Assembly (NCBI RefSeq): GCF_034479375.1
Contig: NZ_CP140155.1
Span: 3,038,001-3,102,000 of the forward strand
Source of the DNA: Rhodopseudomonas palustris
GTDB taxonomy: Bacteria > Pseudomonadota > Alphaproteobacteria > Rhizobiales > Xanthobacteraceae
Length of the DNA stretch: 64,000 nt
Direction of reading: 5' to 3'
The translations under genes were made by a program, and so were the position numbers. Numbering within the stretch: the first letter of the stretch is position 1; each line of letters starts with the position of its first letter. The notes under the pieces were generated by a model. The model searched no databases. It saw only the letters and a list, made by a program, of their open reading frames with translations, and had not been told where the DNA came from. Below are positions 1-64,000 of this stretch, one piece after another.

Positions 1-650
1 TCGCGATGTACGGTCCGGCATCCTATGCCCGCGCCTATCTGATCGGCGCCAAGGTCGAGCCTTTCGCCATCGAAGTGAACAATGACGGCAGCAAAGGGTA
101 CTACTCGGTCCTCTACGTGAAGGCGGAGTCGCCCTACAAGAGCATCCAGGAACTGAAGGGCAAGAACCTTTGCCTCGTCGATCCGAATTCGACCTCGGGC
201 AACAACGTCCCTCGCTTCGAGATGAACAAGCTGTCGATCGATCCGGACAAGTTCTTCGGCAAGGTGATCTACGCCGGCAGCCATGAGAACGCCGTGATCG
301 GCGTCGCGCAGGGCACCTGCGACGCCGCATTCAACTGGTGGAACACCGAAGCCGAATCCAACCTGCTGCGGATGGACCGCAAGGGTATGGCCAAGGCGGC
401 CGATTTCCGCGTCATCCTGAAGTCCGACCAGATTGTGAATTCGCCGATGGCCTATCTCACCGACCTGCCGGCGGACCTGAAGGCGGCGATCCGCAAGGCC
501 GTCCTCGATCTGGCGACCGACGATCCGGAAACCTTCAACAAGATCTACGAAGGCAAGGGCAAGCCTTATGAGGCGGTCGATCACAAGGCGTATCAGCCGG
601 TCATCGATCTGACGAAATTCGTCGACACCCTGCGCAAGAGCAAATCCTGA
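1..650 (+). CDS. phnD: Phosphonate ABC transporter periplasmic binding protein PhnD (3' part)
   Basis: C-terminal about 215 residues of a PhnD-family phosphate/phosphite/phosphonate-binding protein; the gene begins before the window. PhnD captures phosphonates in the periplasm for the PhnCDE importer. Visible family features are a SIQELKGKNLCLVDPNSTSG stretch (type II binding-protein hinge and ligand loop), the GSHENAVIGVAQGTCDAAF segment and the late IVNSPMAYLTDLP strand. It is followed by a terminator-like hairpin and then phnE1, so it is the binding protein of that importer. phnC is presumably upstream and out of view. The first in-window ATG (position 6) is internal, not a start. Confidence 0.93.
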   Translation, partial: AMYGPASYARAYLIGAKVEPFAIEVNNDGSKGYYSVLYVKAESPYKSIQELKGKNLCLVDPNSTSGNNVPRFEMNKLSIDPDKFFGKVIYAGSHENAVIGVAQGTCDAAFNWWNTEAESNLLRMDRKGMAKAADFRVILKSDQIVNSPMAYLTDLPADLKAAIRKAVLDLATDDPETFNKIYEGKGKPYEAVDHKAYQPVIDLTKFVDTLRKSKS

Positions 651-670
651 GCCGACACGATCGACTGAAA

Positions 671-699
671 CGGGCGGCCTTCACGGCCGCCCTCTTTTT
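671..699 (+). terminator. Terminator/attenuator hairpin between phnD and phnE1
   Basis: GGGCGGCC (672-679), a 5-nt loop, GGCCGCCC (685-692), then TCTTTTT (693-699): a perfect 8-bp GC stem with a T tract. It lies 22 nt after the phnD stop and 14 nt before the phnE1 start, so it probably acts as a partial terminator that keeps the binding protein in excess over the permeases. Confidence 0.8.
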
Positions 700-712
700 G
701 CCAGGATAGTGG

Positions 713-1594
713 ATGCCAGCGGTTGTTTCGGAACTGCCCGACGCTCAGTTGCGTCACCTCATCGATCACTATGAGGCAGCGGTGTCCGCCAAGCGCAGGC
801 GCGCCGCGGTGGGGGCGGCCGTCCTCGTCGTGATGATCGCAGCCTCGGCGTGGATGGGCGAAGTCGACCTGCTGAAACTGGCTGAGAATTTCTGGCGCTT
901 CCCGTCCTATTTCATCTCGATCATGCCGACACTCTCGTTCGGCACACTGTGGACCGACCTCGCAGACTGGCTGTGGGGGCTGAACCGCTGGACCGGGCTG
1001 CTGCTCGACACGCTGCTGATCGCCTATGTCGGCACATTGATCGGCGCCATCGCCGGCTTCGTGCTGTGCTTCCTCGCCTCGGCCAATCTGGTCCGCTCGC
1101 GCACCACGGTGTTCGTGACCCGTCGATTTCTGGAGGTCTGCCGCACCGTTCCGGAGCTCGTCTTCGCGCTGGTGTTCGTGCTGGCCTTCGGACTCGGGCC
1201 GCTGCCGGGCGTGCTGGCGATCGCGATCCACACCACCGGGGCGCTCGGCAAATTGTTCGCTGAAGTCGTCGAGAATATCGACGACGAGCCGATCGACGGA
1301 GTCGTCGCCTCGGGCGGCAACTGGATGGAAATGGTGCGCTTTGCGGTGGTGCCGCAGGTGCTGTCGAATTTCGTCAGCTACGCGTTGCTGCGCTTCGAGA
1401 TCAACGTCCGCGGCGCTGCCGTGATGGGCTTCGTCGGCGCCGGCGGCATCGGGCAGGACCTGATCGAGGCGGTGCGCAAATTCTACTACACCGACGTCAG
1501 CGCCATTCTGATGCTGATCATCGTCACGGTGATGACGATCGACTATTGCACCGAGGCGGTCCGTCATCGCCTGATCGGGCGGGAAAGCCGATGA
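713..1594 (+). CDS. phnE1: Phosphonate ABC transporter permease PhnE (first copy)
   Basis: 293 residues, membrane permease of the phosphonate importer. After a cytoplasmic N-terminus of about 40 residues there are several hydrophobic segments, the TLLIAYVGTLIGAIAGF segment, and a C-terminal EAA-type coupling loop around GVVASGGNWMEMVRFAVVPQVL followed by GFVGAGGIGQDL, typical of PhnE. The ATG at 713 follows AGGA at 702-705. It overlaps phnE2 by ATGA (1591-1594). Two adjacent PhnE permeases are common in rhizobiales and probably form a heterodimer. Confidence 0.93.
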   Translation: MPAVVSELPDAQLRHLIDHYEAAVSAKRRRAAVGAAVLVVMIAASAWMGEVDLLKLAENFWRFPSYFISIMPTLSFGTLWTDLADWLWGLNRWTGLLLDTLLIAYVGTLIGAIAGFVLCFLASANLVRSRTTVFVTRRFLEVCRTVPELVFALVFVLAFGLGPLPGVLAIAIHTTGALGKLFAEVVENIDDEPIDGVVASGGNWMEMVRFAVVPQVLSNFVSYALLRFEINVRGAAVMGFVGAGGIGQDLIEAVRKFYYTDVSAILMLIIVTVMTIDYCTEAVRHRLIGRESR

Positions 1595-2457
1595 CCGATA
1601 CGCGCAGGGCGCTGAGCTTCGACGATCAGACCGACATCGTCCGCCGCTTTCCGGAGCAGTTCGGGATCGACTGGTGGCGGCGCGGCCGACTGATCGGCGG
1701 TCTCGTCGTCGTCGTGGCGCTGTTCGTCTTCGGGCTGATCAGGCTCGAGATTCCGTTCGACCGGCTGATCAGCGGCTCGATCCGCCTGATCAAGTTCACC
1801 GCCATGATGTTGCCGCCGGATCCCGGATCCTGGGCACAGGCGAAGATCTATCTGAACGCAATGGGCGAGACCATTGCGATCGCCTTCCTCGGCACGTTGG
1901 GCGGCGCGCTGCTGGCGTTTCCGGTGTCGTTCCTGGCCGCGCGCAACGTGGTCGGCAGCCGCGTGCTGCAGCTCGTCACCCGCCGCGGGCTCGACGCGGT
2001 GCGCGGCGTCGACACGCTGATCTGGGCCCTGATCTGGGTCGGCGTCGTCGGCCTCGGCCCGTTCGCCGGCATTCTCGCGGTGATGTGCAGCGATTTCGGC
2101 ACATTCGGCAAATTGTTCTCCGAAGCCTTCGAAGCGGCGGACAAACGATCGATCGAAGGCGTCAAGGCGACCGGCGGATCGCACGTCCACAGCATCCGCT
2201 TCGGCCTGCTGCCGCAGGTGATCCCGATCCTCGCGAGCCAGGTGCTGTATTACTTCGAATCCAACACGCGTTCGGCCACCATCATCGGCATCGTCGGCGC
2301 CGGCGGCATCGGCCTGCAGCTCGCCGAGCAGATTCGCGTGCTGGAATGGCAGAAAGTGTCGTTCCTGATCGTGCTGATCATGATCGCGGTGGCGGCGATC
2401 GACTGGCTGTCCGGTAAGCTGCGCTTCGCGATCATCGGCCGCCGCGCGGTCGCGTGA
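1591..2457 (+). CDS. phnE2: Phosphonate ABC transporter permease PhnE (second copy)
   Basis: 288 residues from the ATG at 1591, which overlaps the phnE1 stop by 4 nt; that coupling decides the start over the in-frame ATG at 1546. It has the same topology as phnE1 with a matching coupling loop (GVKATGGSHVHSIRFGLLPQV, then GIVGAGGIGLQLAEQI). It probably pairs with PhnE1 in the membrane. It is the last gene of the phnDE unit and faces phnF tail to tail across a palindromic repeat. Confidence 0.93.
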   Translation: MTDTRRALSFDDQTDIVRRFPEQFGIDWWRRGRLIGGLVVVVALFVFGLIRLEIPFDRLISGSIRLIKFTAMMLPPDPGSWAQAKIYLNAMGETIAIAFLGTLGGALLAFPVSFLAARNVVGSRVLQLVTRRGLDAVRGVDTLIWALIWVGVVGLGPFAGILAVMCSDFGTFGKLFSEAFEAADKRSIEGVKATGGSHVHSIRFGLLPQVIPILASQVLYYFESNTRSATIIGIVGAGGIGLQLAEQIRVLEWQKVSFLIVLIMIAVAAIDWLSGKLRFAIIGRRAVA

Positions 2458-2482
2458 CGGCAAGGGCGGAGCTATCCGCAAT

Positions 2483-2582
2483 CGTCATCCTCCGCGAAGG
2501 AGGATCCAGTATTCCGCGGCGTCGCAAATGATGCGCCGACGCTCTGGATTACTGGTTCGCCCGCTTTCGCGGGCGATGACGG
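2483..2582. repeat. REP-like long palindromic intergenic element
   Basis: About 100 bp with complementary ends: the left arm begins CGTCATCCTCCGCGAAGG (2483-2500) and the right arm ends CGCGGGCGATGACG (2569-2582); inner arms pair GATCCAGTA with TACTGGTTC. It fills the gap between convergent phnE2 and phnF. This CGTCATCC...GGATGACG style of palindrome is widespread between genes in Bradyrhizobiaceae; it may also work as a bidirectional terminator (inference). Confidence 0.75.
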
Positions 2583-2602
2583 CAGCATGAAAGTGGAACC
2601 TA

Positions 2603-3331
2603 CTACTCCGTCTCCACCACGAACTCGACGCGCTCCGCGGCGAAGCGGGTGCGGATCGCAAGCAGCGGGCGACCTTCGCCGTCGACGTCCAGCGCCTCGA
2701 CGATCAGCACCGGACGACCGATCCCGAGATCGAGCCGCGCCGCATCGCCAGCGTCGGCGATTGCCGCGGTGATCCGGGTCGAGGCGCGGCGATAGTCGCC
2801 GATGCCGTATTGCGCCAGCACCTTGGTCATCGAGCCGAACCGCCGATACAATTCGCCGGCGTCGGGGAAACGGTCGGCCGAACACCACGTGGTCCCGACG
2901 CAGATCGGCGCGCGGTCGGCGAGCCGCACCCCCTCGATGCGGATCAGCGGGGCGCCCGGCGCAAGGTCGAGCTGGCGGGCGAGTTCGTGCGTCGCCTCCT
3001 CGCGGCTCGCCGCCAGCAACCGACCGCGCGGTTCGCGGCCGCCCGCGCCGACGATTTCGGAAAATCGCGTGCGCGAGCGCAACGGATAGGCGATCCGCGA
3101 GGTCTCGACATAGGTGCCGCTGCCGCGCTCCGCCCGCACCAGCCCGCGCTCCGCGAGCGCCGCCAGCGCCCGCCGCACGGTGTGGCGGTTGACCCGATGC
3201 GCCTGCGCGATCTCGACCTCGCCGGGCAGCTTCTCACCTGCCGCGTAGCCGCCGTCGGCGATCTTGCGCTCGATCGAGTCGGCCACCTTGCGCCACAATG
3301 CGACGCCCGAATCCGGTTCTAGAGTCGTCAT
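2603..3331 (-). CDS. phnF: GntR/HutC-family transcriptional regulator PhnF
   Basis: 242 residues. The N-terminal winged helix-turn-helix (about residues 10-78) contains AAGEKLPGEVEIAQAHRVNR, HTVRRALAALAERGLV and RAERGSGTYV, the GntR signature. The C-terminal domain (about 90-238) is a UTRA/chorismate-lyase-like effector domain, including a GVRLADRAPICVGTTWCSADRF stretch. PhnF-type proteins repress phn genes. It is divergent from phnG, and the 12-bp inverted repeat at 3409-3440 is the obvious operator. Effector unknown. Confidence 0.9.
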   Translation of the reverse strand: MTTLEPDSGVALWRKVADSIERKIADGGYAAGEKLPGEVEIAQAHRVNRHTVRRALAALAERGLVRAERGSGTYVETSRIAYPLRSRTRFSEIVGAGGREPRGRLLAASREEATHELARQLDLAPGAPLIRIEGVRLADRAPICVGTTWCSADRFPDAGELYRRFGSMTKVLAQYGIGDYRRASTRITAAIADAGDAARLDLGIGRPVLIVEALDVDGEGRPLLAIRTRFAAERVEFVVETE

Positions 3332-3379
3332 CTATCCACATCCGTTCGATCGTCGTCACAGCCGCGCGATTTCGTCACG

Positions 3380-3397
3380 TCGTCATCAAAAAGTCAT
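3380..3397 (+). promoter_or_regulatory. Pho-box-like PhoB site upstream of phnG
   Basis: CGTCAT (3381-3386) and AGTCAT (3392-3397) are spaced by exactly 11 bp with an A-rich spacer, matching the two 7-bp direct repeats plus 4-bp spacer layout of PhoB boxes. It lies about 60 nt upstream of the phnG ATG, consistent with induction under phosphate limitation. The call rests on repeat period and position only. Confidence 0.6.
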
Positions 3398-3408
3398 GGC
3401 GCGTCTTT

Positions 3409-3440
3409 ATCAAGTTGTCTATTATCACAGACAACTTGAT
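3409..3440. promoter_or_regulatory. Probable PhnF operator (perfect inverted repeat)
   Basis: ATCAAGTTGTCT (3409-3420), an 8-nt spacer, then AGACAACTTGAT (3429-3440): perfect 12-bp arms in the phnF-phnG intergenic region, 16 nt before the phnG ATG. Each arm contains a TTGTCT/AGACAA core of the kind bound by GntR/HutC regulators. Occupancy would block phnG transcription and probably phnF. Confidence 0.75.
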
Positions 3441-3456
3441 GCGGGCTAGAGTCAAG

Positions 3457-3915
3457 ATGACGACATCCTTCGAAGCCGGTCCCCAGACCCGGCAGGCGGC
3501 GATGGCCGTGCTGGTTCATGCCGAGGCGGAGCAGATTGCGGCGCGGCTGTCGGGGTTGGAACTGCCTGCGAACGAGACGCTGCGCGAGCCGGAGAACGGC
3601 CTTGTGATGGTCCGCGGCCGGGTCGGCGGCGACGGCGCGGCGTTCAATCTCGGCGAGGCCACGGTGACGCGGGCGGCGGTGCGGCTCGACAGCGGCGAAT
3701 GCGGCTTCGGCTACACGCTCGGCCGCGACCGCGACAAGGCGCGGCTGATCGCGCTGTGTGATGCGCTGATCCAGCGCCGCGACTTCGCCGCGACGATCGA
3801 GACCAAGGTGCTGGCGCCGCTACGGGCTGAGCAGGCCGCGGCGCGGCATCGCCAGGCCGAACAGACCGCCGCGACCAAGGTCGATTTCTACACGCTGGTG
3901 CGGGGCGAGGGCTGA
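3457..3915 (+). CDS. phnG: C-P lyase core subunit PhnG
   Basis: 152 residues from the ATG at 3457; an in-frame upstream ATG at 3298 would run through the operator and into phnF, so it is rejected. PhnG is a core subunit of the PhnGHIJ C-P lyase complex, which with PhnI forms ribose-1-phosphonate triphosphates from phosphonates and ATP. Family stretches include ENGLVMVRGRVGGDGAAFNLGEATVTR and GECGFGYTLGRDRDKARLIALCDAL in overlapping parts of residues 45-120. It is the first gene of phnGHIJKLMN and sits 1 nt from phnH. Confidence 0.95.
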   Translation: MTTSFEAGPQTRQAAMAVLVHAEAEQIAARLSGLELPANETLREPENGLVMVRGRVGGDGAAFNLGEATVTRAAVRLDSGECGFGYTLGRDRDKARLIALCDALIQRRDFAATIETKVLAPLRAEQAAARHRQAEQTAATKVDFYTLVRGEG

Positions 3916-3916
3916 G

Positions 3917-4525
3917 ATGACAGGGACGGTCGAATTGTCCGCCGGCTTTGCCGACAAGGTCACGTCGGCGCAGGCGACGTTCCGCGCGGTGATGCAGGCG
4001 ATGGCGCGGCCGGGCAAGCTGCAGCGGCTCGATGCCGAACTGCATGACGTTCCGGCGCCGCTGATGCCGGCGACCGCGGCGATCGCGCTGACGCTGTTCG
4101 ATCACGATACGCCGCTGTGGCTCGACGCCGCGGCGAAGACGCCCGCCGTGACGCGATGGCTGAGGTTTCACACGTCCGCGCCGCTGGTCGAAGCGCCCGA
4201 AGCCGCTGCGTTCGCACTGATCGCCGAGCCTCATCGGATGCCGGCTCTCGATCGCTTCGCGCTCGGCAGCAACGATTATCCGGATCGCTCCACCACGCTG
4301 GTCCTGCAGCTCGAGAGTCTGGAGGAAGGCGCCGAGTTCGAACTGAGCGGCCCCGGCATCCGCGGGATGGCGGCGCTGCGCGCGCCGCTGCCGGAAAGCC
4401 TCGTGTCACAGCACGAAGCCAACCACGCACTGTTTCCGCGCGGCGCCGATCTGATTCTGGTCGGCGGCGACACGATCGTCGCGATCCCGCGCACCACGCG
4501 GCTCGTCGCCAAGGGAGGCAACTGA
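3917..4525 (+). CDS. phnH: C-P lyase core subunit PhnH
   Basis: 202 residues, similar in length to E. coli PhnH. It belongs to the PLP-transferase-like fold but has no PLP lysine, and is a structural subunit of the C-P lyase core. Family marks are the N-terminal FRAVMQAMARPGKLQRL, the TAAIALTLFDHDTPLWL helix, and the C-terminal GVDL-type motif, here FPRGADLILVGGDTIVAIPR. Its stop overlaps the phnI start as TGATG (4523-4527). Confidence 0.95.
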   Translation: MTGTVELSAGFADKVTSAQATFRAVMQAMARPGKLQRLDAELHDVPAPLMPATAAIALTLFDHDTPLWLDAAAKTPAVTRWLRFHTSAPLVEAPEAAAFALIAEPHRMPALDRFALGSNDYPDRSTTLVLQLESLEEGAEFELSGPGIRGMAALRAPLPESLVSQHEANHALFPRGADLILVGGDTIVAIPRTTRLVAKGGN

Positions 4526-5631
4526 TGTATGTCGCGGTCAAGGGTGGCGAGCGCGCCATCGATAATGCGCACCGGTTGCTGGCACACGAGCGCCGCGGCG
4601 ACCGCGCCGTGCCCGAACTGACGCTGGCACAGATTTCCGAGCAACTCGCGCTCGGCGTCGACCGGGTGATGGTCGAGGGGTCGCTGTACGACCGCGAGTT
4701 GGCAGCGCTGGCGATCAAGCAGGCCCGCGGCGATCTGATCGAGGCGATCTTCCTGCTGCGCGCATTCCGCGCCACGCTGCCGCGGTTCGGCGCCACCGAA
4801 CCGCTCGACACCGGCGCGATGGCGGTGCGGCGGCGGGTGTCCTCGACCTTCAAGGATATTCCCGGCGGGCAGATTCTCGGACCGACCTTCGACTACACGC
4901 ACCGGCTGCTCGACCCGCAACTCGCCGCCGGAGGTGAGCCGGACCTGCCGGCATATGCGGTGGTGTCGAACGAAGCGATGCCGCGCGTCACCGATATCCT
5001 CGGCCGCGACGGACTGATCGAACCTTCGCCCGCGCCGGCCCCCGATGCGCCGGTCGGCGACCTCACCCGCGAGCCGCTGAACTTTCCGGCCGATCGCGAT
5101 CTGCGACTGCAAAATCTGGCGCGCGGCGACGAGGGCTTCCTGCTCGCGCTGGGCTACTCGACGCAACGTGGCTACGGCCGCACGCATCCGTTCGCCGGCG
5201 AAATCCGCTTCGGCGAGGTCGAACTCGAGTTTTTGGCAGAAGATGCCGGCTTCGCGGTGCCGCTCGGCAGCATCGCGCTGACCGAATGCCAGATGGTCAA
5301 TCAGTTCAAGGGCTCGGCCACAGAGCCGCCCTGCTTCACGCGCGGCTACGGCCTCGCCTTCGGGCAGAGCGAGCGCAAGACCATGGCGATGGCGCTGGTC
5401 GATCGCGCACTACGCGCGAAGGAACTCGGCGAAGAGGCGCTGGCGCCGGCGCAGGACGAGGAATTCGTGCTGTCGCATTCGGACAATGTGCAGGCGACCG
5501 GCTTCGTCGAACATCTGAAGTTGCCGCATTACGTCGACTTCCAGTCCGAGCTCGGACTGATCCGCCGGCTGCGGCAGAACTTTGTCGATGCCGCCGAACG
5601 ATCCGAGCCGTTGCAGGAGGCTGCGGAATGA
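4525..5631 (+). CDS. phnI: C-P lyase core subunit PhnI
   Basis: 368 residues from the ATG at 4525, overlapping the phnH stop by 1 nt. With PhnG, PhnH and PhnL, PhnI displaces adenine from ATP with phosphonate to form the 5-triphosphoribosyl alpha-1-phosphonate. The N-terminus MYVAVKGGERAIDNAHRLL is diagnostic. Other family blocks are LGYSTQRGYGRTHPFAGEIR (around residue 208) and SIALTECQMVNQFKG. It overlaps phnJ by 4 nt (ATGA at 5628). Confidence 0.96.
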   Translation: MYVAVKGGERAIDNAHRLLAHERRGDRAVPELTLAQISEQLALGVDRVMVEGSLYDRELAALAIKQARGDLIEAIFLLRAFRATLPRFGATEPLDTGAMAVRRRVSSTFKDIPGGQILGPTFDYTHRLLDPQLAAGGEPDLPAYAVVSNEAMPRVTDILGRDGLIEPSPAPAPDAPVGDLTREPLNFPADRDLRLQNLARGDEGFLLALGYSTQRGYGRTHPFAGEIRFGEVELEFLAEDAGFAVPLGSIALTECQMVNQFKGSATEPPCFTRGYGLAFGQSERKTMAMALVDRALRAKELGEEALAPAQDEEFVLSHSDNVQATGFVEHLKLPHYVDFQSELGLIRRLRQNFVDAAERSEPLQEAAE

Positions 5632-6509
5632 ACGCGCCCCAGTACAACTTCGCCTATCTGGACGAGCAGACCAAGCGGATGATCCGTCGCGCGATCCTGA
5701 AGGCGATCGCGATCCCCGGCTATCAGGTGCCGTTCGCCAGCCGCGAGATGCCGATGCCGTACGGCTGGGGCACCGGCGGCGTGCAGGTCACCGCGGCGAT
5801 CCTCGGCCCCGACGACGTGCTGAAGGTGATCGACCAGGGCAGCGACGACACCACCAATGCGATCTCGATCCGGAAGTTCTTCGCCAAGACCGCGGGCGTG
5901 GCGACGACAACCAGCACGACGGATGCCAGCGTGATCCAGACGCGGCACCGGATTCCGGAAGCGCCGCTGCACGAGGGCCAAGTGCTGGTGTATCAGGTGC
6001 CGATCCCGGAGCCGCTGCGCTATCTCGAGCCGCGCGAGACCGAAACGCGGCGGATGCACGCGCTGGCCGAGTACGGGCTGATGCACGTCAAGCTCTATGA
6101 GGACATCGCCAAATTCGGCCACATCGCCACGTCCTACGCCTATCCAGTGAAGGTCGATGGTCGCTACGTGATGGACCCGTCGCCGACGCCGAAATTCGAC
6201 AATCCGAAGATGGACGATTGCCCGGCGCTGCAATTGTTCGGCGCCGGCCGCGAGAAGCGGATCTATGCGATCCCGCCCTATACGCAAGTGGTGTCGCTCG
6301 ACTTCGAGGACCATCCGTTCACGCGCTATCGCCAGGACGCGCCGTGCGCGCTGTGCGGATCGGAAGAATCCTATCTCGACGAGATCGTCACCGACGACCG
6401 CGGCGGCCGGATGTTCGTGTGTTCGGACACCGATTATTGCGAAACCCGACAGGCGCAGGGCCATCGCGGCAGCGAAAGCGCGCCGCATCAGGAGCGGGCC
6501 GATGCCTGA
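5628..6509 (+). CDS. phnJ: C-P lyase radical SAM subunit PhnJ
   Basis: 293 residues from the ATG at 5628. PhnJ cleaves the carbon-phosphorus bond of ribose-phosphonate 5-phosphate by radical SAM chemistry, giving the alkane and a cyclic phosphate. The four conserved cysteines are present: C240, C243 and C265 (CALC then VCSD) as [4Fe-4S] ligands and C271 (DYCETRQ) as the thiyl-radical cysteine, matching E. coli C241/C244/C266/C272. The GGVQVTAAILGPDDVLKVIDQ segment is also characteristic. It overlaps phnK by 8 nt. Confidence 0.97.
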   Translation: MNAPQYNFAYLDEQTKRMIRRAILKAIAIPGYQVPFASREMPMPYGWGTGGVQVTAAILGPDDVLKVIDQGSDDTTNAISIRKFFAKTAGVATTTSTTDASVIQTRHRIPEAPLHEGQVLVYQVPIPEPLRYLEPRETETRRMHALAEYGLMHVKLYEDIAKFGHIATSYAYPVKVDGRYVMDPSPTPKFDNPKMDDCPALQLFGAGREKRIYAIPPYTQVVSLDFEDHPFTRYRQDAPCALCGSEESYLDEIVTDDRGGRMFVCSDTDYCETRQAQGHRGSESAPHQERADA

Positions 6510-7302
6510 TCGCACCTCCCCGATTGCGCAGGATCAGCCGCTGCTGGTCGCCGAAGGTCTGGCGAAATCCTACGGCCGGCTGCAGGCCTGCCGCGATATC
6601 TCGTTCAAGCTGTATCCGGGCGAAGTGCTGGCGATCGTCGGCGAGAGCGGCTCCGGCAAATCGACGCTGCTGCAGATGCTCTCCGCGCAACTCGCGCCGA
6701 GCGCAGGCCACGTCTCGTACCGGATGCGCGACGGCGTGTTGCGCGATCTCGCCGCACTCGGCGAAGCGGAGCGGCGCTTTCTGTTCCGCTCAGATTGGGG
6801 CTACGTGCATCAGGACCCGGCGCAGGGCCTGCGGATGGCGGTGTCGGCCGGCGCCAATGTCGGCGAGCGGCTGATGGCGGTCGGCTGGAATCACTACGGC
6901 CGTATCCGCGACACCGCGTCGAGCTGGCTGTCGCGCGTCGAGATCGGGCTCGACCGCATCGACGATGCGCCGCGGACTTACTCCGGCGGCATGCGGCAGC
7001 GGCTGCAGATCGCGCGCAATCTGGTCACCGAGCCGCGGCTGATGTTCATGGACGAGCCGACCGGCGGCCTCGACGTCTCGGTGCAGGCGCGGCTGCTCGA
7101 TCTGCTGCGCGGCCTTGTCACGGACCTCGGGCTTGCCGCCATCGTCGTCACCCACGATCTCGCGGTGGCGCGGCTGCTGTCGCATCGCGTGATGGTGATG
7201 CAGGGCGGTCGCGTGATCGAGACCGGCCTCACCGACCAGGTGCTCGACGACCCGCACGAGCCCTACACCCAGCTCCTCGTCGCCTCGATCCTGCCGCCAT
7301 GA
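6502..7302 (+). CDS. phnK: C-P lyase complex ATP-binding subunit PhnK
   Basis: 266 residues; the start at 6502 lies inside the phnJ end (8-nt overlap). ABC-type ATPase with Walker A GESGSGKS (about residues 50-57), signature YSGGMRQRLQIARNL, Walker B LMFMDEPTGGLD and H-loop VVTHD. PhnK docks on the PhnGHIJ core and couples ATP hydrolysis to turnover rather than transport. It is followed by phnL with a 4-nt overlap. Confidence 0.95.
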   Translation: MPDRTSPIAQDQPLLVAEGLAKSYGRLQACRDISFKLYPGEVLAIVGESGSGKSTLLQMLSAQLAPSAGHVSYRMRDGVLRDLAALGEAERRFLFRSDWGYVHQDPAQGLRMAVSAGANVGERLMAVGWNHYGRIRDTASSWLSRVEIGLDRIDDAPRTYSGGMRQRLQIARNLVTEPRLMFMDEPTGGLDVSVQARLLDLLRGLVTDLGLAAIVVTHDLAVARLLSHRVMVMQGGRVIETGLTDQVLDDPHEPYTQLLVASILPP

Positions 7303-8009
7303 GCCCGCCAATGTCCGCGATGATCCAACTCAGCAATGCCGAGAAGACCTTCGTCATGCATCTGCAGGGCGGCGTGCGGCTGCCCGTGGTGCGCGGCGTG
7401 TCGTTCCACGTCGACGCCGGCGAATGCGTGGTGCTGGCGGGGCCCTCGGGCGCCGGCAAGTCGTCGATCCTGAAGATGATCTTCGGCAATTATCGCTGCG
7501 ACGCCGGCCGCATCGACATCCTGCATCGCGGCGCCCTGATCGATCTCGCCACCGCCGAGCCGCGGCAGGTGCTGGAGCTGCGGCGCGATACGATCGGCTA
7601 TGTCAGCCAGTTTCTGCGGGCGGTGCCGCGGGTGGCGGCGATCGACGTCGTCGCCGAGCCGCTGGTCGCGAGCGGCGTCGGCAAGGACGAGGCCCGCGCG
7701 CGCGCCGGCGAATTGCTGAAACGTCTGAACATCGCCGAACGGCTGTGGCCGCTGCCGCCGGCGACGTTCTCCGGCGGCGAGCAGCAGCGCGTCAACATCG
7801 CCCGCGGCTTCATCGCGCATGTCCCAATCCTGCTGCTCGACGAGCCGACCGCCTCGCTCGATGCCGCCAATCGCGAGGTGGTGATGAGCCTGATCGCCGA
7901 GAAGAAGCGCGACGACGTCGCGATGATTGCTATTGTCCACGACGACGAGGTGCGCGCCCGGATCGCCGATCGACTGATCGACGTCGCGAGCTTCGCCGCA
8001 GCGGCCTGA
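7299..8009 (+). CDS. phnL: C-P lyase system ATP-binding protein PhnL
   Basis: 236 residues from the ATG at 7299 (4-nt overlap with phnK); ATGs at 7311 and 7320 are alternatives. ABC ATPase with Walker A GPSGAGKSS, signature FSGGEQQRVNIARGF, Walker B ILLLDEPTASLD. PhnL is needed for the nucleophilic displacement step of C-P lyase and forms a PhnK-PhnL pair on the core. E. coli PhnL is 226 residues. Confidence 0.94.
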   Translation: MSPPMSAMIQLSNAEKTFVMHLQGGVRLPVVRGVSFHVDAGECVVLAGPSGAGKSSILKMIFGNYRCDAGRIDILHRGALIDLATAEPRQVLELRRDTIGYVSQFLRAVPRVAAIDVVAEPLVASGVGKDEARARAGELLKRLNIAERLWPLPPATFSGGEQQRVNIARGFIAHVPILLLDEPTASLDAANREVVMSLIAEKKRDDVAMIAIVHDDEVRARIADRLIDVASFAAAA

Positions 8010-8026
8010 AGAGAGACGAGAGAGTG

Positions 8027-9181
8027 ATGACGACCAATTTCGAATTCGTTCTGCGCAACGCCCGCATCGTGCTCGCCGACCGGGTGATCGAGCACGGCTG
8101 GCTGGCGATCGAGAACGGCCGCATCGCCGAGATCGGCGACAGCGGCGTTCCCTCCGGCAGCCACGACATGGGCGGCGATCTGGTGATGCCCGGGCTGATC
8201 GAGCTGCACACCGACCATCTCGAAGCCCACTACATGCCGCGACCGAAAGTGCAGTGGAATCCGGTGGCCGCCGTGGTGTCCTATGACGGCCAGCTCGCCA
8301 CCTGCGGCATTACCACGGTTCTGGATTCGCTGCGGGTCTGGCGCGAGGAAGGCGCCGAAGACGTTGACGGCCAGGCCGGCGTGCTCGCACAAGCGATCAG
8401 CGACGCGCGCGACGCCAATCTGCTGCGCGCCGAGCACTTCCTGCATCTGCGCTGCGAAATCCCGATGCCCAATGTGGTCGACGAGGCGAAGGAGTTGATC
8501 GGCCGCCCCGACGTGCGGCTGATGTCGCTGATGGACCACACGCCGGGCCAGCGGCAGTTCCGCGACGAAGAGAAGCTGCGCGACTACTACCGCGGCAAGG
8601 GCGCCGGCATGACCGACGCCGAACTCGACGTGATGTTCGCGCGGCGGCTGTATTGCAAGGAGACCTACGCCGACGCCAATATGCGGGCGATCGTCGCGCT
8701 CGCGCAACAACACGAGATTCCTTTGGCGAGCCACGACGACACCACCGACGAGAACGTCACCGACGCGATTCGCGATCGGGTCGCGGTGGCCGAATTCCCG
8801 ACCACGCTCGAGGCCGCACGCGGCCTGCACGAGGCCGGCATCGACATTCTGATGGGCGCGCCGAACGTGGTGCGCGGCGGTTCGCATTCCGGTAACATCG
8901 CGGCGATCGATCTGGCGCGCGAGGGGCTGTTGGATATCCTGTCGTCGGACTACATCCCGTCGAGCCTTCTGATGGCGGCGCTGCAACTGCCGCTGCGCGC
9001 GCCGGCGATCGATCTCGCAGCCGCCGTGCGCACCGTCACCAAGGCGCCGGCCGAAGCGGTCGGCCTGCCGGATCGCGGCGAGATCGCGGTCGGCAAGCGC
9101 GCCGACCTGATCCGCGTCCACGTCGCCCACGACGTACCGGCGGTGCGCAGCGTCTGGCGCGAAGGACATCGGGTGGCATGA
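8027..9181 (+). CDS. phnM: Alpha-D-ribose 1-methylphosphonate 5-triphosphate diphosphatase PhnM
   Basis: 384 residues. Amidohydrolase-superfamily enzyme that removes diphosphate from ribose-1-phosphonate 5-triphosphate. The metal-binding strand is IELHTDHLEAHYMPRP near residue 62, and the C-terminal GEIAVGKRADLIRV block is typical of amidohydrolases. Start ATG at 8027 follows AGAGAGACGAGAG; a GTG directly precedes it at 8024. Coupled to phnN by ATGA at 9178. Confidence 0.95.
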   Translation: MTTNFEFVLRNARIVLADRVIEHGWLAIENGRIAEIGDSGVPSGSHDMGGDLVMPGLIELHTDHLEAHYMPRPKVQWNPVAAVVSYDGQLATCGITTVLDSLRVWREEGAEDVDGQAGVLAQAISDARDANLLRAEHFLHLRCEIPMPNVVDEAKELIGRPDVRLMSLMDHTPGQRQFRDEEKLRDYYRGKGAGMTDAELDVMFARRLYCKETYADANMRAIVALAQQHEIPLASHDDTTDENVTDAIRDRVAVAEFPTTLEAARGLHEAGIDILMGAPNVVRGGSHSGNIAAIDLAREGLLDILSSDYIPSSLLMAALQLPLRAPAIDLAAAVRTVTKAPAEAVGLPDRGEIAVGKRADLIRVHVAHDVPAVRSVWREGHRVA

Positions 9182-9783
9182 CCGAGCTCGCGCCCATCAC
9201 CGCACAGGACAGCCGGATCGGACCCGGACGGCTGGTGCTGGTGGTCGGCCCGAGCGGCGCCGGCAAGGACACGCTGCTCGGCATCGCCAAGGCGACCTGC
9301 CTCGGCGAACGCGACATTGTGTTTACGCGGCGCGTGGTCACGCGCGAGCCTTCGCCTGCGGAAGACAATCTGCAGAGTACACCCGAGGCGTTTCGGGCCA
9401 TGGTCGCCGCCGATGAATTCGCGCTGCATTGGCAGGCGCACGGCCATAGTTACGGCCTGCTGCGCTCGATCGACAACGAACTGCGCGCCGACCACACCGT
9501 GGTCGCCAATGTCTCGCGCACGGTGATCGCGCAGGCGCGGCAGAGCTATGAGAACGTCGTCGTCGTGCTCGTCACCGCGCCCGCCGAAATTCTGGCCGGC
9601 CGGATTGCGGCGCGGGCGAGAGGCAGCGACGGCGTCATCGCGGACCGCGTCGGTCGAATAGTCACCGCCGGCGACGACGCCGATTTCACGATCATGAATG
9701 TTGCAAGCCGCGACGACCATGCGCGCGACCTTCTTCGTATCATCCGCGACGAGGCGCCGGCCGGACAGGAAGTTGCGCAATGA
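9178..9783 (+). CDS. phnN: Ribose 1,5-bisphosphokinase PhnN
   Basis: 201 residues. Guanylate-kinase-like P-loop kinase that converts ribose 1,5-bisphosphate to PRPP at the end of the C-P lyase route. Walker A is GPSGAGKDT near residue 24; RRVVTREPSPAEDNLQSTPE matches the GMP-kinase-like substrate loop and HWQAHGHSYGL is conserved in PhnN. It starts inside the phnM stop and overlaps the next gene by 4 nt. Confidence 0.93.
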   Translation: MTELAPITAQDSRIGPGRLVLVVGPSGAGKDTLLGIAKATCLGERDIVFTRRVVTREPSPAEDNLQSTPEAFRAMVAADEFALHWQAHGHSYGLLRSIDNELRADHTVVANVSRTVIAQARQSYENVVVVLVTAPAEILAGRIAARARGSDGVIADRVGRIVTAGDDADFTIMNVASRDDHARDLLRIIRDEAPAGQEVAQ

Positions 9784-10397
9784 CGATATCCGCCATCACC
9801 ACGATTGCCGACCTCGAGCAACTCTACGGCGTCCCGGGCGACGCCTCGACCGAGAAGGTCGCGGACCGGATCACGCCGCCCTATCGGACGCTGATCGAGC
9901 GCTCGCCGTTCGCCGCACTGGCGACCGTCGGCCCCGAGGGACTGGATTGCTCGCCGCGCGGCGACCTGCCCGGCTTCATCCATATTCACGACGACAAGAC
10001 GCTGATGCTACCCGATCGGCACGGCAACAACCGGATCGACTCGCTGCGCAACGTCGTGCGCGATCCGCGCGTGGCGCTGATGCTGCTGATCCCCGGCTCG
10101 ACCAGCGCGCTGCGGATCAACGGGCGCGCGATCGTCTCGGCGGAGGCGGAATTGCTGAGTTCATTTTACGTCAAGGGCAAAGCCCCGCGCACCGTGATGG
10201 TGATGACGATCGAGGAGATCTACTTCCAGTGCGGCCGCGCGATCCTGCGCTCCGATTTGTGGAATCCCGACAAGCACGTCGATTCGGCCACGCTGCCGAC
10301 CCCGGGGCAGATTCTCGCCTCGATGACCGACAATCGCGTCGGCGGCGAGGACTACGACCGGACCTGGCCCGAGCGCGCCAGCCAGACGATGTGGTAG
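9780..10397 (+). CDS. PPOX-family FMN-binding protein (pyridoxamine 5'-phosphate oxidase-like)
   Basis: 205 residues. Split-barrel flavin-binding protein of the pyridoxamine-phosphate-oxidase superfamily, resembling the DR2398/MSMEG_1061-type subfamily: FAALATVGPEGLDCSPRGD, then IHDDKTLMLPDRHGNNRIDSL, then the C-terminal EEIYFQCGRAILRSDLW block. It starts inside the phnN stop (ATGA at 9780), so it is the last gene of the C-P lyase operon, but it is not a known C-P lyase component. Real PdxH activity is unlikely; a flavin-dependent redox role is possible. The substrate cannot be told. Confidence 0.85.
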   Translation: MTISAITTIADLEQLYGVPGDASTEKVADRITPPYRTLIERSPFAALATVGPEGLDCSPRGDLPGFIHIHDDKTLMLPDRHGNNRIDSLRNVVRDPRVALMLLIPGSTSALRINGRAIVSAEAELLSSFYVKGKAPRTVMVMTIEEIYFQCGRAILRSDLWNPDKHVDSATLPTPGQILASMTDNRVGGEDYDRTWPERASQTMW

Positions 10398-10689
10398 CAG
10401 GCGAAACAACGGGTCGAGGCTGCCTCGCCGATCGCTGGCTGGATCTGTGCACCGATGGGTGCATGCCGTGTGAGCAGCCGGTCAGCTCGGTTCGGTCTGC
10501 CGGACCGTTCATGCTGGATGTCGAATTCGACGTCGCGGCGGTTGCGCTGGTCAGCGCTGATCCGCGCGCCGGCGCGGTGTCCTTCGTGGCTGATACCCAC
10601 CAATCGACTCTGGCAAGTGTGTCCGCTCATCTGGACAAATGATGCTTAAGTATCTCCGGTCCGCCGCTGGTCGAGGCATTTTCATCTTA
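10398..10689. other. Intergenic stretch without a recognisable gene
   Basis: About 290 bp between the phn operon and the ars promoter. No open frame here shows family features, and I see no clear terminator. Promoter elements begin at 10690. Confidence 0.5.
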
Positions 10690-10708
10690 CTGTCACACTA
10701 ACGTCATC
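10690..10708 (+). promoter_or_regulatory. Pho-box-like site in the ars promoter
   Basis: CTGTCAC (10690-10696) and CGTCAT (10702-10707) form two repeats with an 11-bp period (TGTCA at 10691, CGTCA at 10702), as at the phnG promoter. The second repeat runs into the ArsR-type palindrome. It implies phosphate-starvation control of the arsenate genes. Confidence 0.55.
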
Positions 10709-10740
10709 CAATTCGTCGAGAAGCATCGACGAATTGGATG
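10705..10740. promoter_or_regulatory. Probable ArsR operator
   Basis: CATCCAATTCGTCGA (10705-10719), a 6-nt spacer, TCGACGAATTGGATG (10726-10740): perfect 15-bp inverted repeat ending 4 nt before the arsR-arsC start. Size and placement suit an ArsR/SmtB dimer controlling its own operon. Confidence 0.8.
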
Positions 10741-10744
10741 ACCA

Positions 10745-11626
10745 ATGATGCTGGCGTCGAGTAAAGCGAACCGCGAAACGGAAGCCATTGAGGGTTTTGC
10801 ATCCCTGGCGCAGCCGACCCGGCTCGCCGCGGTTCGGCTGTTGCTTTCAGTTCATCCAACGACGTTGCCCGCAGGCGAGATCGCCCGGCTCTGCAATGTG
10901 CCGCACAACACGATGTCGACACATCTGGGCATCCTGCAGCGCGCCGGTCTGATCGGCGTCGAGAAGCAAGGCCGCTCGATGAACTATCGAGCCGAGCTTC
11001 CAGGATTTCGAAGCCTCCTCGATTTCCTAGCGCGCGATTGCTGCGACGGCCATCCCGACATCTGTGCAGACGTTTTCAAGACCCCCTCCCCCGCACCCAC
11101 CGCTCCGCTGGAGAACTTCATGACACCCGCCTTCAACGTGTTGTTTCTCTGCACGCATAATTCCGCGCGCTCGATCATGGCCGAGGCGCTGTTGCAGAAG
11201 GTCGGCAACGGCCGATTTCGCGGCTACTCCGCCGGCTCGGAGCCAGCGAGCCAGCCGCTACCGCAAGTCATCGAGCGCCTTGCCTCGCTAGGCCATGACG
11301 TGGCGCGGCTCCACTCCAAATCCTGGGACGAATTCAAACGGCCCGATGCGCCGCGGATGGATTTCATCATCGCGCTGTGCGACGCGCCGAACGGTCAGAT
11401 CTGCCCAGATTTTGGAGGGAAATACGTCACCGCCGCCTGGCCCCTGCCGGACCCAGCCCAATTTACCGGATCGGAGACTGAACGGACGACCTTGCTGAAC
11501 GAACTTTACGCGATGATCCGCAGGCGGCTGGAAATCTTCACGAGCCTGCCGTTCGAGTCACTCGATCGGATGGCGGTAAAAGCGCGCCTCGACGAGATCG
11601 GCGACACCAACCGCATTACGCCGTGA
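10745..11626 (+). CDS. ArsR-ArsC fusion: arsenic-responsive repressor fused to LMW-phosphatase-type arsenate reductase
   Basis: 293 residues. Residues about 12-95 are an ArsR winged helix ([36 protein letters not shown] in two parts). It is followed by a cysteine cluster C99, C100, C107 ([10 protein letters not shown]), a likely As(III) sensor site. A Pro/Ala linker leads to a low-molecular-weight phosphatase domain (about 129-270) with the P-loop C136-T-H-N-S-A-R142 and a later C212/C220 pair spaced like the ArsC cysteine relay. The WPLPDPAQF loop carries the general acid Asp. One protein would thus sense arsenite and make it. It heads the ars operon; the ATG at 10748 is an alternative start. 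Confidence 0.9.
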
Positions 11627-12681
11627 CGGTGGCATCCATGAAGGTAGGCATCAATGGAATGGGCCGGATCGGACGCTTGGCGCTGCGTGCAGCACTCGGC
11701 GGCATCCGGCGAGCGGACAACGATCCGCGGGGCGACAATCGCCTCGAGGTAGTTCATATCAATGAACTGAAAGGCGGCATCGCCGCGACGGCACATCTGC
11801 TCGAGTTCGACAGCGTGCATGGCCGCTGGCACGAGAACATCGGCGTCGACGCCGCAAACACGATCGCGATTGGTGCGAGCCGGATTGGCTTCAGCGAGCA
11901 CGCCACGCCCGGCGATGTCGCCTGGGGTGATCTCGGCTGCGACGTGGTGTTGGAATGCACCGGCAAATTCCTGACGCCGGATCAGCTACTGGTCTATTTC
12001 GACCGGGGCGTGAAGCGGGTGATCGTCGCCGCTCCCGTCAAGGACGAGGCCGCGCTCAACGTTGTCGTCGGAGTCAATGACCGGCTCTACGATCCACAGC
12101 GGCATCGCCTGCTGACGGCGGCCTCCTGCACGACCAATTGTCTGGCGCCCGTGGTGAAGGTCATTCATGAGGCCATTGGAATTCGGCACGGTCAGATCAC
12201 CACGATCCACGACGCGACCAACACCAACGTCGTTGTCGATGCGCCGCACAAGGATCTTCGGCGCGCCCGCTCGTCGATGCTGTCGCTGCAGCCGACCACC
12301 ACCGGCAGCGCCACCGCGATCACGCTGATCTATCCTGAGCTGAAGGGCAAGCTGAACGGCCACGCGGTCCGTGTCCCGGTGCTGAACGCAAGTCTGACCG
12401 ACTGCGTGTTCGAACTGAACCGCCCGACCTCCGTCGACGAGGTCAACTCGCTTTTCAAGTCCGCGTCGGAGAGCGTGCTGGCCGGCATTCTCGGCTACGA
12501 GAGCCGCCCGCTGGTGTCGGCAGACTACACCAATGATTCGCGCAGTTCGATCGTCGACGCGCTGAGCACGATGGTGACCGACCAAACGCTGCTCAAGGTG
12601 TACGCTTGGTACGACAACGAAGTCGGCTACGCCTGCCGAATGGTGGATCTCGCCGACATCGTCCGCAAAGCCGGGGTCTGA
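11623..12681 (+). CDS. gapdh (ars-associated): Arsenate-associated glyceraldehyde-3-phosphate dehydrogenase
   Basis: 352 residues from the GTG at 11623 (GTGA overlap with the fusion gene stop); the ATG at 11638 ([19 protein letters not shown]) is equally plausible. Rossmann motif [10 protein letters not shown] and active-site [17 protein letters not shown] are intact; the catalytic cysteine is the one before TTN. In ars operons paired with ArsJ, this enzyme adds arsenate to glyceraldehyde 3-phosphate, giving 1-arseno-3-phosphoglycerate for export. Location next to arsJ supports that role over glycolysis. Confidence 0.92.
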
Positions 12682-12685
12682 CGCT

Positions 12686-13912
12686 TTGCGCAATTACGTC
12701 ATCGTCACGGCGTCCTATTGGGGCTTCACGCTGGTTGACGGCGCGCTCCGGATGCTCGTCCTGTTTCATTTCTTCCGGCTCGGCTATACGCCGTTTACGC
12801 TGGCGTTTCTGTTTCTCCTGTATGAAGCCGCCGGCATCGTAGCCAATCTGGCGGGAGGCTACTTTGCATCGCGCTTCGGCATTCCGCGCATGCTCGCTAT
12901 CGGCCAAGCGCTGCAGATCGCCGGGCTGTTGATGTTGTCAGCGCTCGACCCCGGCTGGACCGCCGCCGCATCGGTGGCTTGGGTGGTCGCAGCGCAGGGC
13001 ATCGCCGGCGTCGCCAAGGATCTCACCAAAACCGCGTCGAAATCCGCCATCAAGGCCACCTCGGCGCAGGGCAGCGGGCAACTCTTCCGCTGGGTCGCCT
13101 GGTTCACCGGTTCGAAGAACACGATGAAGGGCGTCGGGTTCTTTCTCGGCGGCCTGCTGCTCGATTGGGTCGGATTCCGGCAGGCCCTTTGGCTGATGGC
13201 AGGCTTGCTCGGCGTGATCTTCATCGCCGGTCTCGCTTTACTGCCGCGACATCTCGGCAAGGCGAAATCGTCGAAGACGATGCGCGAATTGTTCGGAAAA
13301 TCACGCGGCGTGAACCTGCTGGCGGCGGCGCGGGTCTTCATGTTCGGTGCGCGGGACGTGTGGTTCGTGGTCGGTCTGCCGGTGTTTCTCTACGCCAACG
13401 GCTGGCGCTTCCTAGAGGTCGGCGGCTTTCTGGCCGCGTGGACGATCGCCTATGGCGGCATACAGGCGATTGCGCCCAGCCTTGTGACGCGAAGCAACGA
13501 CGGCCTGAGCCGCGAAGTGCCTGCCGCCCGGCTCTGGGCCGCTGTGCTGGCCGCGATCCCGATCGTGCTGGCGCTGGCGATGGCCTTCGCCGGCGTTGCG
13601 CGACCCGACCTGCTCCTCGTGATCGGCTTGGCGCTGTTCGGCCTGCCGTTCGCGGTGAACTCCTCGCTGCACTCCTATCTGATCCTGGCCTATGCGGGAT
13701 CGGAGAAGGCCGCCGAGGACGTCGGCTTCTACTACGCAGCAAACGCAGTCGGACGGCTGCTCGGCATCATTCTGTCGGGTGTGCTCTATCAGCTCGCGGG
13801 CATCTCCGGCTGCCTGATCGGATCAGCGGTCATGCTGTTGCTGTGCTGGTTGATAACGCACGCGCTCCCGTTGGACGAACGCGCGGCACCTACTGGGGAA
13901 AAGCCGACCTGA
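12686..13912 (+). CDS. arsJ: ArsJ organoarsenical efflux permease (MFS)
   Basis: 408 residues, about 12 hydrophobic segments, major facilitator family. The N-terminus RNYVIVTASYWGFTLVDGAL matches ArsJ. It exports 1-arseno-3-phosphoglycerate made by the preceding GAPDH, giving arsenate resistance without reduction. The start is TTG at 12686, 4 nt after the gapdh stop; no nearby ATG would preserve the conserved N-terminus. Last gene of the operon; the 118 nt to the convergent iclR gene shows no clear terminator. Confidence 0.92.
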   Translation: MRNYVIVTASYWGFTLVDGALRMLVLFHFFRLGYTPFTLAFLFLLYEAAGIVANLAGGYFASRFGIPRMLAIGQALQIAGLLMLSALDPGWTAAASVAWVVAAQGIAGVAKDLTKTASKSAIKATSAQGSGQLFRWVAWFTGSKNTMKGVGFFLGGLLLDWVGFRQALWLMAGLLGVIFIAGLALLPRHLGKAKSSKTMRELFGKSRGVNLLAAARVFMFGARDVWFVVGLPVFLYANGWRFLEVGGFLAAWTIAYGGIQAIAPSLVTRSNDGLSREVPAARLWAAVLAAIPIVLALAMAFAGVARPDLLLVIGLALFGLPFAVNSSLHSYLILAYAGSEKAAEDVGFYYAANAVGRLLGIILSGVLYQLAGISGCLIGSAVMLLLCWLITHALPLDERAAPTGEKPT

Positions 13913-14030
13913 CACGCCCCGCCTCGTTCGGGCTCGCGCAGCACCAGACCCTGACAATCATGGCATGGCTTATTTCGGTGCCCCGGCTACGGCGCAGTGG
14001 ACTTGACCCATAGCTCTGCGGAGTGGATCT

Positions 14031-14819
14031 TCACTTGAGTGAGCCGAGCCTCCGTGACGCTCGGGTCGCCGATGCCTTGACCAGTTCGCAGAGCTCTTCG
14101 ATGGCGCGAGCCGACAATCGCTGCCGTGGCACGGCGCCGCTCAGGGCAGCGATGATACCACCGCTGGCGTCGCGAATAGGGGCGCCGACGGCGAAGACAT
14201 TTTCGAGGTTTTCCTCGTCGCAAACGACGTAGCCCAGCCGACGACCTTCCTTGAGGTCTTTGAGGACTGCGGATACCGAGCGCTTTGTCTTCTTCGTCAG
14301 CTGTTTGAGCGGGCCGGTGCCGAGCAGCGCCTGGACTTCGTCGTCCGAGCTGTCGAGCAGCAGAGCTTTGCCGAGCGCCGTCGAATGAAGATAGGTCCGT
14401 GACCCCGGCGCATTGGTGATCGAGATCGGGCCGCCGCTCTGCACCGTCGCCAGATACACGACATCCTGGCTGCGGAGCACGCCAAGGAAGCTATTTACCT
14501 GATGCTGCTCGGCAAGCAGGTGCAGTTCAGGTGCAGTGGCGGCGTTGAGGTCGGTCGAGGCAAGAAAAGCAGAGCCGATCTGGAACGCCTTGTAGCCGAT
14601 CTTCCACTTCGAATTGCCGAGCGACTTCTCGACGAAGCCGGCTTCGGACAAAGTGTTGATCAAGCGCTGCGCGATGCTCGGCGCCACGCCGAGCTGGCGG
14701 CCCAGTTCGCGTACGCCGAGCTCCCCCTCCCGCCCCAACAACTCCAGCACCGCCAAAGCGCGCGCGACGGTCTGACTTCCGGTCGCCGTCTTTCCCACAC
14801 TAACCATTTGGATGGCCAT
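14031..14819 (-). CDS. IclR-family transcriptional regulator (copy 1)
   Basis: 262 residues. N-terminal winged helix (about 15-75: SQTVARALAVLELLG, GVRELGRQLGVAPSIAQRLI) and C-terminal IclR effector domain (about 90-255) with HSTALGKALLLDSS and the late AALSGAVPRQRL block. It lies 87 nt after cofD in the same direction, so it may be the last gene of the long F420 operon. It is paralogous to the IclR gene at 42365-43156 (shared SQ(T/S)VARA, LGVLR, SLSGAVPRQ-like blocks). It is a candidate reader of the 25-bp motif described in the findings. Confidence 0.9.
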   Translation of the reverse strand: MAIQMVSVGKTATGSQTVARALAVLELLGREGELGVRELGRQLGVAPSIAQRLINTLSEAGFVEKSLGNSKWKIGYKAFQIGSAFLASTDLNAATAPELHLLAEQHQVNSFLGVLRSQDVVYLATVQSGGPISITNAPGSRTYLHSTALGKALLLDSSDDEVQALLGTGPLKQLTKKTKRSVSAVLKDLKEGRRLGYVVCDEENLENVFAVGAPIRDASGGIIAALSGAVPRQRLSARAIEELCELVKASATRASRRLGSLK

Positions 14820-14906
14820 CCCAGCGACATTTAGCTGCTGCGCCCGCCCGATCCCGCAGCCTCGACGAACGATGCGGATACTCGGTTGCCGGCGTCATTT
14901 CAAAAC

Positions 14907-15896
14907 CTATTTAGTCGAGGCCGGGGGGTGATCGAAGGCGGGGGTTTGGAGCAGCGCTCGGGCGAAAGCGAGGCAAGCGCCGGCGAGCTCGATCCGATCG
15001 GCCTTCGAGCGCATTACGGTCGACTCCACGCGGACGGCCATGCCCAGCGCCGCAATCTCCGCCGCCAGAGCTTCATCGCAATTGTCGATGACGATGCCGT
15101 CGGCGAGGCCGCGATAATGCGCGGCGACGCCGAGCGCCGACACCGGCGCCTTCAGCTCCTGCATGATCTTGGCCGCAGGCCCCTTGATGGCGGCGCCGCC
15201 GACGATCGGCGACACCACGATGATCGGTACGCCGAGCCCCTTCAGCCACGACCTCGCGCCGGGCACAGCCAGGATCGGATCAATGCTGAGATAAGGGTTC
15301 GACGGGCAGATGATCACGGCCGCCGGCCGCGGCAGCGCGCCGATCGCCGGATTGAGCCGCGCCGCCGCGGCGCCGGCAAACTCGATGCGATCGACCGGCA
15401 CGCCGCAGGCCAACCGCACGAAATATTCCTGGAACGCGATGCTGCGGCCGCCGCTGTGGATCACGGTTCGCACCGGATCGTCCGACATCGGCAGCAGGCG
15501 CGAGGTGACGCCGAGCGCGGCGCCAAGCTCGACGGTGACCTCGGTGAGCGTCGCACCTTCGCGCAGACGGTTGGTGCGGTAGGCATGGGTCGCGAGATCG
15601 CGGTCGCCGAGCTTGAACCAGGCCGGCCCGCCGAGCCGCGCCAGTTGCTCCATGAAGCCCCACGTCTCGCCTTCGAGGCCCCAGCCCTGCTGACTGTTGG
15701 CCACGCCGCCCAGCGTGTAGGTGACCGTGTCGAGGTCGGGGCTGATGTGGAAGCCGAGGTGCTCGAAATCGTCGCCGGTGTTGACGATAACGGTGAGCCG
15801 GTCGCCGAGCAGATGCGCCAGGCCGTCCGCCAGCTTGGCGCCCCCGACGCCGCCGGCGAGTGCTATGATGTGATCGTCTGCAACAGGCGCGGTCAT
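14907..15896 (-). CDS. cofD: CofD/FbiA: LPPG:Fo 2-phospholactate-type transferase
   Basis: 329 residues. Transfers the phospholactyl (or equivalent) group from a GDP-activated precursor to the deazaflavin Fo, giving F420-0 or dehydro-F420-0. Signatures: N-terminal GGVGGAKLADGLAHLL, NTGDDFEHLGFHISPDLDT (Fo/metal site), PAWFKLGDRDLATHAYR, and CPSNPYLSIDPIL. It overlaps cofE by 4 nt. It ends the cof part of the long minus-strand operon. Which 3-carbon unit is used (phospholactate, PEP or 3-phosphoglycerate) cannot be read from the sequence by eye. Confidence 0.95.
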   Translation of the reverse strand: MTAPVADDHIIALAGGVGGAKLADGLAHLLGDRLTVIVNTGDDFEHLGFHISPDLDTVTYTLGGVANSQQGWGLEGETWGFMEQLARLGGPAWFKLGDRDLATHAYRTNRLREGATLTEVTVELGAALGVTSRLLPMSDDPVRTVIHSGGRSIAFQEYFVRLACGVPVDRIEFAGAAAARLNPAIGALPRPAAVIICPSNPYLSIDPILAVPGARSWLKGLGVPIIVVSPIVGGAAIKGPAAKIMQELKAPVSALGVAAHYRGLADGIVIDNCDEALAAEIAALGMAVRVESTVMRSKADRIELAGACLAFARALLQTPAFDHPPASTK

Positions 15897-16651
15897 CGAA
15901 ACATATCCATGTGTTTGGGCCGCAACAGATCGCGCGCGGTGCCGATGCCGGCGAGATCGACCCCGCGCACCACGACGACCGGCGTGGCCTCAGCCGCCTG
16001 CCCCATCAGCAGCGACGCCGCCGCCGCGACTTCGTCGGCTGCGCCGACCTCGGTGGTCTCGAGCTTGCGGCCGAACAGGTCCGGCTGGCCGCGCAGATCG
16101 CGCATCGTGGCGATGCCGCTGGCGCCGATCGTGGTGCCGATCGTGCCGTTGCGCCAGGCGCGCCCGATGCTGTCAATGATCATCACGCCGACCGCCGCAC
16201 CGATCTCGGCAACCAGCCGCTCCCGGATCCGCTGCGCCGACGCGTCGGGATCGAGCGGCAGCAGCAGCGCGGTTTCGCCCTCCACATTGGAGCGGTCGAT
16301 GCCGGCATTGGCAAGCACCAGGCCGAGCCGATGCTCGACGATGATCACGCCAGGCCGAACGCGCAGCACCTCACTTGATTCCGCGAGGATCAATTCTACG
16401 ATCCGCGGATCCTTGTGGGCCGCCTCCGCGATCTCGATCGCACGGGCCGATGGCGTGACGCCGGACAGATCAATGCCGCGGCCTTCGGCCTTCGAGACCA
16501 CTTTCTGCGCGATCACGACGATGTCGTGATCCTGCAGGTGCCGGCCGCAATCCGCCAGCGATGCCAGGATCAGACCGGCCAGGTCGTCACCGGGCTCGAC
16601 CAGCGGCACGCCCTCCAGGGCGAAAATCTCCAAAGCACGTCGGACCGACAA
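15893..16651 (-). CDS. cofE: CofE: coenzyme F420-0:L-glutamate ligase
   Basis: 252 residues. GTP-dependent ligase that builds the gamma-glutamyl tail of F420. Family blocks: HDIVVIAQKVVSKAEGR, GLVLANAGIDRSNVEGE, VMIIDSIGRAWRNGTIGTTIG and RGQPDLFGRKLETTEVGAADE (spread over two strands). It is the single-domain archaeal-type length: it lacks the C-terminal nitroreductase-like domain of mycobacterial FbiB, which reduces dehydro-F420-0. 10 nt after npdG and overlapping cofD. Confidence 0.95.
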   Translation of the reverse strand: MSVRRALEIFALEGVPLVEPGDDLAGLILASLADCGRHLQDHDIVVIAQKVVSKAEGRGIDLSGVTPSARAIEIAEAAHKDPRIVELILAESSEVLRVRPGVIIVEHRLGLVLANAGIDRSNVEGETALLLPLDPDASAQRIRERLVAEIGAAVGVMIIDSIGRAWRNGTIGTTIGASGIATMRDLRGQPDLFGRKLETTEVGAADEVAAAASLLMGQAAEATPVVVVRGVDLAGIGTARDLLRPKHMDMFR

Positions 16652-16661
16652 ACGACACTCC

Positions 16662-17327
16662 TCAGGGGAGACCGGTGATCCGCACTCCCGCGTCGGGAAT
16701 CTTATAGAATTTGTTGATCCAGATCAGCGCCGAAGTGAGGCTCTCGGACACCACCGAATTCGCCAGCGGCCCGATGTCGATCCCGCGCAGGCCGGCATCG
16801 ACCGCGAGCTGCATCACCGTGGCACGCGCCTCCTTGTCGTCACCGGCCACCAGGACATCGCAGTCGATCGCGTAATCCGGATCCTTCAGCTTGTGCGCCG
16901 AGACGTTCTGGAACGCCGACACCACCCGCACGCCGTCGCCGAGCAGCGCCTGCACCGCGACCACGCAGGAGTCGGTCTCGGGCAGTTGCACCCGGGACAC
17001 CTTGGGCGGCACCAGCGGCACCGTCACGTCGACCAGAATCTTGCCCTGCAATGCCTCCTTCAGCCCCTGCACCGTCGCGATCTGCGCCTGATACGGCACC
17101 GTCAGCACGACGATATCGGCATCGACGACGCCGGCGCTGCTCTCGGCTCCTTCGACGTCGGCGCCGCCGAGACGCGCGCCGAGTTCCGCGGCCGCCGTCT
17201 TCGCCTTGGCGGCGTCCCGCGAGGCGATGATCACGCGGTGGCCGTGCTTGGCCCAGCGCATCGCCAACCCGCCACCCTCGGCGCCGGTGCCGCCGACGAC
17301 ACAGATCGTATGAGTTTTCGCAGTCAT
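16662..17327 (-). CDS. npdG: F420-dependent NADP oxidoreductase (Fno/NpdG)
   Basis: 221 residues from the ATG at 17327, preceded by AGAGGA; an in-frame ATG at 17348 is less well placed. Dinucleotide-binding N-terminus ICVVGGTGAEGGGLAMRWA with the R/S site for the NADP 2'-phosphate (IIASRDAAKA), then VVAVQALLGDGVRVVSAFQN and the C-terminal GPLANSVVSESLTSALIWIN helix, all typical of Fno. It exchanges hydride between NADPH and F420, so it can supply F420H2 or recycle it. It is co-transcribed with cofE and cofD. Confidence 0.92.
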   Translation of the reverse strand: MTAKTHTICVVGGTGAEGGGLAMRWAKHGHRVIIASRDAAKAKTAAAELGARLGGADVEGAESSAGVVDADIVVLTVPYQAQIATVQGLKEALQGKILVDVTVPLVPPKVSRVQLPETDSCVVAVQALLGDGVRVVSAFQNVSAHKLKDPDYAIDCDVLVAGDDKEARATVMQLAVDAGLRGIDIGPLANSVVSESLTSALIWINKFYKIPDAGVRITGLP

Positions 17328-17372
17328 GGTATCCTCTGTTCTTGTCACCGGCAGCGCAGGCGCTGCCGGCCT

Positions 17373-18002
17373 TCACACCTCGACGATATCGCCGAGGCGC
17401 ACGTAGTTACGGCCGCCGATCCGGGCGACCGGGGCATACGCCCGGGCATCGATCCTGCAGTTCTGCGTCAGCCCTTCGGCGACATGCATCTCGACGATGC
17501 GACCGACCACCAGATGGTTGGGCGCGTCGCCGAATTGCAGCACCTGGTCGAGCGTGCATTCGAACTGAATCTTGCTGCCGGCCAGGCGCGGCGTCGCGAT
17601 CCGGCGCGACGGCAGCGTCGCGAAGCCGAGCAGATCGGCTTCGCTCACGTCGGGCGGATACTCCTCGCTCGCCTGCTGGACGCGCTGCTCCCATCCTTCG
17701 GGCACCATGTTGATCACGAATTCTCCGGCACGCTGCACGTTGACGAGCGTGTCCTTGGCGTCGCTGCCGCCCGGCCGCGGACCGACCGAAAAACCGAGCA
17801 AGCCCGGATCGACCGCGAGTATCACGAACTGACTGAACGGCGCGGCATTGACGATGCCGCCCGGCCCGAGCGAGGTGACGAACGCGATCGGACGCGGGAT
17901 CACCGCGCCGGTCAGAATCTTGTAGCGGTCGGCACGAGTCAGCGCGGCGAGATCGATCGACTCGAACCGCTGCTCTGCCTCGCCTACCGCCGGCGGGTTC
18001 AC
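17373..18002 (-). CDS. Flavin reductase-like FMN-binding protein
   Basis: 209 residues from a GTG at 18002 that overlaps the preceding stop (GTGA). Flavin_reduct split-barrel domain: RYKILTGAVIPRPIAFVTSL, NAAPFSQFVILAVDPGLLGF (adjacent blocks of the FMN/NAD site), and C-terminal HLVVGRIVEMHV. It may supply reduced flavin to an LLM partner or act as a flavin-dependent reductase; inside an F420 operon it could also be the missing dehydro-F420 reductase (speculative). The longer reading to 18095 lies inside the upstream gene and is rejected. Confidence 0.85.
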   Translation of the reverse strand: MNPPAVGEAEQRFESIDLAALTRADRYKILTGAVIPRPIAFVTSLGPGGIVNAAPFSQFVILAVDPGLLGFSVGPRPGGSDAKDTLVNVQRAGEFVINMVPEGWEQRVQQASEEYPPDVSEADLLGFATLPSRRIATPRLAGSKIQFECTLDQVLQFGDAPNHLVVGRIVEMHVAEGLTQNCRIDARAYAPVARIGGRNYVRLGDIVEV

Positions 18003-19006
18003 GCCGGCACCTTGGCCATCACTTCGGTGCCGAACCATTCGATCTGCTCGTTCATCTCCTCGACCGTATCGGCCGGAAACATCAGCGCGCTGCAATGCTG
18101 CACGCCGATCGACCGCAGCTTCTCGATCTTTTCGAGAATGACATCGGGCGAGCCGACCAGGTTCGCGGTCACCTGATGGCTGAGGTCGCGGCCGGTGTAG
18201 GCCAGCGACACCCGATGCGCGACGAGCCCGCTTTCCATGTAGCGCTTTTCCGCTTCTTCCATGGTCTTGGCGATCGTGCAGGAGAACTGCGGGGCGATCT
18301 CGATTGACGCCGGGTCGCGGCCGAGTTCGGCGGCCCGCGCCTTGAGATCCTTGATCCGCTGCTCCATCTCGGTGAGCGGCCGCCAGCCCGGCAGCCAGCC
18401 CTGGCCGTAGCGTGCCGCGCGTTGGAGCGCCTCGAGATTGTGCCCGCCGATATAAAGCGGAAACGGCTGCACTTTGCTCTTCGGAAACATCTCGACGTCC
18501 TTGAACGAGTAGTAAGCACCTTCGTGGCTGGCGCTGGGCTCGTTGAACAGCATGTCGAGCGCCAGCAGCCCCTCGTCCATCATGTCGCCACGACGCGCCT
18601 TGGCGGCGCGCGAGCCGCCCCAGGCGAGAAACTCCTCCCGATAGGCGCCGAGTCCCACCGCCATGATGAACCGCCCATTCGACATCTGGTCGAGCGAGAT
18701 CGCCTGCTTGGCGAGATACACCGGATCACGCATCGGCAGAACGGTGAGCGCGGTGCCGAGCTTGATCGTCTTGGTGGCGCCGGCGATCGCGGCGAGCACG
18801 ATCAGCGGTTCGTAGAAGTTCGGCGGCTTGCCGGGAAACAGGTCGCGCACGTAGTTCTGCGTGGTGATGTGATCGTTGCCCCACACCGAGTCGTACCCGA
18901 GCCGTTCGCAGAGCTGCGCCTGGGCGATGAAATCCTCGGGTCCCGCGAACGGGATCGGATACATCACGCCCTCGAAACCGGTCGACAGACAGACACTGAA
19001 CTTCAT
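17999..19006 (-). CDS. LLM-class F420-dependent oxidoreductase, type A (copy 1)
   Basis: 335 residues from the ATG at 19006, which has AGGAAA upstream; the ATG at 19018 is an alternative overlapping the previous stop. Luciferase-like TIM barrel: ERLGYDSVWGNDHITTQ (beta2), IKLGTALTVLPMRDPVYLAKQ, SNGRFIMAVGLGAYREEF, LYIGGHNLEALQRAARYGQGW in overlapping blocks. This family moves hydride from or to F420H2 (or FMN) on diverse substrates. It resembles the gene at 40346 far more than its own neighbour. Substrate unknown. Start choice moderate, family secure. Confidence 0.9.
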   Translation of the reverse strand: MKFSVCLSTGFEGVMYPIPFAGPEDFIAQAQLCERLGYDSVWGNDHITTQNYVRDLFPGKPPNFYEPLIVLAAIAGATKTIKLGTALTVLPMRDPVYLAKQAISLDQMSNGRFIMAVGLGAYREEFLAWGGSRAAKARRGDMMDEGLLALDMLFNEPSASHEGAYYSFKDVEMFPKSKVQPFPLYIGGHNLEALQRAARYGQGWLPGWRPLTEMEQRIKDLKARAAELGRDPASIEIAPQFSCTIAKTMEEAEKRYMESGLVAHRVSLAYTGRDLSHQVTANLVGSPDVILEKIEKLRSIGVQHCSALMFPADTVEEMNEQIEWFGTEVMAKVPA

Positions 19007-19014
19007 GCGTTTCC

Positions 19015-19968
19015 TCATGACGATTCTAGGATGGCTTTGATCTGGGCGCCGTCTCGCACCCCGGCGATGACGATCTCGTCGAGCCCGGAGGCGTGATACT
19101 CGGCGAGCCGGCGGCGCAATTGCTCGGGCGTGCCGCTAGCTGCATGGCGGGCGACGATGTCGTCGCCGATCATCGCTTCGGCCCGGCTCCAGTCCTCCGC
19201 CAGCACCGCGTCGTTCAGCGCTTGCTGATCGAGCGTGGTACCCGCCAGACCGAGATTGGTCTTGTGATGCGCGCCGCGCAGCAGAATTGCGAGAATCCGC
19301 CGCAGCCGGTCGTTGGCGTGGCGCTCGTCGTCGTCGACCGAGGCATAGACGAGGCCCGATGTGCGAATCTCGCGGCCCTTGGCGCCCCGCGCGACGCTCT
19401 GCAGCGTCTGCGCAACGAATGGCACAGAGGCACCGGCACTGATCAGGACGCCGTCCGCCTCCGTACCCGCGAGTTCGAGCATCTGCGGACCGGAGGCCGC
19501 CAGCACGATCGGGATATCGGCGCCCGCGGCGGCGAGCCGCCGCCGGTCGGTTCGAAAGGTCTCGCCCTGGAAGGTGACGGTCTCGCCCGACAGCAGCGCC
19601 CGAACCAGCAGCAGCGCTTCGCGCATCGCCCGCAATGGCCTGGCGCCGTCGACGCCGATCGCCGCGAGGTCGGCTGGCGCGCCGACGCCGAGGCACAGCT
19701 TGACGCGGCCAGGGAAGCGCTCCGCAAGCGTGGTTGCCGCCATCGCGATCTGCACGGGATGCTGAGTCAGCGGACTGACCGCCATCAGCGCCACCTTGAG
19801 CCGCCGGGTCTCCGACAAGGTGAGCGCCCCCAGCACCGCGGGATCGCGCAGAAACAGATGGTTGGCGATCCAGATCGTGTCGGCGCCGCCGGCCTCGCCG
19901 GCCGCGACCTTGTCGCCGAACACCGCCGGATCGTCGCGGCCGTCGCTGGAGATGGAGAGCTCAGACAA
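19015..19968 (-). CDS. LLM-class F420-dependent oxidoreductase, type B (copy 1)
   Basis: 317 residues from a TTG at 19968 that overlaps the coxS-like stop by 8 nt. Luciferase-like fold: GGADTIWIANHLF, LKVALMAVSPLTQHPVQIAM, FPGRVKLCLGVGAP, PIVLAASGPQMLELAG, GTPEQLRRRLAEYHASGLDEI. It is paralogous to the gene at 41394. In both operons a type B gene is next to a type A gene, which suggests a heteromeric pair or two consecutive steps. Confidence 0.88.
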   Translation of the reverse strand: MSELSISSDGRDDPAVFGDKVAAGEAGGADTIWIANHLFLRDPAVLGALTLSETRRLKVALMAVSPLTQHPVQIAMAATTLAERFPGRVKLCLGVGAPADLAAIGVDGARPLRAMREALLLVRALLSGETVTFQGETFRTDRRRLAAAGADIPIVLAASGPQMLELAGTEADGVLISAGASVPFVAQTLQSVARGAKGREIRTSGLVYASVDDDERHANDRLRRILAILLRGAHHKTNLGLAGTTLDQQALNDAVLAEDWSRAEAMIGDDIVARHAASGTPEQLRRRLAEYHASGLDEIVIAGVRDGAQIKAILESS

Positions 19969-20428
19969 GACTTTTCACCGCTTCGAGAATCTTGATGTAG
20001 CCGGTGCAGCGGCAGATGTTGCCGCGCAGATAATGCCGGATCTCCTGCTCGGTCGGATGCGGATGGCTCTCCAGCAAAGCCGTGGTCGCCAGCACCATGC
20101 CCGGCGTGCAGAACCCGCACTGCATCGCGGCGTGGTCGACGAACGCCTGCTGCACCGGGCTGAGTTCGCCGCGCTGCGCCAACCCTTCGATCGTCACCAC
20201 CGATCTGCCGTCGATGTCGGCGGCGAGCGACGTGCAGCTACTCACCGGGAGACCGTCGACCAGCACGGTGCAGGCGCCGCACACCTGCACGTCGCAGGAG
20301 CGCTTGGTGCCCTTCAGCGCCAGATCATCGCGCAGGAAATCGATCAGCAGCGCGAACGGCGCCACCGAACGCGTCTGCGGCGCGCCGTTGAGCGTGAAGG
20401 AAATGTCGAGCGAAGCGAGATCGGCCAT
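19961..20428 (-). CDS. Molybdenum hydroxylase [2Fe-2S] subunit (CoxS/XdhC-type small subunit)
   Basis: 155 residues from the ATG at 20428. Plant-type ferredoxin motif CDVQVCGACTVLVDGLPVSSC (split around residues 42-62) and the C-terminal four-helix domain with CGFCTPGMV and CRCTGY for the second cluster. Passes electrons between the molybdopterin and FAD subunits. Gap to the FAD subunit stop is 1 nt. Confidence 0.94.
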   Translation of the reverse strand: MADLASLDISFTLNGAPQTRSVAPFALLIDFLRDDLALKGTKRSCDVQVCGACTVLVDGLPVSSCTSLAADIDGRSVVTIEGLAQRGELSPVQQAFVDHAAMQCGFCTPGMVLATTALLESHPHPTEQEIRHYLRGNICRCTGYIKILEAVKSLV

Positions 20429-20429
20429 G

Positions 20430-21296
20430 TCAGCGCCCTCCTGCCACGCCGGCGCTTTCCAGCACCGCGCGTCCGATGAACACGGCGGCGAGATGCCGCT
20501 TGTAGTCGGCGCTGCCGTAGATGTCGTCGGATGCCGGCAGTTCGGCCGCCATGGCTTCGGCCGCCTGCGGCAAGACGTCGGACAGCGCCTGCGGCGGTAC
20601 GCCCGCGAGTGCCGCTTCGACCGGCTCCGCATGAATCGGGTTGTCGCCGATGCAGCCGATCCAGACGCGGTAGCGCGGCGCGCCGGCCTGCGACTGATAC
20701 GCCGCCGCGACGCCGACCGCAGGGTATTCGAGATGACCGAAGCTGCGATAGCAGAATTGCTCGCCGGCGGTCGGCAGCGGGACGCGGATCGCGGTGAGAA
20801 TCTCGTCGTCGGCGCGCGCGGTGGTGAACGGACCGAGGATGAACTCGGCCATCGGCACGCTGCGCTCGCCGTCCGGCCCGGACAACGTCAGCGTTGCGCC
20901 GAGCAGGCAGAGCAGCGCCGGTGGATCGGCGTGCGGCTCCGAGAAACACAGATTGCCGGCCAGCGTACCCGAGGCGCGCACCCGAATGTTGCCGACATTG
21001 TCGCTGAGTTTGGCGTAGGCCGGCAGCCACTCGCGGATCAGCGGATCGGTGGCGAGCCGCAGATGCGTCACCAGCGGACCGATCACCAGTTCGTCCTTCT
21101 CGACCGCGATTCGGTCGAAGCCGCCGATCCGTTTCAGATCGATCAAATGCTCGTAGCGCAGCACGCGCGCCTTCAGGGCCAGCAGCAGTTCCGTTCCGCC
21201 CGCATAGTACGCGCTGTCGTCGCCGAACTGCGCGCGCAGCTCGAGCGCGGTTTGCAGCTCGGTCGGACGATGCAACTGGAACGGGGCGAGCCGCAT
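20430..21296 (-). CDS. Molybdenum hydroxylase FAD-binding subunit (CoxM-type)
   Basis: 288 residues. FAD-binding PCMH-like fold: AYYAGGTELLLALKARVLR (the usual AGGTDL position), later ASGTLAGNLCFSEPHADPPALL for FAD pyrophosphate binding, and TAIRVPLP. Medium subunit of a xanthine-oxidase-family enzyme. It lies between coxG-like and coxS-like genes, 2 nt and 1 nt away. Confidence 0.93.
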   Translation of the reverse strand: MRLAPFQLHRPTELQTALELRAQFGDDSAYYAGGTELLLALKARVLRYEHLIDLKRIGGFDRIAVEKDELVIGPLVTHLRLATDPLIREWLPAYAKLSDNVGNIRVRASGTLAGNLCFSEPHADPPALLCLLGATLTLSGPDGERSVPMAEFILGPFTTARADDEILTAIRVPLPTAGEQFCYRSFGHLEYPAVGVAAAYQSQAGAPRYRVWIGCIGDNPIHAEPVEAALAGVPPQALSDVLPQAAEAMAAELPASDDIYGSADYKRHLAAVFIGRAVLESAGVAGGR

Positions 21297-21298
21297 GG

Positions 21299-21751
21299 TC
21301 AGATCTCGCCCAGCCGCTTGCGGAAATTGGCTTCGAACGCGGCGAAGTTCTCCTGCGCTTTCTTCTTGATCATGGCGTGACCGAGCGACGCCAGCCGGCC
21401 GGCGATCTGCAATTCGGCCTGCACCGCCAGCCGCGTGATCTCAGCCTCCACGGCGGCGAGCCGCAGATCGAAACTGACCCGCAGCGTGGTGCCGGTGTAT
21501 TTGTCTTTGCCGGTGGCCTGCGCGATCACGAACTCCAGCTCACGAAACTCCTCGACCACGATCTCGGCCGGCACCTCGAGCTTGAACGGGCCGATCTTCT
21601 GCTTCATCAGCGCCGAATAGGCCTTCAATCTTTCTTTTTCCTCGATGGCTTCGATACCCGGGATGCAGGCCGCCATCTCGCGGATGTCGAGCATGATCGG
21701 CCACAGCCGGCTCGGCGCGCAGGGTAGATCGGCCTCCATCCGGAATTCCAC
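21299..21751 (-). CDS. CoxG-like SRPBCC-domain protein
   Basis: 150 residues. START-like/SRPBCC fold of the CO-dehydrogenase subunit G family: CAPSRLWPIMLDIREMAACIPG near the N-terminus, GPFKLEVPAEI, and a C-terminal helix GHAMIKKKAQENF. CoxG proteins recruit or tether molybdenum hydroxylases, and related proteins carry quinones or other electron carriers. Here it is inserted between the large and FAD subunits, 1 nt after the large-subunit stop. Confidence 0.9.
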   Translation of the reverse strand: MEFRMEADLPCAPSRLWPIMLDIREMAACIPGIEAIEEKERLKAYSALMKQKIGPFKLEVPAEIVVEEFRELEFVIAQATGKDKYTGTTLRVSFDLRLAAVEAEITRLAVQAELQIAGRLASLGHAMIKKKAQENFAAFEANFRKRLGEI

Positions 21752-21752
21752 G

Positions 21753-24020
21753 TCAACCTTCCTTCTTGTCTTTCAGCGCGCGCCAGACGCGCTCCGGAGT
21801 CAGCGGCAACTGCTTGACGCGCACGCCGAAACCGGCCGCCAGCGCGTTGGCGATCGCCGGTGCGATCGGCAGGATCGCGCCTTCCCCCATGCCGCGCATG
21901 CCGCCCGGGCCCGGCCCGCCGCCGTTTTCGATCAGCACGGTTTCGAACTGCTCGGGCACGTCGTCGATGGTCGGCACGTGATAGTCGATCATGGTGCCGT
22001 TGACCGGCTGACCGTCGGCATAGATCAGTTCCTCGAACAGCGCGTGGCCGAGGCCCATGATCGCGGCGCCCTCGTCCTGACCCTCGGCGCCGCTGCGGTT
22101 GATGGCGCGGCCGATATCGGCGACGCTGACATAGCGCTTCACCGCGATCTCGCCGGTGTCCTCGTCGAGCGTGATGGCGCAGCGCCCGGCGGCCGTTTCC
22201 CAGAACAGCGGCGCCTTGGCCAGCGCGCCGCCGCGTGACCGCGGCGAGATCCGGCCGATGCCGATCAGTTCGCCGCTGTCGATGCCGAAATAAGGATGCA
22301 GCAGATCGGCGAAGCTGTAGCGCCGGCCTGCCGAGGTGAAGCCGCCCGCGACCAGCGCGATGCTCGCCGGATCTAGCCCGAGCGTCGATGCGGCGATGTC
22401 GCCGATCTGCGCCTTGATGTCGGCTGCGGCATCCTCGATCGCCAGCGCCATCATCAGCGACGAGCGGCTGGCGCCGGTGCCCCAGTCGAACGGCGCGATC
22501 GCGCTGTCCGGCGTCAATGCGCTGACCGCGGAAATCGGTTGGTTGAGCTGCTCGGCGGCGACGCGGCACAGCACTTCGCGGATGCCCTGCCCGACCTCGA
22601 CGCTGGACGAGATCACGGCGATCGACCCGTCGATCTTGAGCCGCAGCAGCACGCCCGCGACCGGCGAGTTCGCCGGATCGGCGACGCCGAGCGCGGTGCC
22701 GTGGACGATCCTGCCGTGCGGCTCCTGCGCATCGAGCCGGCTCATCGTCTGCGACGCCAGCCCCATCGCTTCCGCCATATCGACGTCGATCGGCGTCAGA
22801 TCGGGGCGGACATGCTCGCAGCGTTTCAGCATGTTGCGGTAGCGCAGCTCGACCGGATCGATGCCGAGCGCGTCGGCGATGATGTCCATCTGGGACTCTG
22901 TGGCCCATACGCCCTGCGGACCGCCGATCGAACGAAACGCCGCGCCCGGCACCGTGTTGGTGTAGACCGCCGTGCTCCGAAGCTGCAGGTTGGGGATCTT
23001 GTACGGGCCGATGGCGCGGATCGCCGCCTTGATCGCCACGGCCGGCCCGGTGTCCGCATAGGCGCCGCCGTTCATCAGCACCTCGACGGATTTTGCCTGC
23101 AGCATGCCGTCGGCGCTGACCGCCGTCTTCAGGTTGATCGTCGCGCTCAGCCGCCGCGCGGTCAGCATCGATTCCGATGCGGAGAAGCAGATCCGCACCG
23201 GGCGGCCGATCTTCCACGCCACCGCCGCGACCAGCGGATCGATCTTCACCGAGGCCTTGCCGCCGAAGCCGCCGCCGATCAGCGGCGTGATGATCCGCAC
23301 CTTGGCGATCGGCAGATCGAAGACGCGCGACAGCACCTTCTGCACCGCGGTCGGTGCCTGGCCGCAGCTCCACACCGTCAGCCCGTCGTCGCCGAACGAC
23401 GCGATGCCGCAATGCGGCTCCATCGCGTAGTGATAGACCATCGGGAAGTCGAAGCTGTCTTCGAACACGCGATCCGCCGACGCGAATGCCGCCGCGACGT
23501 CGCCGGTCTCGTAGGCGTAGCTCTGGAAGATGTTGGTGCCGGCGACCGGCTTGGCTTCGCCCTTGAAGTAGAAGTCCTTCAGCGGCTGGACGGCGTCGTG
23601 CACCAGCGGCGCATCCGGCGCCAGCGCATCGGCGGCCTCGGTGACGTAAGGCAACGGGTCGTAATCGACCATGACCGCATCGAGCGCCTCTTCGGCCGCG
23701 GCCTCGGATTCGGCCACCACCACCGCCACCGGCTCGCCGACATAGCGCACGCGATCGATCGCGATCAGCGGCCGGTCCTTCAGCGACACGCCCCAGATCG
23801 CGTCGATGCCGTCGAAATCGGCGCCCGTGACGACTCCGATCACGCCCGGCATCGAAAGCGCGGCGTCGATGGCGATGCCGGTGATCCGCGCGTGCGGCAT
23901 CGTGCTGCGCAGCACCTTGCCGTGAACCATGCCGGGCACGACCAGATCGGAGATGAACGCGGCGCGGCCGGTCACCTTGTCGAGGAAGTCGACGCGATCG
24001 GGACGTGCCGCGGCGGTCAT
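21753..24020 (-). CDS. Molybdenum hydroxylase large subunit (molybdopterin-binding)
   Basis: 755 residues, normal for the family. Hammerhead domain about 10-130 (DKVTGRAAFISDL), then Mo-cofactor domains with GGGFGGK at 249-255, AAFRSIGGPQG near 360-370 and GMGEGAI with the catalytic glutamate at about 713. The active-site loop has AAFRSIG where aerobic CO dehydrogenase has a cysteine-bearing AYRCSFR loop, so it is not a CO dehydrogenase. It should hydroxylate an aldehyde or N-heterocycle; substrate unknown. It follows tctA by 1 nt. Confidence 0.93.
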   Translation of the reverse strand: MTAAARPDRVDFLDKVTGRAAFISDLVVPGMVHGKVLRSTMPHARITGIAIDAALSMPGVIGVVTGADFDGIDAIWGVSLKDRPLIAIDRVRYVGEPVAVVVAESEAAAEEALDAVMVDYDPLPYVTEAADALAPDAPLVHDAVQPLKDFYFKGEAKPVAGTNIFQSYAYETGDVAAAFASADRVFEDSFDFPMVYHYAMEPHCGIASFGDDGLTVWSCGQAPTAVQKVLSRVFDLPIAKVRIITPLIGGGFGGKASVKIDPLVAAVAWKIGRPVRICFSASESMLTARRLSATINLKTAVSADGMLQAKSVEVLMNGGAYADTGPAVAIKAAIRAIGPYKIPNLQLRSTAVYTNTVPGAAFRSIGGPQGVWATESQMDIIADALGIDPVELRYRNMLKRCEHVRPDLTPIDVDMAEAMGLASQTMSRLDAQEPHGRIVHGTALGVADPANSPVAGVLLRLKIDGSIAVISSSVEVGQGIREVLCRVAAEQLNQPISAVSALTPDSAIAPFDWGTGASRSSLMMALAIEDAAADIKAQIGDIAASTLGLDPASIALVAGGFTSAGRRYSFADLLHPYFGIDSGELIGIGRISPRSRGGALAKAPLFWETAAGRCAITLDEDTGEIAVKRYVSVADIGRAINRSGAEGQDEGAAIMGLGHALFEELIYADGQPVNGTMIDYHVPTIDDVPEQFETVLIENGGGPGPGGMRGMGEGAILPIAPAIANALAAGFGVRVKQLPLTPERVWRALKDKKEG

Positions 24021-24021
24021 C

Positions 24022-25536
24022 TCAGCCCTCCGACGGCACGGCGCGGTGGCGCGTGCGGCCGAAATGCGACCACAGCTGGGCCGTCAGGATGACCGCGGCG
24101 ACCAGCAGGATCGTCAGCGACAGCGGCCGCTGCAGAACGATCAGCAGGCTGCCGTCGCCCATCAGCATCGATTGCCGCAGCGCGGTGTCGAGGATGTTGG
24201 CGAGGATGAACGCCATGATCAGCGGACCGGCGTCGAGGCTGGCCTTGCGCAGCAGATAGCCGATGCCGCCGAACAGCATCAGCGTGGTCACGTCGGCGAA
24301 ATTGCTGCGCAGGCTGTAGGTGCCGAAGATCGCGATCAGCAGGATCGTGGCGCTGAGCAGCCAGGACGGCACGCGGAGCAACTGCACCCACAGCCCGACC
24401 AGCGGCAGGTTCAGCACCAGCAGCATGATGTTGCCGACATACATCGACGCAATCACACCCCAGAACACGTCGGGATTCTTCACCAGCATCAATGGGCCGG
24501 GTTGCACGTTCTGGATCAGCAGGCCGGCGAACAGCACCGCCGTCACCGCGTTGCCCGGCAGGCCGAGCGTGAGCAGCGGAATGAACGAGGCCGTGGCCGC
24601 CGAGTTGTTGGCGGATTCCGGACCGGCGACGCCGGCGATGGCGCCGTGGCCGAACTGCTCCGGGGTCTTCGACAGCTTCTTTTCCAGCGTGTAGCTCATC
24701 AGCGAGGCGAGGATCGCGCCGCCGCCGGGAATCAGCCCGACGAAGAACCCGATCACCGAGCCGCGCGCGATCGGTCCGCTGGACTCGCGCCAATCCTGGC
24801 GGCTCGGAAACAGCCGGCCGATCTTGGTCGACAGCAGCGACCCGCGCGATTTCTCCTCGAGATTGTGCAGGATCTCGGCAATGCCGAACAGACCCATCAG
24901 CATCGGCACCAGATCGATGCCGTCGGTGATGGCCATGATGTTGAAGGTGTAGCGCTCGACGCCGGTGATGGTGTCGATGCCGACCAGACCGAGCAGCAGC
25001 CCGACCAGCACCATGGTGATGCCGCGGACCGGCGAGCCGCCGGACAGCGTGGCGCTCAACGACAGCCCGAACAGGGCCAGCGCAAAGTACTCGGGCGGCC
25101 CGAAGGTGACGGCGAATTTGGCGAACAGCGGGCCGACCAGCGCCAGCGCGCACACCGCGACGGTGCCGGCGATGAACGACCCGATCGCGGCGATCGCCAG
25201 TGCCGGGCCGGCGCGGCCCTTCTTGGCCATCTGATAGCCGTCGATGCAGGTGATCACCGAGGCGGCCTCGCCCGGAACCTTGAGCAGGATCGAGGTGGTC
25301 GAGCCGCCATACATCGCGCCGTAATAGATCGAGGCCAGCATGATGATGGCGCCGAGCGGCGAGCCGGCGTGATAGGTGAGCGGCAGCAGCACCGCGATCG
25401 TCGTCACCGGGCCGAGCCCCGGCAGCACCCCGACCAGCGTGCCGAGCACCGAGCCGATCGCCGCGTACAGCAGGTTCGACGGCTCGAGCGACAGCGAGAT
25501 TCCGTAGCCGAGTTTTTCCAGGGCTTCGAACATCAC
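24022..25536 (-). CDS. tctA: Tripartite tricarboxylate transporter large permease TctA
   Basis: 504 residues, about 11-12 membrane segments. TctA marks: GVLPGLGPVTTIAVLLPLTY (near residue 38), AIYYG-like ASIYYGAMYGGSTTSILL, CIDGYQMAKKGRAGPALAIAA, and the second-half GLIPGGGAILASLMSYTLEK with GVAGPESANNSAATASFIPL. Sodium- or proton-driven import of a carboxylate delivered by TctC. It overlaps tctB by ATGA (25533-25536). Confidence 0.94.
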   Translation of the reverse strand: MMFEALEKLGYGISLSLEPSNLLYAAIGSVLGTLVGVLPGLGPVTTIAVLLPLTYHAGSPLGAIIMLASIYYGAMYGGSTTSILLKVPGEAASVITCIDGYQMAKKGRAGPALAIAAIGSFIAGTVAVCALALVGPLFAKFAVTFGPPEYFALALFGLSLSATLSGGSPVRGITMVLVGLLLGLVGIDTITGVERYTFNIMAITDGIDLVPMLMGLFGIAEILHNLEEKSRGSLLSTKIGRLFPSRQDWRESSGPIARGSVIGFFVGLIPGGGAILASLMSYTLEKKLSKTPEQFGHGAIAGVAGPESANNSAATASFIPLLTLGLPGNAVTAVLFAGLLIQNVQPGPLMLVKNPDVFWGVIASMYVGNIMLLVLNLPLVGLWVQLLRVPSWLLSATILLIAIFGTYSLRSNFADVTTLMLFGGIGYLLRKASLDAGPLIMAFILANILDTALRQSMLMGDGSLLIVLQRPLSLTILLVAAVILTAQLWSHFGRTRHRAVPSEG

Positions 25537-25985
25537 CAGGCGGGCCCCAATTGCATGGGCACCTTGAGCAACAACGGGAAGATCACCAGCCCGCAGCCGG
25601 TGAGACCGCCGCTGGCGACGACGGCGCGCAGCATGCTCTGGCGATAGAATCCGCGGATCCAGATCGTCAGCAGGACGAGCGTCGCGATCACGAAGCCGGT
25701 GTAGGGAACGACGATCGCGTAGACGATCGTCGTCAGGATCGCCAAGCCCGGCGCGAGCGCGAAGCCGCTCTCGTCGGCCGGCAGCCGCTCACGCACCACG
25801 AGCACCAGCAGCCCCAGCAGCGCGATCGACACCGCCAACGGCAGCACCCCCGGCCCCGGCGCGTCGTCGACCCAGAAGCCGAGGCGGAAGGCGCCGAGCC
25901 CGAAGGTCAGCGCCAGCGCCAGCAGCATCAGGACCGCGACGTAGGTCGGCGTCGTCAGCCGTGCCATGTCGGTGGGGCGGCTCAT
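25533..25985 (-). CDS. tctB: Tripartite tricarboxylate transporter small permease TctB
   Basis: 150 residues with four hydrophobic segments (about 14-36, 46-64, 79-103, 117-140). The PGPGVLPLAVSIALLGL block is typical of TctB. The start at 25985 overlaps the tctC stop by 4 nt; an ATG at 25967 is an alternative. Partner of TctA. Confidence 0.85.
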   Translation of the reverse strand: MSRPTDMARLTTPTYVAVLMLLALALTFGLGAFRLGFWVDDAPGPGVLPLAVSIALLGLLVLVVRERLPADESGFALAPGLAILTTIVYAIVVPYTGFVIATLVLLTIWIRGFYRQSMLRAVVASGGLTGCGLVIFPLLLKVPMQLGPAW

Positions 25986-26935
25986 TTCGCCTTGCCGATG
26001 TCCTGCAGGATTTCGCGCGCCGAGGCGTATTCGCCCTCGACCAGCTTCTTGACCTCGGCGCCCGGCAGGTCGAGCGGCACCATGCCGAGCCGCTCCATCG
26101 TGTCCTGGAACGTCTTGTCGCTCATCGCCTTGCGGAAGGCGGTTTCGAGCTTCATGCGCACGTCTTCCGGCATCCCGGCCGGTCCGATGATCGCCTGCAC
26201 CGAGCGCAGCGATTTGAGCCCCTTCTCCGACAGGCTCGGCACGTCCGGATACGATTTCGAGCGCTGCGGCGTGGTGACCGCGAGCAGCCGCACTTCCTTG
26301 CTCTCGATGAACGGCGCCCAGACCGACGTCTCCATGATGAAGTCGACGTGGCCGCCGAGCAGCGCCGGCACCGAAGCCGCGGAGCCCTGCTGCGGCACAT
26401 GGACGAACTTCGCCTTGGTGGCGAACTGCAGCGCCTCGCTGGTGAGATGCTGGGTGGTGCCGACGCCGGCGGTGCCGTACTTGATCGCTCCCGGCTTCGC
26501 CTTGCCCTCGGCGATCAGATCGTCGATCGTCTTCCAGCGCGCATCGGCCTTCACGGCGATACCGATCAGATTGTCGCCATAGTAGCTGATGTACGAAAAC
26601 GCGTTGATCGGGTCGAAGGGCAGCTGACGGCCCTGCAACGCGGCCAGATAGCTGGTGCTCGACAGCGTGCCGATGGTGTAGCCGTCCGGCTGGGCTTTGG
26701 CGAGGGCGGCCATGCCGATCGAGGTCGAGGCGCCCGGCTGGTTGATCACCACGATGGTCTGGCCGAGCGAGGCTTCGGCCGCCTTGGCCAGCACGCGCGC
26801 GGTCTGGTCGGTGCTGCCTCCGGCGGCCCACGGAACGATCAGAGTGATCGGCTTGTCGGGATAGTCCGCGGCCGCCGCTTGCGGCAGGAGCGCCGCCAAC
26901 ACCAGACCGACAGCTCCGACGATTTTCGATTTCAT
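25982..26935 (-). CDS. tctC: Tripartite tricarboxylate transporter binding protein TctC (Bug family)
   Basis: 317 residues from the ATG at 26935 (GGAG upstream); the ATG at 26947 is also possible. A signal peptide, KSKIVGAVGLVLAALLPQAAAA, precedes DYPDKPITLIVPWAAGGSTD, the Bug-family opening. LLAVTTPQRSKSYPDVPSL is also conserved. Periplasmic receptor for a carboxylate, probably one substrate or intermediate of the catabolic cluster. Confidence 0.92.
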   Translation of the reverse strand: MKSKIVGAVGLVLAALLPQAAAADYPDKPITLIVPWAAGGSTDQTARVLAKAAEASLGQTIVVINQPGASTSIGMAALAKAQPDGYTIGTLSSTSYLAALQGRQLPFDPINAFSYISYYGDNLIGIAVKADARWKTIDDLIAEGKAKPGAIKYGTAGVGTTQHLTSEALQFATKAKFVHVPQQGSAASVPALLGGHVDFIMETSVWAPFIESKEVRLLAVTTPQRSKSYPDVPSLSEKGLKSLRSVQAIIGPAGMPEDVRMKLETAFRKAMSDKTFQDTMERLGMVPLDLPGAEVKKLVEGEYASAREILQDIGKAK

Positions 26936-26953
26936 GTCCATCTCCATCTCGCC

Positions 26954-28216
26954 TCAGTTGCTTGGAACTATTCCCGCCGATTGCAGGATTTGCCAGGCCG
27001 CCGACAGATCCGACGGCACCGCCATGGTGTCGCCCTGCGTTGCGGCAGTGACCGCCGGGTCCTTCAGACCCGACGCCGTGAGCAGCGAGACGACGGCGTC
27101 GTCCGGCTTGATGAGTCCCGATTTCACGAGCCGCTCGACCGCGACCAGTCCGCCGGCGGACGCCGGCTCGAGATAGCGGGCCTCGCGCGTCGCCAGCAGA
27201 TGCTGCCATCGCATGGTGTCGTCGTTGGAGATCGTTACCGCACGGCCGCCCGATTTTCGCACGATGTCGAGCGCCTGAAACGTCCCCTGCACCGCGCCGA
27301 TCGAACCCGACACCGTATCGAACGTCTTCGGAATCGCCGGCGGCGCCTCCAGATCGTCGTCCAGCGCCTTGCCAATCGAGCCGTAGACCTCCGCGGCGAC
27401 CATCTTGGGCATGCGATCGATCCAGCCCGCCGCCATCATCTCGCCAAAGCCGCGCCACATCCCGATCAGCGCGTCGCCGTAGCACACCGGCAGAATGCAC
27501 CAATCCGGGGCCCGCCAGCCGAGCTGCTCGACGGTCTCGTAGGCCAGCGTCTTGTAGCCTTCGATGCCGTAGGGGTTGGAGCCGACCGCGGGGCCGAAGA
27601 ACGGCGAGGTCGGAAACCAGCCATACTGCCGCACGGCGTGCTCCATGAACCGCCAGCGGTCTTCCTTCTGCGGCACGGCGACGACCTTGGCCCCATAGGC
27701 GCGCATCTGCGTCACCATCGGACCTGCGGCCCCCCCGAACGTGAACACCACGCAGGGGATGCCGGCTTTCGCCGCATAAGCGGCGGCGGCCGCGCCGGCG
27801 TTGCCGGATGAACTCGACACGATGGTCTTGGCGCCCATCTGCTTGGCGACCGACACCGCGATGCAGGCGAGACGGTCCTTGAACGACCAGGTCGGATTGC
27901 CGCTCTCGTCCTTGCCGTAAAGCTGTTTGAGACCGAGCTGCTCGCCGACCGCGCGCAGTGGGCGGAGCGGCGAACCGCCCTCGCCGAGCGACACCGCGTC
28001 GGCCTCGCTCACCGGCAGCACGTCGCCGTAGCGCCACAGGCCGCTCGACGGCCCGGCGCCGGCCGCGCCCGGCTTGCGCAAGGCGAGCGGCTCATCGTAG
28101 ACGACGACGAGATTGCTCCGCACCACCGGCCGGCAGGCCGGGCAGTCCTCGGCGTAATGATCCGGGGGATAAAGGGCGCCGCAGCGCAGGCACTGCAGCC
28201 CTTTGACCTTCGCCAT
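26954..28216 (-). CDS. Threonine-synthase-like PLP-dependent enzyme
   Basis: 420 residues. An N-terminal zinc ribbon (C9, C12, C25, C28) precedes a fold-type II PLP domain: DESGNPTWSFKDRLA with K113 as the likely Schiff-base lysine, then SSSSGNAGAAAAAYAAKAG (phosphate-binding Asn loop). Related enzymes are threonine synthase, cysteate synthase and diaminopropionate ammonia-lyase, so it probably catalyses beta/gamma-elimination or replacement. The setting in a catabolic operon argues against housekeeping threonine synthesis. Start overlaps the preceding stop by 1 nt (TGATG). Confidence 0.85.
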   Translation of the reverse strand: MAKVKGLQCLRCGALYPPDHYAEDCPACRPVVRSNLVVVYDEPLALRKPGAAGAGPSSGLWRYGDVLPVSEADAVSLGEGGSPLRPLRAVGEQLGLKQLYGKDESGNPTWSFKDRLACIAVSVAKQMGAKTIVSSSSGNAGAAAAAYAAKAGIPCVVFTFGGAAGPMVTQMRAYGAKVVAVPQKEDRWRFMEHAVRQYGWFPTSPFFGPAVGSNPYGIEGYKTLAYETVEQLGWRAPDWCILPVCYGDALIGMWRGFGEMMAAGWIDRMPKMVAAEVYGSIGKALDDDLEAPPAIPKTFDTVSGSIGAVQGTFQALDIVRKSGGRAVTISNDDTMRWQHLLATREARYLEPASAGGLVAVERLVKSGLIKPDDAVVSLLTASGLKDPAVTAATQGDTMAVPSDLSAAWQILQSAGIVPSN

Positions 28217-29415
28217 CAGAGCACCCGCAGCGCGGTGTTCGACAGCATGAACGACTCGACGCCGTCCTTGGTGACGACCAGCGTGTCCTCGACCTGCAGA
28301 CCGGCGTAACCGATCTCGTAGTACGGCGTCTCGACGCAGATCACCATGCCCTCCTCGAACACGTCCTTGCTGGAGGGCGCGATGTTCGGCGCGTCATAGC
28401 CGTCGAGGCCGATGCCGTGACCGACATGGCTGCGCTGATAATGCGGGATGCCCTCGCGGCGCACGGCCTCCACCGCCGCGTTGAACACATCGGCCGCCTT
28501 GACGCCCGGCTTGATCATCTCGATCGCGCGATCGAGGCCGACGCAGATCGCGCGATGATACTTGCGCGTCTTGGCGTCCGGTTCGCCGAGCACGCCGTTG
28601 CGGGCGATATCGGCGCGATAGTGCTTGTAGCGGCCGCCGACGTCGAAGCGGATGATGTCGCCGGCGACCAACTCGCGCTCGGTCGGCTGCACATTGGTCA
28701 TCGCACTGCGCGCACCGACGCCGATGCAGCCGAGCACGGGGAGCCCACCCTCGACGATGGTCTTGGTGTGAAACGCCCGCGCCAGATCGTTTTCGGTGGC
28801 GCCGACCTTTGCCACCGCCAGCGCCGCATCGATCGACATGTCGGCGATCTGCGCCGACTTGCGCAGACGCGCAATCTCCTCCGGCGTCTTGATCGCCCGC
28901 CCGTAGCGGAAAATGTCCGCGGCCCTCACCAGCGTGGCGCCGGGGAGCGCCTCGGCGAGCTGATCCCAATATTGCGGCAGGATGCCGATCTCGTCGACGC
29001 CGATCCGCGCGTTCTGCAGACCGCGATCCTGGATCACCTTCACCAGGGCCTTGACGGCGTCGCCACAGTCGTCCTGCGCGAGCAATGCGTCGATACGCCG
29101 ATCCTGCGCATCGAGCTCCACGCCTTCCGCCTTGTTGACCGAGAACCCGCCGAAGCGGCGAATATCCTGCACCCAGACTTCGGCGTCGGCGGCGAGATCG
29201 ATCAGGCCGGTCGAGGCGATCACCGCCGGCTCTCCACCGCCCGGCGCCGGCAGCAGCGCATAGGCCTGCGGACCGCGGCGGATCCACTGGCTCATCGCCC
29301 AGAAGCCGCTCGCATAGGTGACGTTTTCCGGCATCGTTGCGACGAGCGCGGCGAGCGACGCCTGCTTCATTCCCGCGTTGAGCCGTTCGATGTTGGCGAG
29401 CATTGAGATGTCCAT
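28216..29415 (-). CDS. M24-family metallopeptidase/hydrolase (Xaa-Pro peptidase-like)
   Basis: 399 residues from the ATG at 29415; AGGAGG ends 1 nt before it, so the ATG at 29403 may be used instead. N-terminal creatinase-like domain (about 1-165) and C-terminal pita-bread domain with all five metal ligands visible: D258, D269, H333, E362, E376 (RFDVGGRYKHYRAD, HVGHGIG, VETPYYE, QVEDT). Intact ligands favour a metal-dependent amidase/peptidase rather than a creatinase. First gene of the 15-gene operon; its promoter holds the 25-bp motif. Confidence 0.87.
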   Translation of the reverse strand: MDISMLANIERLNAGMKQASLAALVATMPENVTYASGFWAMSQWIRRGPQAYALLPAPGGGEPAVIASTGLIDLAADAEVWVQDIRRFGGFSVNKAEGVELDAQDRRIDALLAQDDCGDAVKALVKVIQDRGLQNARIGVDEIGILPQYWDQLAEALPGATLVRAADIFRYGRAIKTPEEIARLRKSAQIADMSIDAALAVAKVGATENDLARAFHTKTIVEGGLPVLGCIGVGARSAMTNVQPTERELVAGDIIRFDVGGRYKHYRADIARNGVLGEPDAKTRKYHRAICVGLDRAIEMIKPGVKAADVFNAAVEAVRREGIPHYQRSHVGHGIGLDGYDAPNIAPSSKDVFEEGMVICVETPYYEIGYAGLQVEDTLVVTKDGVESFMLSNTALRVL

Positions 29416-29424
29416 ACCTCCTGC

Positions 29425-29449
29425 GTTCCGTATTTCGGAACGACGTTCC
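29425..29449 (-). promoter_or_regulatory. 25-bp IclR-type motif, site A (M24 operon)
   Basis: Read on the minus strand: GGAACGTCGTTC, then 8 nt (CGAAATAC), then GGAAC. It contains a GGAAC/GTTCC palindrome plus a third half-site and ends 9 nt before the ATG at 29415. Same layout as the sites at 33069, 43330, 32734 and 43155. Confidence 0.7.
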
Positions 29450-29655
29450 AATGGAGAGAACAGTACGGGATTTTTCGCAGCGCCGTCAAGTTGCGGTGCC
29501 GGCCCCGGATGGTGATGAGTTAGGCGACGGATTGCCGCGATCGGCACTCGGCGTCGGACACAGCACGCTGCAACAAGGGCGTCGCGGACGAAGCCGAGCG
29601 GCGTCGCGCGTGCGCCACCAGGATAAAGGTGTGAAGGGCGGTGGCTTTTGCCGCT

Positions 29656-30255
29656 TCAGGCGGCCGCGTGACTCGCCCACTCCCGATAATCGTCCGGCGC
29701 GTCGAGATCGAAGGCGAGACGCTGATCGACCATGATGGCCGGCGTCGCTCCGAGCGCGCGCGCCGCATCGACGTGTTGCCGATAGCTTCCCGGGCCGAAG
29801 TGGAACGGAAACGACGCCGCGTAGCACGTGTCGATGCACAGCAGGTTGGTACCATCGAATTTTCGATCCGGGCCGATCACCACCGCAGCGGCTGCGGCGG
29901 CGGCGCGGCGCAGGATCTCCGGCTCGACATAGGGCAGATCGATCGGCAGGATCATCAGGCGCGCGAGCGTCGTGACGTCCCGCAGCAACTGGCGCCGCGC
30001 TGCGGTCAGCGCGCCGTTGAGACCGTCGGCGCTGTCGTCGATCGCGCTCACGCCGCACGACGCGGCGACGCGGCGGACCTGCGCGTCCGCGCTCACTACC
30101 CTGACCTGCTCGGCACCGACGGCCGCAACGGCAGCCGCCAGCGTCCGGCGTAACATGCGCTCACACAGCCGGCGCCGGCCGCCCGGATCGAGCGCGCTGG
30201 CCAGGCGCGACTTGCCGAACGCGAGCGGTTTGCAGGGGATCAGAACGTGGGTCAT
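29656..30255 (-). CDS. cofC: CofC/FbiD: 2-phospho-L-lactate (or PEP) guanylyltransferase
   Basis: 199 residues. Nucleotidyltransferase with N-terminal VLIPCKPLAFGKSRLAS (GTP-binding, with the conserved K-x4-KSRL), ILPIDLPYVEPEIL (metal Asp), and IGPDRKFDGTNLLC. It activates the three-carbon unit of F420 with GMP for CofD. It is coupled to fbiC by ATGA at 30252-30255. The 240 nt downstream to the M24 gene contains site A and no gene. Confidence 0.93.
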   Translation of the reverse strand: MTHVLIPCKPLAFGKSRLASALDPGGRRRLCERMLRRTLAAAVAAVGAEQVRVVSADAQVRRVAASCGVSAIDDSADGLNGALTAARRQLLRDVTTLARLMILPIDLPYVEPEILRRAAAAAAAVVIGPDRKFDGTNLLCIDTCYAASFPFHFGPGSYRQHVDAARALGATPAIMVDQRLAFDLDAPDDYREWASHAAA

Positions 30256-32645
30256 CGCGCCAGCGCCATCTGCTTCGGCACGAACGGCGTCATCACCAGA
30301 TCCTGCAGCTCCGGCGCGGCGAAGCTGGCGTCGCGGCGCTCGGCATCGACCGGGCGATACAGCGTCGTCCGCTGCGCGGGGGCCCGGCCGACGCGCGTGA
30401 TCAGAGCTTCCATCGCTTCGGGCGCCAGTTCCTGCCCATGCTGAGTGCCGGCGGCGCGCGAGATGCTCTCGTTCATCAGCGTGCCGCCGAGATCGTTGAC
30501 GCCGGACCGGAGCAGGCTGGCGACGCCATCCTCACCCAGCTTGACCCAGGACGCCTGGATGTTGGTGATCAGCGGGTGCAGGACCAGCCGCGCCACCGCA
30601 TGCATCAGCCGAACCTCGCGCCAGGTCGGGCCGCTGCGCGCCTGGCCGCGCAGCGACATCGGAGCCTCCATGTGGATGAACGGCAGCGGCACGAATTCGG
30701 TGAAGCCGCCGGTCTCCTCCTGCAGATCGCGAATTCGCAACAGATGCGCGGCCCAACTGTCGGAACCTTCGACGTGGCCGAACATGATCGTCGCCGTGGT
30801 GCGCAGACCGACCCGATGCGCGCTGCGCACGATGTCGAGCCAGATCTGCGTGTCTAGCTTGTCGGCGCAGATGATCTGCCGCACCTTGTCGTCGAGGATT
30901 TCGGCGGCGGTGCCGGGCAGCGAGCCGAGTCCTTCGTCGCGCAGCATCGCCAGGAAATCCGCCACCGGCATCTGAAGCGTGGCCGCACCCTGGCTCACCT
31001 CCAGCGGCGAGAACGCGTGGACGTGCATCTGCGGCACTTCGTTCTTCACCGTGCGCAGCAGATCGACGTAGGTCTTGCCGGTGTAGTGCGGATTGATGCC
31101 CCCCTGCATGCAGACTTCCGTCGCCCCGCGATCCCACGCTTCGCGGGCGCGGCGGGCGACCTCTTCGAGCGACAGGTCGTAGGGCCGCCCGCGCAGATGG
31201 TCGTGGGTCTTGCCCTTGGAGAATGCGCAGAACTTGCAGGCGTAGCTGCAGACATTGGTGTAGTTGATGTTGCGATTGACGACGTAGCGCACGGTCTCGC
31301 CGCTGGCGCTGGCGCGAACCGCATCGGCCGCCTCGCAGATCATGTCGACGTCGCCGCCGCGCGCAGCGAACAGAGCCTGTACCTCGGGCTGCGACAGCCG
31401 CGTCCCGCCCGCCGCGCGGACGACGAGTGCCTCCAGTGAAGGGTCGCTGCGGCGCGCGGCGCCGGTCGGCGGGATCGGCGCCAGACCGCCCGGCATCCAA
31501 CCATCGTCGCGCGGGAAGCCGTCGGCGTCGACTGCTTTCAGGACCTTCGGCAGCAGCGCCGGATCGATCCAGTTCGCGGCGTGGCGAACATAGGCGGGAT
31601 ACACCGCGAGCCGGGGCTGCAGCGTCAGCCCAACCGCTTCGGTCGCCTGCTGCAGCCGCGCGATCTCCGGCCACGGCGCTTCCGGATTGACGTGATCGGC
31701 GGTGACCGGCGAAATCCCACCCCAGTCGTTGATGCCGGCGTCCAGCAGCCGCGGATAATCCGCGTAGCTGAGGTTCGGTGGCACCTGGATGTTCATCTTC
31801 GGCCCGAAGATCAGGCGCGCCACCGCCGCGGTCCACAGCAGGTCGTCCAGCCGGGGCTCGTGGTGATCGGCGAACCGCGTATCGGCCTTGGCGCGGAAAT
31901 TCTGCACGATGATTTCCTGCAGATGCCCGTAGCGCCGATGCAGTGACCGCAGCGCCAGCAGCGATTGCACCCGCTCGAGCCGCGTTTCACCGATGCCGAT
32001 CAGTATGCCGCTGGTGAACGGCACCCGCAGCCGCCCCGCGGCCGCGATCGCGTCGAGCCGCACCGCCGGCAATTTGTCGGGCGAGCCGAAATGCGCTTCG
32101 CCGCGCCCGCACAGCCGCTCGGACACGCTCTCCAGCATGATGCCCTGCGATACGCTGACCTTGCGCAGCCGCGCGGTCTCCGCTTCGCTCATCACGCCGG
32201 CATTGACGTGCGGCAGCAGGCCGGTCTCGGCCAGGATCAGCTTGCAGATCTTCTCGACGTAGTCGACCGTCGTCGCGACGCCCTGCGCCGCGAGAAATTC
32301 TCGCGCGGCGGCGTAGCGCAGTTCGGGCTTGTCGCCGAGCGTCAGCAACGCCTCGTGACAGCCCGCCGCCTGCCCGGCCCGGACGATCGCCAGCACATCG
32401 TCCGGCGACAGGAAGGCCGCCTCGACCTGGCGCGGCGTCTTGGCGAAGGTGCAGTAACCGCAGCTGTCGCGGCACAGGCGGGTCAGCGGCACGAACACCT
32501 TGCGCGAGTAGCTGATCACATGGCGGTGACCGTCGCGGGCGAGCGTCGCGGCCTCGTCGAGCAGTTCCGCCATCGGCATCGCCTGGTACGCCCGCAACAG
32601 TGTTTCGGCGTCCCGCGTGTCCCACACCATGTCGTCGACCTTCAT
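30252..32645 (-). CDS. fbiC: FbiC: fused CofG-CofH 7,8-didemethyl-8-hydroxy-5-deazariboflavin (Fo) synthase
   Basis: 797 residues from the ATG at 32645. Two radical SAM halves: the CofG-like N-half with C58-x3-C62-x2-C65 (CRDSCGYC) and the CofH-like C-half with C466-x3-C470-x2-C473 (CSYACKFC). They join a tyrosine-derived fragment to 5-amino-6-ribitylaminouracil, making Fo. The fused form is usual in actinobacteria and in F420-positive proteobacteria. In-frame codons up to 32987 run through site D and are rejected as coding; the ATG at 32714 is a possible alternative. Confidence 0.95.
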   Translation of the reverse strand: MKVDDMVWDTRDAETLLRAYQAMPMAELLDEAATLARDGHRHVISYSRKVFVPLTRLCRDSCGYCTFAKTPRQVEAAFLSPDDVLAIVRAGQAAGCHEALLTLGDKPELRYAAAREFLAAQGVATTVDYVEKICKLILAETGLLPHVNAGVMSEAETARLRKVSVSQGIMLESVSERLCGRGEAHFGSPDKLPAVRLDAIAAAGRLRVPFTSGILIGIGETRLERVQSLLALRSLHRRYGHLQEIIVQNFRAKADTRFADHHEPRLDDLLWTAAVARLIFGPKMNIQVPPNLSYADYPRLLDAGINDWGGISPVTADHVNPEAPWPEIARLQQATEAVGLTLQPRLAVYPAYVRHAANWIDPALLPKVLKAVDADGFPRDDGWMPGGLAPIPPTGAARRSDPSLEALVVRAAGGTRLSQPEVQALFAARGGDVDMICEAADAVRASASGETVRYVVNRNINYTNVCSYACKFCAFSKGKTHDHLRGRPYDLSLEEVARRAREAWDRGATEVCMQGGINPHYTGKTYVDLLRTVKNEVPQMHVHAFSPLEVSQGAATLQMPVADFLAMLRDEGLGSLPGTAAEILDDKVRQIICADKLDTQIWLDIVRSAHRVGLRTTATIMFGHVEGSDSWAAHLLRIRDLQEETGGFTEFVPLPFIHMEAPMSLRGQARSGPTWREVRLMHAVARLVLHPLITNIQASWVKLGEDGVASLLRSGVNDLGGTLMNESISRAAGTQHGQELAPEAMEALITRVGRAPAQRTTLYRPVDAERRDASFAAPELQDLVMTPFVPKQMALAR

Positions 32646-32733
32646 TTCATTGTGCCGCCGACCACGGCGTTCGTCTTGGGTTCGAACATCGTCGTCCGAT
32701 CGGGACGCGATCATCGGGCGGACCCGCGGCGGC

Positions 32734-32758
32734 GTACCGCTTATCGGTACGATGTTTC
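32734..32758 (-). promoter_or_regulatory. 25-bp IclR-type motif, site D (fbiC-cofC operon)
   Basis: Read on the minus strand: GAAACATCGTAC, 8 nt (CGATAAGC), GGTAC. It diverges from the consensus at two half-site bases but keeps the same spacing. It lies 88 nt before the fbiC ATG. Confidence 0.55.
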
Positions 32759-33068
32759 GATAAATCTGACAGTCCCGGCCTCGCAAGTCAATCCGCGCAG
32801 CCCGACCAGCCGGGATCGTCCGAACATTTCGCCCTGCTGGACAGCGGTCGCCGCACGGCGATCGTTCCGAAACTGCGCACGTCGCTGTTGTGGATCGAAT
32901 GATGTTGGCGGCGCCGTTCCGGCGGGTCAAGCGGCTCGGACGCGACTGCCCGCAACATCCGCGCCGCAGAGGCCTAATGACCTGCAAATGCGCAAGCCTT
33001 GCCGCGGGAATGAGCAGCGCGCTTTCAATGTCAAATTGACGCGCCGATCCCGTTCCCCTAGATTGAGC

Positions 33069-33093
33069 GGAACAGTGTTCTCTTTATCGAAAC
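33069..33093 (+). promoter_or_regulatory. 25-bp IclR-type motif, site C (liv-hyu operon)
   Basis: GGAACAGTGTTC, 8 nt (TCTTTATC), GAAAC, ending 28 nt before the livH ATG. Architecture identical to sites A and B. With site D it occupies the intergenic region between the divergent fbiC and livH units. Confidence 0.65.
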
Positions 33094-33121
33094 ACTTACC
33101 GAAATCCAGACGCGGAATGCA

Positions 33122-34009
33122 ATGGAAGTCAGCGCGACATATCTGCTGCAACTACTTTTGAACGGCCTGATGCTCGGCCTGATCTACGCTTTGATCGCGG
33201 TGGGGCTCGCGCTGATCTTCGGTGTGCTCGAGGTGATCAACTTCGCCCATGGCGAGCTGTTGATGCTGGGCGGCTACGCCATGGCGCTGACTCTGCCGCT
33301 GCTCGGCCTGTCGTATTGGCCCTCGCTGCTGGTCGCCGTGATCGCCACGTCGCTGGTCGGCGTCGTGCTCTACGAATTCTTCTTGCGCCACATCGGCCAG
33401 GCGGAATTCGAGCGTAGCATCCTGACCACGCTCGGCATTTCGATGATCCTGCTCTACGGCATGCAGTATCTGTTCACGGCGACGCCGATGATGGTGGACA
33501 CCGCCTACGGATTCGACGGCGTCGAGATCGGCTCGATCCGCATCACGCTGACCCGCCTGATCGCCGGCGCGCTGTCGGTCGCCGCCTTCACGGGCCTCTA
33601 TTGTCTGCTGAAATTCACCCAGTTCGGCCGCGCCATGCGGGCCATCGCGCAGAACCGCGAGGCCGCGCTGATGGTCGGCATCAAGCCGCGCCACGTCGCC
33701 CGCAACGCCGTCGCGCTCGCCGCCGCATTGTGCGGCCTCGCCGGCGCGGCACTGGCGCCGATCCAGTTGCTGCACCCGGCGATGGGCCAGGCGATGATCT
33801 TCAAGGCTTTCGCGCTGGTCGTCATCGGCGGCCTCGGCAACATGACCGGCGCCGTCGTGGTCGCCATCGCGCTCGGCATGATCGAGAGCTGGATCGGCGG
33901 CTTCTTCAGCATCGTCTGGCAAGAGGGCGCGATCTTCGTGATCATGATCGTCGCGGTGCTGCTCCGTCCGGACGGACTTTTCAAGCGCGGGAGCATGCGC
34001 GTCGGATGA
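33122..34009 (+). CDS. livH: Branched-chain amino acid-type ABC transporter permease LivH
   Basis: 295 residues, about eight membrane segments. The N-terminal NGLMLGLIYALIAVGLALIFG and VLEVINFAHGELLMLGGY are the LivH hallmark. Later RAIAQNREAALMVGIKP is the coupling region. First gene of an eight-gene operon (livHMGF, hyuAB, two LLM genes). It overlaps livM by ATGA. Confidence 0.94.
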   Translation: MEVSATYLLQLLLNGLMLGLIYALIAVGLALIFGVLEVINFAHGELLMLGGYAMALTLPLLGLSYWPSLLVAVIATSLVGVVLYEFFLRHIGQAEFERSILTTLGISMILLYGMQYLFTATPMMVDTAYGFDGVEIGSIRITLTRLIAGALSVAAFTGLYCLLKFTQFGRAMRAIAQNREAALMVGIKPRHVARNAVALAAALCGLAGAALAPIQLLHPAMGQAMIFKAFALVVIGGLGNMTGAVVVAIALGMIESWIGGFFSIVWQEGAIFVIMIVAVLLRPDGLFKRGSMRVG

Positions 34010-34962
34010 CCGAGCCCCGCTGGACTTCCTACGCCGTTCTCGTCGCGATCGCCCTGCTGGCGGCGCTGCCTTTGATGACCGGTTCCAACTACATCGTCGG
34101 CATCGCGATCTCGGGGCTGATCTTTCTCGCCGCCGCGGCGTCGCTCAACCTCGTCTACGGCTATGCAGGCCAGCTCTCCTTCGCGCAGCTCGGCTTCTGG
34201 GGCGTCGGCGGCTATTGCGCAGCCATCGCCGTCGTCGATCTCGGGCAGAGCTTCTGGTTCGGCATCGCCTTTGCCGGGGTCGTCAACCTGCTGCTGTCGA
34301 CCGTCATCGGCATCGTCATCACGCGCACCACGCGACACGCCTTCGTTGTGGTGACCCTGACCTTCGCGCTGCTCGCCGGCCTGATCGCACGCGACTGGGT
34401 GGGCGTCACCCGCGGCCCGCTCGGTATCCCCGGCCTGCCGCCGCCGAGCCTGATGGGATTCGCCTTCGATACCAGCGCCCGCTTCTACTACATCGCGCTG
34501 GTCTTCGCGCTGATCGCGCTGGCTTTCCTGTACAGCCTGAAGACGTCGCGCATCGGCCTGATCCTGAAGGCCGTCAAGCAGAACGCCCCGCTGGTGGAAT
34601 CCCAGGGCATCGCGCCCGGCCCCTACAAGCTCGCCGCCTTCGTGATCGCCTCGGTCATCACCGGCATGGCCGGCGGCATCTATGCGTTCAACCTGAAGGT
34701 GATCGATCCGAGCTTCCTCGATTTCTACTACATGCAGACCTTCCTGATCATCGTCATCATCGGCGGCGCCGGCAGTTTCTGGGCCGTCGTGCTGGCGGGC
34801 GCCGCGATGGTGGTGCTGCCGGAAGCGCTGCGCTTCTCCAACGAGCTGCGCATGGTGATCTATGGCGTGGTGCTGGTCGCGGTGATGATGTTCATGCCGC
34901 GCGGCGTCTCCGGCTGGCTCGAGGATCGGCGCATCGCGGCCTTGCGGAAGGCGCTGCGATGA
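34006..34962 (+). CDS. livM: Branched-chain amino acid-type ABC transporter permease LivM
   Basis: 318 residues from the ATG at 34006 (4-nt overlap with livH). Multi-pass permease with AAASLNLVYGYAGQLSFAQL and GFWGVGGYCAA, the LivM signature, and the coupling loop LILKAVKQNAPLVESQGI. Partner of LivH. Confidence 0.94.
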   Translation: MTEPRWTSYAVLVAIALLAALPLMTGSNYIVGIAISGLIFLAAAASLNLVYGYAGQLSFAQLGFWGVGGYCAAIAVVDLGQSFWFGIAFAGVVNLLLSTVIGIVITRTTRHAFVVVTLTFALLAGLIARDWVGVTRGPLGIPGLPPPSLMGFAFDTSARFYYIALVFALIALAFLYSLKTSRIGLILKAVKQNAPLVESQGIAPGPYKLAAFVIASVITGMAGGIYAFNLKVIDPSFLDFYYMQTFLIIVIIGGAGSFWAVVLAGAAMVVLPEALRFSNELRMVIYGVVLVAVMMFMPRGVSGWLEDRRIAALRKALR

Positions 34963-35750
34963 GCGCGATCCTGAACGTCGCCGATGTCAGCAAGGCCTTC
35001 AGCGGCGTGCACGCCGTGCAGGGTACCTCGTTCGAGGTGGAAGCGGGCAGCATCACCGGCCTGATTGGCCCCAACGGCTCCGGCAAGAGCACGACCATCG
35101 ACTGCATCAGCGGCTTTCAGACCCTCGATGCCGGCCGCGTCCTGCTCGGCGAGCGCGACATCACCGGGCTGCGCCCGGCGGAGATCGCCAAGGCCGGCAT
35201 GATCCGCACCTTCCAGAACGTGCGCGTCTACGATTCCTACAGCCTGCTCGACAATCTGCTCGTCGCAGGAGAAGCCTTCCGCGATCTGAACTGGTTCGAT
35301 GCGCTGGCGCGGACGCCGCGCTATCGCCGGGTCCGCGACGCCGCCGAGGACCGCGCACGCGGACTGATCGAACTGGTCGGCCTGACCCGGCTCAGCGATG
35401 CGCCGGCCACGGTGCTGTCCTACGGCCAGAAGAAGCTGCTCGCCTTCGCGGCGGCGATGATGGCGAAGCCGCGCCTGATCGTGCTCGACGAGCCGGTCGC
35501 CGGCGTCAACCCGACGCGCGTCAACGAAGTCGCCGACATCCTGCGCAAGGCCAACGCCACGGGCATCTCCTTCCTGATCGTCGAGCACAATGTCGAGTTC
35601 ATCAACAGCCTCTGTCACAAGGTGATCGTGCTCGAACAGGGCCGCAAGCTGACGGAAGGCACGCCGGCGCAAATCCGCAACGATCCGCGCGTACTGGAGG
35701 CCTATCTCGGCATCGCGCGGCCGGCCGCGGCGGAGGCCGAGGCATCATGA
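34959..35750 (+). CDS. livG: Branched-chain amino acid-type ABC transporter ATPase LivG
   Basis: 263 residues. Walker A GPNGSGKST (about 38-46), signature LSYGQKKLLAFAAAMM, Walker B LIVLDEPVAGVNP, H-loop IVEHN, and the family-specific FQNVRVYDSYSLLDNLL Q-loop region. ATGA overlaps at both ends. Confidence 0.94.
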   Translation: MSAILNVADVSKAFSGVHAVQGTSFEVEAGSITGLIGPNGSGKSTTIDCISGFQTLDAGRVLLGERDITGLRPAEIAKAGMIRTFQNVRVYDSYSLLDNLLVAGEAFRDLNWFDALARTPRYRRVRDAAEDRARGLIELVGLTRLSDAPATVLSYGQKKLLAFAAAMMAKPRLIVLDEPVAGVNPTRVNEVADILRKANATGISFLIVEHNVEFINSLCHKVIVLEQGRKLTEGTPAQIRNDPRVLEAYLGIARPAAAEAEAS

Positions 35751-36487
35751 GCACCTACCCGAAACTGGAGATCATCGATCTCAGCGCCGGCTATGCGGAT
35801 GTGCCGATCGTGCGCGATTTCTCCACCCGCCTCGCGCCCGGCTCGATCACCACGCTGATCGGCGGCAACGGCGCCGGCAAATCGACGCTGCTGCGGGCGA
35901 TCTACGGCACCAATCGCTGGTTCGCCGGCCAGATCGTGCTCGATGGCGAGCCGATCCAACAGCTCGGCCCGGCGGAGCGGCTGAAGCGCGGCGTCGGCTT
36001 CGTGCCGCAGGGACGCTGCAATTTTCCGCAGATGACGGTCGCCGAAAATCTGAAGATGGGCTGCTACACGCTGCCCGGCCGGAAGCATCAGGCGGCGATC
36101 GCGCGCGTCACCGAGCAATTTCCGATGCTGAAACGAAAGTGGTCGGAGTTGGCCGGCAACCTTTCCGGCGGCGAGCAGCAGGTGCTGGAGACCGCGATGG
36201 TGCTGCTCACCGGTCCGCAATTGCTGCTGCTCGACGAGCCGTCGCTCGGCCTGTCGCCGAAGACCCAGGCCGAGGTCTTCGCCGTCGCCAAGGAGATCGC
36301 AGCCGCCGGCGTCACCGTGCTGGTGGTCGAGCAGAACGTCCATGGGGCGCTGCTGGTCTCCGACACGGCGATCGTGATGGAGCTCGGCCGCAAGTTTCTC
36401 GAAGGCCCTGCCCGCGAGGTGCGCGACGATCCGCGCATCCGGGAGGCCTATCTGGGTGGAAATATCAAGGAGACGATCGAGGAATGA
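35747..36487 (+). CDS. livF: Branched-chain amino acid-type ABC transporter ATPase LivF
   Basis: 246 residues. Walker A GGNGAGKSTL, GFVPQGRCNFPQMTVAENL Q-loop, signature LSGGEQQVLETAMVL, Walker B LLLLDEPSLGLSP, H-loop VVEQN. It overlaps hyuA by 4 nt, tying uptake to the HyuAB hydrolase. Confidence 0.94.
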   Translation: MSTYPKLEIIDLSAGYADVPIVRDFSTRLAPGSITTLIGGNGAGKSTLLRAIYGTNRWFAGQIVLDGEPIQQLGPAERLKRGVGFVPQGRCNFPQMTVAENLKMGCYTLPGRKHQAAIARVTEQFPMLKRKWSELAGNLSGGEQQVLETAMVLLTGPQLLLLDEPSLGLSPKTQAEVFAVAKEIAAAGVTVLVVEQNVHGALLVSDTAIVMELGRKFLEGPAREVRDDPRIREAYLGGNIKETIEE

Positions 36488-38556
36488 CGCCCACCCGCCT
36501 GGCCGTCGATATCGGCGGCACGTTTACGGATTTCGCGCTCGAAGTGGGCGACCAGCGCTACAGCCGCAAGGTGCTGACGACGCCGACCGCGCCCGAACAG
36601 GGCGTGCTCGCCGGCGTCGGCCTGATCATGCAGGATGCCGGCCTCGCGCCTTCCGATCTCGGCCTGATCATTCACGGCACCACGCTCGCCACCAACGCGA
36701 TCATCGAGCGCAAGGGCGCGAAGACGGCGCTGCTGGCGACGCGTGGCTTTCGCGATGCCATCGAGATGGCCTATGAGCATCGCTTCGAGCAGTACGACAT
36801 CTTCATGGACAAGCCGCCGCCGCTGGTGCCGCGCAACCTGCGCCTCGAAGTGCCGGAGCGCATCGACGCCAACGGCCGCGTCGTCGAACCGCTCGACGAG
36901 GCTGCCCTCGCCGGTCTCGTGCCAATTTTGCGCGCCGAAGGCGTGACCAGCGTCGCGCTCGGCTATCTGCACTCCTACGCCAATCCGGCCCACGAGATCC
37001 GCAGCCGCGACATCCTCACCGCGCTGGCGCCCGACCTCGCCATCACGATGTCGAGCGAGGTCTGCCCGGAGATGCGCGAATACGAGCGCTGGTCCACGGC
37101 CTGCGCCAACGCCTATGTGCAGCCGGTCATGGACCGCTATCTGAAGCTGCTCGAGGAGGCGTTGCGCGCCCGCGGCTTCCGCTGTCCGATCTATCTCATT
37201 ACGTCCGCCGGCGGCCTGACCACCGTCGAGATCGCGCGGCGCTTCCCGATCCGCCTCGTCGAATCCGGCCCGGCCGGCGGCGCCATTCTGGCCGCACATA
37301 TCGCCAACGAACGCCGGCACGATCATATCGTGTCATTCGACATGGGCGGCACCACCGCGAAGATCTGCCTGATCGATCATGGCGAGCCGCATTTCGAACG
37401 CTCTTTCGAAGTCGCGCGGCAATATCGCTTCCTGAAGGGCAGCGGCATTCCGATCCGTATCCCGGTGATCGAGATGGTCGAGATCGGCGCCGGCGGTGGC
37501 TCGATCGCATCGGTCGATGCCATGCAACGCGTCCAGGTCGGCCCGGCGAGCGCCGGATCCGAGCCGGGCCCGGCCTGCTACGGCCGCGGCGGCGCGAACG
37601 GCACGGTGACCGACGCCAATCTGCTGCTCGGGCGTCTGCAGGCCGATCGCTTCGCCGGCGGCAAAATGCAGCTCGATACCAACGCATCGGCCGCCGCCCT
37701 GCAGGCCTCGGTCGGTCGCGCGTTGTCGCTCGATGCCGCGACGGCGGCGCTCGGTGTCATCGAGGTGGTCGAGGAGAACATGGCCAATGCGGCGCGCGTC
37801 CATGCGGTCGAGCGTGGCCGCGAACTCGCCAATCGCGTCATGATCGCGTTCGGCGGTGCCGCGCCGATTCATGCCGCACGCCTCGCCGAGAAGCTCGACA
37901 TTGCGACGGTGATCGTCCCGGCCGGCGCCGGCGTCGGCTCCGCCTTCGGCTTCCTGCTGGCGCCGATCGCCTATGAGGTCGTGCGCACGCGCCATGTGCG
38001 GCTCGATGACGGCTTCGATCCGGCGCCGCTCAACGCACTGCGCAGCGAGATGCGCAAGGAGGCCGAAGACGTCGTGCGCCTCGGCGCGCCGACCGCCGAG
38101 CTCGTGGAAGGCTGGAGCGCCAGCATGCGCTATCGCGGCCAGGGCCACGAACTCACCGTCACCATCCCGGCGAGCGATTTCACGGCCTCCTCGGTTGCCG
38201 AGCTGGAGCGGCTGTTCCTCGCCGATTACGAACAGCAATTCGGCCGCCGGATTCCCGACCTCGACGTCGAGATTCTCGGCTGGTCGCTGCGGCTCGCCAC
38301 CGTCAGTCCGCCGATCCTCCCCTGCCCGCCAATGCCGTCCGGCACGGCCGCCGAGCCGGCGGCGCATGTCGATGTGGTGGCGCCGCAGACCGGCAAGACG
38401 GAATCCATCGCGCTCCACAATCGCCGCGACCTCGTGCCGGGCGCGATCGTCGCGGGCCCCGCGCTGATCGTCGAGGACGAAACCACGACGATGGTGACCC
38501 ACCGCTACACCGCCCGCATCGACGCGCTCGGCAGCATCGTCATGACGAGGACCTGA
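36484..38556 (+). CDS. hyuA: Hydantoinase/oxoprolinase family subunit A (HyuA)
   Basis: 690 residues from the ATG at 36484 (ATGA overlap). Actin-like ATPase subunit of the ATP-dependent hydantoinase/5-oxoprolinase/acetone-carboxylase family. N-terminal phosphate loop AVDIGGTFTDFALE, then HGTTLATNAIIERKGAKTAL and FDMGGTTAKICLIDHGEP, with GGGSIASVDAMQRVQVGP following. Partner HyuB is 2 nt downstream. ATP-driven ring opening of a cyclic amide is the expected chemistry. Confidence 0.93.
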   Translation: MTPTRLAVDIGGTFTDFALEVGDQRYSRKVLTTPTAPEQGVLAGVGLIMQDAGLAPSDLGLIIHGTTLATNAIIERKGAKTALLATRGFRDAIEMAYEHRFEQYDIFMDKPPPLVPRNLRLEVPERIDANGRVVEPLDEAALAGLVPILRAEGVTSVALGYLHSYANPAHEIRSRDILTALAPDLAITMSSEVCPEMREYERWSTACANAYVQPVMDRYLKLLEEALRARGFRCPIYLITSAGGLTTVEIARRFPIRLVESGPAGGAILAAHIANERRHDHIVSFDMGGTTAKICLIDHGEPHFERSFEVARQYRFLKGSGIPIRIPVIEMVEIGAGGGSIASVDAMQRVQVGPASAGSEPGPACYGRGGANGTVTDANLLLGRLQADRFAGGKMQLDTNASAAALQASVGRALSLDAATAALGVIEVVEENMANAARVHAVERGRELANRVMIAFGGAAPIHAARLAEKLDIATVIVPAGAGVGSAFGFLLAPIAYEVVRTRHVRLDDGFDPAPLNALRSEMRKEAEDVVRLGAPTAELVEGWSASMRYRGQGHELTVTIPASDFTASSVAELERLFLADYEQQFGRRIPDLDVEILGWSLRLATVSPPILPCPPMPSGTAAEPAAHVDVVAPQTGKTESIALHNRRDLVPGAIVAGPALIVEDETTTMVTHRYTARIDALGSIVMTRT

Positions 38557-38558
38557 TC

Positions 38559-40304
38559 ATGGACGTCCACGCCCCTCACGCCGATCCGATGAACGTGATC
38601 CATCAGCAGATCATGTGGGATCGCCTGATCTCCGTGGTCGAAGAACAGGCCCAGACCCTGATCCGGATCGGCTTCAGCACCTCGACCCGCGAAGCCGGCG
38701 ACGTCTCGGCCGGCGTGTTCAACACCGCCGGTCACATGCTCGCGCAGGCCGTCACCGGCACGCCCGGCCACGTCAATTCGATGGCGCGCGCGGTGGTGCA
38801 TTTCCTCGACAAGTTTCCGGCGACGACGATGCGGCCCGGCGATATCTTCATCACCAACGATCCGTGGAAGGGCACCGGCCATCTCCACGACTTCACGGTG
38901 GTGACGCCCGTCTTCCGCGCCGACCGGCTGGTCGCGCTGTTCGCCAGCACCTGCCACGTCATCGACATCGGCGGACGCGGCATGGGCCCGGACGCCCGCC
39001 AAGTGTTCGAGGAAGGCGTCTTCATCCCGATCATGCGCTTCGCCAGCGCCGCCGGCACCAACGAGACGCTGCTCGAGATCATCAAGGGCAATGTCCGCGA
39101 GCCCGTGCAGGTCGTCGGCGACCTCTATTCGCTGGCCGGCTGCAACGATGTCGGCGGCCGGCAGCTCCTGAAGATGATGGACGAATTCAGCATCGAGACG
39201 CTCGACCGTCTCGGCGATCACATTCTGGAGCGGTCGCGCGTCGCCACGCTGGAGGCGATCCGCGCGCTGCCGAAAGGCACGTTCCGCAACAGCATGCGGG
39301 TCGACGGCTACGACAGACCGCTCGATCTGGTCGCGACGATGACGATCTCCGACGACGGCATCGATGTCGACTTCGCCGGCACCTCGCCGCCCTCGTCCTT
39401 CGGCATCAACGTGCCGTTCTGCTACACTGAGGCCTATGCGAGCTTCGGCGTGAAATGCATCATCGCACCGAAGATCCCGAACAACGAAGGCTCGCTGGCG
39501 CTGCTGCGGATGCGCGCGCCGACGGATTGCATCCTCAACGCGCAGCCGCCGCTTCCCGTCGCCACGCGCCATATCGTCGGTCAGATGCTGCCCGATCTGG
39601 TGATCGGCTGCCTCGGCCAGGCGCTTCACGGCAACGTCCCGGCGGAAGGCACCTCGTGTCTTTGGAACCTGTTCGCCTTCGGCGGCTCCAGCCAGATCGA
39701 CGCCGACTCCACCGAGATGATGCGGGCCCGCGTGTTCAACGTGATGTCGTTCCATTCCGGCGGCACCGGCGCGCGGCCGGGCAAGGACGGCCTGTCGGCC
39801 ACCGCCTTCCCGAGCGGTGTGCGCAACGTGCCGGTGGAGGTCACCGAGGCGATGTCGCCGCTGCTGGTCAAGCGCAAGGAATATCGCACCGACTCCGGCG
39901 GCCCCGGCCAATTCCGCGGCGGCCTCGGCCAGGTGATGGAAGTCGTCAGCCTCGACGACACCGCCTTCGCGATCTCCGCCAACTACGACCGCGTCGATTT
40001 CCCCGCCCGCGGCCGCGATGGCGGCGCCGACGGCAAGGCCGGCAAGATCTCGCTCGGCTCCGGCAGGCTGCTGAAGAGCAAGGGCCAGCAGACCATTCCG
40101 CGCGGCGAAGCCGTGCTGATCGAAATGCCGGGCGGCGGCGGCCTCGGCGATCCCTTCACCCGGGATGCCGCAGCGGTCGCCGCGGACGTGCACCTCGGCA
40201 TGGTGTCGCGCGAGGCCGCCGAGACGGCCTACGGCGTCGTGCTGCGCGGCGACCACTCCGTCGACGAAACCGCGACCGCCGCACGCCGCGGCCATCGCGC
40301 CTGA
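38559..40304 (+). CDS. hyuB: Hydantoinase/oxoprolinase family subunit B (HyuB)
   Basis: 581 residues. N-terminal Q(I/L)MWDRLISVVEEQAQTL region, then SAGVFNTAGHMLAQAVTGTPGH (split), DIFITNDPWKGTGHLHDFTVV with conserved metal His residues, and C-terminal RTDSGGPGQFRGGLGQ and PGGGGLGDPFTRD. Catalytic partner of HyuA. Pairing with a Liv-type importer suggests that the imported compound is a hydantoin-, oxoproline- or other lactam/imide-like molecule. Confidence 0.93.
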   Translation: MDVHAPHADPMNVIHQQIMWDRLISVVEEQAQTLIRIGFSTSTREAGDVSAGVFNTAGHMLAQAVTGTPGHVNSMARAVVHFLDKFPATTMRPGDIFITNDPWKGTGHLHDFTVVTPVFRADRLVALFASTCHVIDIGGRGMGPDARQVFEEGVFIPIMRFASAAGTNETLLEIIKGNVREPVQVVGDLYSLAGCNDVGGRQLLKMMDEFSIETLDRLGDHILERSRVATLEAIRALPKGTFRNSMRVDGYDRPLDLVATMTISDDGIDVDFAGTSPPSSFGINVPFCYTEAYASFGVKCIIAPKIPNNEGSLALLRMRAPTDCILNAQPPLPVATRHIVGQMLPDLVIGCLGQALHGNVPAEGTSCLWNLFAFGGSSQIDADSTEMMRARVFNVMSFHSGGTGARPGKDGLSATAFPSGVRNVPVEVTEAMSPLLVKRKEYRTDSGGPGQFRGGLGQVMEVVSLDDTAFAISANYDRVDFPARGRDGGADGKAGKISLGSGRLLKSKGQQTIPRGEAVLIEMPGGGGLGDPFTRDAAAVAADVHLGMVSREAAETAYGVVLRGDHSVDETATAARRGHRA

Positions 40305-40345
40305 TCCGATCCACACCGATTCCACATTCGCCGAGGAAACCGAAG

Positions 40346-41359
40346 ATGAGCCTGATCCTGAGCGCCGGCCTGCCCACTGGAATGGAAGGCCTCACCTATC
40401 CGATCCCCTTCTCCACCCCGGAGACACTGATCAAGATCGCCCAGCACGCCGAGAAGCTCGGCTATCACTCGGTCTGGGGCAACGACCACATGACCACGCA
40501 GCATTATGTGCGCGAGGAATTCCCGGTGCCGCCGCGGTTCTGGGAGCCGCTGATGACCTACGCGTTCATCGCCGCGAACACCACGACGCTGCGCTTCGGC
40601 ACCGGCATCCTCGTGCTGCCGATGCGCCGCGACATCGTGGTCGTCGCCAAGCAGATCGCGACGCTCGATCACTTCAGCGGCGGCCGGCTCGAAATCGGCG
40701 TCGGCGTCGGCGCCTACAAGGAGGAGTTCGACGCACTCCGTCCCGAAGGCGGCGCCCATCGCGGCGACATGGTCGAGGAGGGCGTCAAGGCGCTGCAACT
40801 GCTGTTCAAGGACCGCGTCGCCTCGTTCGAGGGCAAATACTACAACTACAAGGACGTCGAATTCTTCCCGAAGCCGAAGCAGGCGCGGCTGCCGATCTAT
40901 TTCGGCGGCAACAACGAGAACCACATCCGCCGCGTCGCGGAGACCGCGGACGGCTGGATCCCGGCCGGCATGCCCGCCGCCAAGCTCAAGAGCATGGCCG
41001 CGCGCATGATGGAGATGGTGGTGGCGAACGGTCGCGATCCCGCGCAGATTTCCGTCGCGCCGCAATTCATCGTCCACGGCGCCAGGAATCAGGAAACCGC
41101 CGTCGCCCGCTACAAGCAGAGCCAGATGCACAAGCACCTCCTGTCGCTGTCGAAATCGACGCTCAAGGAGGAAGCCGGGCTGGCGATGGAGGACATCAAC
41201 CTGATCGGCACGCCGGACGTGATCCTGGAGAAGATCGCGAAGCTGAAGGACGCCGGCGTCACCCATCTGCTCGGCATGTATTTCGCGGCGAACGACGTCC
41301 AGGAACTGCTGGACCAGATGCAGTTCTTCGCCGAAGAGGTGATGCCGCGGATCGAGTGA
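40346..41359 (+). CDS. LLM-class F420-dependent oxidoreductase, type A (copy 2)
   Basis: 337 residues from the ATG at 40346, with GAGGAAA upstream. It parallels the gene at 17999 block for block: GLTYPIPF, KLGYHSVWGNDHMTTQHYVR, FGTGILVLPMRRDIVVVAKQ, GGRLEIGVGVGAYKEEFD, LPIYFGGNNENHIRRVAE. F420- (or FMN-) dependent hydride transfer. It lies 41 nt after hyuB, so oxidation/reduction probably precedes or follows HyuAB hydrolysis. Confidence 0.9.
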   Translation: MSLILSAGLPTGMEGLTYPIPFSTPETLIKIAQHAEKLGYHSVWGNDHMTTQHYVREEFPVPPRFWEPLMTYAFIAANTTTLRFGTGILVLPMRRDIVVVAKQIATLDHFSGGRLEIGVGVGAYKEEFDALRPEGGAHRGDMVEEGVKALQLLFKDRVASFEGKYYNYKDVEFFPKPKQARLPIYFGGNNENHIRRVAETADGWIPAGMPAAKLKSMAARMMEMVVANGRDPAQISVAPQFIVHGARNQETAVARYKQSQMHKHLLSLSKSTLKEEAGLAMEDINLIGTPDVILEKIAKLKDAGVTHLLGMYFAANDVQELLDQMQFFAEEVMPRIE

Positions 41360-41393
41360 CACCGCGCATCGCGCATTTCCGGAAAGGCGCCCC

Positions 41394-42359
41394 ATGACCA
41401 GCACGCTCGGCCTCTCTTTCGACGGCGGCGAGACCACCGAGGCATTTCGCGCGATGATCGAACTGGGCGATCGCGGTGGCGCCTCGACGGCCTGGCTCGC
41501 CTCGCATTTGTTCCAGCGCGAACCGATCTCCTCGGCCGCGATCGCGCTCGGCGCCACCAGCCGGATCAGCATCGCCCTGATGGCGATGAGCCCGTATTCG
41601 GTCCATCCGCTCTACGCCACCATGGCCGCGGCGACGCTGGACGAGTACTTCCCCGGCCGCGTCAAACTGTGCTTCGGCGTCGGCGCGCCGCGCGATCTCG
41701 AAGCCGCGGGACTCGTCGCCGAGCATCCGCTCGGCACGCTGCGCGAGGCGATCGCGCTGGCGCGGGCGCTGCTCGGCGGCGAAACGGTCGATTTCAACGG
41801 CGAGCGCTTCAAGGTCTCGGGTCGACGGCTGTCGACCGGCGCGCGCGACGTCCCGATCTATCTGGCCGCCTCGGGCCCGCAAATGCTCGAACTCGCCGGC
41901 GCCGCCGCCGATGGCGTGCTGATCAGCGCGGCGACCTCGCCGGCTTTCATCCGCTGGACGCTCGATCTCGTCCGCAAGGGCGAAGAGAAAGCCGGCCGGG
42001 TCATCAAGAAGACGGCGCTCGTCTATGTTTCGGCCGATGCCGACGAGACCACCGCCCGCGACCGCCTGCGTCGCACCCTCGGTTTCATCCTGCGCGGCCA
42101 GCACCATGCCCGCAATCTCGAACTCGCGGGCACGACGCTCGACCAGGCCGCGCTGGCCGCGGCGTACGCGCGCGAAGACTGGGACGCGGTGAACGCGCTG
42201 GTGACGGACGATGTGGTGATGCGCCACAGCGCCAGCGGCACACCGGAGCAGGTCCGTGCGGCGTTCGCGGCGTATGAGGATGTCGGCGTCGACGAGATCG
42301 TGGCGTCCGGCATGGGCACCCCCGCCGACCTGCGGCAACTCCTCGATGCGCTCAAATAG
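41394..42359 (+). CDS. LLM-class F420-dependent oxidoreductase, type B (copy 2)
   Basis: 321 residues. Paralogue of the gene at 19015: GGASTAWLASHLF, ISIALMAMSPYSVHPLYATM, FPGRVKLCFGVGAP, PIYLAASGPQMLELAGAAAD, SASGTPEQVRAAF. Last gene of the liv-hyu operon, converging with iclR copy 2 across 5 nt. The second A+B pair in the window. Confidence 0.89.
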   Translation: MTSTLGLSFDGGETTEAFRAMIELGDRGGASTAWLASHLFQREPISSAAIALGATSRISIALMAMSPYSVHPLYATMAAATLDEYFPGRVKLCFGVGAPRDLEAAGLVAEHPLGTLREAIALARALLGGETVDFNGERFKVSGRRLSTGARDVPIYLAASGPQMLELAGAAADGVLISAATSPAFIRWTLDLVRKGEEKAGRVIKKTALVYVSADADETTARDRLRRTLGFILRGQHHARNLELAGTTLDQAALAAAYAREDWDAVNALVTDDVVMRHSASGTPEQVRAAFAAYEDVGVDEIVASGMGTPADLRQLLDALK

Positions 42360-42364
42360 CCGCG

Positions 42365-43156
42365 TCAGCGCCCGCGACCGCCGGACGGCGCCGACGGCGC
42401 CCCCATCTTGCGCGAGACGCTGTCGGCCGCCGACTTCACCAGCGCGTTGACGTGTTCGATCTCGCGCTTGGTCATCCCCTGTCGCGGCACCGCTCCGCTG
42501 AGCGAGGCGATCACCTCGCCCGAAGCGTCCCGCACGGCGGCGCCGACCGAATAGACGTTGACCAGGTTCTCCTCGTCGGAAATCGCGATCCCGGTCTCGC
42601 GGATCTCGCGCAACTCACCGAGCAGCGCGCGGAACGTCACCTTGGTCTTCTTCGTCAGCCGCTTGTAGGGCTCCTTGCCGAGCACCTCGGCGGCCACCTT
42701 GTCGGGCAGCGCAGCGAGCATCACCTTGCCGAAGGCGGTGGAGTGAATCGCGGCGAGCGAGCCGGGCTGATTGTTGATCGCGATCGGGCCGTTGCTCTTG
42801 ACGACCTTGAGATAGACCATCGCGCCGCCACGTAGCACGCCGAGAAAGCTGCTGATCTGGTGCTGTTCGGCGAGCGCCACCAGTTCGGGCGTGCTGGCGC
42901 GGTCGAGATCGTTCTGCGACAGGAACGACGATCCGATCCGGAACGCGCGATAGCCGATGCGGTACTTCTGGGTGTCCGGCGCCTGCTCCGCGAGGCCCGT
43001 CGAGGCCAGCGTGCTCACCAGCCGATGCACGATGGTCGGCGACAGCTCCATGCGCCGGGCGATCTCACGCACGCCGAGCGAACCGTTGTCGGACAGCAGT
43101 TGCAGAATATCGACCGCGCGTGCAACCGACTGACTTTCAGCACCCATCCCGACCAT
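42365..43156 (-). CDS. IclR-family transcriptional regulator (copy 2)
   Basis: 263 residues from the ATG at 43156, chosen because it matches the length of copy 1 (MVGMGAESQSVARAVDILQLL against MVSVGKTATGSQTVARAL). ATGs at 43147, 43180 and 43219 are alternatives. Winged helix about 10-70 (GVREIARRMELSPTIVHRLV), effector domain about 85-255 with IHSTAFGKVMLAALPD and ASLSGAVPRQGM. It lies between the liv-hyu operon and the aldolase unit. A motif copy (site E) overlaps its start, suggesting autoregulation. Confidence 0.9.
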   Translation of the reverse strand: MVGMGAESQSVARAVDILQLLSDNGSLGVREIARRMELSPTIVHRLVSTLASTGLAEQAPDTQKYRIGYRAFRIGSSFLSQNDLDRASTPELVALAEQHQISSFLGVLRGGAMVYLKVVKSNGPIAINNQPGSLAAIHSTAFGKVMLAALPDKVAAEVLGKEPYKRLTKKTKVTFRALLGELREIRETGIAISDEENLVNVYSVGAAVRDASGEVIASLSGAVPRQGMTKREIEHVNALVKSAADSVSRKMGAPSAPSGGRGR

Positions 43157-43179
43157 TCCGATAAACGTAACAGCGTTCA
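43155..43179 (-). promoter_or_regulatory. 25-bp IclR-type motif, site E (iclR copy 2), weak
   Basis: Read on the minus strand: TGAACGCTGTTA, 8 nt (CGTTTATC), GGAAT. Matches site A at 15 of 25 positions with the same spacing. It directly abuts the preferred iclR start, so it would be coding if the ATG at 43180 or 43219 is used. Confidence 0.4.
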
Positions 43180-43329
43180 TGTATAGCGACGGGGCAGCTG
43201 GATTCCAAGCCGAAAGCACTGCGTCTGCTCACCGCTTGTCGGCTCGTCCCGCAATCTGTGCAGCGTTCGCTGGTTTCATGGGCAGTGCGTCGCTTGACAG
43301 GTCGCCGCCCGTCTTCTCTAATCAAGTTC

Positions 43330-43354
43330 GGAACGACGTTCTTTTAATCGGAAC
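43330..43354 (+). promoter_or_regulatory. 25-bp IclR-type motif, site B (aldolase-livK unit)
   Basis: GGAACGACGTTC, 8 nt (TTTTAATC), GGAAC, ending 22 nt before the ATG at 43377. Almost identical in half-sites and spacing to site A, 14 kb away. Confidence 0.7.
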
Positions 43355-43376
43355 ACGTGATGCGGTATCGGCCGTG

Positions 43377-44438
43377 ATGGATTTTGCCAGCGACAACGCC
43401 GTCGGCGCGAGCCCGCGCGTGCTCGAAGCTCTCCTCGCGGCCAATGAGGGCGCCGAGCCGGCCTACGGCCACGATTGCTACAGCGACCGCGCGCGCGCGC
43501 TGCTGAACGAGGTCTTCGAATGCGAGGTCGCGGCTTACTTCGTCGCGACCGGAACGGCGTCGAACGCGCTCGCGCTCGGCGCGATCACCCCGCCTTGGGG
43601 GGCGGTGTTCTGTCATCATCAGGCCCACATCGCCAATGACGAATGCGGCGCGCCGGAAATGTTCACCGCAGGCGCCAAGCTGATCGGCGTCGACGGCGCG
43701 CACGGCAAGATCGATCCGGCCGCCCTGCGCGACATCCTCAGCGGATTCCCCGCGGGCACGGTGCGGCAGGTGCAGCCGGCCTCGCTGTCGCTGTCGCAGG
43801 CGACCGAATGCGGCACGCTTTACGACTGCGGCGAGATCGCCGCACTCGCCGCCATCGCCCACGATCGCGGCTTGGCGGTGCATATGGACGGCGCGCGCTT
43901 CGCCAATGCACTGGTCGCGATCGGATGCACGGCAGCCGAGATGAGCTGGAAGGCCGGCATCGACGTCCTCTCCTTCGGCGCGACCAAGAACGGCGCTTTG
44001 GCCTGCGAGGCCGTGATCTTCTTCGACGAGGCGAAGGCCGCGGCGTTCGCCTATCAGTGCAAGCGCGCCGGCCACGTCCTGTCCAAGGGGCGGATGCTCG
44101 GCGCGCAGATGACCGCCTATCTCGCCGGCGGACACTGGCTCGATCTCGCGCGGCTGGCCAACCGGCGCGCCGCCGAATTGTCGGACGGCCTCACCCGGGT
44201 GCCGGGCGTGCGGCAGGCTTTCGAGCCGCGCGGCAATCAGCTCTTTGCCGCACTGCCCCGGCCGGTCGATGCGGCGCTCAGGAAGGCCGGCGCGCGCTAC
44301 TACGAATGGGGCGACCGCGGCTTCGGGCGGATGCTGACGCCAGGGACCAACGACGTTCTGGTTCGGCTGGTGACGTCCTTCGCGACCTCGGCCGACGACG
44401 TCCGTGCCTTCGTGAGCGCCGCCCGGGGCGCGACGTGA
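43377..44438 (+). CDS. Low-specificity L-threonine aldolase-like beta-eliminating lyase
   Basis: 353 residues from the ATG at 43377; the frame extends upstream to 43179 but would run across site B. Fold-type I PLP enzyme of the threonine aldolase/beta-eliminating lyase family: FASDNAVGASPRVLEALLAAN, YGHDCYSDRA, TGTASNALALGAI, VHMDGARFANAL and SFGATKNGALACEAV with the PLP lysine after GAT. It cleaves a beta-hydroxy amino acid, usually to glycine and an aldehyde. It is placed with the transporter binding protein, so it is probably a late step of the same pathway. Confidence 0.9.
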   Translation: MDFASDNAVGASPRVLEALLAANEGAEPAYGHDCYSDRARALLNEVFECEVAAYFVATGTASNALALGAITPPWGAVFCHHQAHIANDECGAPEMFTAGAKLIGVDGAHGKIDPAALRDILSGFPAGTVRQVQPASLSLSQATECGTLYDCGEIAALAAIAHDRGLAVHMDGARFANALVAIGCTAAEMSWKAGIDVLSFGATKNGALACEAVIFFDEAKAAAFAYQCKRAGHVLSKGRMLGAQMTAYLAGGHWLDLARLANRRAAELSDGLTRVPGVRQAFEPRGNQLFAALPRPVDAALRKAGARYYEWGDRGFGRMLTPGTNDVLVRLVTSFATSADDVRAFVSAARGAT

Positions 44439-44503
44439 GCACGACGCGGAACCAACATTGCTTTTGCTGTAACCCGAACTTCGTAGTCGAGAGAGGCACG
44501 ACG

Positions 44504-45640
44504 ATGCTGATGAAGAGATTGATGGTGGCGATCGGGCTTGCGCTCGCTGCGCCGGTGGCGGCCCATGCACAGAACATCGTGATCGGCGCCAGCGTCCCCG
44601 ATACCGGACCGGCCGCCGCGCCCGCGATATGGCAGCGGTGGGGTTACCAGCTGGCGCTCGACGAGGCCAATGCGGCCGGCGGCGTGCTCGGCAAGAAAAT
44701 CGAGATGCTGGCCTACGATAACCGCTGCAATCCGTCGGAAGCGGTGAACGTCGCCAACAAGCTGATCGAGGCCAAAGTCGTCGCCATCGTCGGCGCACAT
44801 TGTTCGTCGGCGACGCTCGCCACCATGCCGCTGATCGCCGCGGCGAAGATTCCGCTGGTGGACGGCATCGCATCGAGCCCGAAGATCACCGATCTATCCG
44901 GCGTCGGCGGCAACGAATGGACGTTCCGCATCAACCCGTCCGACGACGACATGATGAACGCGCTCGGCATCTATCTGAGCGGCAGCTCGAAGATCAAGCG
45001 TGTGGCCATATTGGGCGAGGACACCGACTTCGGACGCGGCGGCGCCGCGGCCTTCGCGACGGTCGCCAAGAAGTACGGACTCGAGGTGATCTCGACCGAC
45101 TTCCACCCGCAGAGCTATCCGGACTTCACCGCGCTGCTGACGCGCATCCAGCAGAGCAAGCCGGACGCGATCGCGATCTTCCAACTCGCCGGCGATCAGC
45201 TCAACTTCCTGCGCAATGCGATGCAACTCGGCGTGCGGATTCCGTTCATCGGCCGTTTCGACCCCGGCGGCAACAATCTGCAGATCATCCAGGCCGGCGG
45301 CATGGAGGGTTCGATCACCGCATGGACCTACAGCTATCTGGTCGATACGGCCGCCAACAAGGCCTTCGCTGCGGAGATCGAGAAGCGCCACAAGACCACG
45401 CCGGTGTTGCAGACCTGGGCCGGCTACGACGCCATGCGCCTGCTGCTGACGGCGATCAGGAATGCCGGATCGACCGACCCCACGGCGATACGCGACGCGA
45501 TCAAGAAGATCGAATTCACCAACGTCATGGGGGCCAAAGTTACCTTCGACGACCACAACCAGGGCGGCAAGGTCGTGCTGATCGAAGGCGTGGCCGACAA
45601 GAAGGTCAAGATCCTGAAGGAAGTCTCGCTGGCGAACTGA
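44504..45640 (+). CDS. livK: Branched-chain amino acid-type ABC transporter binding protein (LivK/Leu-Ile-Val family)
   Basis: 378 residues from the ATG at 44504 with AGAGG 7 nt upstream. Signal peptide KRLMVAIGLALAAPVAAHA, then type I periplasmic-binding fold: NIVIGASVPDTGPAAAPAI, ANAAGGVLGKKIEMLAYDN, VAIVGAHCSSATLATMPL. It has no partner permease beside it, so it most likely feeds LivHMGF encoded 9 kb upstream. Confidence 0.92.
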   Translation: MLMKRLMVAIGLALAAPVAAHAQNIVIGASVPDTGPAAAPAIWQRWGYQLALDEANAAGGVLGKKIEMLAYDNRCNPSEAVNVANKLIEAKVVAIVGAHCSSATLATMPLIAAAKIPLVDGIASSPKITDLSGVGGNEWTFRINPSDDDMMNALGIYLSGSSKIKRVAILGEDTDFGRGGAAAFATVAKKYGLEVISTDFHPQSYPDFTALLTRIQQSKPDAIAIFQLAGDQLNFLRNAMQLGVRIPFIGRFDPGGNNLQIIQAGGMEGSITAWTYSYLVDTAANKAFAAEIEKRHKTTPVLQTWAGYDAMRLLLTAIRNAGSTDPTAIRDAIKKIEFTNVMGAKVTFDDHNQGGKVVLIEGVADKKVKILKEVSLAN

Positions 45641-45670
45641 CCGGCACCCCGACGCCCGCCGCTCGGAGCC

Positions 45671-45704
45671 CGGCCGGAAAAGCGCCTCGCATTTTCCGCC
45701 GGCC
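45671..45704 (+). terminator. Possible hairpin terminator after livK
   Basis: GGCCGGAAAA pairs with TTTTCCGCCGGCC, with a 3-nt bulge and an approximately 10-nt loop, 30 nt after the livK stop. There is no T tract, so this is a weak candidate. The 280 nt that follow show no gene. Confidence 0.35.
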
Positions 45705-45982
45705 TCCGCCCGCGCAGCAGGCGCTTCTAACAACGAACCGCCACCCCAACTTCACGCTCACTGATATCTCCCATCGCGGTCGACCGCGTAAGCAGCCCGA
45801 AGTCGATGCATAGACGGCAGTGAGGTCGCCACCGTTCGGCCTCGGGGATCCCTAGGCAGTTATCGAAGCCTACCCCTACGGACGCGAACACGCACCAGCG
45901 ATACCACGGCCCCCGGCCATGAGTAGATGATAGCAGATCGCCAAGCATACCGCATCGGTGTGCGGCGGGCCAAGTTCCGCCT

Positions 45983-46168
45983 CTAGTCGATATCGTAGTT
46001 CTGCTTGTCGCTATAGCCGGCCCAAGCTTCAGAGGCGAAAGACGGTGAACCGTCAATCCACCCGGCTGTCTGCCACAGGATATCCAATTGTTCCTGAATC
46101 TCCGCGGCAAGTTCACCGTTCATCTCGGCCAGTTTGGCCACGGGTAAGATGACCTCCGGCTTCCGCAC
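45983..46168 (-). CDS. Small hypothetical protein
   Basis: 61 residues, no recognised family. The sequence looks protein-like (MRKPEVILPVAKLAEMNGEL with an amphipathic helix to about residue 35, then FASEAWAGYSDKQNYDID). It lies in the gap before alpA, so it may be mobile-element cargo or a truncated gene. I see no strong ribosome binding site. Confidence 0.35.
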   Translation of the reverse strand: MRKPEVILPVAKLAEMNGELAAEIQEQLDILWQTAGWIDGSPSFASEAWAGYSDKQNYDID

Positions 46169-46282
46169 TCGTCTCCCGCCGGGCCTTTACGCCCCGCTCC
46201 GACGAGTCGAAAAACCCTCTTGCCCGCCTGTCACTGCTGGCTCTGTCTGGATCAGGAGTAGTCAGCAGAAGGCAGCATTTCC

Positions 46283-46498
46283 ATGCCCGAACCAGATCGT
46301 ATCATCCGTCTGAAAACCGTAATTGCCCGCACCGGCCTGTCCCGGTCCACAATCTACCGCAAGATCGCCGAGGGCACCTTCCCGGCTCAGCTCAAAATCA
46401 GCAGCAACGGAACCGGCTGGCATGAATCCGACATCCACCGCTGGATCGCCCATCCCGCGGGGTGGAGGCCGAAGCATGAGTCAGATAAGGGCAAATGA
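46283..46498 (+). CDS. alpA: AlpA-family phage/ICE transcriptional regulator
   Basis: 71 residues. MerR-like helix-turn-helix of the AlpA family: RLKTVIARTGLSRSTIYRKI, the EGTFPAQLKIS wing and WHESDIHRWIA. Such proteins activate integrase or excision genes of cryptic prophages and islands. No integrase was found nearby, so it is an orphan remnant at the edge of the accessory region. Confidence 0.85.
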   Translation: MPEPDRIIRLKTVIARTGLSRSTIYRKIAEGTFPAQLKISSNGTGWHESDIHRWIAHPAGWRPKHESDKGK

Positions 46499-46672
46499 GG
46501 ATGGGACTCGCTTGCTGCCGACGACAAGCGCCGACACGACCTCTTGCTGATTCCTGTTCAAGCTGCCCATCAAAACGGCACAACGTCTCCCGCCGCCCCT
46601 CTGGCGAAATTCCGGTGATGGTCGTCGAACGCCTTCATGGCTTCAACCGATCCGCCCCTTGCGCGGCGCGCC

Positions 46673-47032
46673 TCAGCGGCAAACGAGCGGGACCACCGTG
46701 CCGTTGCCCGCTTCGCCACGCGCTCCGCGCTTGAACTGCCCCTTGCGACCGCAGGAATACGCGACGCTGAAGTCTTTCTTGCAGCCATAGGCCGGATCGC
46801 CGAGCACCTTGTAGGAGACCTTGTAGTTGCAGGAGCGCCGGCCATTGCAGGCGGCCGCGACCTGGCGCGTCGCATTGCCCGGAGCGACACGGCACGAGGC
46901 ACCATAGGTGGCACTGATAACGCGGATCACGTTCTGATCCGGATCCTGGCCCATGGCATGGGCGGCGGCATTCAGACCGACCACCATGGTGATAGCGGCG
47001 ACGACGGTCGCCACGGTGCACCGGGAAAACAT
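46673..47032 (-). CDS. Exported SUEL-lectin-like protein
   Basis: 119 residues from an ATG with GGAGGG upstream. N-terminal signal peptide (about 1-26, ending near AAHA). The mature part resembles the galactose/rhamnose-binding SUEL fold: ISATYGASC, VAAACNGRRSCNYKVSYKV, GDPAYGCKKDFSVAYSC, with cysteines where that family has its disulphides. A carbohydrate or cell-surface binding role is inferred from fold only. The 443 nt upstream, to the kinase gene, hold no gene I can support. Confidence 0.65.
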   Translation of the reverse strand: MFSRCTVATVVAAITMVVGLNAAAHAMGQDPDQNVIRVISATYGASCRVAPGNATRQVAAACNGRRSCNYKVSYKVLGDPAYGCKKDFSVAYSCGRKGQFKRGARGEAGNGTVVPLVCR

Positions 47033-47475
47033 GGAAAAAGACCCTCCTTCAGTAATTGGGATGTGTTGCGGCGTTGCAGTTTGGAGTCATCCAGACGAGC
47101 GGCGGGCCAATTAAAGTAGCTCGCTTCGGGACCGCGCTGCAAATCTCGTGAAGCACGCTATCCGTTTCGCTCGTCGGACGCCACTGGCCGGACGACCCTC
47201 GGCGCTATACGAACGTTCAGTCCTCCGGTCCGAGCGCCGACGAGCCGCCTCCTTCGTTCCTGTCGGCCCTTTGCACCGTCGAATCCAATCATGGCAGCGA
47301 TCATTCATCTCGAATATAGTTTCGGGTAAGGACAGGTGCGCCACCGATGTGGACGACGCGGCTTCGGCTCTTTTCATAGAACAAGCCGACCGTTCGGACC
47401 GAAGACAGCGCCCTCTCGGATCTTCGGCTCTCGACCACTCCAGGCGCAAGGCGGCTCCGTGACGGATTCCAGACC

Positions 47476-49881
47476 ATGACGATCTTCTTCTGGAATCCGA
47501 TTTCGCTGACCTATCTGACCCAGCTGGTCCTGGTGCTGGTGATCGCGGCCCTGCTCGTTAAGACGCAGCTCAGGCGAGATTCGCACGCCGAGACGCCACG
47601 TTCGACCATCCTGCTGGCGAGCAGCTTTGGCTTTTATGGCAGCTACAGCGTCTTGAGTTTCCTCCGGGCGATACTGCGCACGGACCTCCAAGCCTGGGTC
47701 GAACCACCGATCAGCGTCCTGTCGTCCATCGCGATCGTGCTCTTCGTCCAATTCGCTCATCACTTCCCAGAACCGTTCGCGCGCGAGCGGGTCGAGCGCC
47801 GCGTCGTGACGGCTCTGTCCATTGTCTTCGTCGCCGTCGAGGTCGGCTTCGCGATCTATCGCTACCAAGAACTCGGCCTCGGGCATGTCGAGTACCGGCC
47901 GGCGTTCATGGATCTGCCCGCCATCGCGGCGATGGGTTGGCTGTTCGTACTGGCTTTTCGTCGGGCTCTTCGCGCCGCGACGGATCGCGATCGGGGCCGT
48001 CCGCCGGACGCGCCGAAGCGCGAATGGTCGAACAATCCCGCCGCTGCCGCCCGCGCGGTGCTGCTGTTCGCCATCGTGCCTTTGCTGCTGGTGATCGTCA
48101 CCCTGTTGCAGGCCTATCACCTGATCGGCGTCGAGACGCGGGAAATCGCCGCCGCCTTGCTGAACCTCGCGGGGCTTCTCGGTTTTCTCCTTCTCTACTT
48201 GAACTACTTCGTGACCGAAGGGTCGTTCTCGATCAAACTGAGCAGCACCGCGCTCGCTCTCGTTCTGGGAGGCTTCACCAGCGTCGCCTGGATCATCGGC
48301 TTCGACTTTTCCGGCGCCTACAAGGGCGACACTTCCAGCCTCAGATATCAGACCCACGTCTTCCGCCCCACGGCCGAGGGCGGCTACAACGTTTCTCGCG
48401 TCGACTATGCGTTCGTCCCGGTCGAGGCACAGGTCCGCCAGCCCGGAGCCTTCCGAATCGAGTTGCCGTTCGACTTTCCGTTCTTTTCGAAAGTCCACCG
48501 CCAGGCCTTCATCCGCGAGGACGGCATGGTGGGATTCGAATCCGTCCCAACCTGGCCCGACACGGTGTTCCGGAACGGCGCGCAACCGGCGATCTTTCCC
48601 CTAGCGGTCGATCTCGCCGAGCCGGCGACGAACGTGTCCGCGGAGGAGGGAATTCACCTGTCCACCTCGCCGGAGGAGGTGGTCGTCACGTGGTCCGGCT
48701 TGCCCCGCGCCGGGGAGAAGGGCGATCACTATGCTTTCCAGATGATCTTGCGGCCATCGGGCGAGATCCAATTCTCCTATCAGGAGCTACCGCGGATTCT
48801 GCTCAACGATCTGTTCGTGCCCAACCGGGTGCCGATGCTCATGGGAGTGACCCCTGGATTCTCCAATGGCGAGACGCGGCTCGTACACTTCCAGCGGGGA
48901 CAAACCTTGAACGGACCGCCAGGGACTGGCCTGATCGAGAACTTCAGGTTGGACTACCTCGCCTATCTGAACGGGATCTACACCCCTCTCGCCTGGCTGA
49001 TCCTGGTGACCTCGCCGGCAACGTTGCTGGTGTTTCAAGCTTTGTTCCGGACCAACCTCGTGCGTCCGCTCGACACGCTGCTCGCCGGCGTCGGACGGTT
49101 TCGCGAGGGGACGCTCTCCCAGCGCCTGCCGGTCCACTTCCCCGACGAGATCGGCTATCTGACCCGATCTTTCAACGAGATGGCCGAGAAGCAGAACGAC
49201 CTGCTGAACGGTCTGGAAGACCGTGTCACGGAACGCACCGCGGAGGTCACGATCCTGGCCGACCGCAATGCCCGGCTCGAGGAGCGCAGCCGGATTTCGA
49301 GCGACCTCCATGACGCCGTCAGCCAGACCCTGTTTTCTGCAGTGCTGATCGCCGAAACCCTGCCCGAGCAGTGGAAGCGCGACAGGACTAAAGCCGAGGC
49401 CCTGCTGACCGACATCGCCCGGTTGAACCGGTCGGCACTCGATGAGATGCGCGACCTCCTGAGCCGCGTCCGGTCGCCGGATCTCGTCGAGCCTGTCCTC
49501 GGGACGCTCCTTCGCGGCCTCGTCGCGCGGTTCGAGGAACGCCACGCCCTCGGAATCAGCTTGACGGTAGGCAGCGACGCTCGCCTGGACGAAGACGTTC
49601 AGATCGCCTTCTTTCGGATCGCACAGGAAGGACTGAACAACGTCATGAAACACGCCTCCTCCGCGACCGTGCGGCTGTTCTACGAGGCGCTCGAAGGTCA
49701 GGCAATCCTGACGATCGAGGACGACGGCAACGGATTCGACACCGCTCACCTTCGCGAAGGCAGCATGGGCCTGCAGATCATGGCGGAGCGGGCAAGAAAG
49801 ATCGGCGCCGTTCTCGAGACGACGTCGAGGCCGGGCCACGGGACGCAGATTACGCTCATCTGGAATCAAAACGATGCCTGA
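47476..49881 (+). CDS. NarX-type sensor histidine kinase with nidogen-like extracytoplasmic domain
   Basis: 801 residues. Residues 1-276 hold about eight hydrophobic segments. Residues about 277-503 form a beta-rich extracytoplasmic domain with the pattern of a NIDO domain: PFDFPFFSKVHRQAFIREDG, PAIFPLAVDL, VVVTWSGLPR, FQMILRPSGEIQFSYQELP, PMLMGVTPGFSNGE. A transmembrane helix follows (about 504-524), then HAMP (530-580), HisKA_3 with phospho-His at 612 (SSDLHDAVSQTLF), and HATPase_c with N722 and DDGNGF (749-754). Partner regulator overlaps by 8 nt. Ligand unknown. Confidence 0.88.
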   Translation: MTIFFWNPISLTYLTQLVLVLVIAALLVKTQLRRDSHAETPRSTILLASSFGFYGSYSVLSFLRAILRTDLQAWVEPPISVLSSIAIVLFVQFAHHFPEPFARERVERRVVTALSIVFVAVEVGFAIYRYQELGLGHVEYRPAFMDLPAIAAMGWLFVLAFRRALRAATDRDRGRPPDAPKREWSNNPAAAARAVLLFAIVPLLLVIVTLLQAYHLIGVETREIAAALLNLAGLLGFLLLYLNYFVTEGSFSIKLSSTALALVLGGFTSVAWIIGFDFSGAYKGDTSSLRYQTHVFRPTAEGGYNVSRVDYAFVPVEAQVRQPGAFRIELPFDFPFFSKVHRQAFIREDGMVGFESVPTWPDTVFRNGAQPAIFPLAVDLAEPATNVSAEEGIHLSTSPEEVVVTWSGLPRAGEKGDHYAFQMILRPSGEIQFSYQELPRILLNDLFVPNRVPMLMGVTPGFSNGETRLVHFQRGQTLNGPPGTGLIENFRLDYLAYLNGIYTPLAWLILVTSPATLLVFQALFRTNLVRPLDTLLAGVGRFREGTLSQRLPVHFPDEIGYLTRSFNEMAEKQNDLLNGLEDRVTERTAEVTILADRNARLEERSRISSDLHDAVSQTLFSAVLIAETLPEQWKRDRTKAEALLTDIARLNRSALDEMRDLLSRVRSPDLVEPVLGTLLRGLVARFEERHALGISLTVGSDARLDEDVQIAFFRIAQEGLNNVMKHASSATVRLFYEALEGQAILTIEDDGNGFDTAHLREGSMGLQIMAERARKIGAVLETTSRPGHGTQITLIWNQNDA

Positions 49882-50527
49882 GACCTCGATCCGCCTGCTG
49901 CTCGCCGACGATCATCCGGTCGTAAGGGCCGGCCTGCGCCACGTGCTCGGCACCATTTCCGGATTGTCCGTCGTCGCGGAGGCGGAATCCGGAGAGGAAG
50001 CCCTCTATTTGTGCGCAAAGCACCGTCCAGACATCGTCATCATGGACGTGAAGATGGCGGGCATCGGAGGCACTTCGGCCACCCGCGCGATCTGCCAGAC
50101 CTATCACCCCGGCACCCGGGTTCTCGGCCTCACGACCGAGGCGGATATGACCACGGTGTCCCAGATGATCGACGCGGGGGCGAGCGGGCTGCTGCTCAAG
50201 ACCTGCACCGTGAACGAACTCGAGACCGCGATCCGCGACGTCTTGGCGGGCCGCATCGTCCTCGACCCCCTGCTGCAGAAGGGCGCACCCCGGGCGCGAA
50301 CGGCGGCAGCGGAAAGCGAGATCACCCTCGGCAGCCAGCAGAAGAAGGTGCTGGCGCTACTCGTCAAGGGCTTCACCAATTCCGAGATCGCCGAGCGGCT
50401 CGGCATCTCGCTGCCGACCGCGCGCTATCACGTCAGCGCAATTCTGGTGAAGCTTGGAGCCTCGAACCGAGCCGAAGCAGCGGGATTGGCGGTCCGCCTG
50501 AACATCGTTGGGGCCGACGATTATTGA
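49874..50527 (+). CDS. NarL/LuxR-family response regulator
   Basis: 217 residues. Receiver domain with acidic pocket D12/D13 and phospho-acceptor D58 (IVIMDVKM), switch Thr/Lys in GLTTEAD and GLLLKT. C-terminal LuxR helix-turn-helix (about 150-212) with GFTNSEIAERLGISLPTARYH. It is the output partner of the overlapping kinase. The secreted-protein genes that follow are plausible targets. Confidence 0.93.
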   Translation: MPETSIRLLLADDHPVVRAGLRHVLGTISGLSVVAEAESGEEALYLCAKHRPDIVIMDVKMAGIGGTSATRAICQTYHPGTRVLGLTTEADMTTVSQMIDAGASGLLLKTCTVNELETAIRDVLAGRIVLDPLLQKGAPRARTAAAESEITLGSQQKKVLALLVKGFTNSEIAERLGISLPTARYHVSAILVKLGASNRAEAAGLAVRLNIVGADDY

Positions 50528-50823
50528 CCCGCTTGGGGGCTGGGGGATGAGGGCCGCTCGACGCCCGTCGCCTGCTCCCGACGCTTACCGCGAAGCCGTC
50601 GCCAGCCTCGCCGATGAGGCCCTCTATCTTCGTACAGTCCAAACTGGCCGACCGTCTCATTCCCGTCCCCCCGCCCCCGAATTAGGTTGATCGGGCGGCG
50701 CGGTTCACCCTTGCTGATTGCCCGGTCGGATCGACGTCGGACAACTCTCTTTCGGCCCCGCTGGTCGAAAGGGTTCGTCGTATATCCGCACACAACATCA
50801 CAACAACTCGAAAGGAAATCTCG

Positions 50824-51141
50824 ATGAAGCTCTCTTGGAATGCTGCGATCGTCGCCGGCACCGTACTCGGCGTCGTCCTGTCGTCTGGCGTGGCTCTCGC
50901 AAAGGCCGGAAGCTGTAATGGCGTGAGCGGATATTACGGCACCAACACCGCAATCGTCGTCGGCGCTGACGGAAAGACCGTGAATGTCGTTGTCGCCAAC
51001 GGCACCCGCCCGAACGCCTACGGCACCTGCGACGGCAACCAACTGGCCGTCAATTTCCCGGATGACCATACGATCAAGGCCACCTTCGACGGCAAGGTCA
51101 TCAAGTGGGACAACAACACGACCTGGACCAAGGCCAAGTAA
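50824..51141 (+). CDS. Small exported protein, unknown function
   Basis: 105 residues with AAGGAA upstream of the ATG. Signal peptide about 1-26 (VLGVVLSSGVALA). The mature part has two cysteines (CNG, CDG) likely to form a disulphide and a predicted beta-rich sequence ending FDGKVIKWDNNTTWTKAK. No family recognised. First of a run of exported proteins after the two-component pair; 296 nt of non-coding leader separates them. Confidence 0.7.
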   Translation: MKLSWNAAIVAGTVLGVVLSSGVALAKAGSCNGVSGYYGTNTAIVVGADGKTVNVVVANGTRPNAYGTCDGNQLAVNFPDDHTIKATFDGKVIKWDNNTTWTKAK

Positions 51142-51363
51142 GCCGATATGTATTGAACGCACTTGCCGGGACGTGCCCGGCAAGTGCGCCGCGCGACTCG
51201 AGCCTGCCCCGAAATTCGACGCCGTCGACGCTTGCCCGCAAGGGAGATTGCAGAGCCGATCTCACTTTCGTATCACGCGGGACGCCTTGCTGAGACTCGA
51301 CCTGAGACTCGACAAAATTGCGTAAGGTGCGTACGTCAGGGACTAAAACAAGGGACTTAATGC

Positions 51364-51496
51364 GGTGACCAACGGCCGGCGCGCCCAGTCGGTGCTCGAC
51401 AACCGCGCCGTCGAAGCCCTGATGAACGCCAAAGGTTCGATCGTGGTCGAGCTGGTCGCCATCATTATGCTTGGTCGATCAGTCGAACCGACATGA
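51364..51496 (+). pseudogene. Possible truncated coding remnant
   Basis: A GTG-initiated frame reads VTNGRRAQSVLDNRAVEALM and then about 23 residues to a TGA. Composition looks like coding sequence, but no complete domain is present and no family is recognised. Probably a gene fragment left by recombination. Confidence 0.25.
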
Positions 51497-51575
51497 TCGA
51501 GATATTCGTCAAGATAGAAGATTGCGTGAAGGCTCGGAGTCGCTGAAAACTGTCGTCGAAACGAGGACCCACCAG

Positions 51576-52046
51576 ATGAAACTTCGCATTGCTCTCGCCG
51601 TCGGCGCCTTCGCGGGCCTTACAACCGTCGCGCCGCTGGCTTTCGCCGATGCAACCACCCAGATAATGCACGCCAATGCGCAGTGCTACGTCACGGCCAA
51701 AGGTGGATCGGGAGTCGATTGCCAGCCAAACAAGAAATTCCCCAACAAGAAAATAGACTTCACAATCGTCGGCACATTTGAGGACGGTAAACCGGTCAAA
51801 TTCCGCAATCCCACGGCGATGTGCATGCTCAGCTGGTTCGACGGCAAGATGGGCTGCTACGCGCAGCCCAACGATCCATCGGACAAGACCATGATCTGGA
51901 AGACCTTCAATCGAGACGGCAAGGGCTATCAGATCCAGAATGTAGGCGCGAACTGCTGGCTGCACATCAATCCCGACGGTTTGGACTGCTCACCAGACAA
52001 GCCGGATCCCCGCGAGGACGCCTATTACTGGAATCTTCTCGGATAA
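51576..52046 (+). CDS. Exported cysteine-rich protein, unknown function
   Basis: 156 residues from the ATG at 51576; the frame opens earlier at 51471 but a signal peptide begins here (MKLRIALAVGAFAGLTTVAP, cleavage after about residue 24). The mature part has six cysteines and repeats a short theme: AQCYVTAKGGSGVDC, AMCMLSWFDGKMGC, ANCWLHINPDGLDC, each a C-x8-to-12-C unit. This three-fold repeat suggests a beta-trefoil-like or three-bladed fold. Function unknown. Confidence 0.7.
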   Translation: MKLRIALAVGAFAGLTTVAPLAFADATTQIMHANAQCYVTAKGGSGVDCQPNKKFPNKKIDFTIVGTFEDGKPVKFRNPTAMCMLSWFDGKMGCYAQPNDPSDKTMIWKTFNRDGKGYQIQNVGANCWLHINPDGLDCSPDKPDPREDAYYWNLLG

Positions 52047-52152
52047 CTTCGTCGAGCCGGAATAATCACCTACACGACGGGCGGATACCGCCCGATCGCT
52101 TGTTTCGGCGCATACCCGGACTCCTGACCGTCTCCAATTGAAAGACCAACAG

Positions 52153-52443
52153 ATGCCCGCCAAGCTCATCCTGCTCGCTTTCGTTGCCCTGCTCTCCCTT
52201 GTGCCGGCGGTCTCCGGCATCGCCGCCGGACTCAAATCCACGCCACAACAGGGCGGCGTCGGGACGCCCCAGAGCAATGTCGTCCCAGAACCGCCGATCA
52301 TCCACATGGGCACTAAATTCTCGGCGCCGTCGCAAAATTCCAATTCTATCGGCGCTCATCCGTCGCCCAACAACCAGCAACAACTTCAGCTGGACCTCCA
52401 ACAGACGACGTCGCAGCCTATGCAGAATTTCGGCATCAAGTAG
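52153..52443 (+). CDS. Small exported proline/glutamine-rich protein
   Basis: 96 residues from the ATG at 52153; a TTG at 52138 is an alternative. Signal peptide about 1-25 (LILLAFVALLSLVPAVSG). The mature part is low-complexity, rich in Gln, Asn, Pro and Ser (NNQQQLQLDLQQTTSQ), and probably disordered. No family recognised. Confidence 0.5.
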   Translation: MPAKLILLAFVALLSLVPAVSGIAAGLKSTPQQGGVGTPQSNVVPEPPIIHMGTKFSAPSQNSNSIGAHPSPNNQQQLQLDLQQTTSQPMQNFGIK

Positions 52444-52677
52444 CAAGCGCTCCAAGCCATCGATGGTATGCAGCCCGGATGCGACGCGCCATCCGAGATG
52501 ACACGGCACGGTCGAAACTAATCCACCGTCACCGTGATTGGCATACACGGTGTGGATCGGCGCGGGGTCCCGGCGCCGATCGGCGTGGCAAGCCCCTTGG
52601 GTCGATTGAATTTTAGAACATGATCACGCAAAGTGAATTCCGGCTTTCGGAAACGATCATACTCAAACAAGTAGTTT

Positions 52678-52714
52678 GAGCATGATGACGATTCGTCGAT
52701 ACGTCATCATGCTC
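52678..52714. repeat. Intergenic palindrome of GAGCATGATG type
   Basis: GAGCATGATGACG (52678-52690), an 11-nt loop, CGTCATCATGCTC (52702-52714): perfect 13-bp arms. A second small hairpin (CTCAAAC...GTTTGAG type) lies just upstream at about 52662-52680. This GAGCATGAT...ATCATGCTC style of element is common between Bradyrhizobiaceae genes. It lies just outside an IS5-like fragment. Confidence 0.65.
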
Positions 52715-52739
52715 TAGTCGTGGACTTATAAGCTCTGTG

Positions 52740-52910
52740 TCAAAGTCTCGTAGAGACCATCAGGACATCAGCGAGGAAGTTTCTCGCGAGCTTGTAGAAG
52801 TACGTGGCAATTCGCCGGAAGTATTCGAGCTCGCAGAACAAGCGTTCGATCAGGTTGCGCTGGCGATAGAGACACGGATCGACCGAGAGTTTGCCGCCAT
52901 CCTTCTTTCA
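52740..52910 (-). pseudogene. IS5-family transposase, 3' fragment
   Basis: On the minus strand, ending in TGA at 52740-52742, the frame reads LYRQRNLIERLFCELEYFRR then IATYFYKLARNFLADVLMVS, the classical C-terminus of IS5-family DDE transposases (YRxRNxIERxF with the catalytic glutamate). The upstream portion is missing; the fragment stops where the lectin-like gene ends. Confidence 0.8.
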
Positions 52911-52913
52911 GTG

Positions 52914-53726
52914 TCATTCCTTCGCGAAGATAAACTTCGCGTCTTGCGCCGGGTCGGCGTCGCAAGGTGCAGCGAGCATCGCGAATGGAAACGGCGCGTT
53001 TTCGTCCTTCGGCGCATCGACCTTCCAGCACAGCCCCTCGGCCGAGCGGATGGCCGCGGAATCGGTGGAGGCGGCTTTCGACTGCCACCGCGCCGCCGTG
53101 CGGTCGCAAGCTTCGAGCACCAGTTTCGCGGCGCCTCCGTTTGGCGCCGACTGCGCGTCGATGCAGAGGCCGGGATGCTGGTCGAGCGTCAAGGCGCCGT
53201 CGGCGCGAATGAAAACCTTGTCGGCGGGCAGCTTGCAATTGCGCAGCACCAGGTCGACGCCGGCCTCCCAGCGCTGGTCGCGCGCGCCGACACAGCTCGA
53301 CGATGCGCCGGGCAGATCCGGAGTGATCATCTCACCGCCTGGACGGCTAGCCTGCGCCGCGGCAAGTTTCTCCGGCGACAGATTGCGGGCACAGATCTCG
53401 ACGCCGCGACCGACCCAGCAGGCGCCCTTGCGCGTCAGTTCGCCGAGCGGCGCTTGCGCGTGGGTCGATGCCGGATCCGCATTCCAGCTCGCTTCCGCCC
53501 GGTTATTCCCGGTGACGTTGACATAGGCGAAGTAATCGCCACCGCTGATCCGGAACGAGCCGTCCTTGTCGGCGTCGAAGTCGCAGCCCCCCCTGATATA
53601 GGTCTTGCCGTTCACCACCAGCGTGCAATCGGCTGGACGTGGCGCCGCGACGGCGGGACCGGCCACCGAAAGGGCGAACAGGCCCGCGCACGCCGCGAGC
53701 GTCGTCGTTGCGGTCATAGCTCTCAT
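52914..53726 (-). CDS. Exported ricin-B-lectin-like protein
   Basis: 270 residues. Signal peptide about 1-28 (LFALSVAGPAVAA). N-terminal half has three cysteines with CDFDADKDGSFRISGGDY. C-terminal half (about 140-268) resembles a beta-trefoil ricin-type lectin: DLVLRNCKLPADKVFIRADG, LTLDQHPGLCIDAQ, AARWQSKAA (QxW-like motif), GLCWKVDAP. Carbohydrate binding is inferred. Its 3' end abuts an IS5-like fragment, but the protein looks complete. Confidence 0.65.
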   Translation of the reverse strand: MRAMTATTTLAACAGLFALSVAGPAVAAPRPADCTLVVNGKTYIRGGCDFDADKDGSFRISGGDYFAYVNVTGNNRAEASWNADPASTHAQAPLGELTRKGACWVGRGVEICARNLSPEKLAAAQASRPGGEMITPDLPGASSSCVGARDQRWEAGVDLVLRNCKLPADKVFIRADGALTLDQHPGLCIDAQSAPNGGAAKLVLEACDRTAARWQSKAASTDSAAIRSAEGLCWKVDAPKDENAPFPFAMLAAPCDADPAQDAKFIFAKE

Positions 53727-53768
53727 TTCGGTGCCCTCCTTGGCAGCTCTACGCCTGTAACACGCGCT

Positions 53769-54281
53769 TCATCGGCACGAAAACACCGCGCTGGTGTAGA
53801 GCTCGCGCGTGGTGTGTTCGGTCACCGGCGACTTGCCCCTCTGATAGCGCAGCGTGCAGGCGCGGGTGGTGGCCGGCAGTGCTTTCTGCAGCGCATAGCC
53901 GCCTTCGTAGCGGCAGGTGATCGCCGACGGCGACTCCGGGGCCGGCTGGCCCTCGCCCCACAATGTGTAAACCAACGGTTCGCCGGCCTTCGCCTCTTCG
54001 CCGTTGTCGGCCATGCCGCTCATCATCTCGTTCTTGTTGTCCGCCAGCGGTGTGACATCTGGATCGATCAGCCGGACGATAGTGGGCCCGAAGCTCGGCT
54101 GCATACCGTTCAGATCGTATTCCTTGCCCTCGAACGGCAGCCGTTTGATCGCGGTATATGTCAGCTCGATCGTCGGCGGACAGGCGATCGTCGCGCCGCC
54201 GTCCTGCGCTTGCGCGGGCACAGCGCCGCCGAGGATGCCGATTGCAAGCACTGAGGTGCAACAGATGATCATGCGGGCCAT
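53769..54281 (-). CDS. Exported protein, STY0301-like pattern
   Basis: 170 residues with a signal peptide (MARMIICCTSVLAIGILGG, cleavage after AQA near 26). The mature protein begins with IACPPTIEL and ends with a C-x-stop motif (SAVFSCR); internal CRYEGGYALQKALP and ACTLRY supply paired cysteines. The IACP opening and cysteine spacing are shared with the gene at 54573, so the two are distant paralogues. Function unknown; the family assignment is by impression only. Confidence 0.6.
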   Translation of the reverse strand: MARMIICCTSVLAIGILGGAVPAQAQDGGATIACPPTIELTYTAIKRLPFEGKEYDLNGMQPSFGPTIVRLIDPDVTPLADNKNEMMSGMADNGEEAKAGEPLVYTLWGEGQPAPESPSAITCRYEGGYALQKALPATTRACTLRYQRGKSPVTEHTTRELYTSAVFSCR

Positions 54282-54387
54282 GGTCGGCTCCTGGCTGGTC
54301 AGGTCTGGCGGCCGCGACCGCCGGTGAATACTTGCAGTCGCACATGTAGGTGGTAACGCGGATTTCCTTGCCGCCCCAAGGTACCAT

Positions 54388-54582
54388 TCAGGCGTTATTC
54401 CAGTTCGGCGCGAGATTGTAGCCGGGGCGCTTGCCTTCGATGTCGGCCGCGCAGATGAAGTAAGCCTCGCCCGGCCCGCTTCCCTTCGGCTGGTAACGAC
54501 CGGACGAGATCGGCGCGTAGCCGGCCTTGCCGCAGGTGGCCGCGAAACCGTTTGTGCATTTCATCGATGCTGTCAGTTGCAT
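54388..54582 (-). CDS. Small hypothetical protein overlapping the upstream gene
   Basis: 64 residues from an ATG inside the 3' end of the gene at 54573 (10-nt overlap). It reads MQLTASMKCTNGFAATCGKA and then a Gly/Ser-rich stretch with a third cysteine. There is no signal peptide, unlike all its neighbours, so it may be the detached tail of a frameshifted exported protein. Confidence 0.35.
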   Translation of the reverse strand: MQLTASMKCTNGFAATCGKAGYAPISSGRYQPKGSGPGEAYFICAADIEGKRPGYNLAPNWNNA

Positions 54583-55025
54583 TTGAAAGACGCCAGATCC
54601 ATGCCCCAACTGCCGCCGCCCGGATCCTTGCTGCGCAGGATCGCCGCGGTGCAGCTCTTCGGCCGTCCGACGGACCGGTGCAGCGTGACGCCGGCCTCGT
54701 ACACGCAACCGATCCAGACCTCGATCTGCCCGTCGAACCGCCAGTCGAGACGTTTCTTTCCTTTGGGGGTCCCCGGCACGAGCACGGTCTGACCGGCGGT
54801 CCGGCCGAACACCGCGACGTCCTGCAGCCAGGTTTGCGACGAGGTGTCGCCGCCGATCACCGGCGTGAAGCCGGCGATCTGCTCAGGCTTCGCGAGCGTC
54901 ACCGAAAGTGTCTGCAACCGCTCCGGGCACGCGATTGCGCTCTGGGCATGCAACGCCCCCGGCGCCGCTCCGATCAACGCCGCTACGAGCGCTATGATGC
55001 GCGTGCTTCGCCGCAACGACGGCAT
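54573..55025 (-). CDS. Exported protein, STY0301-like pattern
   Basis: 150 residues with a signal peptide (about 1-29, ending AAPGALHAQS). Mature start IACPERLQTLSV, middle DVAVFGRTAGQTVLVPG, GKKRLDWRF, CVYEAGVTLHRSVGRPKSC, end MDLASFKCN. It shares the IACP opening, an aromatic/cysteine pattern and a cysteine-terminal end with the gene at 53769. Function unknown. Confidence 0.6.
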   Translation of the reverse strand: MPSLRRSTRIIALVAALIGAAPGALHAQSAIACPERLQTLSVTLAKPEQIAGFTPVIGGDTSSQTWLQDVAVFGRTAGQTVLVPGTPKGKKRLDWRFDGQIEVWIGCVYEAGVTLHRSVGRPKSCTAAILRSKDPGGGSWGMDLASFKCN

Positions 55026-55051
55026 CGCTCCTCCAACTCTGACCGACAGGC

Positions 55052-55825
55052 TCAGTGCTCACCGCTCTGCATCGTGCAGGCTCCCAGATCTTGCACCACG
55101 CGGCGGACGTTTCCGAGTTGGAAATCAACCTTCTTGCCGCGCTCCTGCCAGTGCAGGACTGGGCCGTTCAGAAATTCATCGGACCATGGCGTTCGCAGCG
55201 AGCCGCCGGCGTGTTCGATCGTTGCCATCACCTGGCGCACCGGACCATTGCCGATGCTGAAGCTGGCCGGCTGCTGGCCACCGCCAGCGCGCGCCGCGCC
55301 GCTCTTGTCGAACACGTAGGTTTCTTTGCCGGTCAGCACCTTGGTGTAGTTCGGACCGGCCTTGTAGCTCTGTGAAATCCGTAATTTCCAACTCGGCGCC
55401 GCGGTCAGATCGGCAAAACAGGAATTGAATTGGCCGGTCTTGTCGGTCTGGATCTGAACCTTCCATGCGCCCACGCTCGACCAGGTGACTTGCTGACCGC
55501 TGATCAATTTTCGGTTCTGGGTATTGTCGCCGACTGCGACGCAGCGAATCGTTGTCGGCGGCTTTTGACAGCCGTCCCTGAACCAGGCCACCTCGTTGTT
55601 GAGCGGCACTTTCTTGCCACAACTGTTGTTGCAGGCGCAGGTCTTGGGATTGCTGAGCACGCAGAACGGCTGATCGCTCTTATACGGCTTGCTGGCGTAT
55701 GAACCGCCGACCTCGATCCATCCCAGCGTGTATTGTTGGGCCTGCGCCGGCACCGACGCGGCAACGAACGGCAGCGCCGCAGCGAAGGCGACCCCAACGA
55801 GATTGCGAAACAGCATGATTTTCAT
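55052..55825 (-). CDS. Exported cysteine-rich protein, unknown function
   Basis: 257 residues with a signal peptide (about 1-29, ending VPAQA). A cysteine cluster (CVLSNPKTCACNNSCGKK, residues about 55-72) could bind metal or form disulphides. Later blocks include GWIEVGGSYASKPYKSDQPF, CFADLTAAPSWKLRI and C-terminal LGACTMQSGEH. No family recognised. It precedes the STY0301-like genes in the same direction with 26 nt between. Confidence 0.6.
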   Translation of the reverse strand: MKIMLFRNLVGVAFAAALPFVAASVPAQAQQYTLGWIEVGGSYASKPYKSDQPFCVLSNPKTCACNNSCGKKVPLNNEVAWFRDGCQKPPTTIRCVAVGDNTQNRKLISGQQVTWSSVGAWKVQIQTDKTGQFNSCFADLTAAPSWKLRISQSYKAGPNYTKVLTGKETYVFDKSGAARAGGGQQPASFSIGNGPVRQVMATIEHAGGSLRTPWSDEFLNGPVLHWQERGKKVDFQLGNVRRVVQDLGACTMQSGEH

Positions 55826-55897
55826 AGCTTCACTGATGGTGTGGCGTGCGCCGCGGCGAGCAGGGCTTTGATGGAATTGCGCGATCGGCCGAAACGA

Positions 55898-56401
55898 TCA
55901 GGTATTACCGGAAGCCCGAGCGACGCAACTGTCGAGACCGTTCATCACGCTCTCCATCGAGGTGTTTCCGATCGGCCATGCAAAGCTCTTCAGGCCGGTG
56001 GAGATCAGGATGTTGTTCTTGATCTTCAGAACCGACTGAAATCCGGCCATGTCGATCACGGCCCAGGAGCGAATGCCGTTGGTAGTGCCGGGATAGCTCT
56101 TCTTGCGCGTGAAATCGAAACTGATGGTCATCGCGATCGGCCCTTTGAGTCCCGGCGTCGGCGGCACGCTGACGCTGTATTTCTGGGCGAGATTCTGGGC
56201 GATCCGCAACATGCCGACCTTGCCCTTGAGAGTTGCCGCGCAGCGATCGAAGCGGCCGTTCTCGTTGATACTGTCGATCGTAAATGGACCGATCTTCTGC
56301 ACGGTTTTTTCCGCGTATTGCGACCACGCCGGCACCGCTGCGAACGACAACATCATGACGGCGGCAATCAGACTTCCAAGCACGGCGGCTGCGGTTTTCA
56401 C
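55898..56401 (-). CDS. Exported protein, unknown function
   Basis: 167 residues with a signal peptide (MKTAAAVLGSLIAAVMMLSF, cleavage near WSQ at 28). The mature part contains IGPFTIDSINENGRFDRCAA, a pattern (GPF...GRFDRC) seen in several small periplasmic proteins of alphaproteobacteria, and one further cysteine near the C-terminus (GLDSCVAR). No enzyme motif. It is the first minus-strand gene of the exported set. Confidence 0.55.
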   Translation of the reverse strand: MKTAAAVLGSLIAAVMMLSFAAVPAWSQYAEKTVQKIGPFTIDSINENGRFDRCAATLKGKVGMLRIAQNLAQKYSVSVPPTPGLKGPIAMTISFDFTRKKSYPGTTNGIRSWAVIDMAGFQSVLKIKNNILISTGLKSFAWPIGNTSMESVMNGLDSCVARASGNT

Positions 56402-56953
56402 TTCAGTTCTCCTGGTGCATGCGGACGATCGTCCGCCGAAGGGCGGGTCGTGAACAATCAGGCATTTGCTTTGGCGTATGCCAAAGCACCGCTTCGAAAT
56501 CGGAAGGCGGGAGTTGAGCCGCGGACCAGCTTGCGCCTGTTCCTATGCAGATTGCAGCTCGTGGTGAGATGCCGATACACGCAGTCGATGGTGCAGACCG
56601 GCCAGCTTAGATAAGGCGGGCAAAGGCCCGCTTACGGCGGTCAAGTTGACCAGCCTAACCAAAAGGCATCATTCCACGTCCCCCTCGCCTGCCGCATGGC
56701 ACCTTCGCTCGGCTAGCGCTCCTGAGTTCCAATCTTATGAGGGTTCCAAAACGTAATCAATCATCGGGAGAAAAAATGATGGGTAGCTGGTCGGCCGTGA
56801 ATTACTCCCAAGCGCCTAACATGTAAGATGAACCGCTCTATTTCCGGGAAATCGCAGTCTGAATAGCGATTTTCTTGCAACTTCAGGTTGGCGATTCCCT
56901 CGAATCTGAAGTTGTGATTTACTTCGCTAAAGGGATCTGGCGGAAGGATTTCG
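56402..56953. other. Intergenic stretch without a recognisable gene
   Basis: About 550 bp. No supported gene. The last 80 nt, with ACTTCAGGTTGGCGATTCCC and its near-complement GAATCTGAAGT, look like the left end of the following IS5-like element. Confidence 0.4.
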
Positions 56954-57430
56954 ATGCAGCGGCGGGAGAGCGGCGAGCAGGATCTGTTTCGGTCGCGGCT
57001 CGATCAGGCGATCGACATGGAGCACGCGCTGGTGAAACTCGCGCGGACGATCGACTGGCGATTTCTGGAAGACTAATGTGGCGCGGTCTACGACGACGAT
57101 CCCGGGCGGCGCGCCGATGCCGACGCGACTAGTGGCGGGACTCGCGATCCTCAAGCACTCCTACAATGTCAGCGACGAGGTGTTGTGCGAATCGTGGCTG
57201 GAGACCCTTACTACCAATATTATTGCGGCGAGGATTTCTTCCGCACCGGCTGCCGCTGTACCGTTCCTCGATGACCCACTGGCGCAATCGGATGGGCGAG
57301 GAGCTGCTGCAGGCGCTGTTGCAGGAGAGCTTGGCGGTCACCACCAAGACCGGCGCGATACGGCTCGTAATCGCCCCTGGAGCAGACCGCTATCGCCAGC
57401 GGACAGGCCAGGCGGGAGGCTTGCAGTTTT
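56954..57430 (+). pseudogene. IS5-family transposase pseudogene (5' half, frameshifted)
   Basis: Frame 1 from the ATG at 56954 encodes QDLFRSRLDQAIDMEHALVK and LARTIDWRFLED, then a stop at 57074-57076. Frame 2 continues with MPTRLVAGLAILKHSYNVSD and EVLCESWLE. Later pieces in other frames read [13 protein letters not shown] and [20 protein letters not shown]. These are consecutive blocks of one IS5-type transposase, so at least two frameshifts and a nonsense change have killed it. It ends near the IS3 fragment. Confidence 0.85.
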
Positions 57431-57432
57431 GT

Positions 57433-57707
57433 CCGTAAATGGCGCCCGAAGAGATTCAAACAGGCCCGCTTCCCGCTGTCGACTTCCGCCTTCTTGACCC
57501 AGTCATGCAGCGTCTGCGGCGTGCAGCCGATCTTGGCCGCGATCGACGTCACCGCCGCCCAGCGCGACGGATGCTCGCTCGCATGGTCCAGCACCATCCG
57601 AACCGCACGGGCCCGAACTTCGGGTGAAAACTTGTTCGTCGTTTTGCTCGTCATGGCTCCATCCTCTCAGGAGTTGGAGCCTCCGGCAAACCCGGGGCGG
57701 TTCACTA
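57433..57707 (-). pseudogene. IS3-family OrfA fragment with left end
   Basis: Minus strand from the ATG at 57654: [20 protein letters not shown], then [20 protein letters not shown], the helix-turn-helix of IS3-family OrfA. After about 64 residues (near 57462) the similarity stops and the frame runs into the IS5 remnant. Upstream, TGAACCGCCCCGGG (complement of about 57694-57707) looks like the IS terminal repeat. OrfB is absent. Confidence 0.8.
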
Positions 57708-57982
57708 CTGTCCAACAGTAGAGAGAACGACACCAACGACGAGCATGAGTGATTCACGAATGGCCGCAGTCCTCCCCACTGACGCATTGATCAATGCTGT
57801 GATGCTCGATTGGAGCGTTGTCGCGAAGTCTTTTGAGCAGCGACGTAGTCATGACTTTCACGATCAAGGGCCGTGACTACGATGTTTCTAATGCCACCCA
57901 AATATCCAACGGGCAGTCTCAGTCGCACATGGGTACAAGCCGGTACGGCAGTTTCTCCAATCCGCGATTACCCCATACTAGA

Positions 57983-58747
57983 TCAGAGCCTTTGCCCGCC
58001 CGAGGCGTCGATTCGCTGGCCAGTGATCCATCCACCAGCATCCGACAGCAGCATCAGCACCACTCCCGCAATGTCGTTCGGTCGACCGAGGCGCTGGAGT
58101 GTAATTGTCTCGGTAGCAGCGGCAGCACGCGCCTGATCCTTGTCGAGCGGGTTCATGTCCGTCACCGTCGCGCCGGGCAAGACAGCATTGACGGTGATGC
58201 CGCGGCGACCCAGCTGCTTGGCCAGGACCACGCTTAGAGTCTCCAATGCCGCCTTCGACGGCGCGTAAATGCTCATATCGGGAAACGCCACCCGGGTTCC
58301 CATTGACGAGACGTTGACGATGCGACCGCCGTCTCTGATCGCTGGATGAAGCGCGCGGGTCAGAAAGAACGGCGCCCGGAAATTGACTGCGATCATGCGA
58401 TCAAAGATCTCGTCGTCGACCTGGTCGATCCGGTAGCGCCCGCCATAACCGGCATTGTTGACCAATAGGTCGAAGCTGCGCTGTCCGGTGCGCTGTTCGA
58501 CTTCGTCGAGAAATTTCGCCGCCAGCGCGTCGGGGCCGCCCCGCTCGGACAGATCGGCCTGAAGCAGAAAGCCGTCGCCGCCCCCGGCCCGGATCGCATC
58601 GAGAGTCTCCCCGGCCGCATCGGCGCCGCCGGCATAGTGCACGCCGACAACCGCGCCTTCGCGCGCAGCAGCGATCGCGATCGCCCGTCCGATGCCGCGG
58701 CTCGAGCCGGTGACCAGCGCCGTCTTACCAACCAATGCCCCGCTCAT
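57983..58747 (-). CDS. Short-chain dehydrogenase/reductase (SDR)
   Basis: 254 residues from the ATG at 58747 (ATGA overlap with the ligase stop). Classical SDR: TGSSRGIGRAIAIAAAREG nucleotide loop, NNAGYGG, active-site Ser in IVNVSSMGTR and YAPSK (Tyr-x3-Lys), C-terminal GGWITGQRIDASGGQ. NAD(P)-dependent reduction of an oxoacyl or ketone substrate. Last gene of the peptide-transporter operon. Confidence 0.9.
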   Translation of the reverse strand: MSGALVGKTALVTGSSRGIGRAIAIAAAREGAVVGVHYAGGADAAGETLDAIRAGGGDGFLLQADLSERGGPDALAAKFLDEVEQRTGQRSFDLLVNNAGYGGRYRIDQVDDEIFDRMIAVNFRAPFFLTRALHPAIRDGGRIVNVSSMGTRVAFPDMSIYAPSKAALETLSVVLAKQLGRRGITVNAVLPGATVTDMNPLDKDQARAAAATETITLQRLGRPNDIAGVVLMLLSDAGGWITGQRIDASGGQRL

Positions 58748-60282
58748 GCGGCGGCTTCGGCGTGGGAGGAAACCGACCAGCCATTGGTGGCTTCCAGTTC
58801 CTTGGCCTCGCGGATCAGCGCCGCGCGATCGATCTTGTTGGTGCCGGCCCACGGCAGATCGGCCACGAAGCTGACGCGGCGCGGATGCTGATAGGTCGGC
58901 CCGTTGCGCAGCGCGTAGGCCTTGATGTCTTCGGTCGTGGCACTTTGGCCGTCGGCCAACACGAGGAAAGCCACCGGCATCTGTCCGCGCTCCTCGTCGG
59001 CGAGAGGAACGACCGCGGCCTGGCGCACTGCCGGATGCGTCTCCAGCATCTTCTCGACGTCGCCGGGATAGATGTTCTCGCCGCCGCAGACGAACATATC
59101 GTCGGCCCGGCCGATGAAATAATAGAAGCCGTCCTCGTCGCGACGCATGACATCGCCGCTGTAGTACCAGCCGTCACGCATCACCGAGGCGGTCTTGTCC
59201 GGCATGCCGCGATAGCGCGTCATCAGCGCCGGATTGCGCATCAGCAGCACGCCCTCGTTGTCGTTCGGGCCGTCGACCAGCTTCACCATCGACGGGTCGA
59301 TCGGATAGCCGATTGTGAGCGGCGGCAGCGGCTTGCCCTCCGGATGAGGGCCGAACACGGACGGGCCGGCCTCCGTGGTGCCGTAGCCGTGAGTCAGCAT
59401 GGCATGCGGAAACGCCGCCTGAATCTTGTCGGCCATGGCCCTGGTGATCGGCGCAGAGGCCAGCGCCAGCCGCTTCAGCCGGCTATAATCGTTGGCGGCC
59501 AAGAGGTCGGGCTCGCGCAGCAGCCGCGCGAACATTGTCGGCACCGCAGTAACCGCGGTGACGCCATGATCCGCCATGGCCTGCAGATAGCGTCGGCTGT
59601 CGAAGCCCGGCATCAGAACCATGCTCGCATTGCTGGCGAAGATGCTCTTGGCGCCGAACAGACCGTTCATGTGGAACAGCGGCTGGGCGATGATGTAGAC
59701 CTCGTCGCAGGTGTCGGCGCTGACGCCCTTGGCGGCAAGCGCCCAGAGTTGGCTGTCGTGGCTGAGCTCGACGCCCTTCGGCCGTCCGGTGGAGCCGGAG
59801 GTGTACAGGATCTGTCCGAGTTCGCCCGGCTGCGCCTCCACCGTTTCGAATTCGCCGGGCACGATGCGCGCGGCATAACCTTCGGGTCCCGCATCGTCGA
59901 AGTCGAGGAACGCGAAGCCCGCCGGCAGAAGCTGACGCGAGGCTGTATCGACGAAGGCAAACCTGGTGTCGGAGTCGCGCAGCACGAAATCGATCGTTTC
60001 GGCCGGCTGCTTGGTGTTGACCGGCAGCGCGACGAAGCCGGCGCGCATGATGCCGAAATACGCCGCAATGTACTCCGCACGGTTGAGCGAGAGGATGGCG
60101 ACCGTCGTTCCACGCGCCAAGCCAAGCCCGGTCAAATAGGACGCCACGCCATTTGCGAGCCGATCGACCTCGCTATGGGTCCAGACCATCGGCTCCGGGG
60201 ACCGCAAATCGATGATCGCGGGACGATCGAGATCGCGGGAGCGATCCACCAAATCTCCGAGGTTCTTCCATCGGAAGCTCAT
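58744..60282 (-). CDS. AMP-dependent synthetase/ligase (acyl-CoA ligase family)
   Basis: 512 residues from the ATG at 60282, overlapping the ATPase stop by 4 nt. Adenylation motifs: ILYTSGSTGRPKGVELSH (A3), YGTTEAGPSVFG (A5), GWYYSGDVMRRDEDGFYYFIG (A7/A8, split), and the C-terminal Lys in AGTNKIDR (A10). It activates a carboxylic acid as an acyl-AMP and then CoA ester. Substrate unknown; placement with SDR and a Dpp-type importer suggests that it activates the imported compound. Confidence 0.9.
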   Translation of the reverse strand: MSFRWKNLGDLVDRSRDLDRPAIIDLRSPEPMVWTHSEVDRLANGVASYLTGLGLARGTTVAILSLNRAEYIAAYFGIMRAGFVALPVNTKQPAETIDFVLRDSDTRFAFVDTASRQLLPAGFAFLDFDDAGPEGYAARIVPGEFETVEAQPGELGQILYTSGSTGRPKGVELSHDSQLWALAAKGVSADTCDEVYIIAQPLFHMNGLFGAKSIFASNASMVLMPGFDSRRYLQAMADHGVTAVTAVPTMFARLLREPDLLAANDYSRLKRLALASAPITRAMADKIQAAFPHAMLTHGYGTTEAGPSVFGPHPEGKPLPPLTIGYPIDPSMVKLVDGPNDNEGVLLMRNPALMTRYRGMPDKTASVMRDGWYYSGDVMRRDEDGFYYFIGRADDMFVCGGENIYPGDVEKMLETHPAVRQAAVVPLADEERGQMPVAFLVLADGQSATTEDIKAYALRNGPTYQHPRRVSFVADLPWAGTNKIDRAALIREAKELEATNGWSVSSHAEAAA

Positions 60283-61310
60283 GCTCGTGCTCCTACCTTG
60301 TACTTCTCTTCGGCTTTCCGACTGAACGATGAAACAGACGCGCTCGCCGCGCTCTCGATCTGATCGACGAGATCGTAGTGACAGGCCGTCCTGCGATTTT
60401 CGCCGAGCGGCCGGAGGATCGGCCTCTCCTGCCGGCAGCGATCCGTCGCGAACGGACAACGCGTCGAAAACGCGCAACCTTCCGGAAGATCGGTCGGGCT
60501 GGGCAGATCGCCCTGCAGCACGAAACGCTTGCGGCTACGCATGACGTGCGGGTCGGCCACCGGCGCCGCGGCGAGCAGCGCCTGGGTGTATGGATGCGCG
60601 GGGTGCTTCCAGATCGTCTCGGCGGAGCCCGTCTCGACGATCCGGCCGAGGTACATCACGATCAGCTTATTGGCGATGTGCTGCACCATCGTCAGGTCGT
60701 GCGAGATGAACAAATAGGACACGCCGAGCTTGTCCGACAGATCCTGCAGCAGGTTGATCACCTGCGCCCGGATCGAAACGTCGAGCGCCGACACCGGCTC
60801 GTCGCAGATCACCAGCTTGGGCTTCAGCGCGAGCGCCCGGGCGATGCCGATGCGCTGCCGCTGGCCGCCGGAAAATTCGTGCGGATAGCGCGACGCCGCA
60901 TCCGGCGGCAGACCGACCTGGCCCATCAGTTCGGCGACCCGCGCCGCGATCGCGGCCTTGTCGTAGCCCGCCACCTGCAACGGCTGCGCGATCAGATTGC
61001 CGACCGTGCGCCGCGGATTGAGCGAATTGTGCGGATCCTGGAAGATCATCTGCATCTTCGCGCGGATCGGACGCATCGCCGCCGGCGACAGGCTGGTTAT
61101 GTTCTGACCATCCAGCACGATCTGCCCGTCGGTGGACGGGATCAGATGCATGATGGCCTTCCCGAGCGTGGATTTGCCACAGCCGGATTCGCCGACGAGC
61201 CCCACCGTCTCTCCAGGCTCGATGTCCAGGCTGACGTCGTTCACCGCGTGGACGACGCCGGACGACGTCTTATAGTCGACGACGAGGCTACGCACCGACA
61301 GAAGCGACAT
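60279..61310 (-). CDS. Oligopeptide/dipeptide ABC transporter ATPase (DppF/OppF type)
   Basis: 343 residues. Walker [16 protein letters not shown], signature FSGGQRQRIGIARAL, Walker B LVICDEPVSALD, H-loop ISHDL, and the C-terminal oligo_HPY region with CAFSTRCPFATDRC, whose cysteines form the [4Fe-4S]-type motif of DppF. It overlaps the DppD-type gene by 23 nt. Confidence 0.93.
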   Translation of the reverse strand: MSLLSVRSLVVDYKTSSGVVHAVNDVSLDIEPGETVGLVGESGCGKSTLGKAIMHLIPSTDGQIVLDGQNITSLSPAAMRPIRAKMQMIFQDPHNSLNPRRTVGNLIAQPLQVAGYDKAAIAARVAELMGQVGLPPDAASRYPHEFSGGQRQRIGIARALALKPKLVICDEPVSALDVSIRAQVINLLQDLSDKLGVSYLFISHDLTMVQHIANKLIVMYLGRIVETGSAETIWKHPAHPYTQALLAAAPVADPHVMRSRKRFVLQGDLPSPTDLPEGCAFSTRCPFATDRCRQERPILRPLGENRRTACHYDLVDQIESAASASVSSFSRKAEEKYKVGARA

Positions 61311-62292
61311 GGTAGTCCTCCATTCCGGTAGCCAGGAAACAGGCGGCCTCGTGGCCGGCCCCCTGATGGATCAAAGCCGGATGCTCGACGTGGCAACGCT
61401 CGAAAACCAGCGGACAGCGGTTGGCGAAGGCGCAGCCTTTCGGACGATCGGACAATCCCGGCACGGTTCCGGGAATCTCGACGAGCCGGCGACGACGTTC
61501 GTCGCCCGGCTTCGGCGTCGCGCCGATCAGACCTCGCGTGTAGGGATGGCGCGGATCGTCGAACAGCGCGTCGACCGGCGCCTCCTCGGCCTTCTTGCCC
61601 GAATACATCACGGTGACGCGGTCGGCGACATCGGCGATCACCCCGAGATCGTGAGTGATGAAGATCATCCCCATCCGGGATTCGCGCTGGATGTCCTTGA
61701 GCAGTTCGATGATCTGGGCCTGGATGGTGACGTCGAGCGCCGTGGTCGGTTCATCGGCGATCAGCAGCTTCGGCTCGCACGCGATCGCCATGGCGATGAC
61801 GACGCGCTGGTTCATGCCGCCGGACAATTCGTGCGGATAGGCGTCGAGGCGACGCCTCGCGTCCGGAATGTGCACCCGGTCCAACAGCTCCAGCGACCGC
61901 TTTTCCGCGGCGCGTCGATCCAGCTTGAAGTGGCGGCGAAGCACCTCGGCGAGCTGATAGCCGACGGTGTAGACCGGGTTCAGCGAGCTCATCGGGTCCT
62001 GGAAGATGATCCCGATCTCACGTCCCCGCACCGCCTGCATCCTGGTGTCGCTCAACCTGGTGAGATCGCGGCCTTCCAGCAGGATGGCGCCGCCGGTGAC
62101 TTTTGCGGGCGGCATCGGCAGCAGCCCCATGATCGCCAGCGACGTCATCGATTTGCCGCAGCCGGACTCGCCGACCAGACCGAGCGTCTCGCCGTGTTCG
62201 ACGGTGAGGGAAAAGCGGTCGATCGCACGCAGCACGCCGCGCCGCGTGAACAGATCGACTTCGAGATCGCGAATTTCCAGCAGCGCCGCCAT
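61288..62292 (-). CDS. Oligopeptide/dipeptide ABC transporter ATPase (DppD/OppD type)
   Basis: 334 residues. Walker [17 protein letters not shown], signature [15 protein letters not shown], Walker [14 protein letters not shown]-loop ITHDLG, and C-terminal [15 protein letters not shown] cluster. Partner of the following ATPase; both serve DppB/DppC. Confidence 0.93.
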
Positions 62293-62293
62293 C

Positions 62294-63151
62294 TCAGCGG
62301 TCCCTCAGCTTGGGATTGAGCGCGTCGTTCAGACCATCGCCGATCAGGTTCATCGCCAGCACCGTGAGCATGATCGCAACGCCGGGGATCGCGCAGATGT
62401 ACCAGGAGCGGCGGATCAGCGTGCGGCCATCGCCGATCAGCGCGCCCCAGCTCGCGACGTTGGGATCGCCGAGACCGAGAAACGAGATCGCGCTCTCGAA
62501 CAGGATCGAGCTGCCGATGATCACCGAGGCGAGCACGATAACCGGCGGGATCGCATTGGGCAGGATTTCGCCCGCCATGATCCTGATGTTGCTCATGCCC
62601 ATCGAACGGCACGCCAACACGAATTCGCGGTTCTTCAGCGTCAGGAATTCGGCCCGCGTCAGCCGGGCGATGCCGGGCCACATCGTGACGCCGATCGCCA
62701 TCGTGATGTTGTCGATGGTCTGTCCCAGGATCGCGACGACGGTCATGATCAGCAGGATGTTCGGGACCGTTTGAAACAGTTCGGTGATCCGGGTCAGGAT
62801 CTCGTCGATCCAGCCGCCGAACCATGCCGCGGCGGCTCCGATGACGACGCCGATGACGGTCGCGGTCAGGGCCGCGACGATGCCGATCATCAGCGTCGTG
62901 CGAGCACCGTAGGCCACCATCGCGAGAATGTTGCGGCCAATCGAGTCGGTTCCGAGCGGGAAGCGCGGATTGGTGAACGGCCATACCTCCGGCCGCGAAA
63001 CGATGCGCAGCGGACTCTGTTCGATCAGCCAGGGCGCGGCGAGAGCGAGCGCCAACACCACGACGAGGATGATGATTCCGAGCAGCGCGCCGCGGTTGCG
63101 GGCGAAACGCACGGCGAACTCGGCAAAAGCGGATCGATCTTTCATGTTCAT
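62294..63151 (-). CDS. Peptide ABC transporter permease (DppC type)
   Basis: 285 residues, with an N-terminal helix (NRGALLGIIILVVVLALALA), then LGTDSIGRNILAMVAYGART and the EAA loop ACRSMGMSNIRIMAGEILPN, typical of DppC/OppC. 1 nt before the DppD-type gene and overlapping the DppB-type stop by 4 nt. Confidence 0.93.
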   Translation of the reverse strand: MNMKDRSAFAEFAVRFARNRGALLGIIILVVVLALALAAPWLIEQSPLRIVSRPEVWPFTNPRFPLGTDSIGRNILAMVAYGARTTLMIGIVAALTATVIGVVIGAAAAWFGGWIDEILTRITELFQTVPNILLIMTVVAILGQTIDNITMAIGVTMWPGIARLTRAEFLTLKNREFVLACRSMGMSNIRIMAGEILPNAIPPVIVLASVIIGSSILFESAISFLGLGDPNVASWGALIGDGRTLIRRSWYICAIPGVAIMLTVLAMNLIGDGLNDALNPKLRDR

Positions 63152-64000
63152 CGGCTCCGGATTCGCGGATCAAGCCGGTAGTAGGCAAGATCGACCAGCA
63201 GATTGGCGACGGCGACGACGACCGCCGACAGAACGAAGACGCCCAGCACGACTGGGTAATTGCGGCTCATCACGCTGTCGAGCATCAGGCTGCCGATGCC
63301 CGGCCAGGAGAACACCGCCTCGATCACCACCGAGCCGCCGAGCACGGTCCCGAGCTGCAGGCCGAACAGCGTGACGACCGGCAGCAGCGCGTTGCGGAAG
63401 ACGTGGGCCAGGATCACGCGGGTCTTGCTGAGGCCCTTGGCGCGCGCGGTTCGAACGAAGTCGAGCGAGAACACCTCGAGCATCGAGGCCCGCATCACCC
63501 GGGTGTAGATCGCGGCGTAGAACAGGCCGAGCGACAGCGCTGGCAGGATGAGGTGGCGGATCACGTCGAGCACATGGCCGGCCGGCCCGAACTGCCCACC
63601 GATTGTCGTCATGCCGCCGACCGGCAGCCAATCGAGATGCACGGCGAAGAAGATGATCAGCATGATCCCGAGCCAGAACGTCGGCGCGGCGAAGAAAAAC
63701 ACCGCGGCCAGCGAGATCACCACGTCCCAGGCCGTGTTGACCTTCACCGACGCGATGACGCCGGCGATCATTCCGAGTGTCACCGCCACCCCGAGCGACG
63801 TCAGCATCAGCAGTAGCGTCGAGGGCAGCTGCGCAATGATGATGTCGAACACCGGCGCGTTCTGGCGATACGAATAGCCGAGGTCGAAGCTGAACACCGA
63901 CCAGGTGTAGCGCAGCAGCTGCACGATCGCCGGTTGATCGAGGCCGTACAGCTGCTTGAGATGCTGCAACGTCGCCGGGTCGGTGACCTGCTGCTCGGAC
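63148..64000 (-). CDS. Peptide ABC transporter permease (DppB type), 5' end beyond the window
   Basis: At least 284 residues to the window edge; translation continues upstream as SEQQVTDPATLQHLKQLYGL, so the TTG at 63969 is not the start. LLRYTWSVFSFDLGYSYRQN, the DIIIAQLPSTLLLMLTSLGV segment, and the EAA loop TARAKGLSKTRVILAHVFRN are DppB marks. The substrate-binding protein must lie outside the window. Confidence 0.92.
   Translation of the reverse strand, partial: SEQQVTDPATLQHLKQLYGLDQPAIVQLLRYTWSVFSFDLGYSYRQNAPVFDIIIAQLPSTLLLMLTSLGVAVTLGMIAGVIASVKVNTAWDVVISLAAVFFFAAPTFWLGIMLIIFFAVHLDWLPVGGMTTIGGQFGPAGHVLDVIRHLILPALSLGLFYAAIYTRVMRASMLEVFSLDFVRTARAKGLSKTRVILAHVFRNALLPVVTLFGLQLGTVLGGSVVIEAVFSWPGIGSLMLDSVMSRNYPVVLGVFVLSAVVVAVANLLVDLAYYRLDPRIRSR

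What the first reader, a model, noticed from the sequence alone, without database searches (positions are those of the whole stretch)
14031..45640. Self-contained F420-dependent catabolic island in an alphaproteobacterium
The whole F420 route (fbiC, cofC, cofD, cofE) and npdG sit in the same operons as four LLM oxidoreductases, a molybdenum hydroxylase, HyuAB, an M24 hydrolase, two PLP lyases, two importers and two IclR regulators. The cofactor genes therefore appear to exist for this pathway. Expected chemistry is uptake, ATP-driven opening of a cyclic amide, hydride transfer, hydroxylation and C-C or C-N cleavage of an amino-acid-like product. I know of no described pathway with this combination; that is a limit of my knowledge, not a database result.
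Basis: inference. Interest (0 to 1): 0.9.

Follow-up and report, generated by a model that had tools for sequence, protein, structure and literature searches.

The report
Mobile F420-dependent catabolic gene island
A purple bacterium carries a movable block of 29 genes that makes the rare hydride carrier F420 together with importers and enzymes that probably reduce and open nitrogen-containing rings, which offers a testable job for F420 in a group of bacteria where its role is unknown.

Summary
In detail: 29 genes (window 13,982-45,720, Rhodopseudomonas) combine the only CofD and FbiC found in this genome with two importers, a Mo hydroxylase, HyuAB, an M24 hydrolase, two PLP enzymes, four luciferase-like (LLM) enzymes and two IclR regulators. 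The block is 94.9% identical to one at another chromosomal site in R. palustris HaA2, with sharp ends: a mobile island of two separable modules. One operator-like box heads the F420 operon and both catabolic operons. Of 391 family genomes 98 have fbiC; the ThrC-like gene occurs in 15, all fbiC+, and LLM4 relatives in 25, 24 fbiC+. Nine of ten compared pairs of FO synthases from one genome are only 61-71% identical. So the cofactor genes do serve catabolism, here and in other gene sets. LLM2 and LLM4 are F420 enzymes by fold or close kinship; LLM1 and LLM3 may use FMN. HyuA relatives are common without F420. Best model: Mo hydroxylation of an N-heterocyclic acid to a lactam, F420H2 ring reduction, hydrolytic opening, PLP cleavage. 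The substrate is unproved.

The parts
13982..45720 (.). Whole island (29 genes), moves as a unit
   Evidence: 94.9% nucleotide identity over 31,758 columns to R. palustris HaA2, no further match in the 2.5 and 5.7 kb fetched beyond its ends; 93.2% to G231 at 14031-45660
14031..14819 (-). IclR1 regulator, last gene of the F420 operon
   Evidence: PF01614, PF09339
14907..15896 (-). CofD
   Evidence: PF01933 149.8 bits; only match found in the genome
15893..16651 (-). CofE
   Evidence: PF01996 265 bits
16662..17348 (-). NpdG, NADPH:F420 oxidoreductase
   Evidence: TIGR01915 193.8 bits, cut-off 149.8
17373..17960 (-). Flavin reductase, NTA-monooxygenase component B type; start uncertain (longest ORF to 18095)
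   Evidence: PF01613; 3bpk 4e-38
17999..19018 (-). LLM1, TIGR03619 luciferase-like oxidoreductase, cofactor undecided
   Evidence: 190.2 bits, cut-off 166.9; predicted fold nearly equally close to FMN luciferases and F420 enzymes
19015..19968 (-). LLM2, Mer-like, probably F420-dependent oxidoreductase
   Evidence: 52% identical to LLM4; PF00296
19961..20440 (-). Mo hydroxylase small [2Fe-2S] subunit (start uncertain)
   Evidence: PF01799, PF00111; 8 Cys
20430..21296 (-). Mo hydroxylase FAD subunit
   Evidence: PF00941, PF03450
21299..21751 (-). CoxG-like protein
   Evidence: PF06240
21753..24020 (-). Mo hydroxylase large subunit
   Evidence: PF02738, PF20256, PF01315; nearest PDB 1rm6; GMGE near the C-terminus
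24022..25536 (-). TctA of tripartite importer
   Evidence: PF01970 518 bits
25533..26030 (-). TctB of tripartite importer (start uncertain)
   Evidence: PF07331 at residues 701-828 of the longer ORF 25533-28037
25982..26947 (-). TctC binding protein
   Evidence: PF03401
26954..28216 (-). Threonine-synthase-like PLP enzyme
   Evidence: PF00291; 1uim 2e-45 with FKDR motif aligned; 15 of 15 positive family genomes are fbiC+
28216..29547 (-). M24 metallohydrolase (prolidase/ectoine-hydrolase superfamily; start uncertain)
   Evidence: PF00557; D, D, H, E, E aligned to a prolidase (that these are the metal ligands is recalled)
29656..30255 (-). CofC
   Evidence: PF01983 66.7 bits
30252..32645 (-). 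FbiC (CofGH), FO synthase; start about 32645 or 32630
   Evidence: PRK09234 1182 bits; candidate starts listed
32753..32770 (-). Operator-like box of the fbiC operon
   Evidence: 3 mismatches to the motif, 12-base core exact; 66 bp around it identical in HaA2 and G231
33077..33094 (+). Operator-like box of the livH operon
   Evidence: 0 mismatches; TTGACG-N17-TAGATT upstream
33122..36487 (+). LivHMGF ABC importer (livH 33122-34009, livM about 34009-34962, livG about 34959-35750, livF 35747-36487)
   Evidence: PF02653, PF00005
36490..38556 (+). HyuA, ATP-dependent cyclic-amide hydrolase subunit
   Evidence: PF01968; CapA model 494.7 bits, cut-off 1000; 7hk5 1e-111, 6yra 7e-107
38559..40304 (+). 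HyuB
   Evidence: PF02538; CapB model 182.3 bits, cut-off 1000
40346..41359 (+). LLM3, TIGR03619 luciferase-like oxidoreductase
   Evidence: 196.1 bits, cut-off 166.9; 46% identical to LLM1
41394..42359 (+). LLM4, Mer-like F420-dependent oxidoreductase
42365..43219 (-). IclR2 regulator
   Evidence: PF01614, PF09339
43338..43355 (+). Operator-like box of ald-livK
   Evidence: 0 mismatches
43377..44438 (+). L-threonine-aldolase-like PLP enzyme
   Evidence: PF01212; 7yvr 3e-99
44504..45640 (+). LivK binding protein
   Evidence: PF13458

Best explanation
A mobile, probably IclR-controlled catabolic island carries its own redox cofactor. Shown from sequence: complete F420 synthesis plus NpdG lie in one 18-gene run with a tripartite importer, Mo hydroxylase, M24 hydrolase and ThrC-like enzyme; one operator-like box heads this run and both liv-side operons; the block sits at a different chromosomal site in a second strain; LLM4 has the fold and nearest relatives of F420-dependent enzymes, and LLM2 is its close paralogue. 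Inferred: small N-heterocyclic carboxylates or lactams are imported (Tct, Liv); the Mo hydroxylase adds oxygen next to the ring nitrogen, giving a lactam; NpdG recharges F420 from NADPH and the Mer-like LLMs transfer hydride to the ring; LLM1/LLM3 do a second hydride transfer or an FMN-type oxygenation; HyuAB (with ATP) or M24 opens the ring; the ThrC-like enzyme and the aldolase cleave the resulting amino acid. The IclR proteins would repress the three operons until substrate appears, so F420 is made on demand.
For: Gene set and operon layout. Sharp-edged block at another site in HaA2: HaA2's flanks map to 0.002-0.138 Mb of this genome, the island here lies near 3.07 Mb. Shared box: 3 sites in 64 kb, 0.23 expected, all at operon heads; none in 40 control stretches at 2 mismatches or fewer, but at the start of M24 in four other loci. 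Co-occurrence with fbiC: ThrC-like 15 of 15, LLM4 24 of 25, LLM1 20 of 22 genomes, base rate 98 of 391; ThrC-like within the genus 5 of 5 fbiC+ against 0 of 11 fbiC-negative. fbiC surroundings outside the genus against controls: LLM 37/56 against 1/40, Mo hydroxylase L 21/56 against 0/40; any cyclic-amide hydrolase 23/61 against 2/40. Two FO synthases per genome, 9 of 10 compared pairs 61-71% identical and in different subclades. LLM4 fold. Combinations of F420 genes, LLM and a cyclic-amide hydrolase in named plasmids: S. meliloti pSymA, A. rubi, Leisingera.
Against: No substrate is known and no enzyme was tested. HyuA relatives are not associated with fbiC (24 of 137 fbiC+, 34 expected). The M24 + ThrC-like pair also occurs on a Mesorhizobium plasmid with no F420 gene listed in the 17 kb shown. 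LLM1's fold ranks FMN luciferases first, Mer about 1 Z behind. Modules A and B separate in other genomes, so they may be two pathways. 31 of 56 fbiC places outside the genus show no Mo hydroxylase within 10 kb on either side. Of the 23 places with a cyclic-amide hydrolase, three carry this island's own HyuA (G231, G108, G169) and most of the rest a PxpA-like gene; the dihydroorotase probe matched 0 of 61. Of ten further F420 plasmid regions looked at besides the three named, one (Variovorax) lists amidohydrolase-type genes, one had no annotation and the others show different neighbours. Two box hits have no clear operon role (G213 at 25125, G335). Controls sit at round coordinates that I chose, and the 61 places were not a random draw.
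Confidence: 0.6

Rival explanations
1. The cofactor genes serve the catabolic genes, but the substrate is not an N-heterocycle: the island breaks down an acyclic or peptide-like amino-acid derivative, M24 acting as a dipeptidase and HyuAB as a carboxylase or in a side reaction.
For: M24 is nearest to prolidases; the Liv importer and the threonine-aldolase-like enzyme suit amino acids; an M24 + ThrC-like pair lies next to amino-acid ABC genes in Mesorhizobium.
Against: Does not explain the Mo hydroxylase; HyuA scores higher with lactam, hydantoin and oxoproline openers than with carboxylases; cyclic-amide hydrolases recur beside fbiC.
Confidence: 0.22
2. F420 is needed for only one kind of step (LLM2 and LLM4). 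LLM1/LLM3 are FMNH2-dependent monooxygenases, LLM1 fed by the neighbouring flavin reductase, so the ring is opened by oxygenation and F420 is peripheral.
For: Flavin reductase of the NTA-monooxygenase component B type lies next to LLM1; LLM1's predicted fold ranks FMN-type enzymes first.
Against: Module B has LLM3 but no flavin reductase; LLM1-like proteins occur with fbiC in 20 of 22 genomes, unexpected for a plain FMN enzyme; the structural ranks differ by only about 1 Z.
Confidence: 0.35
3. Chance clustering: F420 genes and catabolic genes landed together in a hotspot and serve different purposes.
For: F420 clusters elsewhere lie beside other genes: 47 of 50 fbiC loci in the named genome collection (up to 10 kb each side, many contigs shorter) show no M24 or ThrC-like match, and only two of these 47 a distant TctC.
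Against: Overlapping genes in one operon, shared box, co-occurrence across genera, linkage of fbiC with other catabolic gene sets.
Confidence: 0.06
4. The island makes or modifies a secondary metabolite instead of degrading a nutrient.
For: Known bacterial F420 LLMs act in antibiotic pathways (PMC8498797, passages seen).
Against: Two importers with binding proteins, hydrolases and IclR regulators; no synthase, assembly-line or exporter family among the domain hits of the block.
Confidence: 0.06

Closest known systems
F420-dependent picrate / 2,4-dinitrophenol pathway of Rhodococcus and Nocardioides
   Same: F420H2 and LLM-superfamily reductases in aerobic catabolism (PMC8498797, passages seen); an NADPH:F420 reductase belongs to it (recalled)
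   Different: Actinobacterial, nitroaromatic substrates; no Mo hydroxylase, HyuAB, M24 or PLP enzymes known to me there (recalled)
Caprolactamase CapAB / N-methylhydantoinase / 5-oxoprolinase (HyuAB family)
   Same: HyuA and HyuB are nearest to CapA and CapB among NCBIfam models; HyuA to N-methylhydantoinase and oxoprolinase among PDB chains
   Different: Below the CapA and CapB cut-offs; here linked to LLMs and F420
Mer, methylenetetrahydromethanopterin reductase
   Different: About 30% identical and below the Mer cut-offs; a different substrate is expected
Ectoine/hydroxyectoine degradation (EutD/DoeA M24 hydrolase with EutB PLP enzyme)
   Same: M24 ring-opening hydrolase with a fold-II PLP enzyme (the precedent is recalled; M24 hits DoeA models below cut-off)
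   Different: No F420, Mo hydroxylase or LLM in that pathway (recalled)
Nicotinate catabolism through 6-hydroxynicotinate reduction (recalled, Azorhizobium and Eubacterium)
   Same: Mo hydroxylation, ring reduction, hydrolytic opening in that order
   Different: Reductase there is ferredoxin-type (recalled); not compared here
F420 gene clusters of Sinorhizobium meliloti pSymA and an Agrobacterium rubi plasmid
   Same: F420 genes with LLM, ABC importer genes and a cyclic-amide hydrolase (dihydroorotase; Pxp-type oxoprolinase); S. meliloti also has a Mo hydroxylase
   Different: Different ring openers and lower pathways (CoA transferase, GABA transaminase)

Membership tests
Complete F420 biosynthesis | CofG + CofH (or FbiC), CofC, CofD, CofE all present | tested here: met
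Complete F420 biosynthesis | Identity of the 3-carbon linker (2-phospholactate, PEP or 3-phosphoglycerate) | not testable with these tools
   CofE shows no fused reductase domain; a free dehydro-F420 reductase was not sought
Mer (methylene-H4MPT reductase) | Score over the equivalog cut-off | tested here: not met
   LLM4 162.2 against 276 and 147.1 against 348.7; LLM2 139.6 and 117.7
F420-dependent LLM of the Mer/Adf/Fgd fold group (LLM2, LLM4) | Nearest folds are F420-dependent enzymes, ahead of FMN enzymes | tested here: met
F420-dependent LLM of the Mer/Adf/Fgd fold group (LLM2, LLM4) | F420 binding and turnover shown | not testable with these tools
   needs purified protein
TIGR03619 F420-dependent LLM (LLM1, LLM3) | Score over the cut-off | tested here: met
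   190.2 and 196.1 against 166.9
TIGR03619 F420-dependent LLM (LLM1, LLM3) | Uses F420 and not FMN | tested here: inconclusive
NtaA-type two-component FMN monooxygenase (LLM1 + flavin reductase) | LLM over the NtaA/DmoA family cut-off | tested here: not met
   TIGR03860 67 against 279.7
Caprolactamase CapAB | Scores over the equivalog cut-offs | tested here: not met
   494.7 and 182.3 against 1000
4-hydroxybenzoyl-CoA reductase | Alpha subunit over the equivalog cut-off | tested here: not met
   472.5 against 994.55
Xanthine-oxidase-family Mo hydroxylase | L, M and S subunits with the family's domains | tested here: met
Mobile genomic island | Same block at different sites with sharp ends | tested here: met
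   flank genes also elsewhere in HaA2
Mobile genomic island | Integrase, attachment repeats or tRNA at the border | tested here: inconclusive
   no tRNA in the window; no shared word over 9 bases between the two ends here or in HaA2; integrase not sought; an AlpA-like ORF at 46283-46498 lies just outside (name recalled)
F420-dependent nitroaromatic (npd) pathway | Orthologues of the picrate hydride transferases | not tested
   npd sequences were not fetched

The most novel reading that the evidence does not exclude
In Alphaproteobacteria F420 is a catabolic plug-in, not a housekeeping cofactor. FO synthase and its partner genes travel with each ring-reducing catabolic module, so one genome may hold two unrelated sets. 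F420H2 hydrogenates the lactam ring that a Mo hydroxylase has made from an N-heterocyclic acid, an aerobic substitute for ferredoxin- or NADPH-driven ring reduction, before an interchangeable cyclic-amide hydrolase (HyuAB, Pxp-type oxoprolinase, dihydroorotase, dihydropyrimidinase or M24) opens it.
Probability: 0.42. Interest if true: 0.85.

Novelty: new variant of a known kind. Interest (0 to 1): 0.72.

Why it matters
A 2021 review (PMC8498797, section 23 read) states that no F420-dependent reductase or F420-reducing dehydrogenase had been investigated experimentally in F420-producing bacteria outside Actinobacteria, and that trace F420 in Oligotropha and Paracoccus suggests a minor or niche role (a Thermomicrobium enzyme has been solved since). 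This island gives a concrete answer to test: on-demand F420 for a catabolic pathway. It is present in R. palustris HaA2, a named and fully sequenced strain, so one gene deletion and a substrate panel could settle it. It would also help explain why F420 is patchy (5 of 16 genomes in the genus) and why some genomes hold two divergent FO synthases.

Tried and rejected
Considered and set aside: (1) All four LLMs use F420: not established for LLM1/LLM3. (2) HyuA as an F420-linked marker: rejected, 24 of 137 positive genomes are fbiC+ against 34 expected; only the four at 83% identity or more (own, G108, G231, G169) belong to this module and all four are fbiC+. (3) A single pathway: rejected in favour of two modules, since module A (14009-32650) occurs without B in the loci of strains 2.1.18 and HC1, and B (32977-45630) occurs at 80% identity in AZCC 2146 beside a reduced A. 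(4) Mo enzyme as 4-hydroxybenzoyl-CoA reductase: below cut-off. (5) PF04075 search in the own genome found nothing, but no control genome rang, so it shows nothing. (6) Rfam at gathering thresholds and tRNA scans empty. (7) LLM4 search of plasmids: no match. (8) The sigma-70 scan found only the livH promoter at its threshold; the fbiC and ald promoters are my reading of the sequence. (9) Literature: searches listed no described pathway; two papers looked up by DOI were not held. (10) Structure search by plain Foldseek was not obtained; VIA-align 2 was used. (11) A clean empty site was not found: HaA2's two flanks map to this genome at 136-138 kb and 2-7 kb, about 130 kb apart. (12) The flank genes first used to compare sites, the ArsJ-type GAPDH and the sensor kinase, are themselves found at high identity in only 2 of 16 genus genomes, so alone they would be weak evidence; two searches were added for that reason.

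Limits of the counts: the 391 family genomes are a sample drawn by the tool. The 61 fbiC places come from 51 of the 98 fbiC+ genomes, chosen by me (closest matches, two-copy genomes, long contigs), own genome left out; 4 of the 61 stretches are under 15 kb. One search shows, by my reading of its table, 11 of 98 genomes with two near-full-length FbiC; ten of these pairs were compared, the second copy of G149 was not fetched. The 40 controls are at round coordinates I picked in 18 fbiC+ genomes. Hypergeometric and Fisher values ignore relatedness, as does the within-genus contrast. The fbiC-negative exceptions (G004, G261 for LLM1; G010 for LLM4) are counted. The motif was built from two of its three window sites.


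Full report
What is there. The window comes from a Rhodopseudomonas genome (FbiC 94% identical to a R. palustris MAG; own genome 5,305,909 bases, one contig). Between 13,982 and 45,720 lie 29 genes. Minus strand, in order of transcription: fbiC, cofC, M24, ThrC-like, tctC, tctB, tctA, Mo hydroxylase L, coxG, M, S, LLM2, LLM1, flavin reductase, npdG, cofE, cofD, IclR1. The largest gaps are 108 bp (cofC-M24) and 87 bp (cofD-IclR1), and many genes overlap. Plus strand: livH, M, G, F, hyuA, hyuB, LLM3, LLM4; then IclR2 on the minus strand; then ald and livK on the plus strand. The genome searches found one CofD and one FbiC, both here, and five PF00296 proteins, four of them here.

It is a mobile unit. 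The alignment ends at 13982 and 45720, with no match in the 2.5 and 5.7 kb fetched beyond. In HaA2 the island lies at 4.99-5.03 Mb. HaA2's own flanks match this genome at 135,660-137,824 (88%) and 2,188-6,923 (93%), about 3 Mb from the island here. Conversely the window's left-flank GAPDH has its 90% match in HaA2 at 1.87 Mb and the right-flank kinase its 97% match at 3.50 Mb; both genes are themselves found at high identity in only 2 of 16 genus genomes. G231 has the block at 93.2%. Within the genus 5 of 16 genomes have fbiC. The ends share no word longer than 9 bases, no tRNA lies in the window, and an integrase was not sought.

It is two modules. Module A (14009-32650: F420 genes, M24, ThrC-like, Tct, Mo hydroxylase, LLM1, LLM2, flavin reductase) occurs at 88% identity without module B beside it in strains 2.1.18 and HC1. 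Module B (32977-45630: Liv, HyuAB, LLM3, LLM4, IclR2, aldolase, LivK) occurs at 80% in Nitrobacteraceae AZCC 2146 beside a shorter A. The junction is the divergent promoter region of about 485 bp.

One regulon, probably. Comparing the promoter regions gave the motif GTTYNYTTWATCGRAACA. With up to three mismatches it occurs three times in 64 kb (0.23 expected; 0 of 100 shuffles reach three), and all three are at operon heads: fbiC (3 mismatches, 12-base core exact), livH and ald. The motif was built from two of these three sites, so the count is partly by construction. More independent: 66 bp around the fbiC box are identical in HaA2 and G231 although the region is 92-95% identical; relatives carry the box (0 to 2 mismatches) within about 100 bp of where the M24 match begins in G213, G205, G380 and G067:C55, though in G213 and G380 the weak N-terminal end of that match overlaps it, and in a livH-promoter-like stretch of G067:C16; none of 40 control stretches has it at two mismatches or fewer. 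Two further hits, in G213 at 25125 and in G335, have no role I can name. Each box in the window follows a TTGAC-N17 promoter-like sequence closely (my reading; the scan reports only the livH one), a position suited to a repressor. IclR1 or IclR2 is the obvious candidate; binding is untested.

F420 genes and these catabolic genes go together. In 391 genomes of the family fbiC matches occur in 98. ThrC-like (E 1e-80 or better): 15 genomes, all fbiC+. LLM4-like (1e-40): 25, of which 24 fbiC+. LLM1-like (1e-60): 22, of which 20 fbiC+. Expected by chance 3.8, 6.3 and 5.5. HyuA does not follow this: 137 genomes at 1e-150, 24 fbiC+, 34 expected. Conversely 83 of the 98 fbiC+ genomes lack the ThrC-like gene, so F420 is not reserved for this pathway.

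What the other F420 genomes do. I cut 20 kb around 61 fbiC places (51 genomes, chosen, own excluded) and took 40 control stretches. Outside Rhodopseudomonas, LLM genes are present in 37 of 56 places against 1 of 40 controls, Mo hydroxylase L in 21 against 0, Liv permeases in 20 against 3; TctC (6 against 1), HyuAB (2 against 0), ThrC-like (2 against 0) and IclR (3 against 0) are not significantly enriched at this range. A homologue of dihydropyrimidinase, Pxp-type oxoprolinase or HyuAB occurs in 23 of 61 against 2 of 40. The main contributor is a PxpA-like gene, 15 of 61 against 1 of 40; dihydropyrimidinase gives 3 against 1, dihydroorotase 0; three of the 23 are this island's own HyuA. By my reading, 11 of 98 genomes have two near-full-length FbiC. 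Of ten pairs compared, nine are 61-71% identical and one 88%, and the nine sit in different subclades of the FbiC tree. One clade of 13 FbiC holds 12 that lie within about 31 kb of a ThrC-like gene. Against a strict rule: its 13th member, G380 at 4.5 Mb, has none near, while G380's other FbiC, beside M24 and ThrC-like, falls outside that clade. On the whole this fits F420 sets acquired with modules, not duplicated in place.

Named parallels in plasmids. S. meliloti R28 pSymA: dihydroorotase, Liv importer, npdG, cofD, cofC, fbiC, CoA transferase, TIGR03619 LLM, ArgE-like deacylase, transhydrogenase, Mo hydroxylase. A. rubi: biotin carboxylase, PxpA, two carboxyltransferase-domain proteins, LLM, F420 genes, gabT. 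Leisingera caerulea: nucleobase symporter, dihydropyrimidinase, Zn hydrolase, aminotransferase, transhydrogenase, F420 genes, TIGR03842 LLM. Variovorax PBL-E5 has an amidohydrolase, a carbon-nitrogen hydrolase and an LLM. Others looked at show different neighbours: Aromatoleum, two Paraburkholderia, Novosphingobium, Paracoccus, Paenarthrobacter, Rhodococcus; the S. fredii record had no annotation. I looked at a chosen part of the 64 plasmid records with a match.

How it probably works. Import of a small carboxylate (Tct) and an amide or amino-acid-like compound (Liv); Mo hydroxylation next to ring nitrogen gives a lactam; NADPH to F420 by NpdG; hydride from F420H2 to the ring by LLM2 or LLM4; LLM1 or LLM3 a second hydride transfer or an oxygenation; ring opening by M24 (module A) or ATP-dependent HyuAB (module B); the ThrC-like enzyme or the aldolase cleaves the amino acid formed. 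Only the presence, linkage, shared box and fold assignments are shown. Order, substrate and products are inference. The pairing of an M24 ring opener with a fold-II PLP enzyme has a precedent in ectoine degradation (recalled). An M24 + ThrC-like pair without listed F420 genes exists in Mesorhizobium beside amino-acid ABC genes, so these two are probably a lower pathway that is not itself F420-dependent.

Literature. PMC8498797 (search listing, passages, section 23): F420 production shown in a few Proteobacteria, trace amounts in two Alphaproteobacteria, no F420-dependent enzyme investigated there as of 2021; picrate is the named catabolic case in actinobacteria. PMC5794936 (whole text): a Rhizobiales genome report that notes a complete F420 pathway and suggests only a general competitive benefit. 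No listed paper in the searched library described this gene set; the original F420-distribution paper of 2017 was not held.

Verdict. The claim of one pathway is not, and that of four F420 enzymes is unproved for two of them. The chemistry is a plausible proposal, strengthened by recurrent cyclic-amide hydrolases beside F420 genes.

Noticed in passing
L214 (Leisingera caerulea plasmid), 5943-21409: Nucleobase symporter, dihydropyrimidinase, Zn hydrolase, aminotransferase and transhydrogenase divergent from a full F420 set plus TIGR03842 LLM, with no dihydropyrimidine dehydrogenase listed in the 32 kb: the F420 LLM may be the uracil/thymine reductase (the gene table is incomplete).
   Followed up: no
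10745-13912: ArsR-phosphatase fusion, ArsJ-associated GAPDH and ArsJ: an arsenate resistance operon directly left of the island; the GAPDH is found at high identity in only 2 of 16 genus genomes.
   Followed up: partly
46283-46498: 71-residue AlpA-like ORF just right of the island (name recalled), perhaps a remnant of an integrated element.
   Followed up: no
47476-50527: Sensor kinase and LuxR-type response regulator pair; of 16 genus genomes the kinase is found only here and in HaA2 at 97%.
   Followed up: partly
58744-63969: Acyl-CoA ligase beside dipeptide/oligopeptide ABC transporter genes.
   Followed up: no
L207 (S. meliloti pSymA), 6584-30752: F420 set with Mo hydroxylase, TIGR03619 LLM, dihydroorotase and CoA transferase; its CoA transferase has 62-88% identical relatives in 14 of 61 fbiC neighbourhoods, so this variant is common in the sampled family genomes.
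   Followed up: partly
G067:C16 (strain 2.1.18), L090-L091: Second FbiC of one Rhodopseudomonas genome, 88% identical to the first, beside different Liv and Mo hydroxylase genes and diverged copies of LLM3, LLM4 and the ThrC-like gene.
   Followed up: partly
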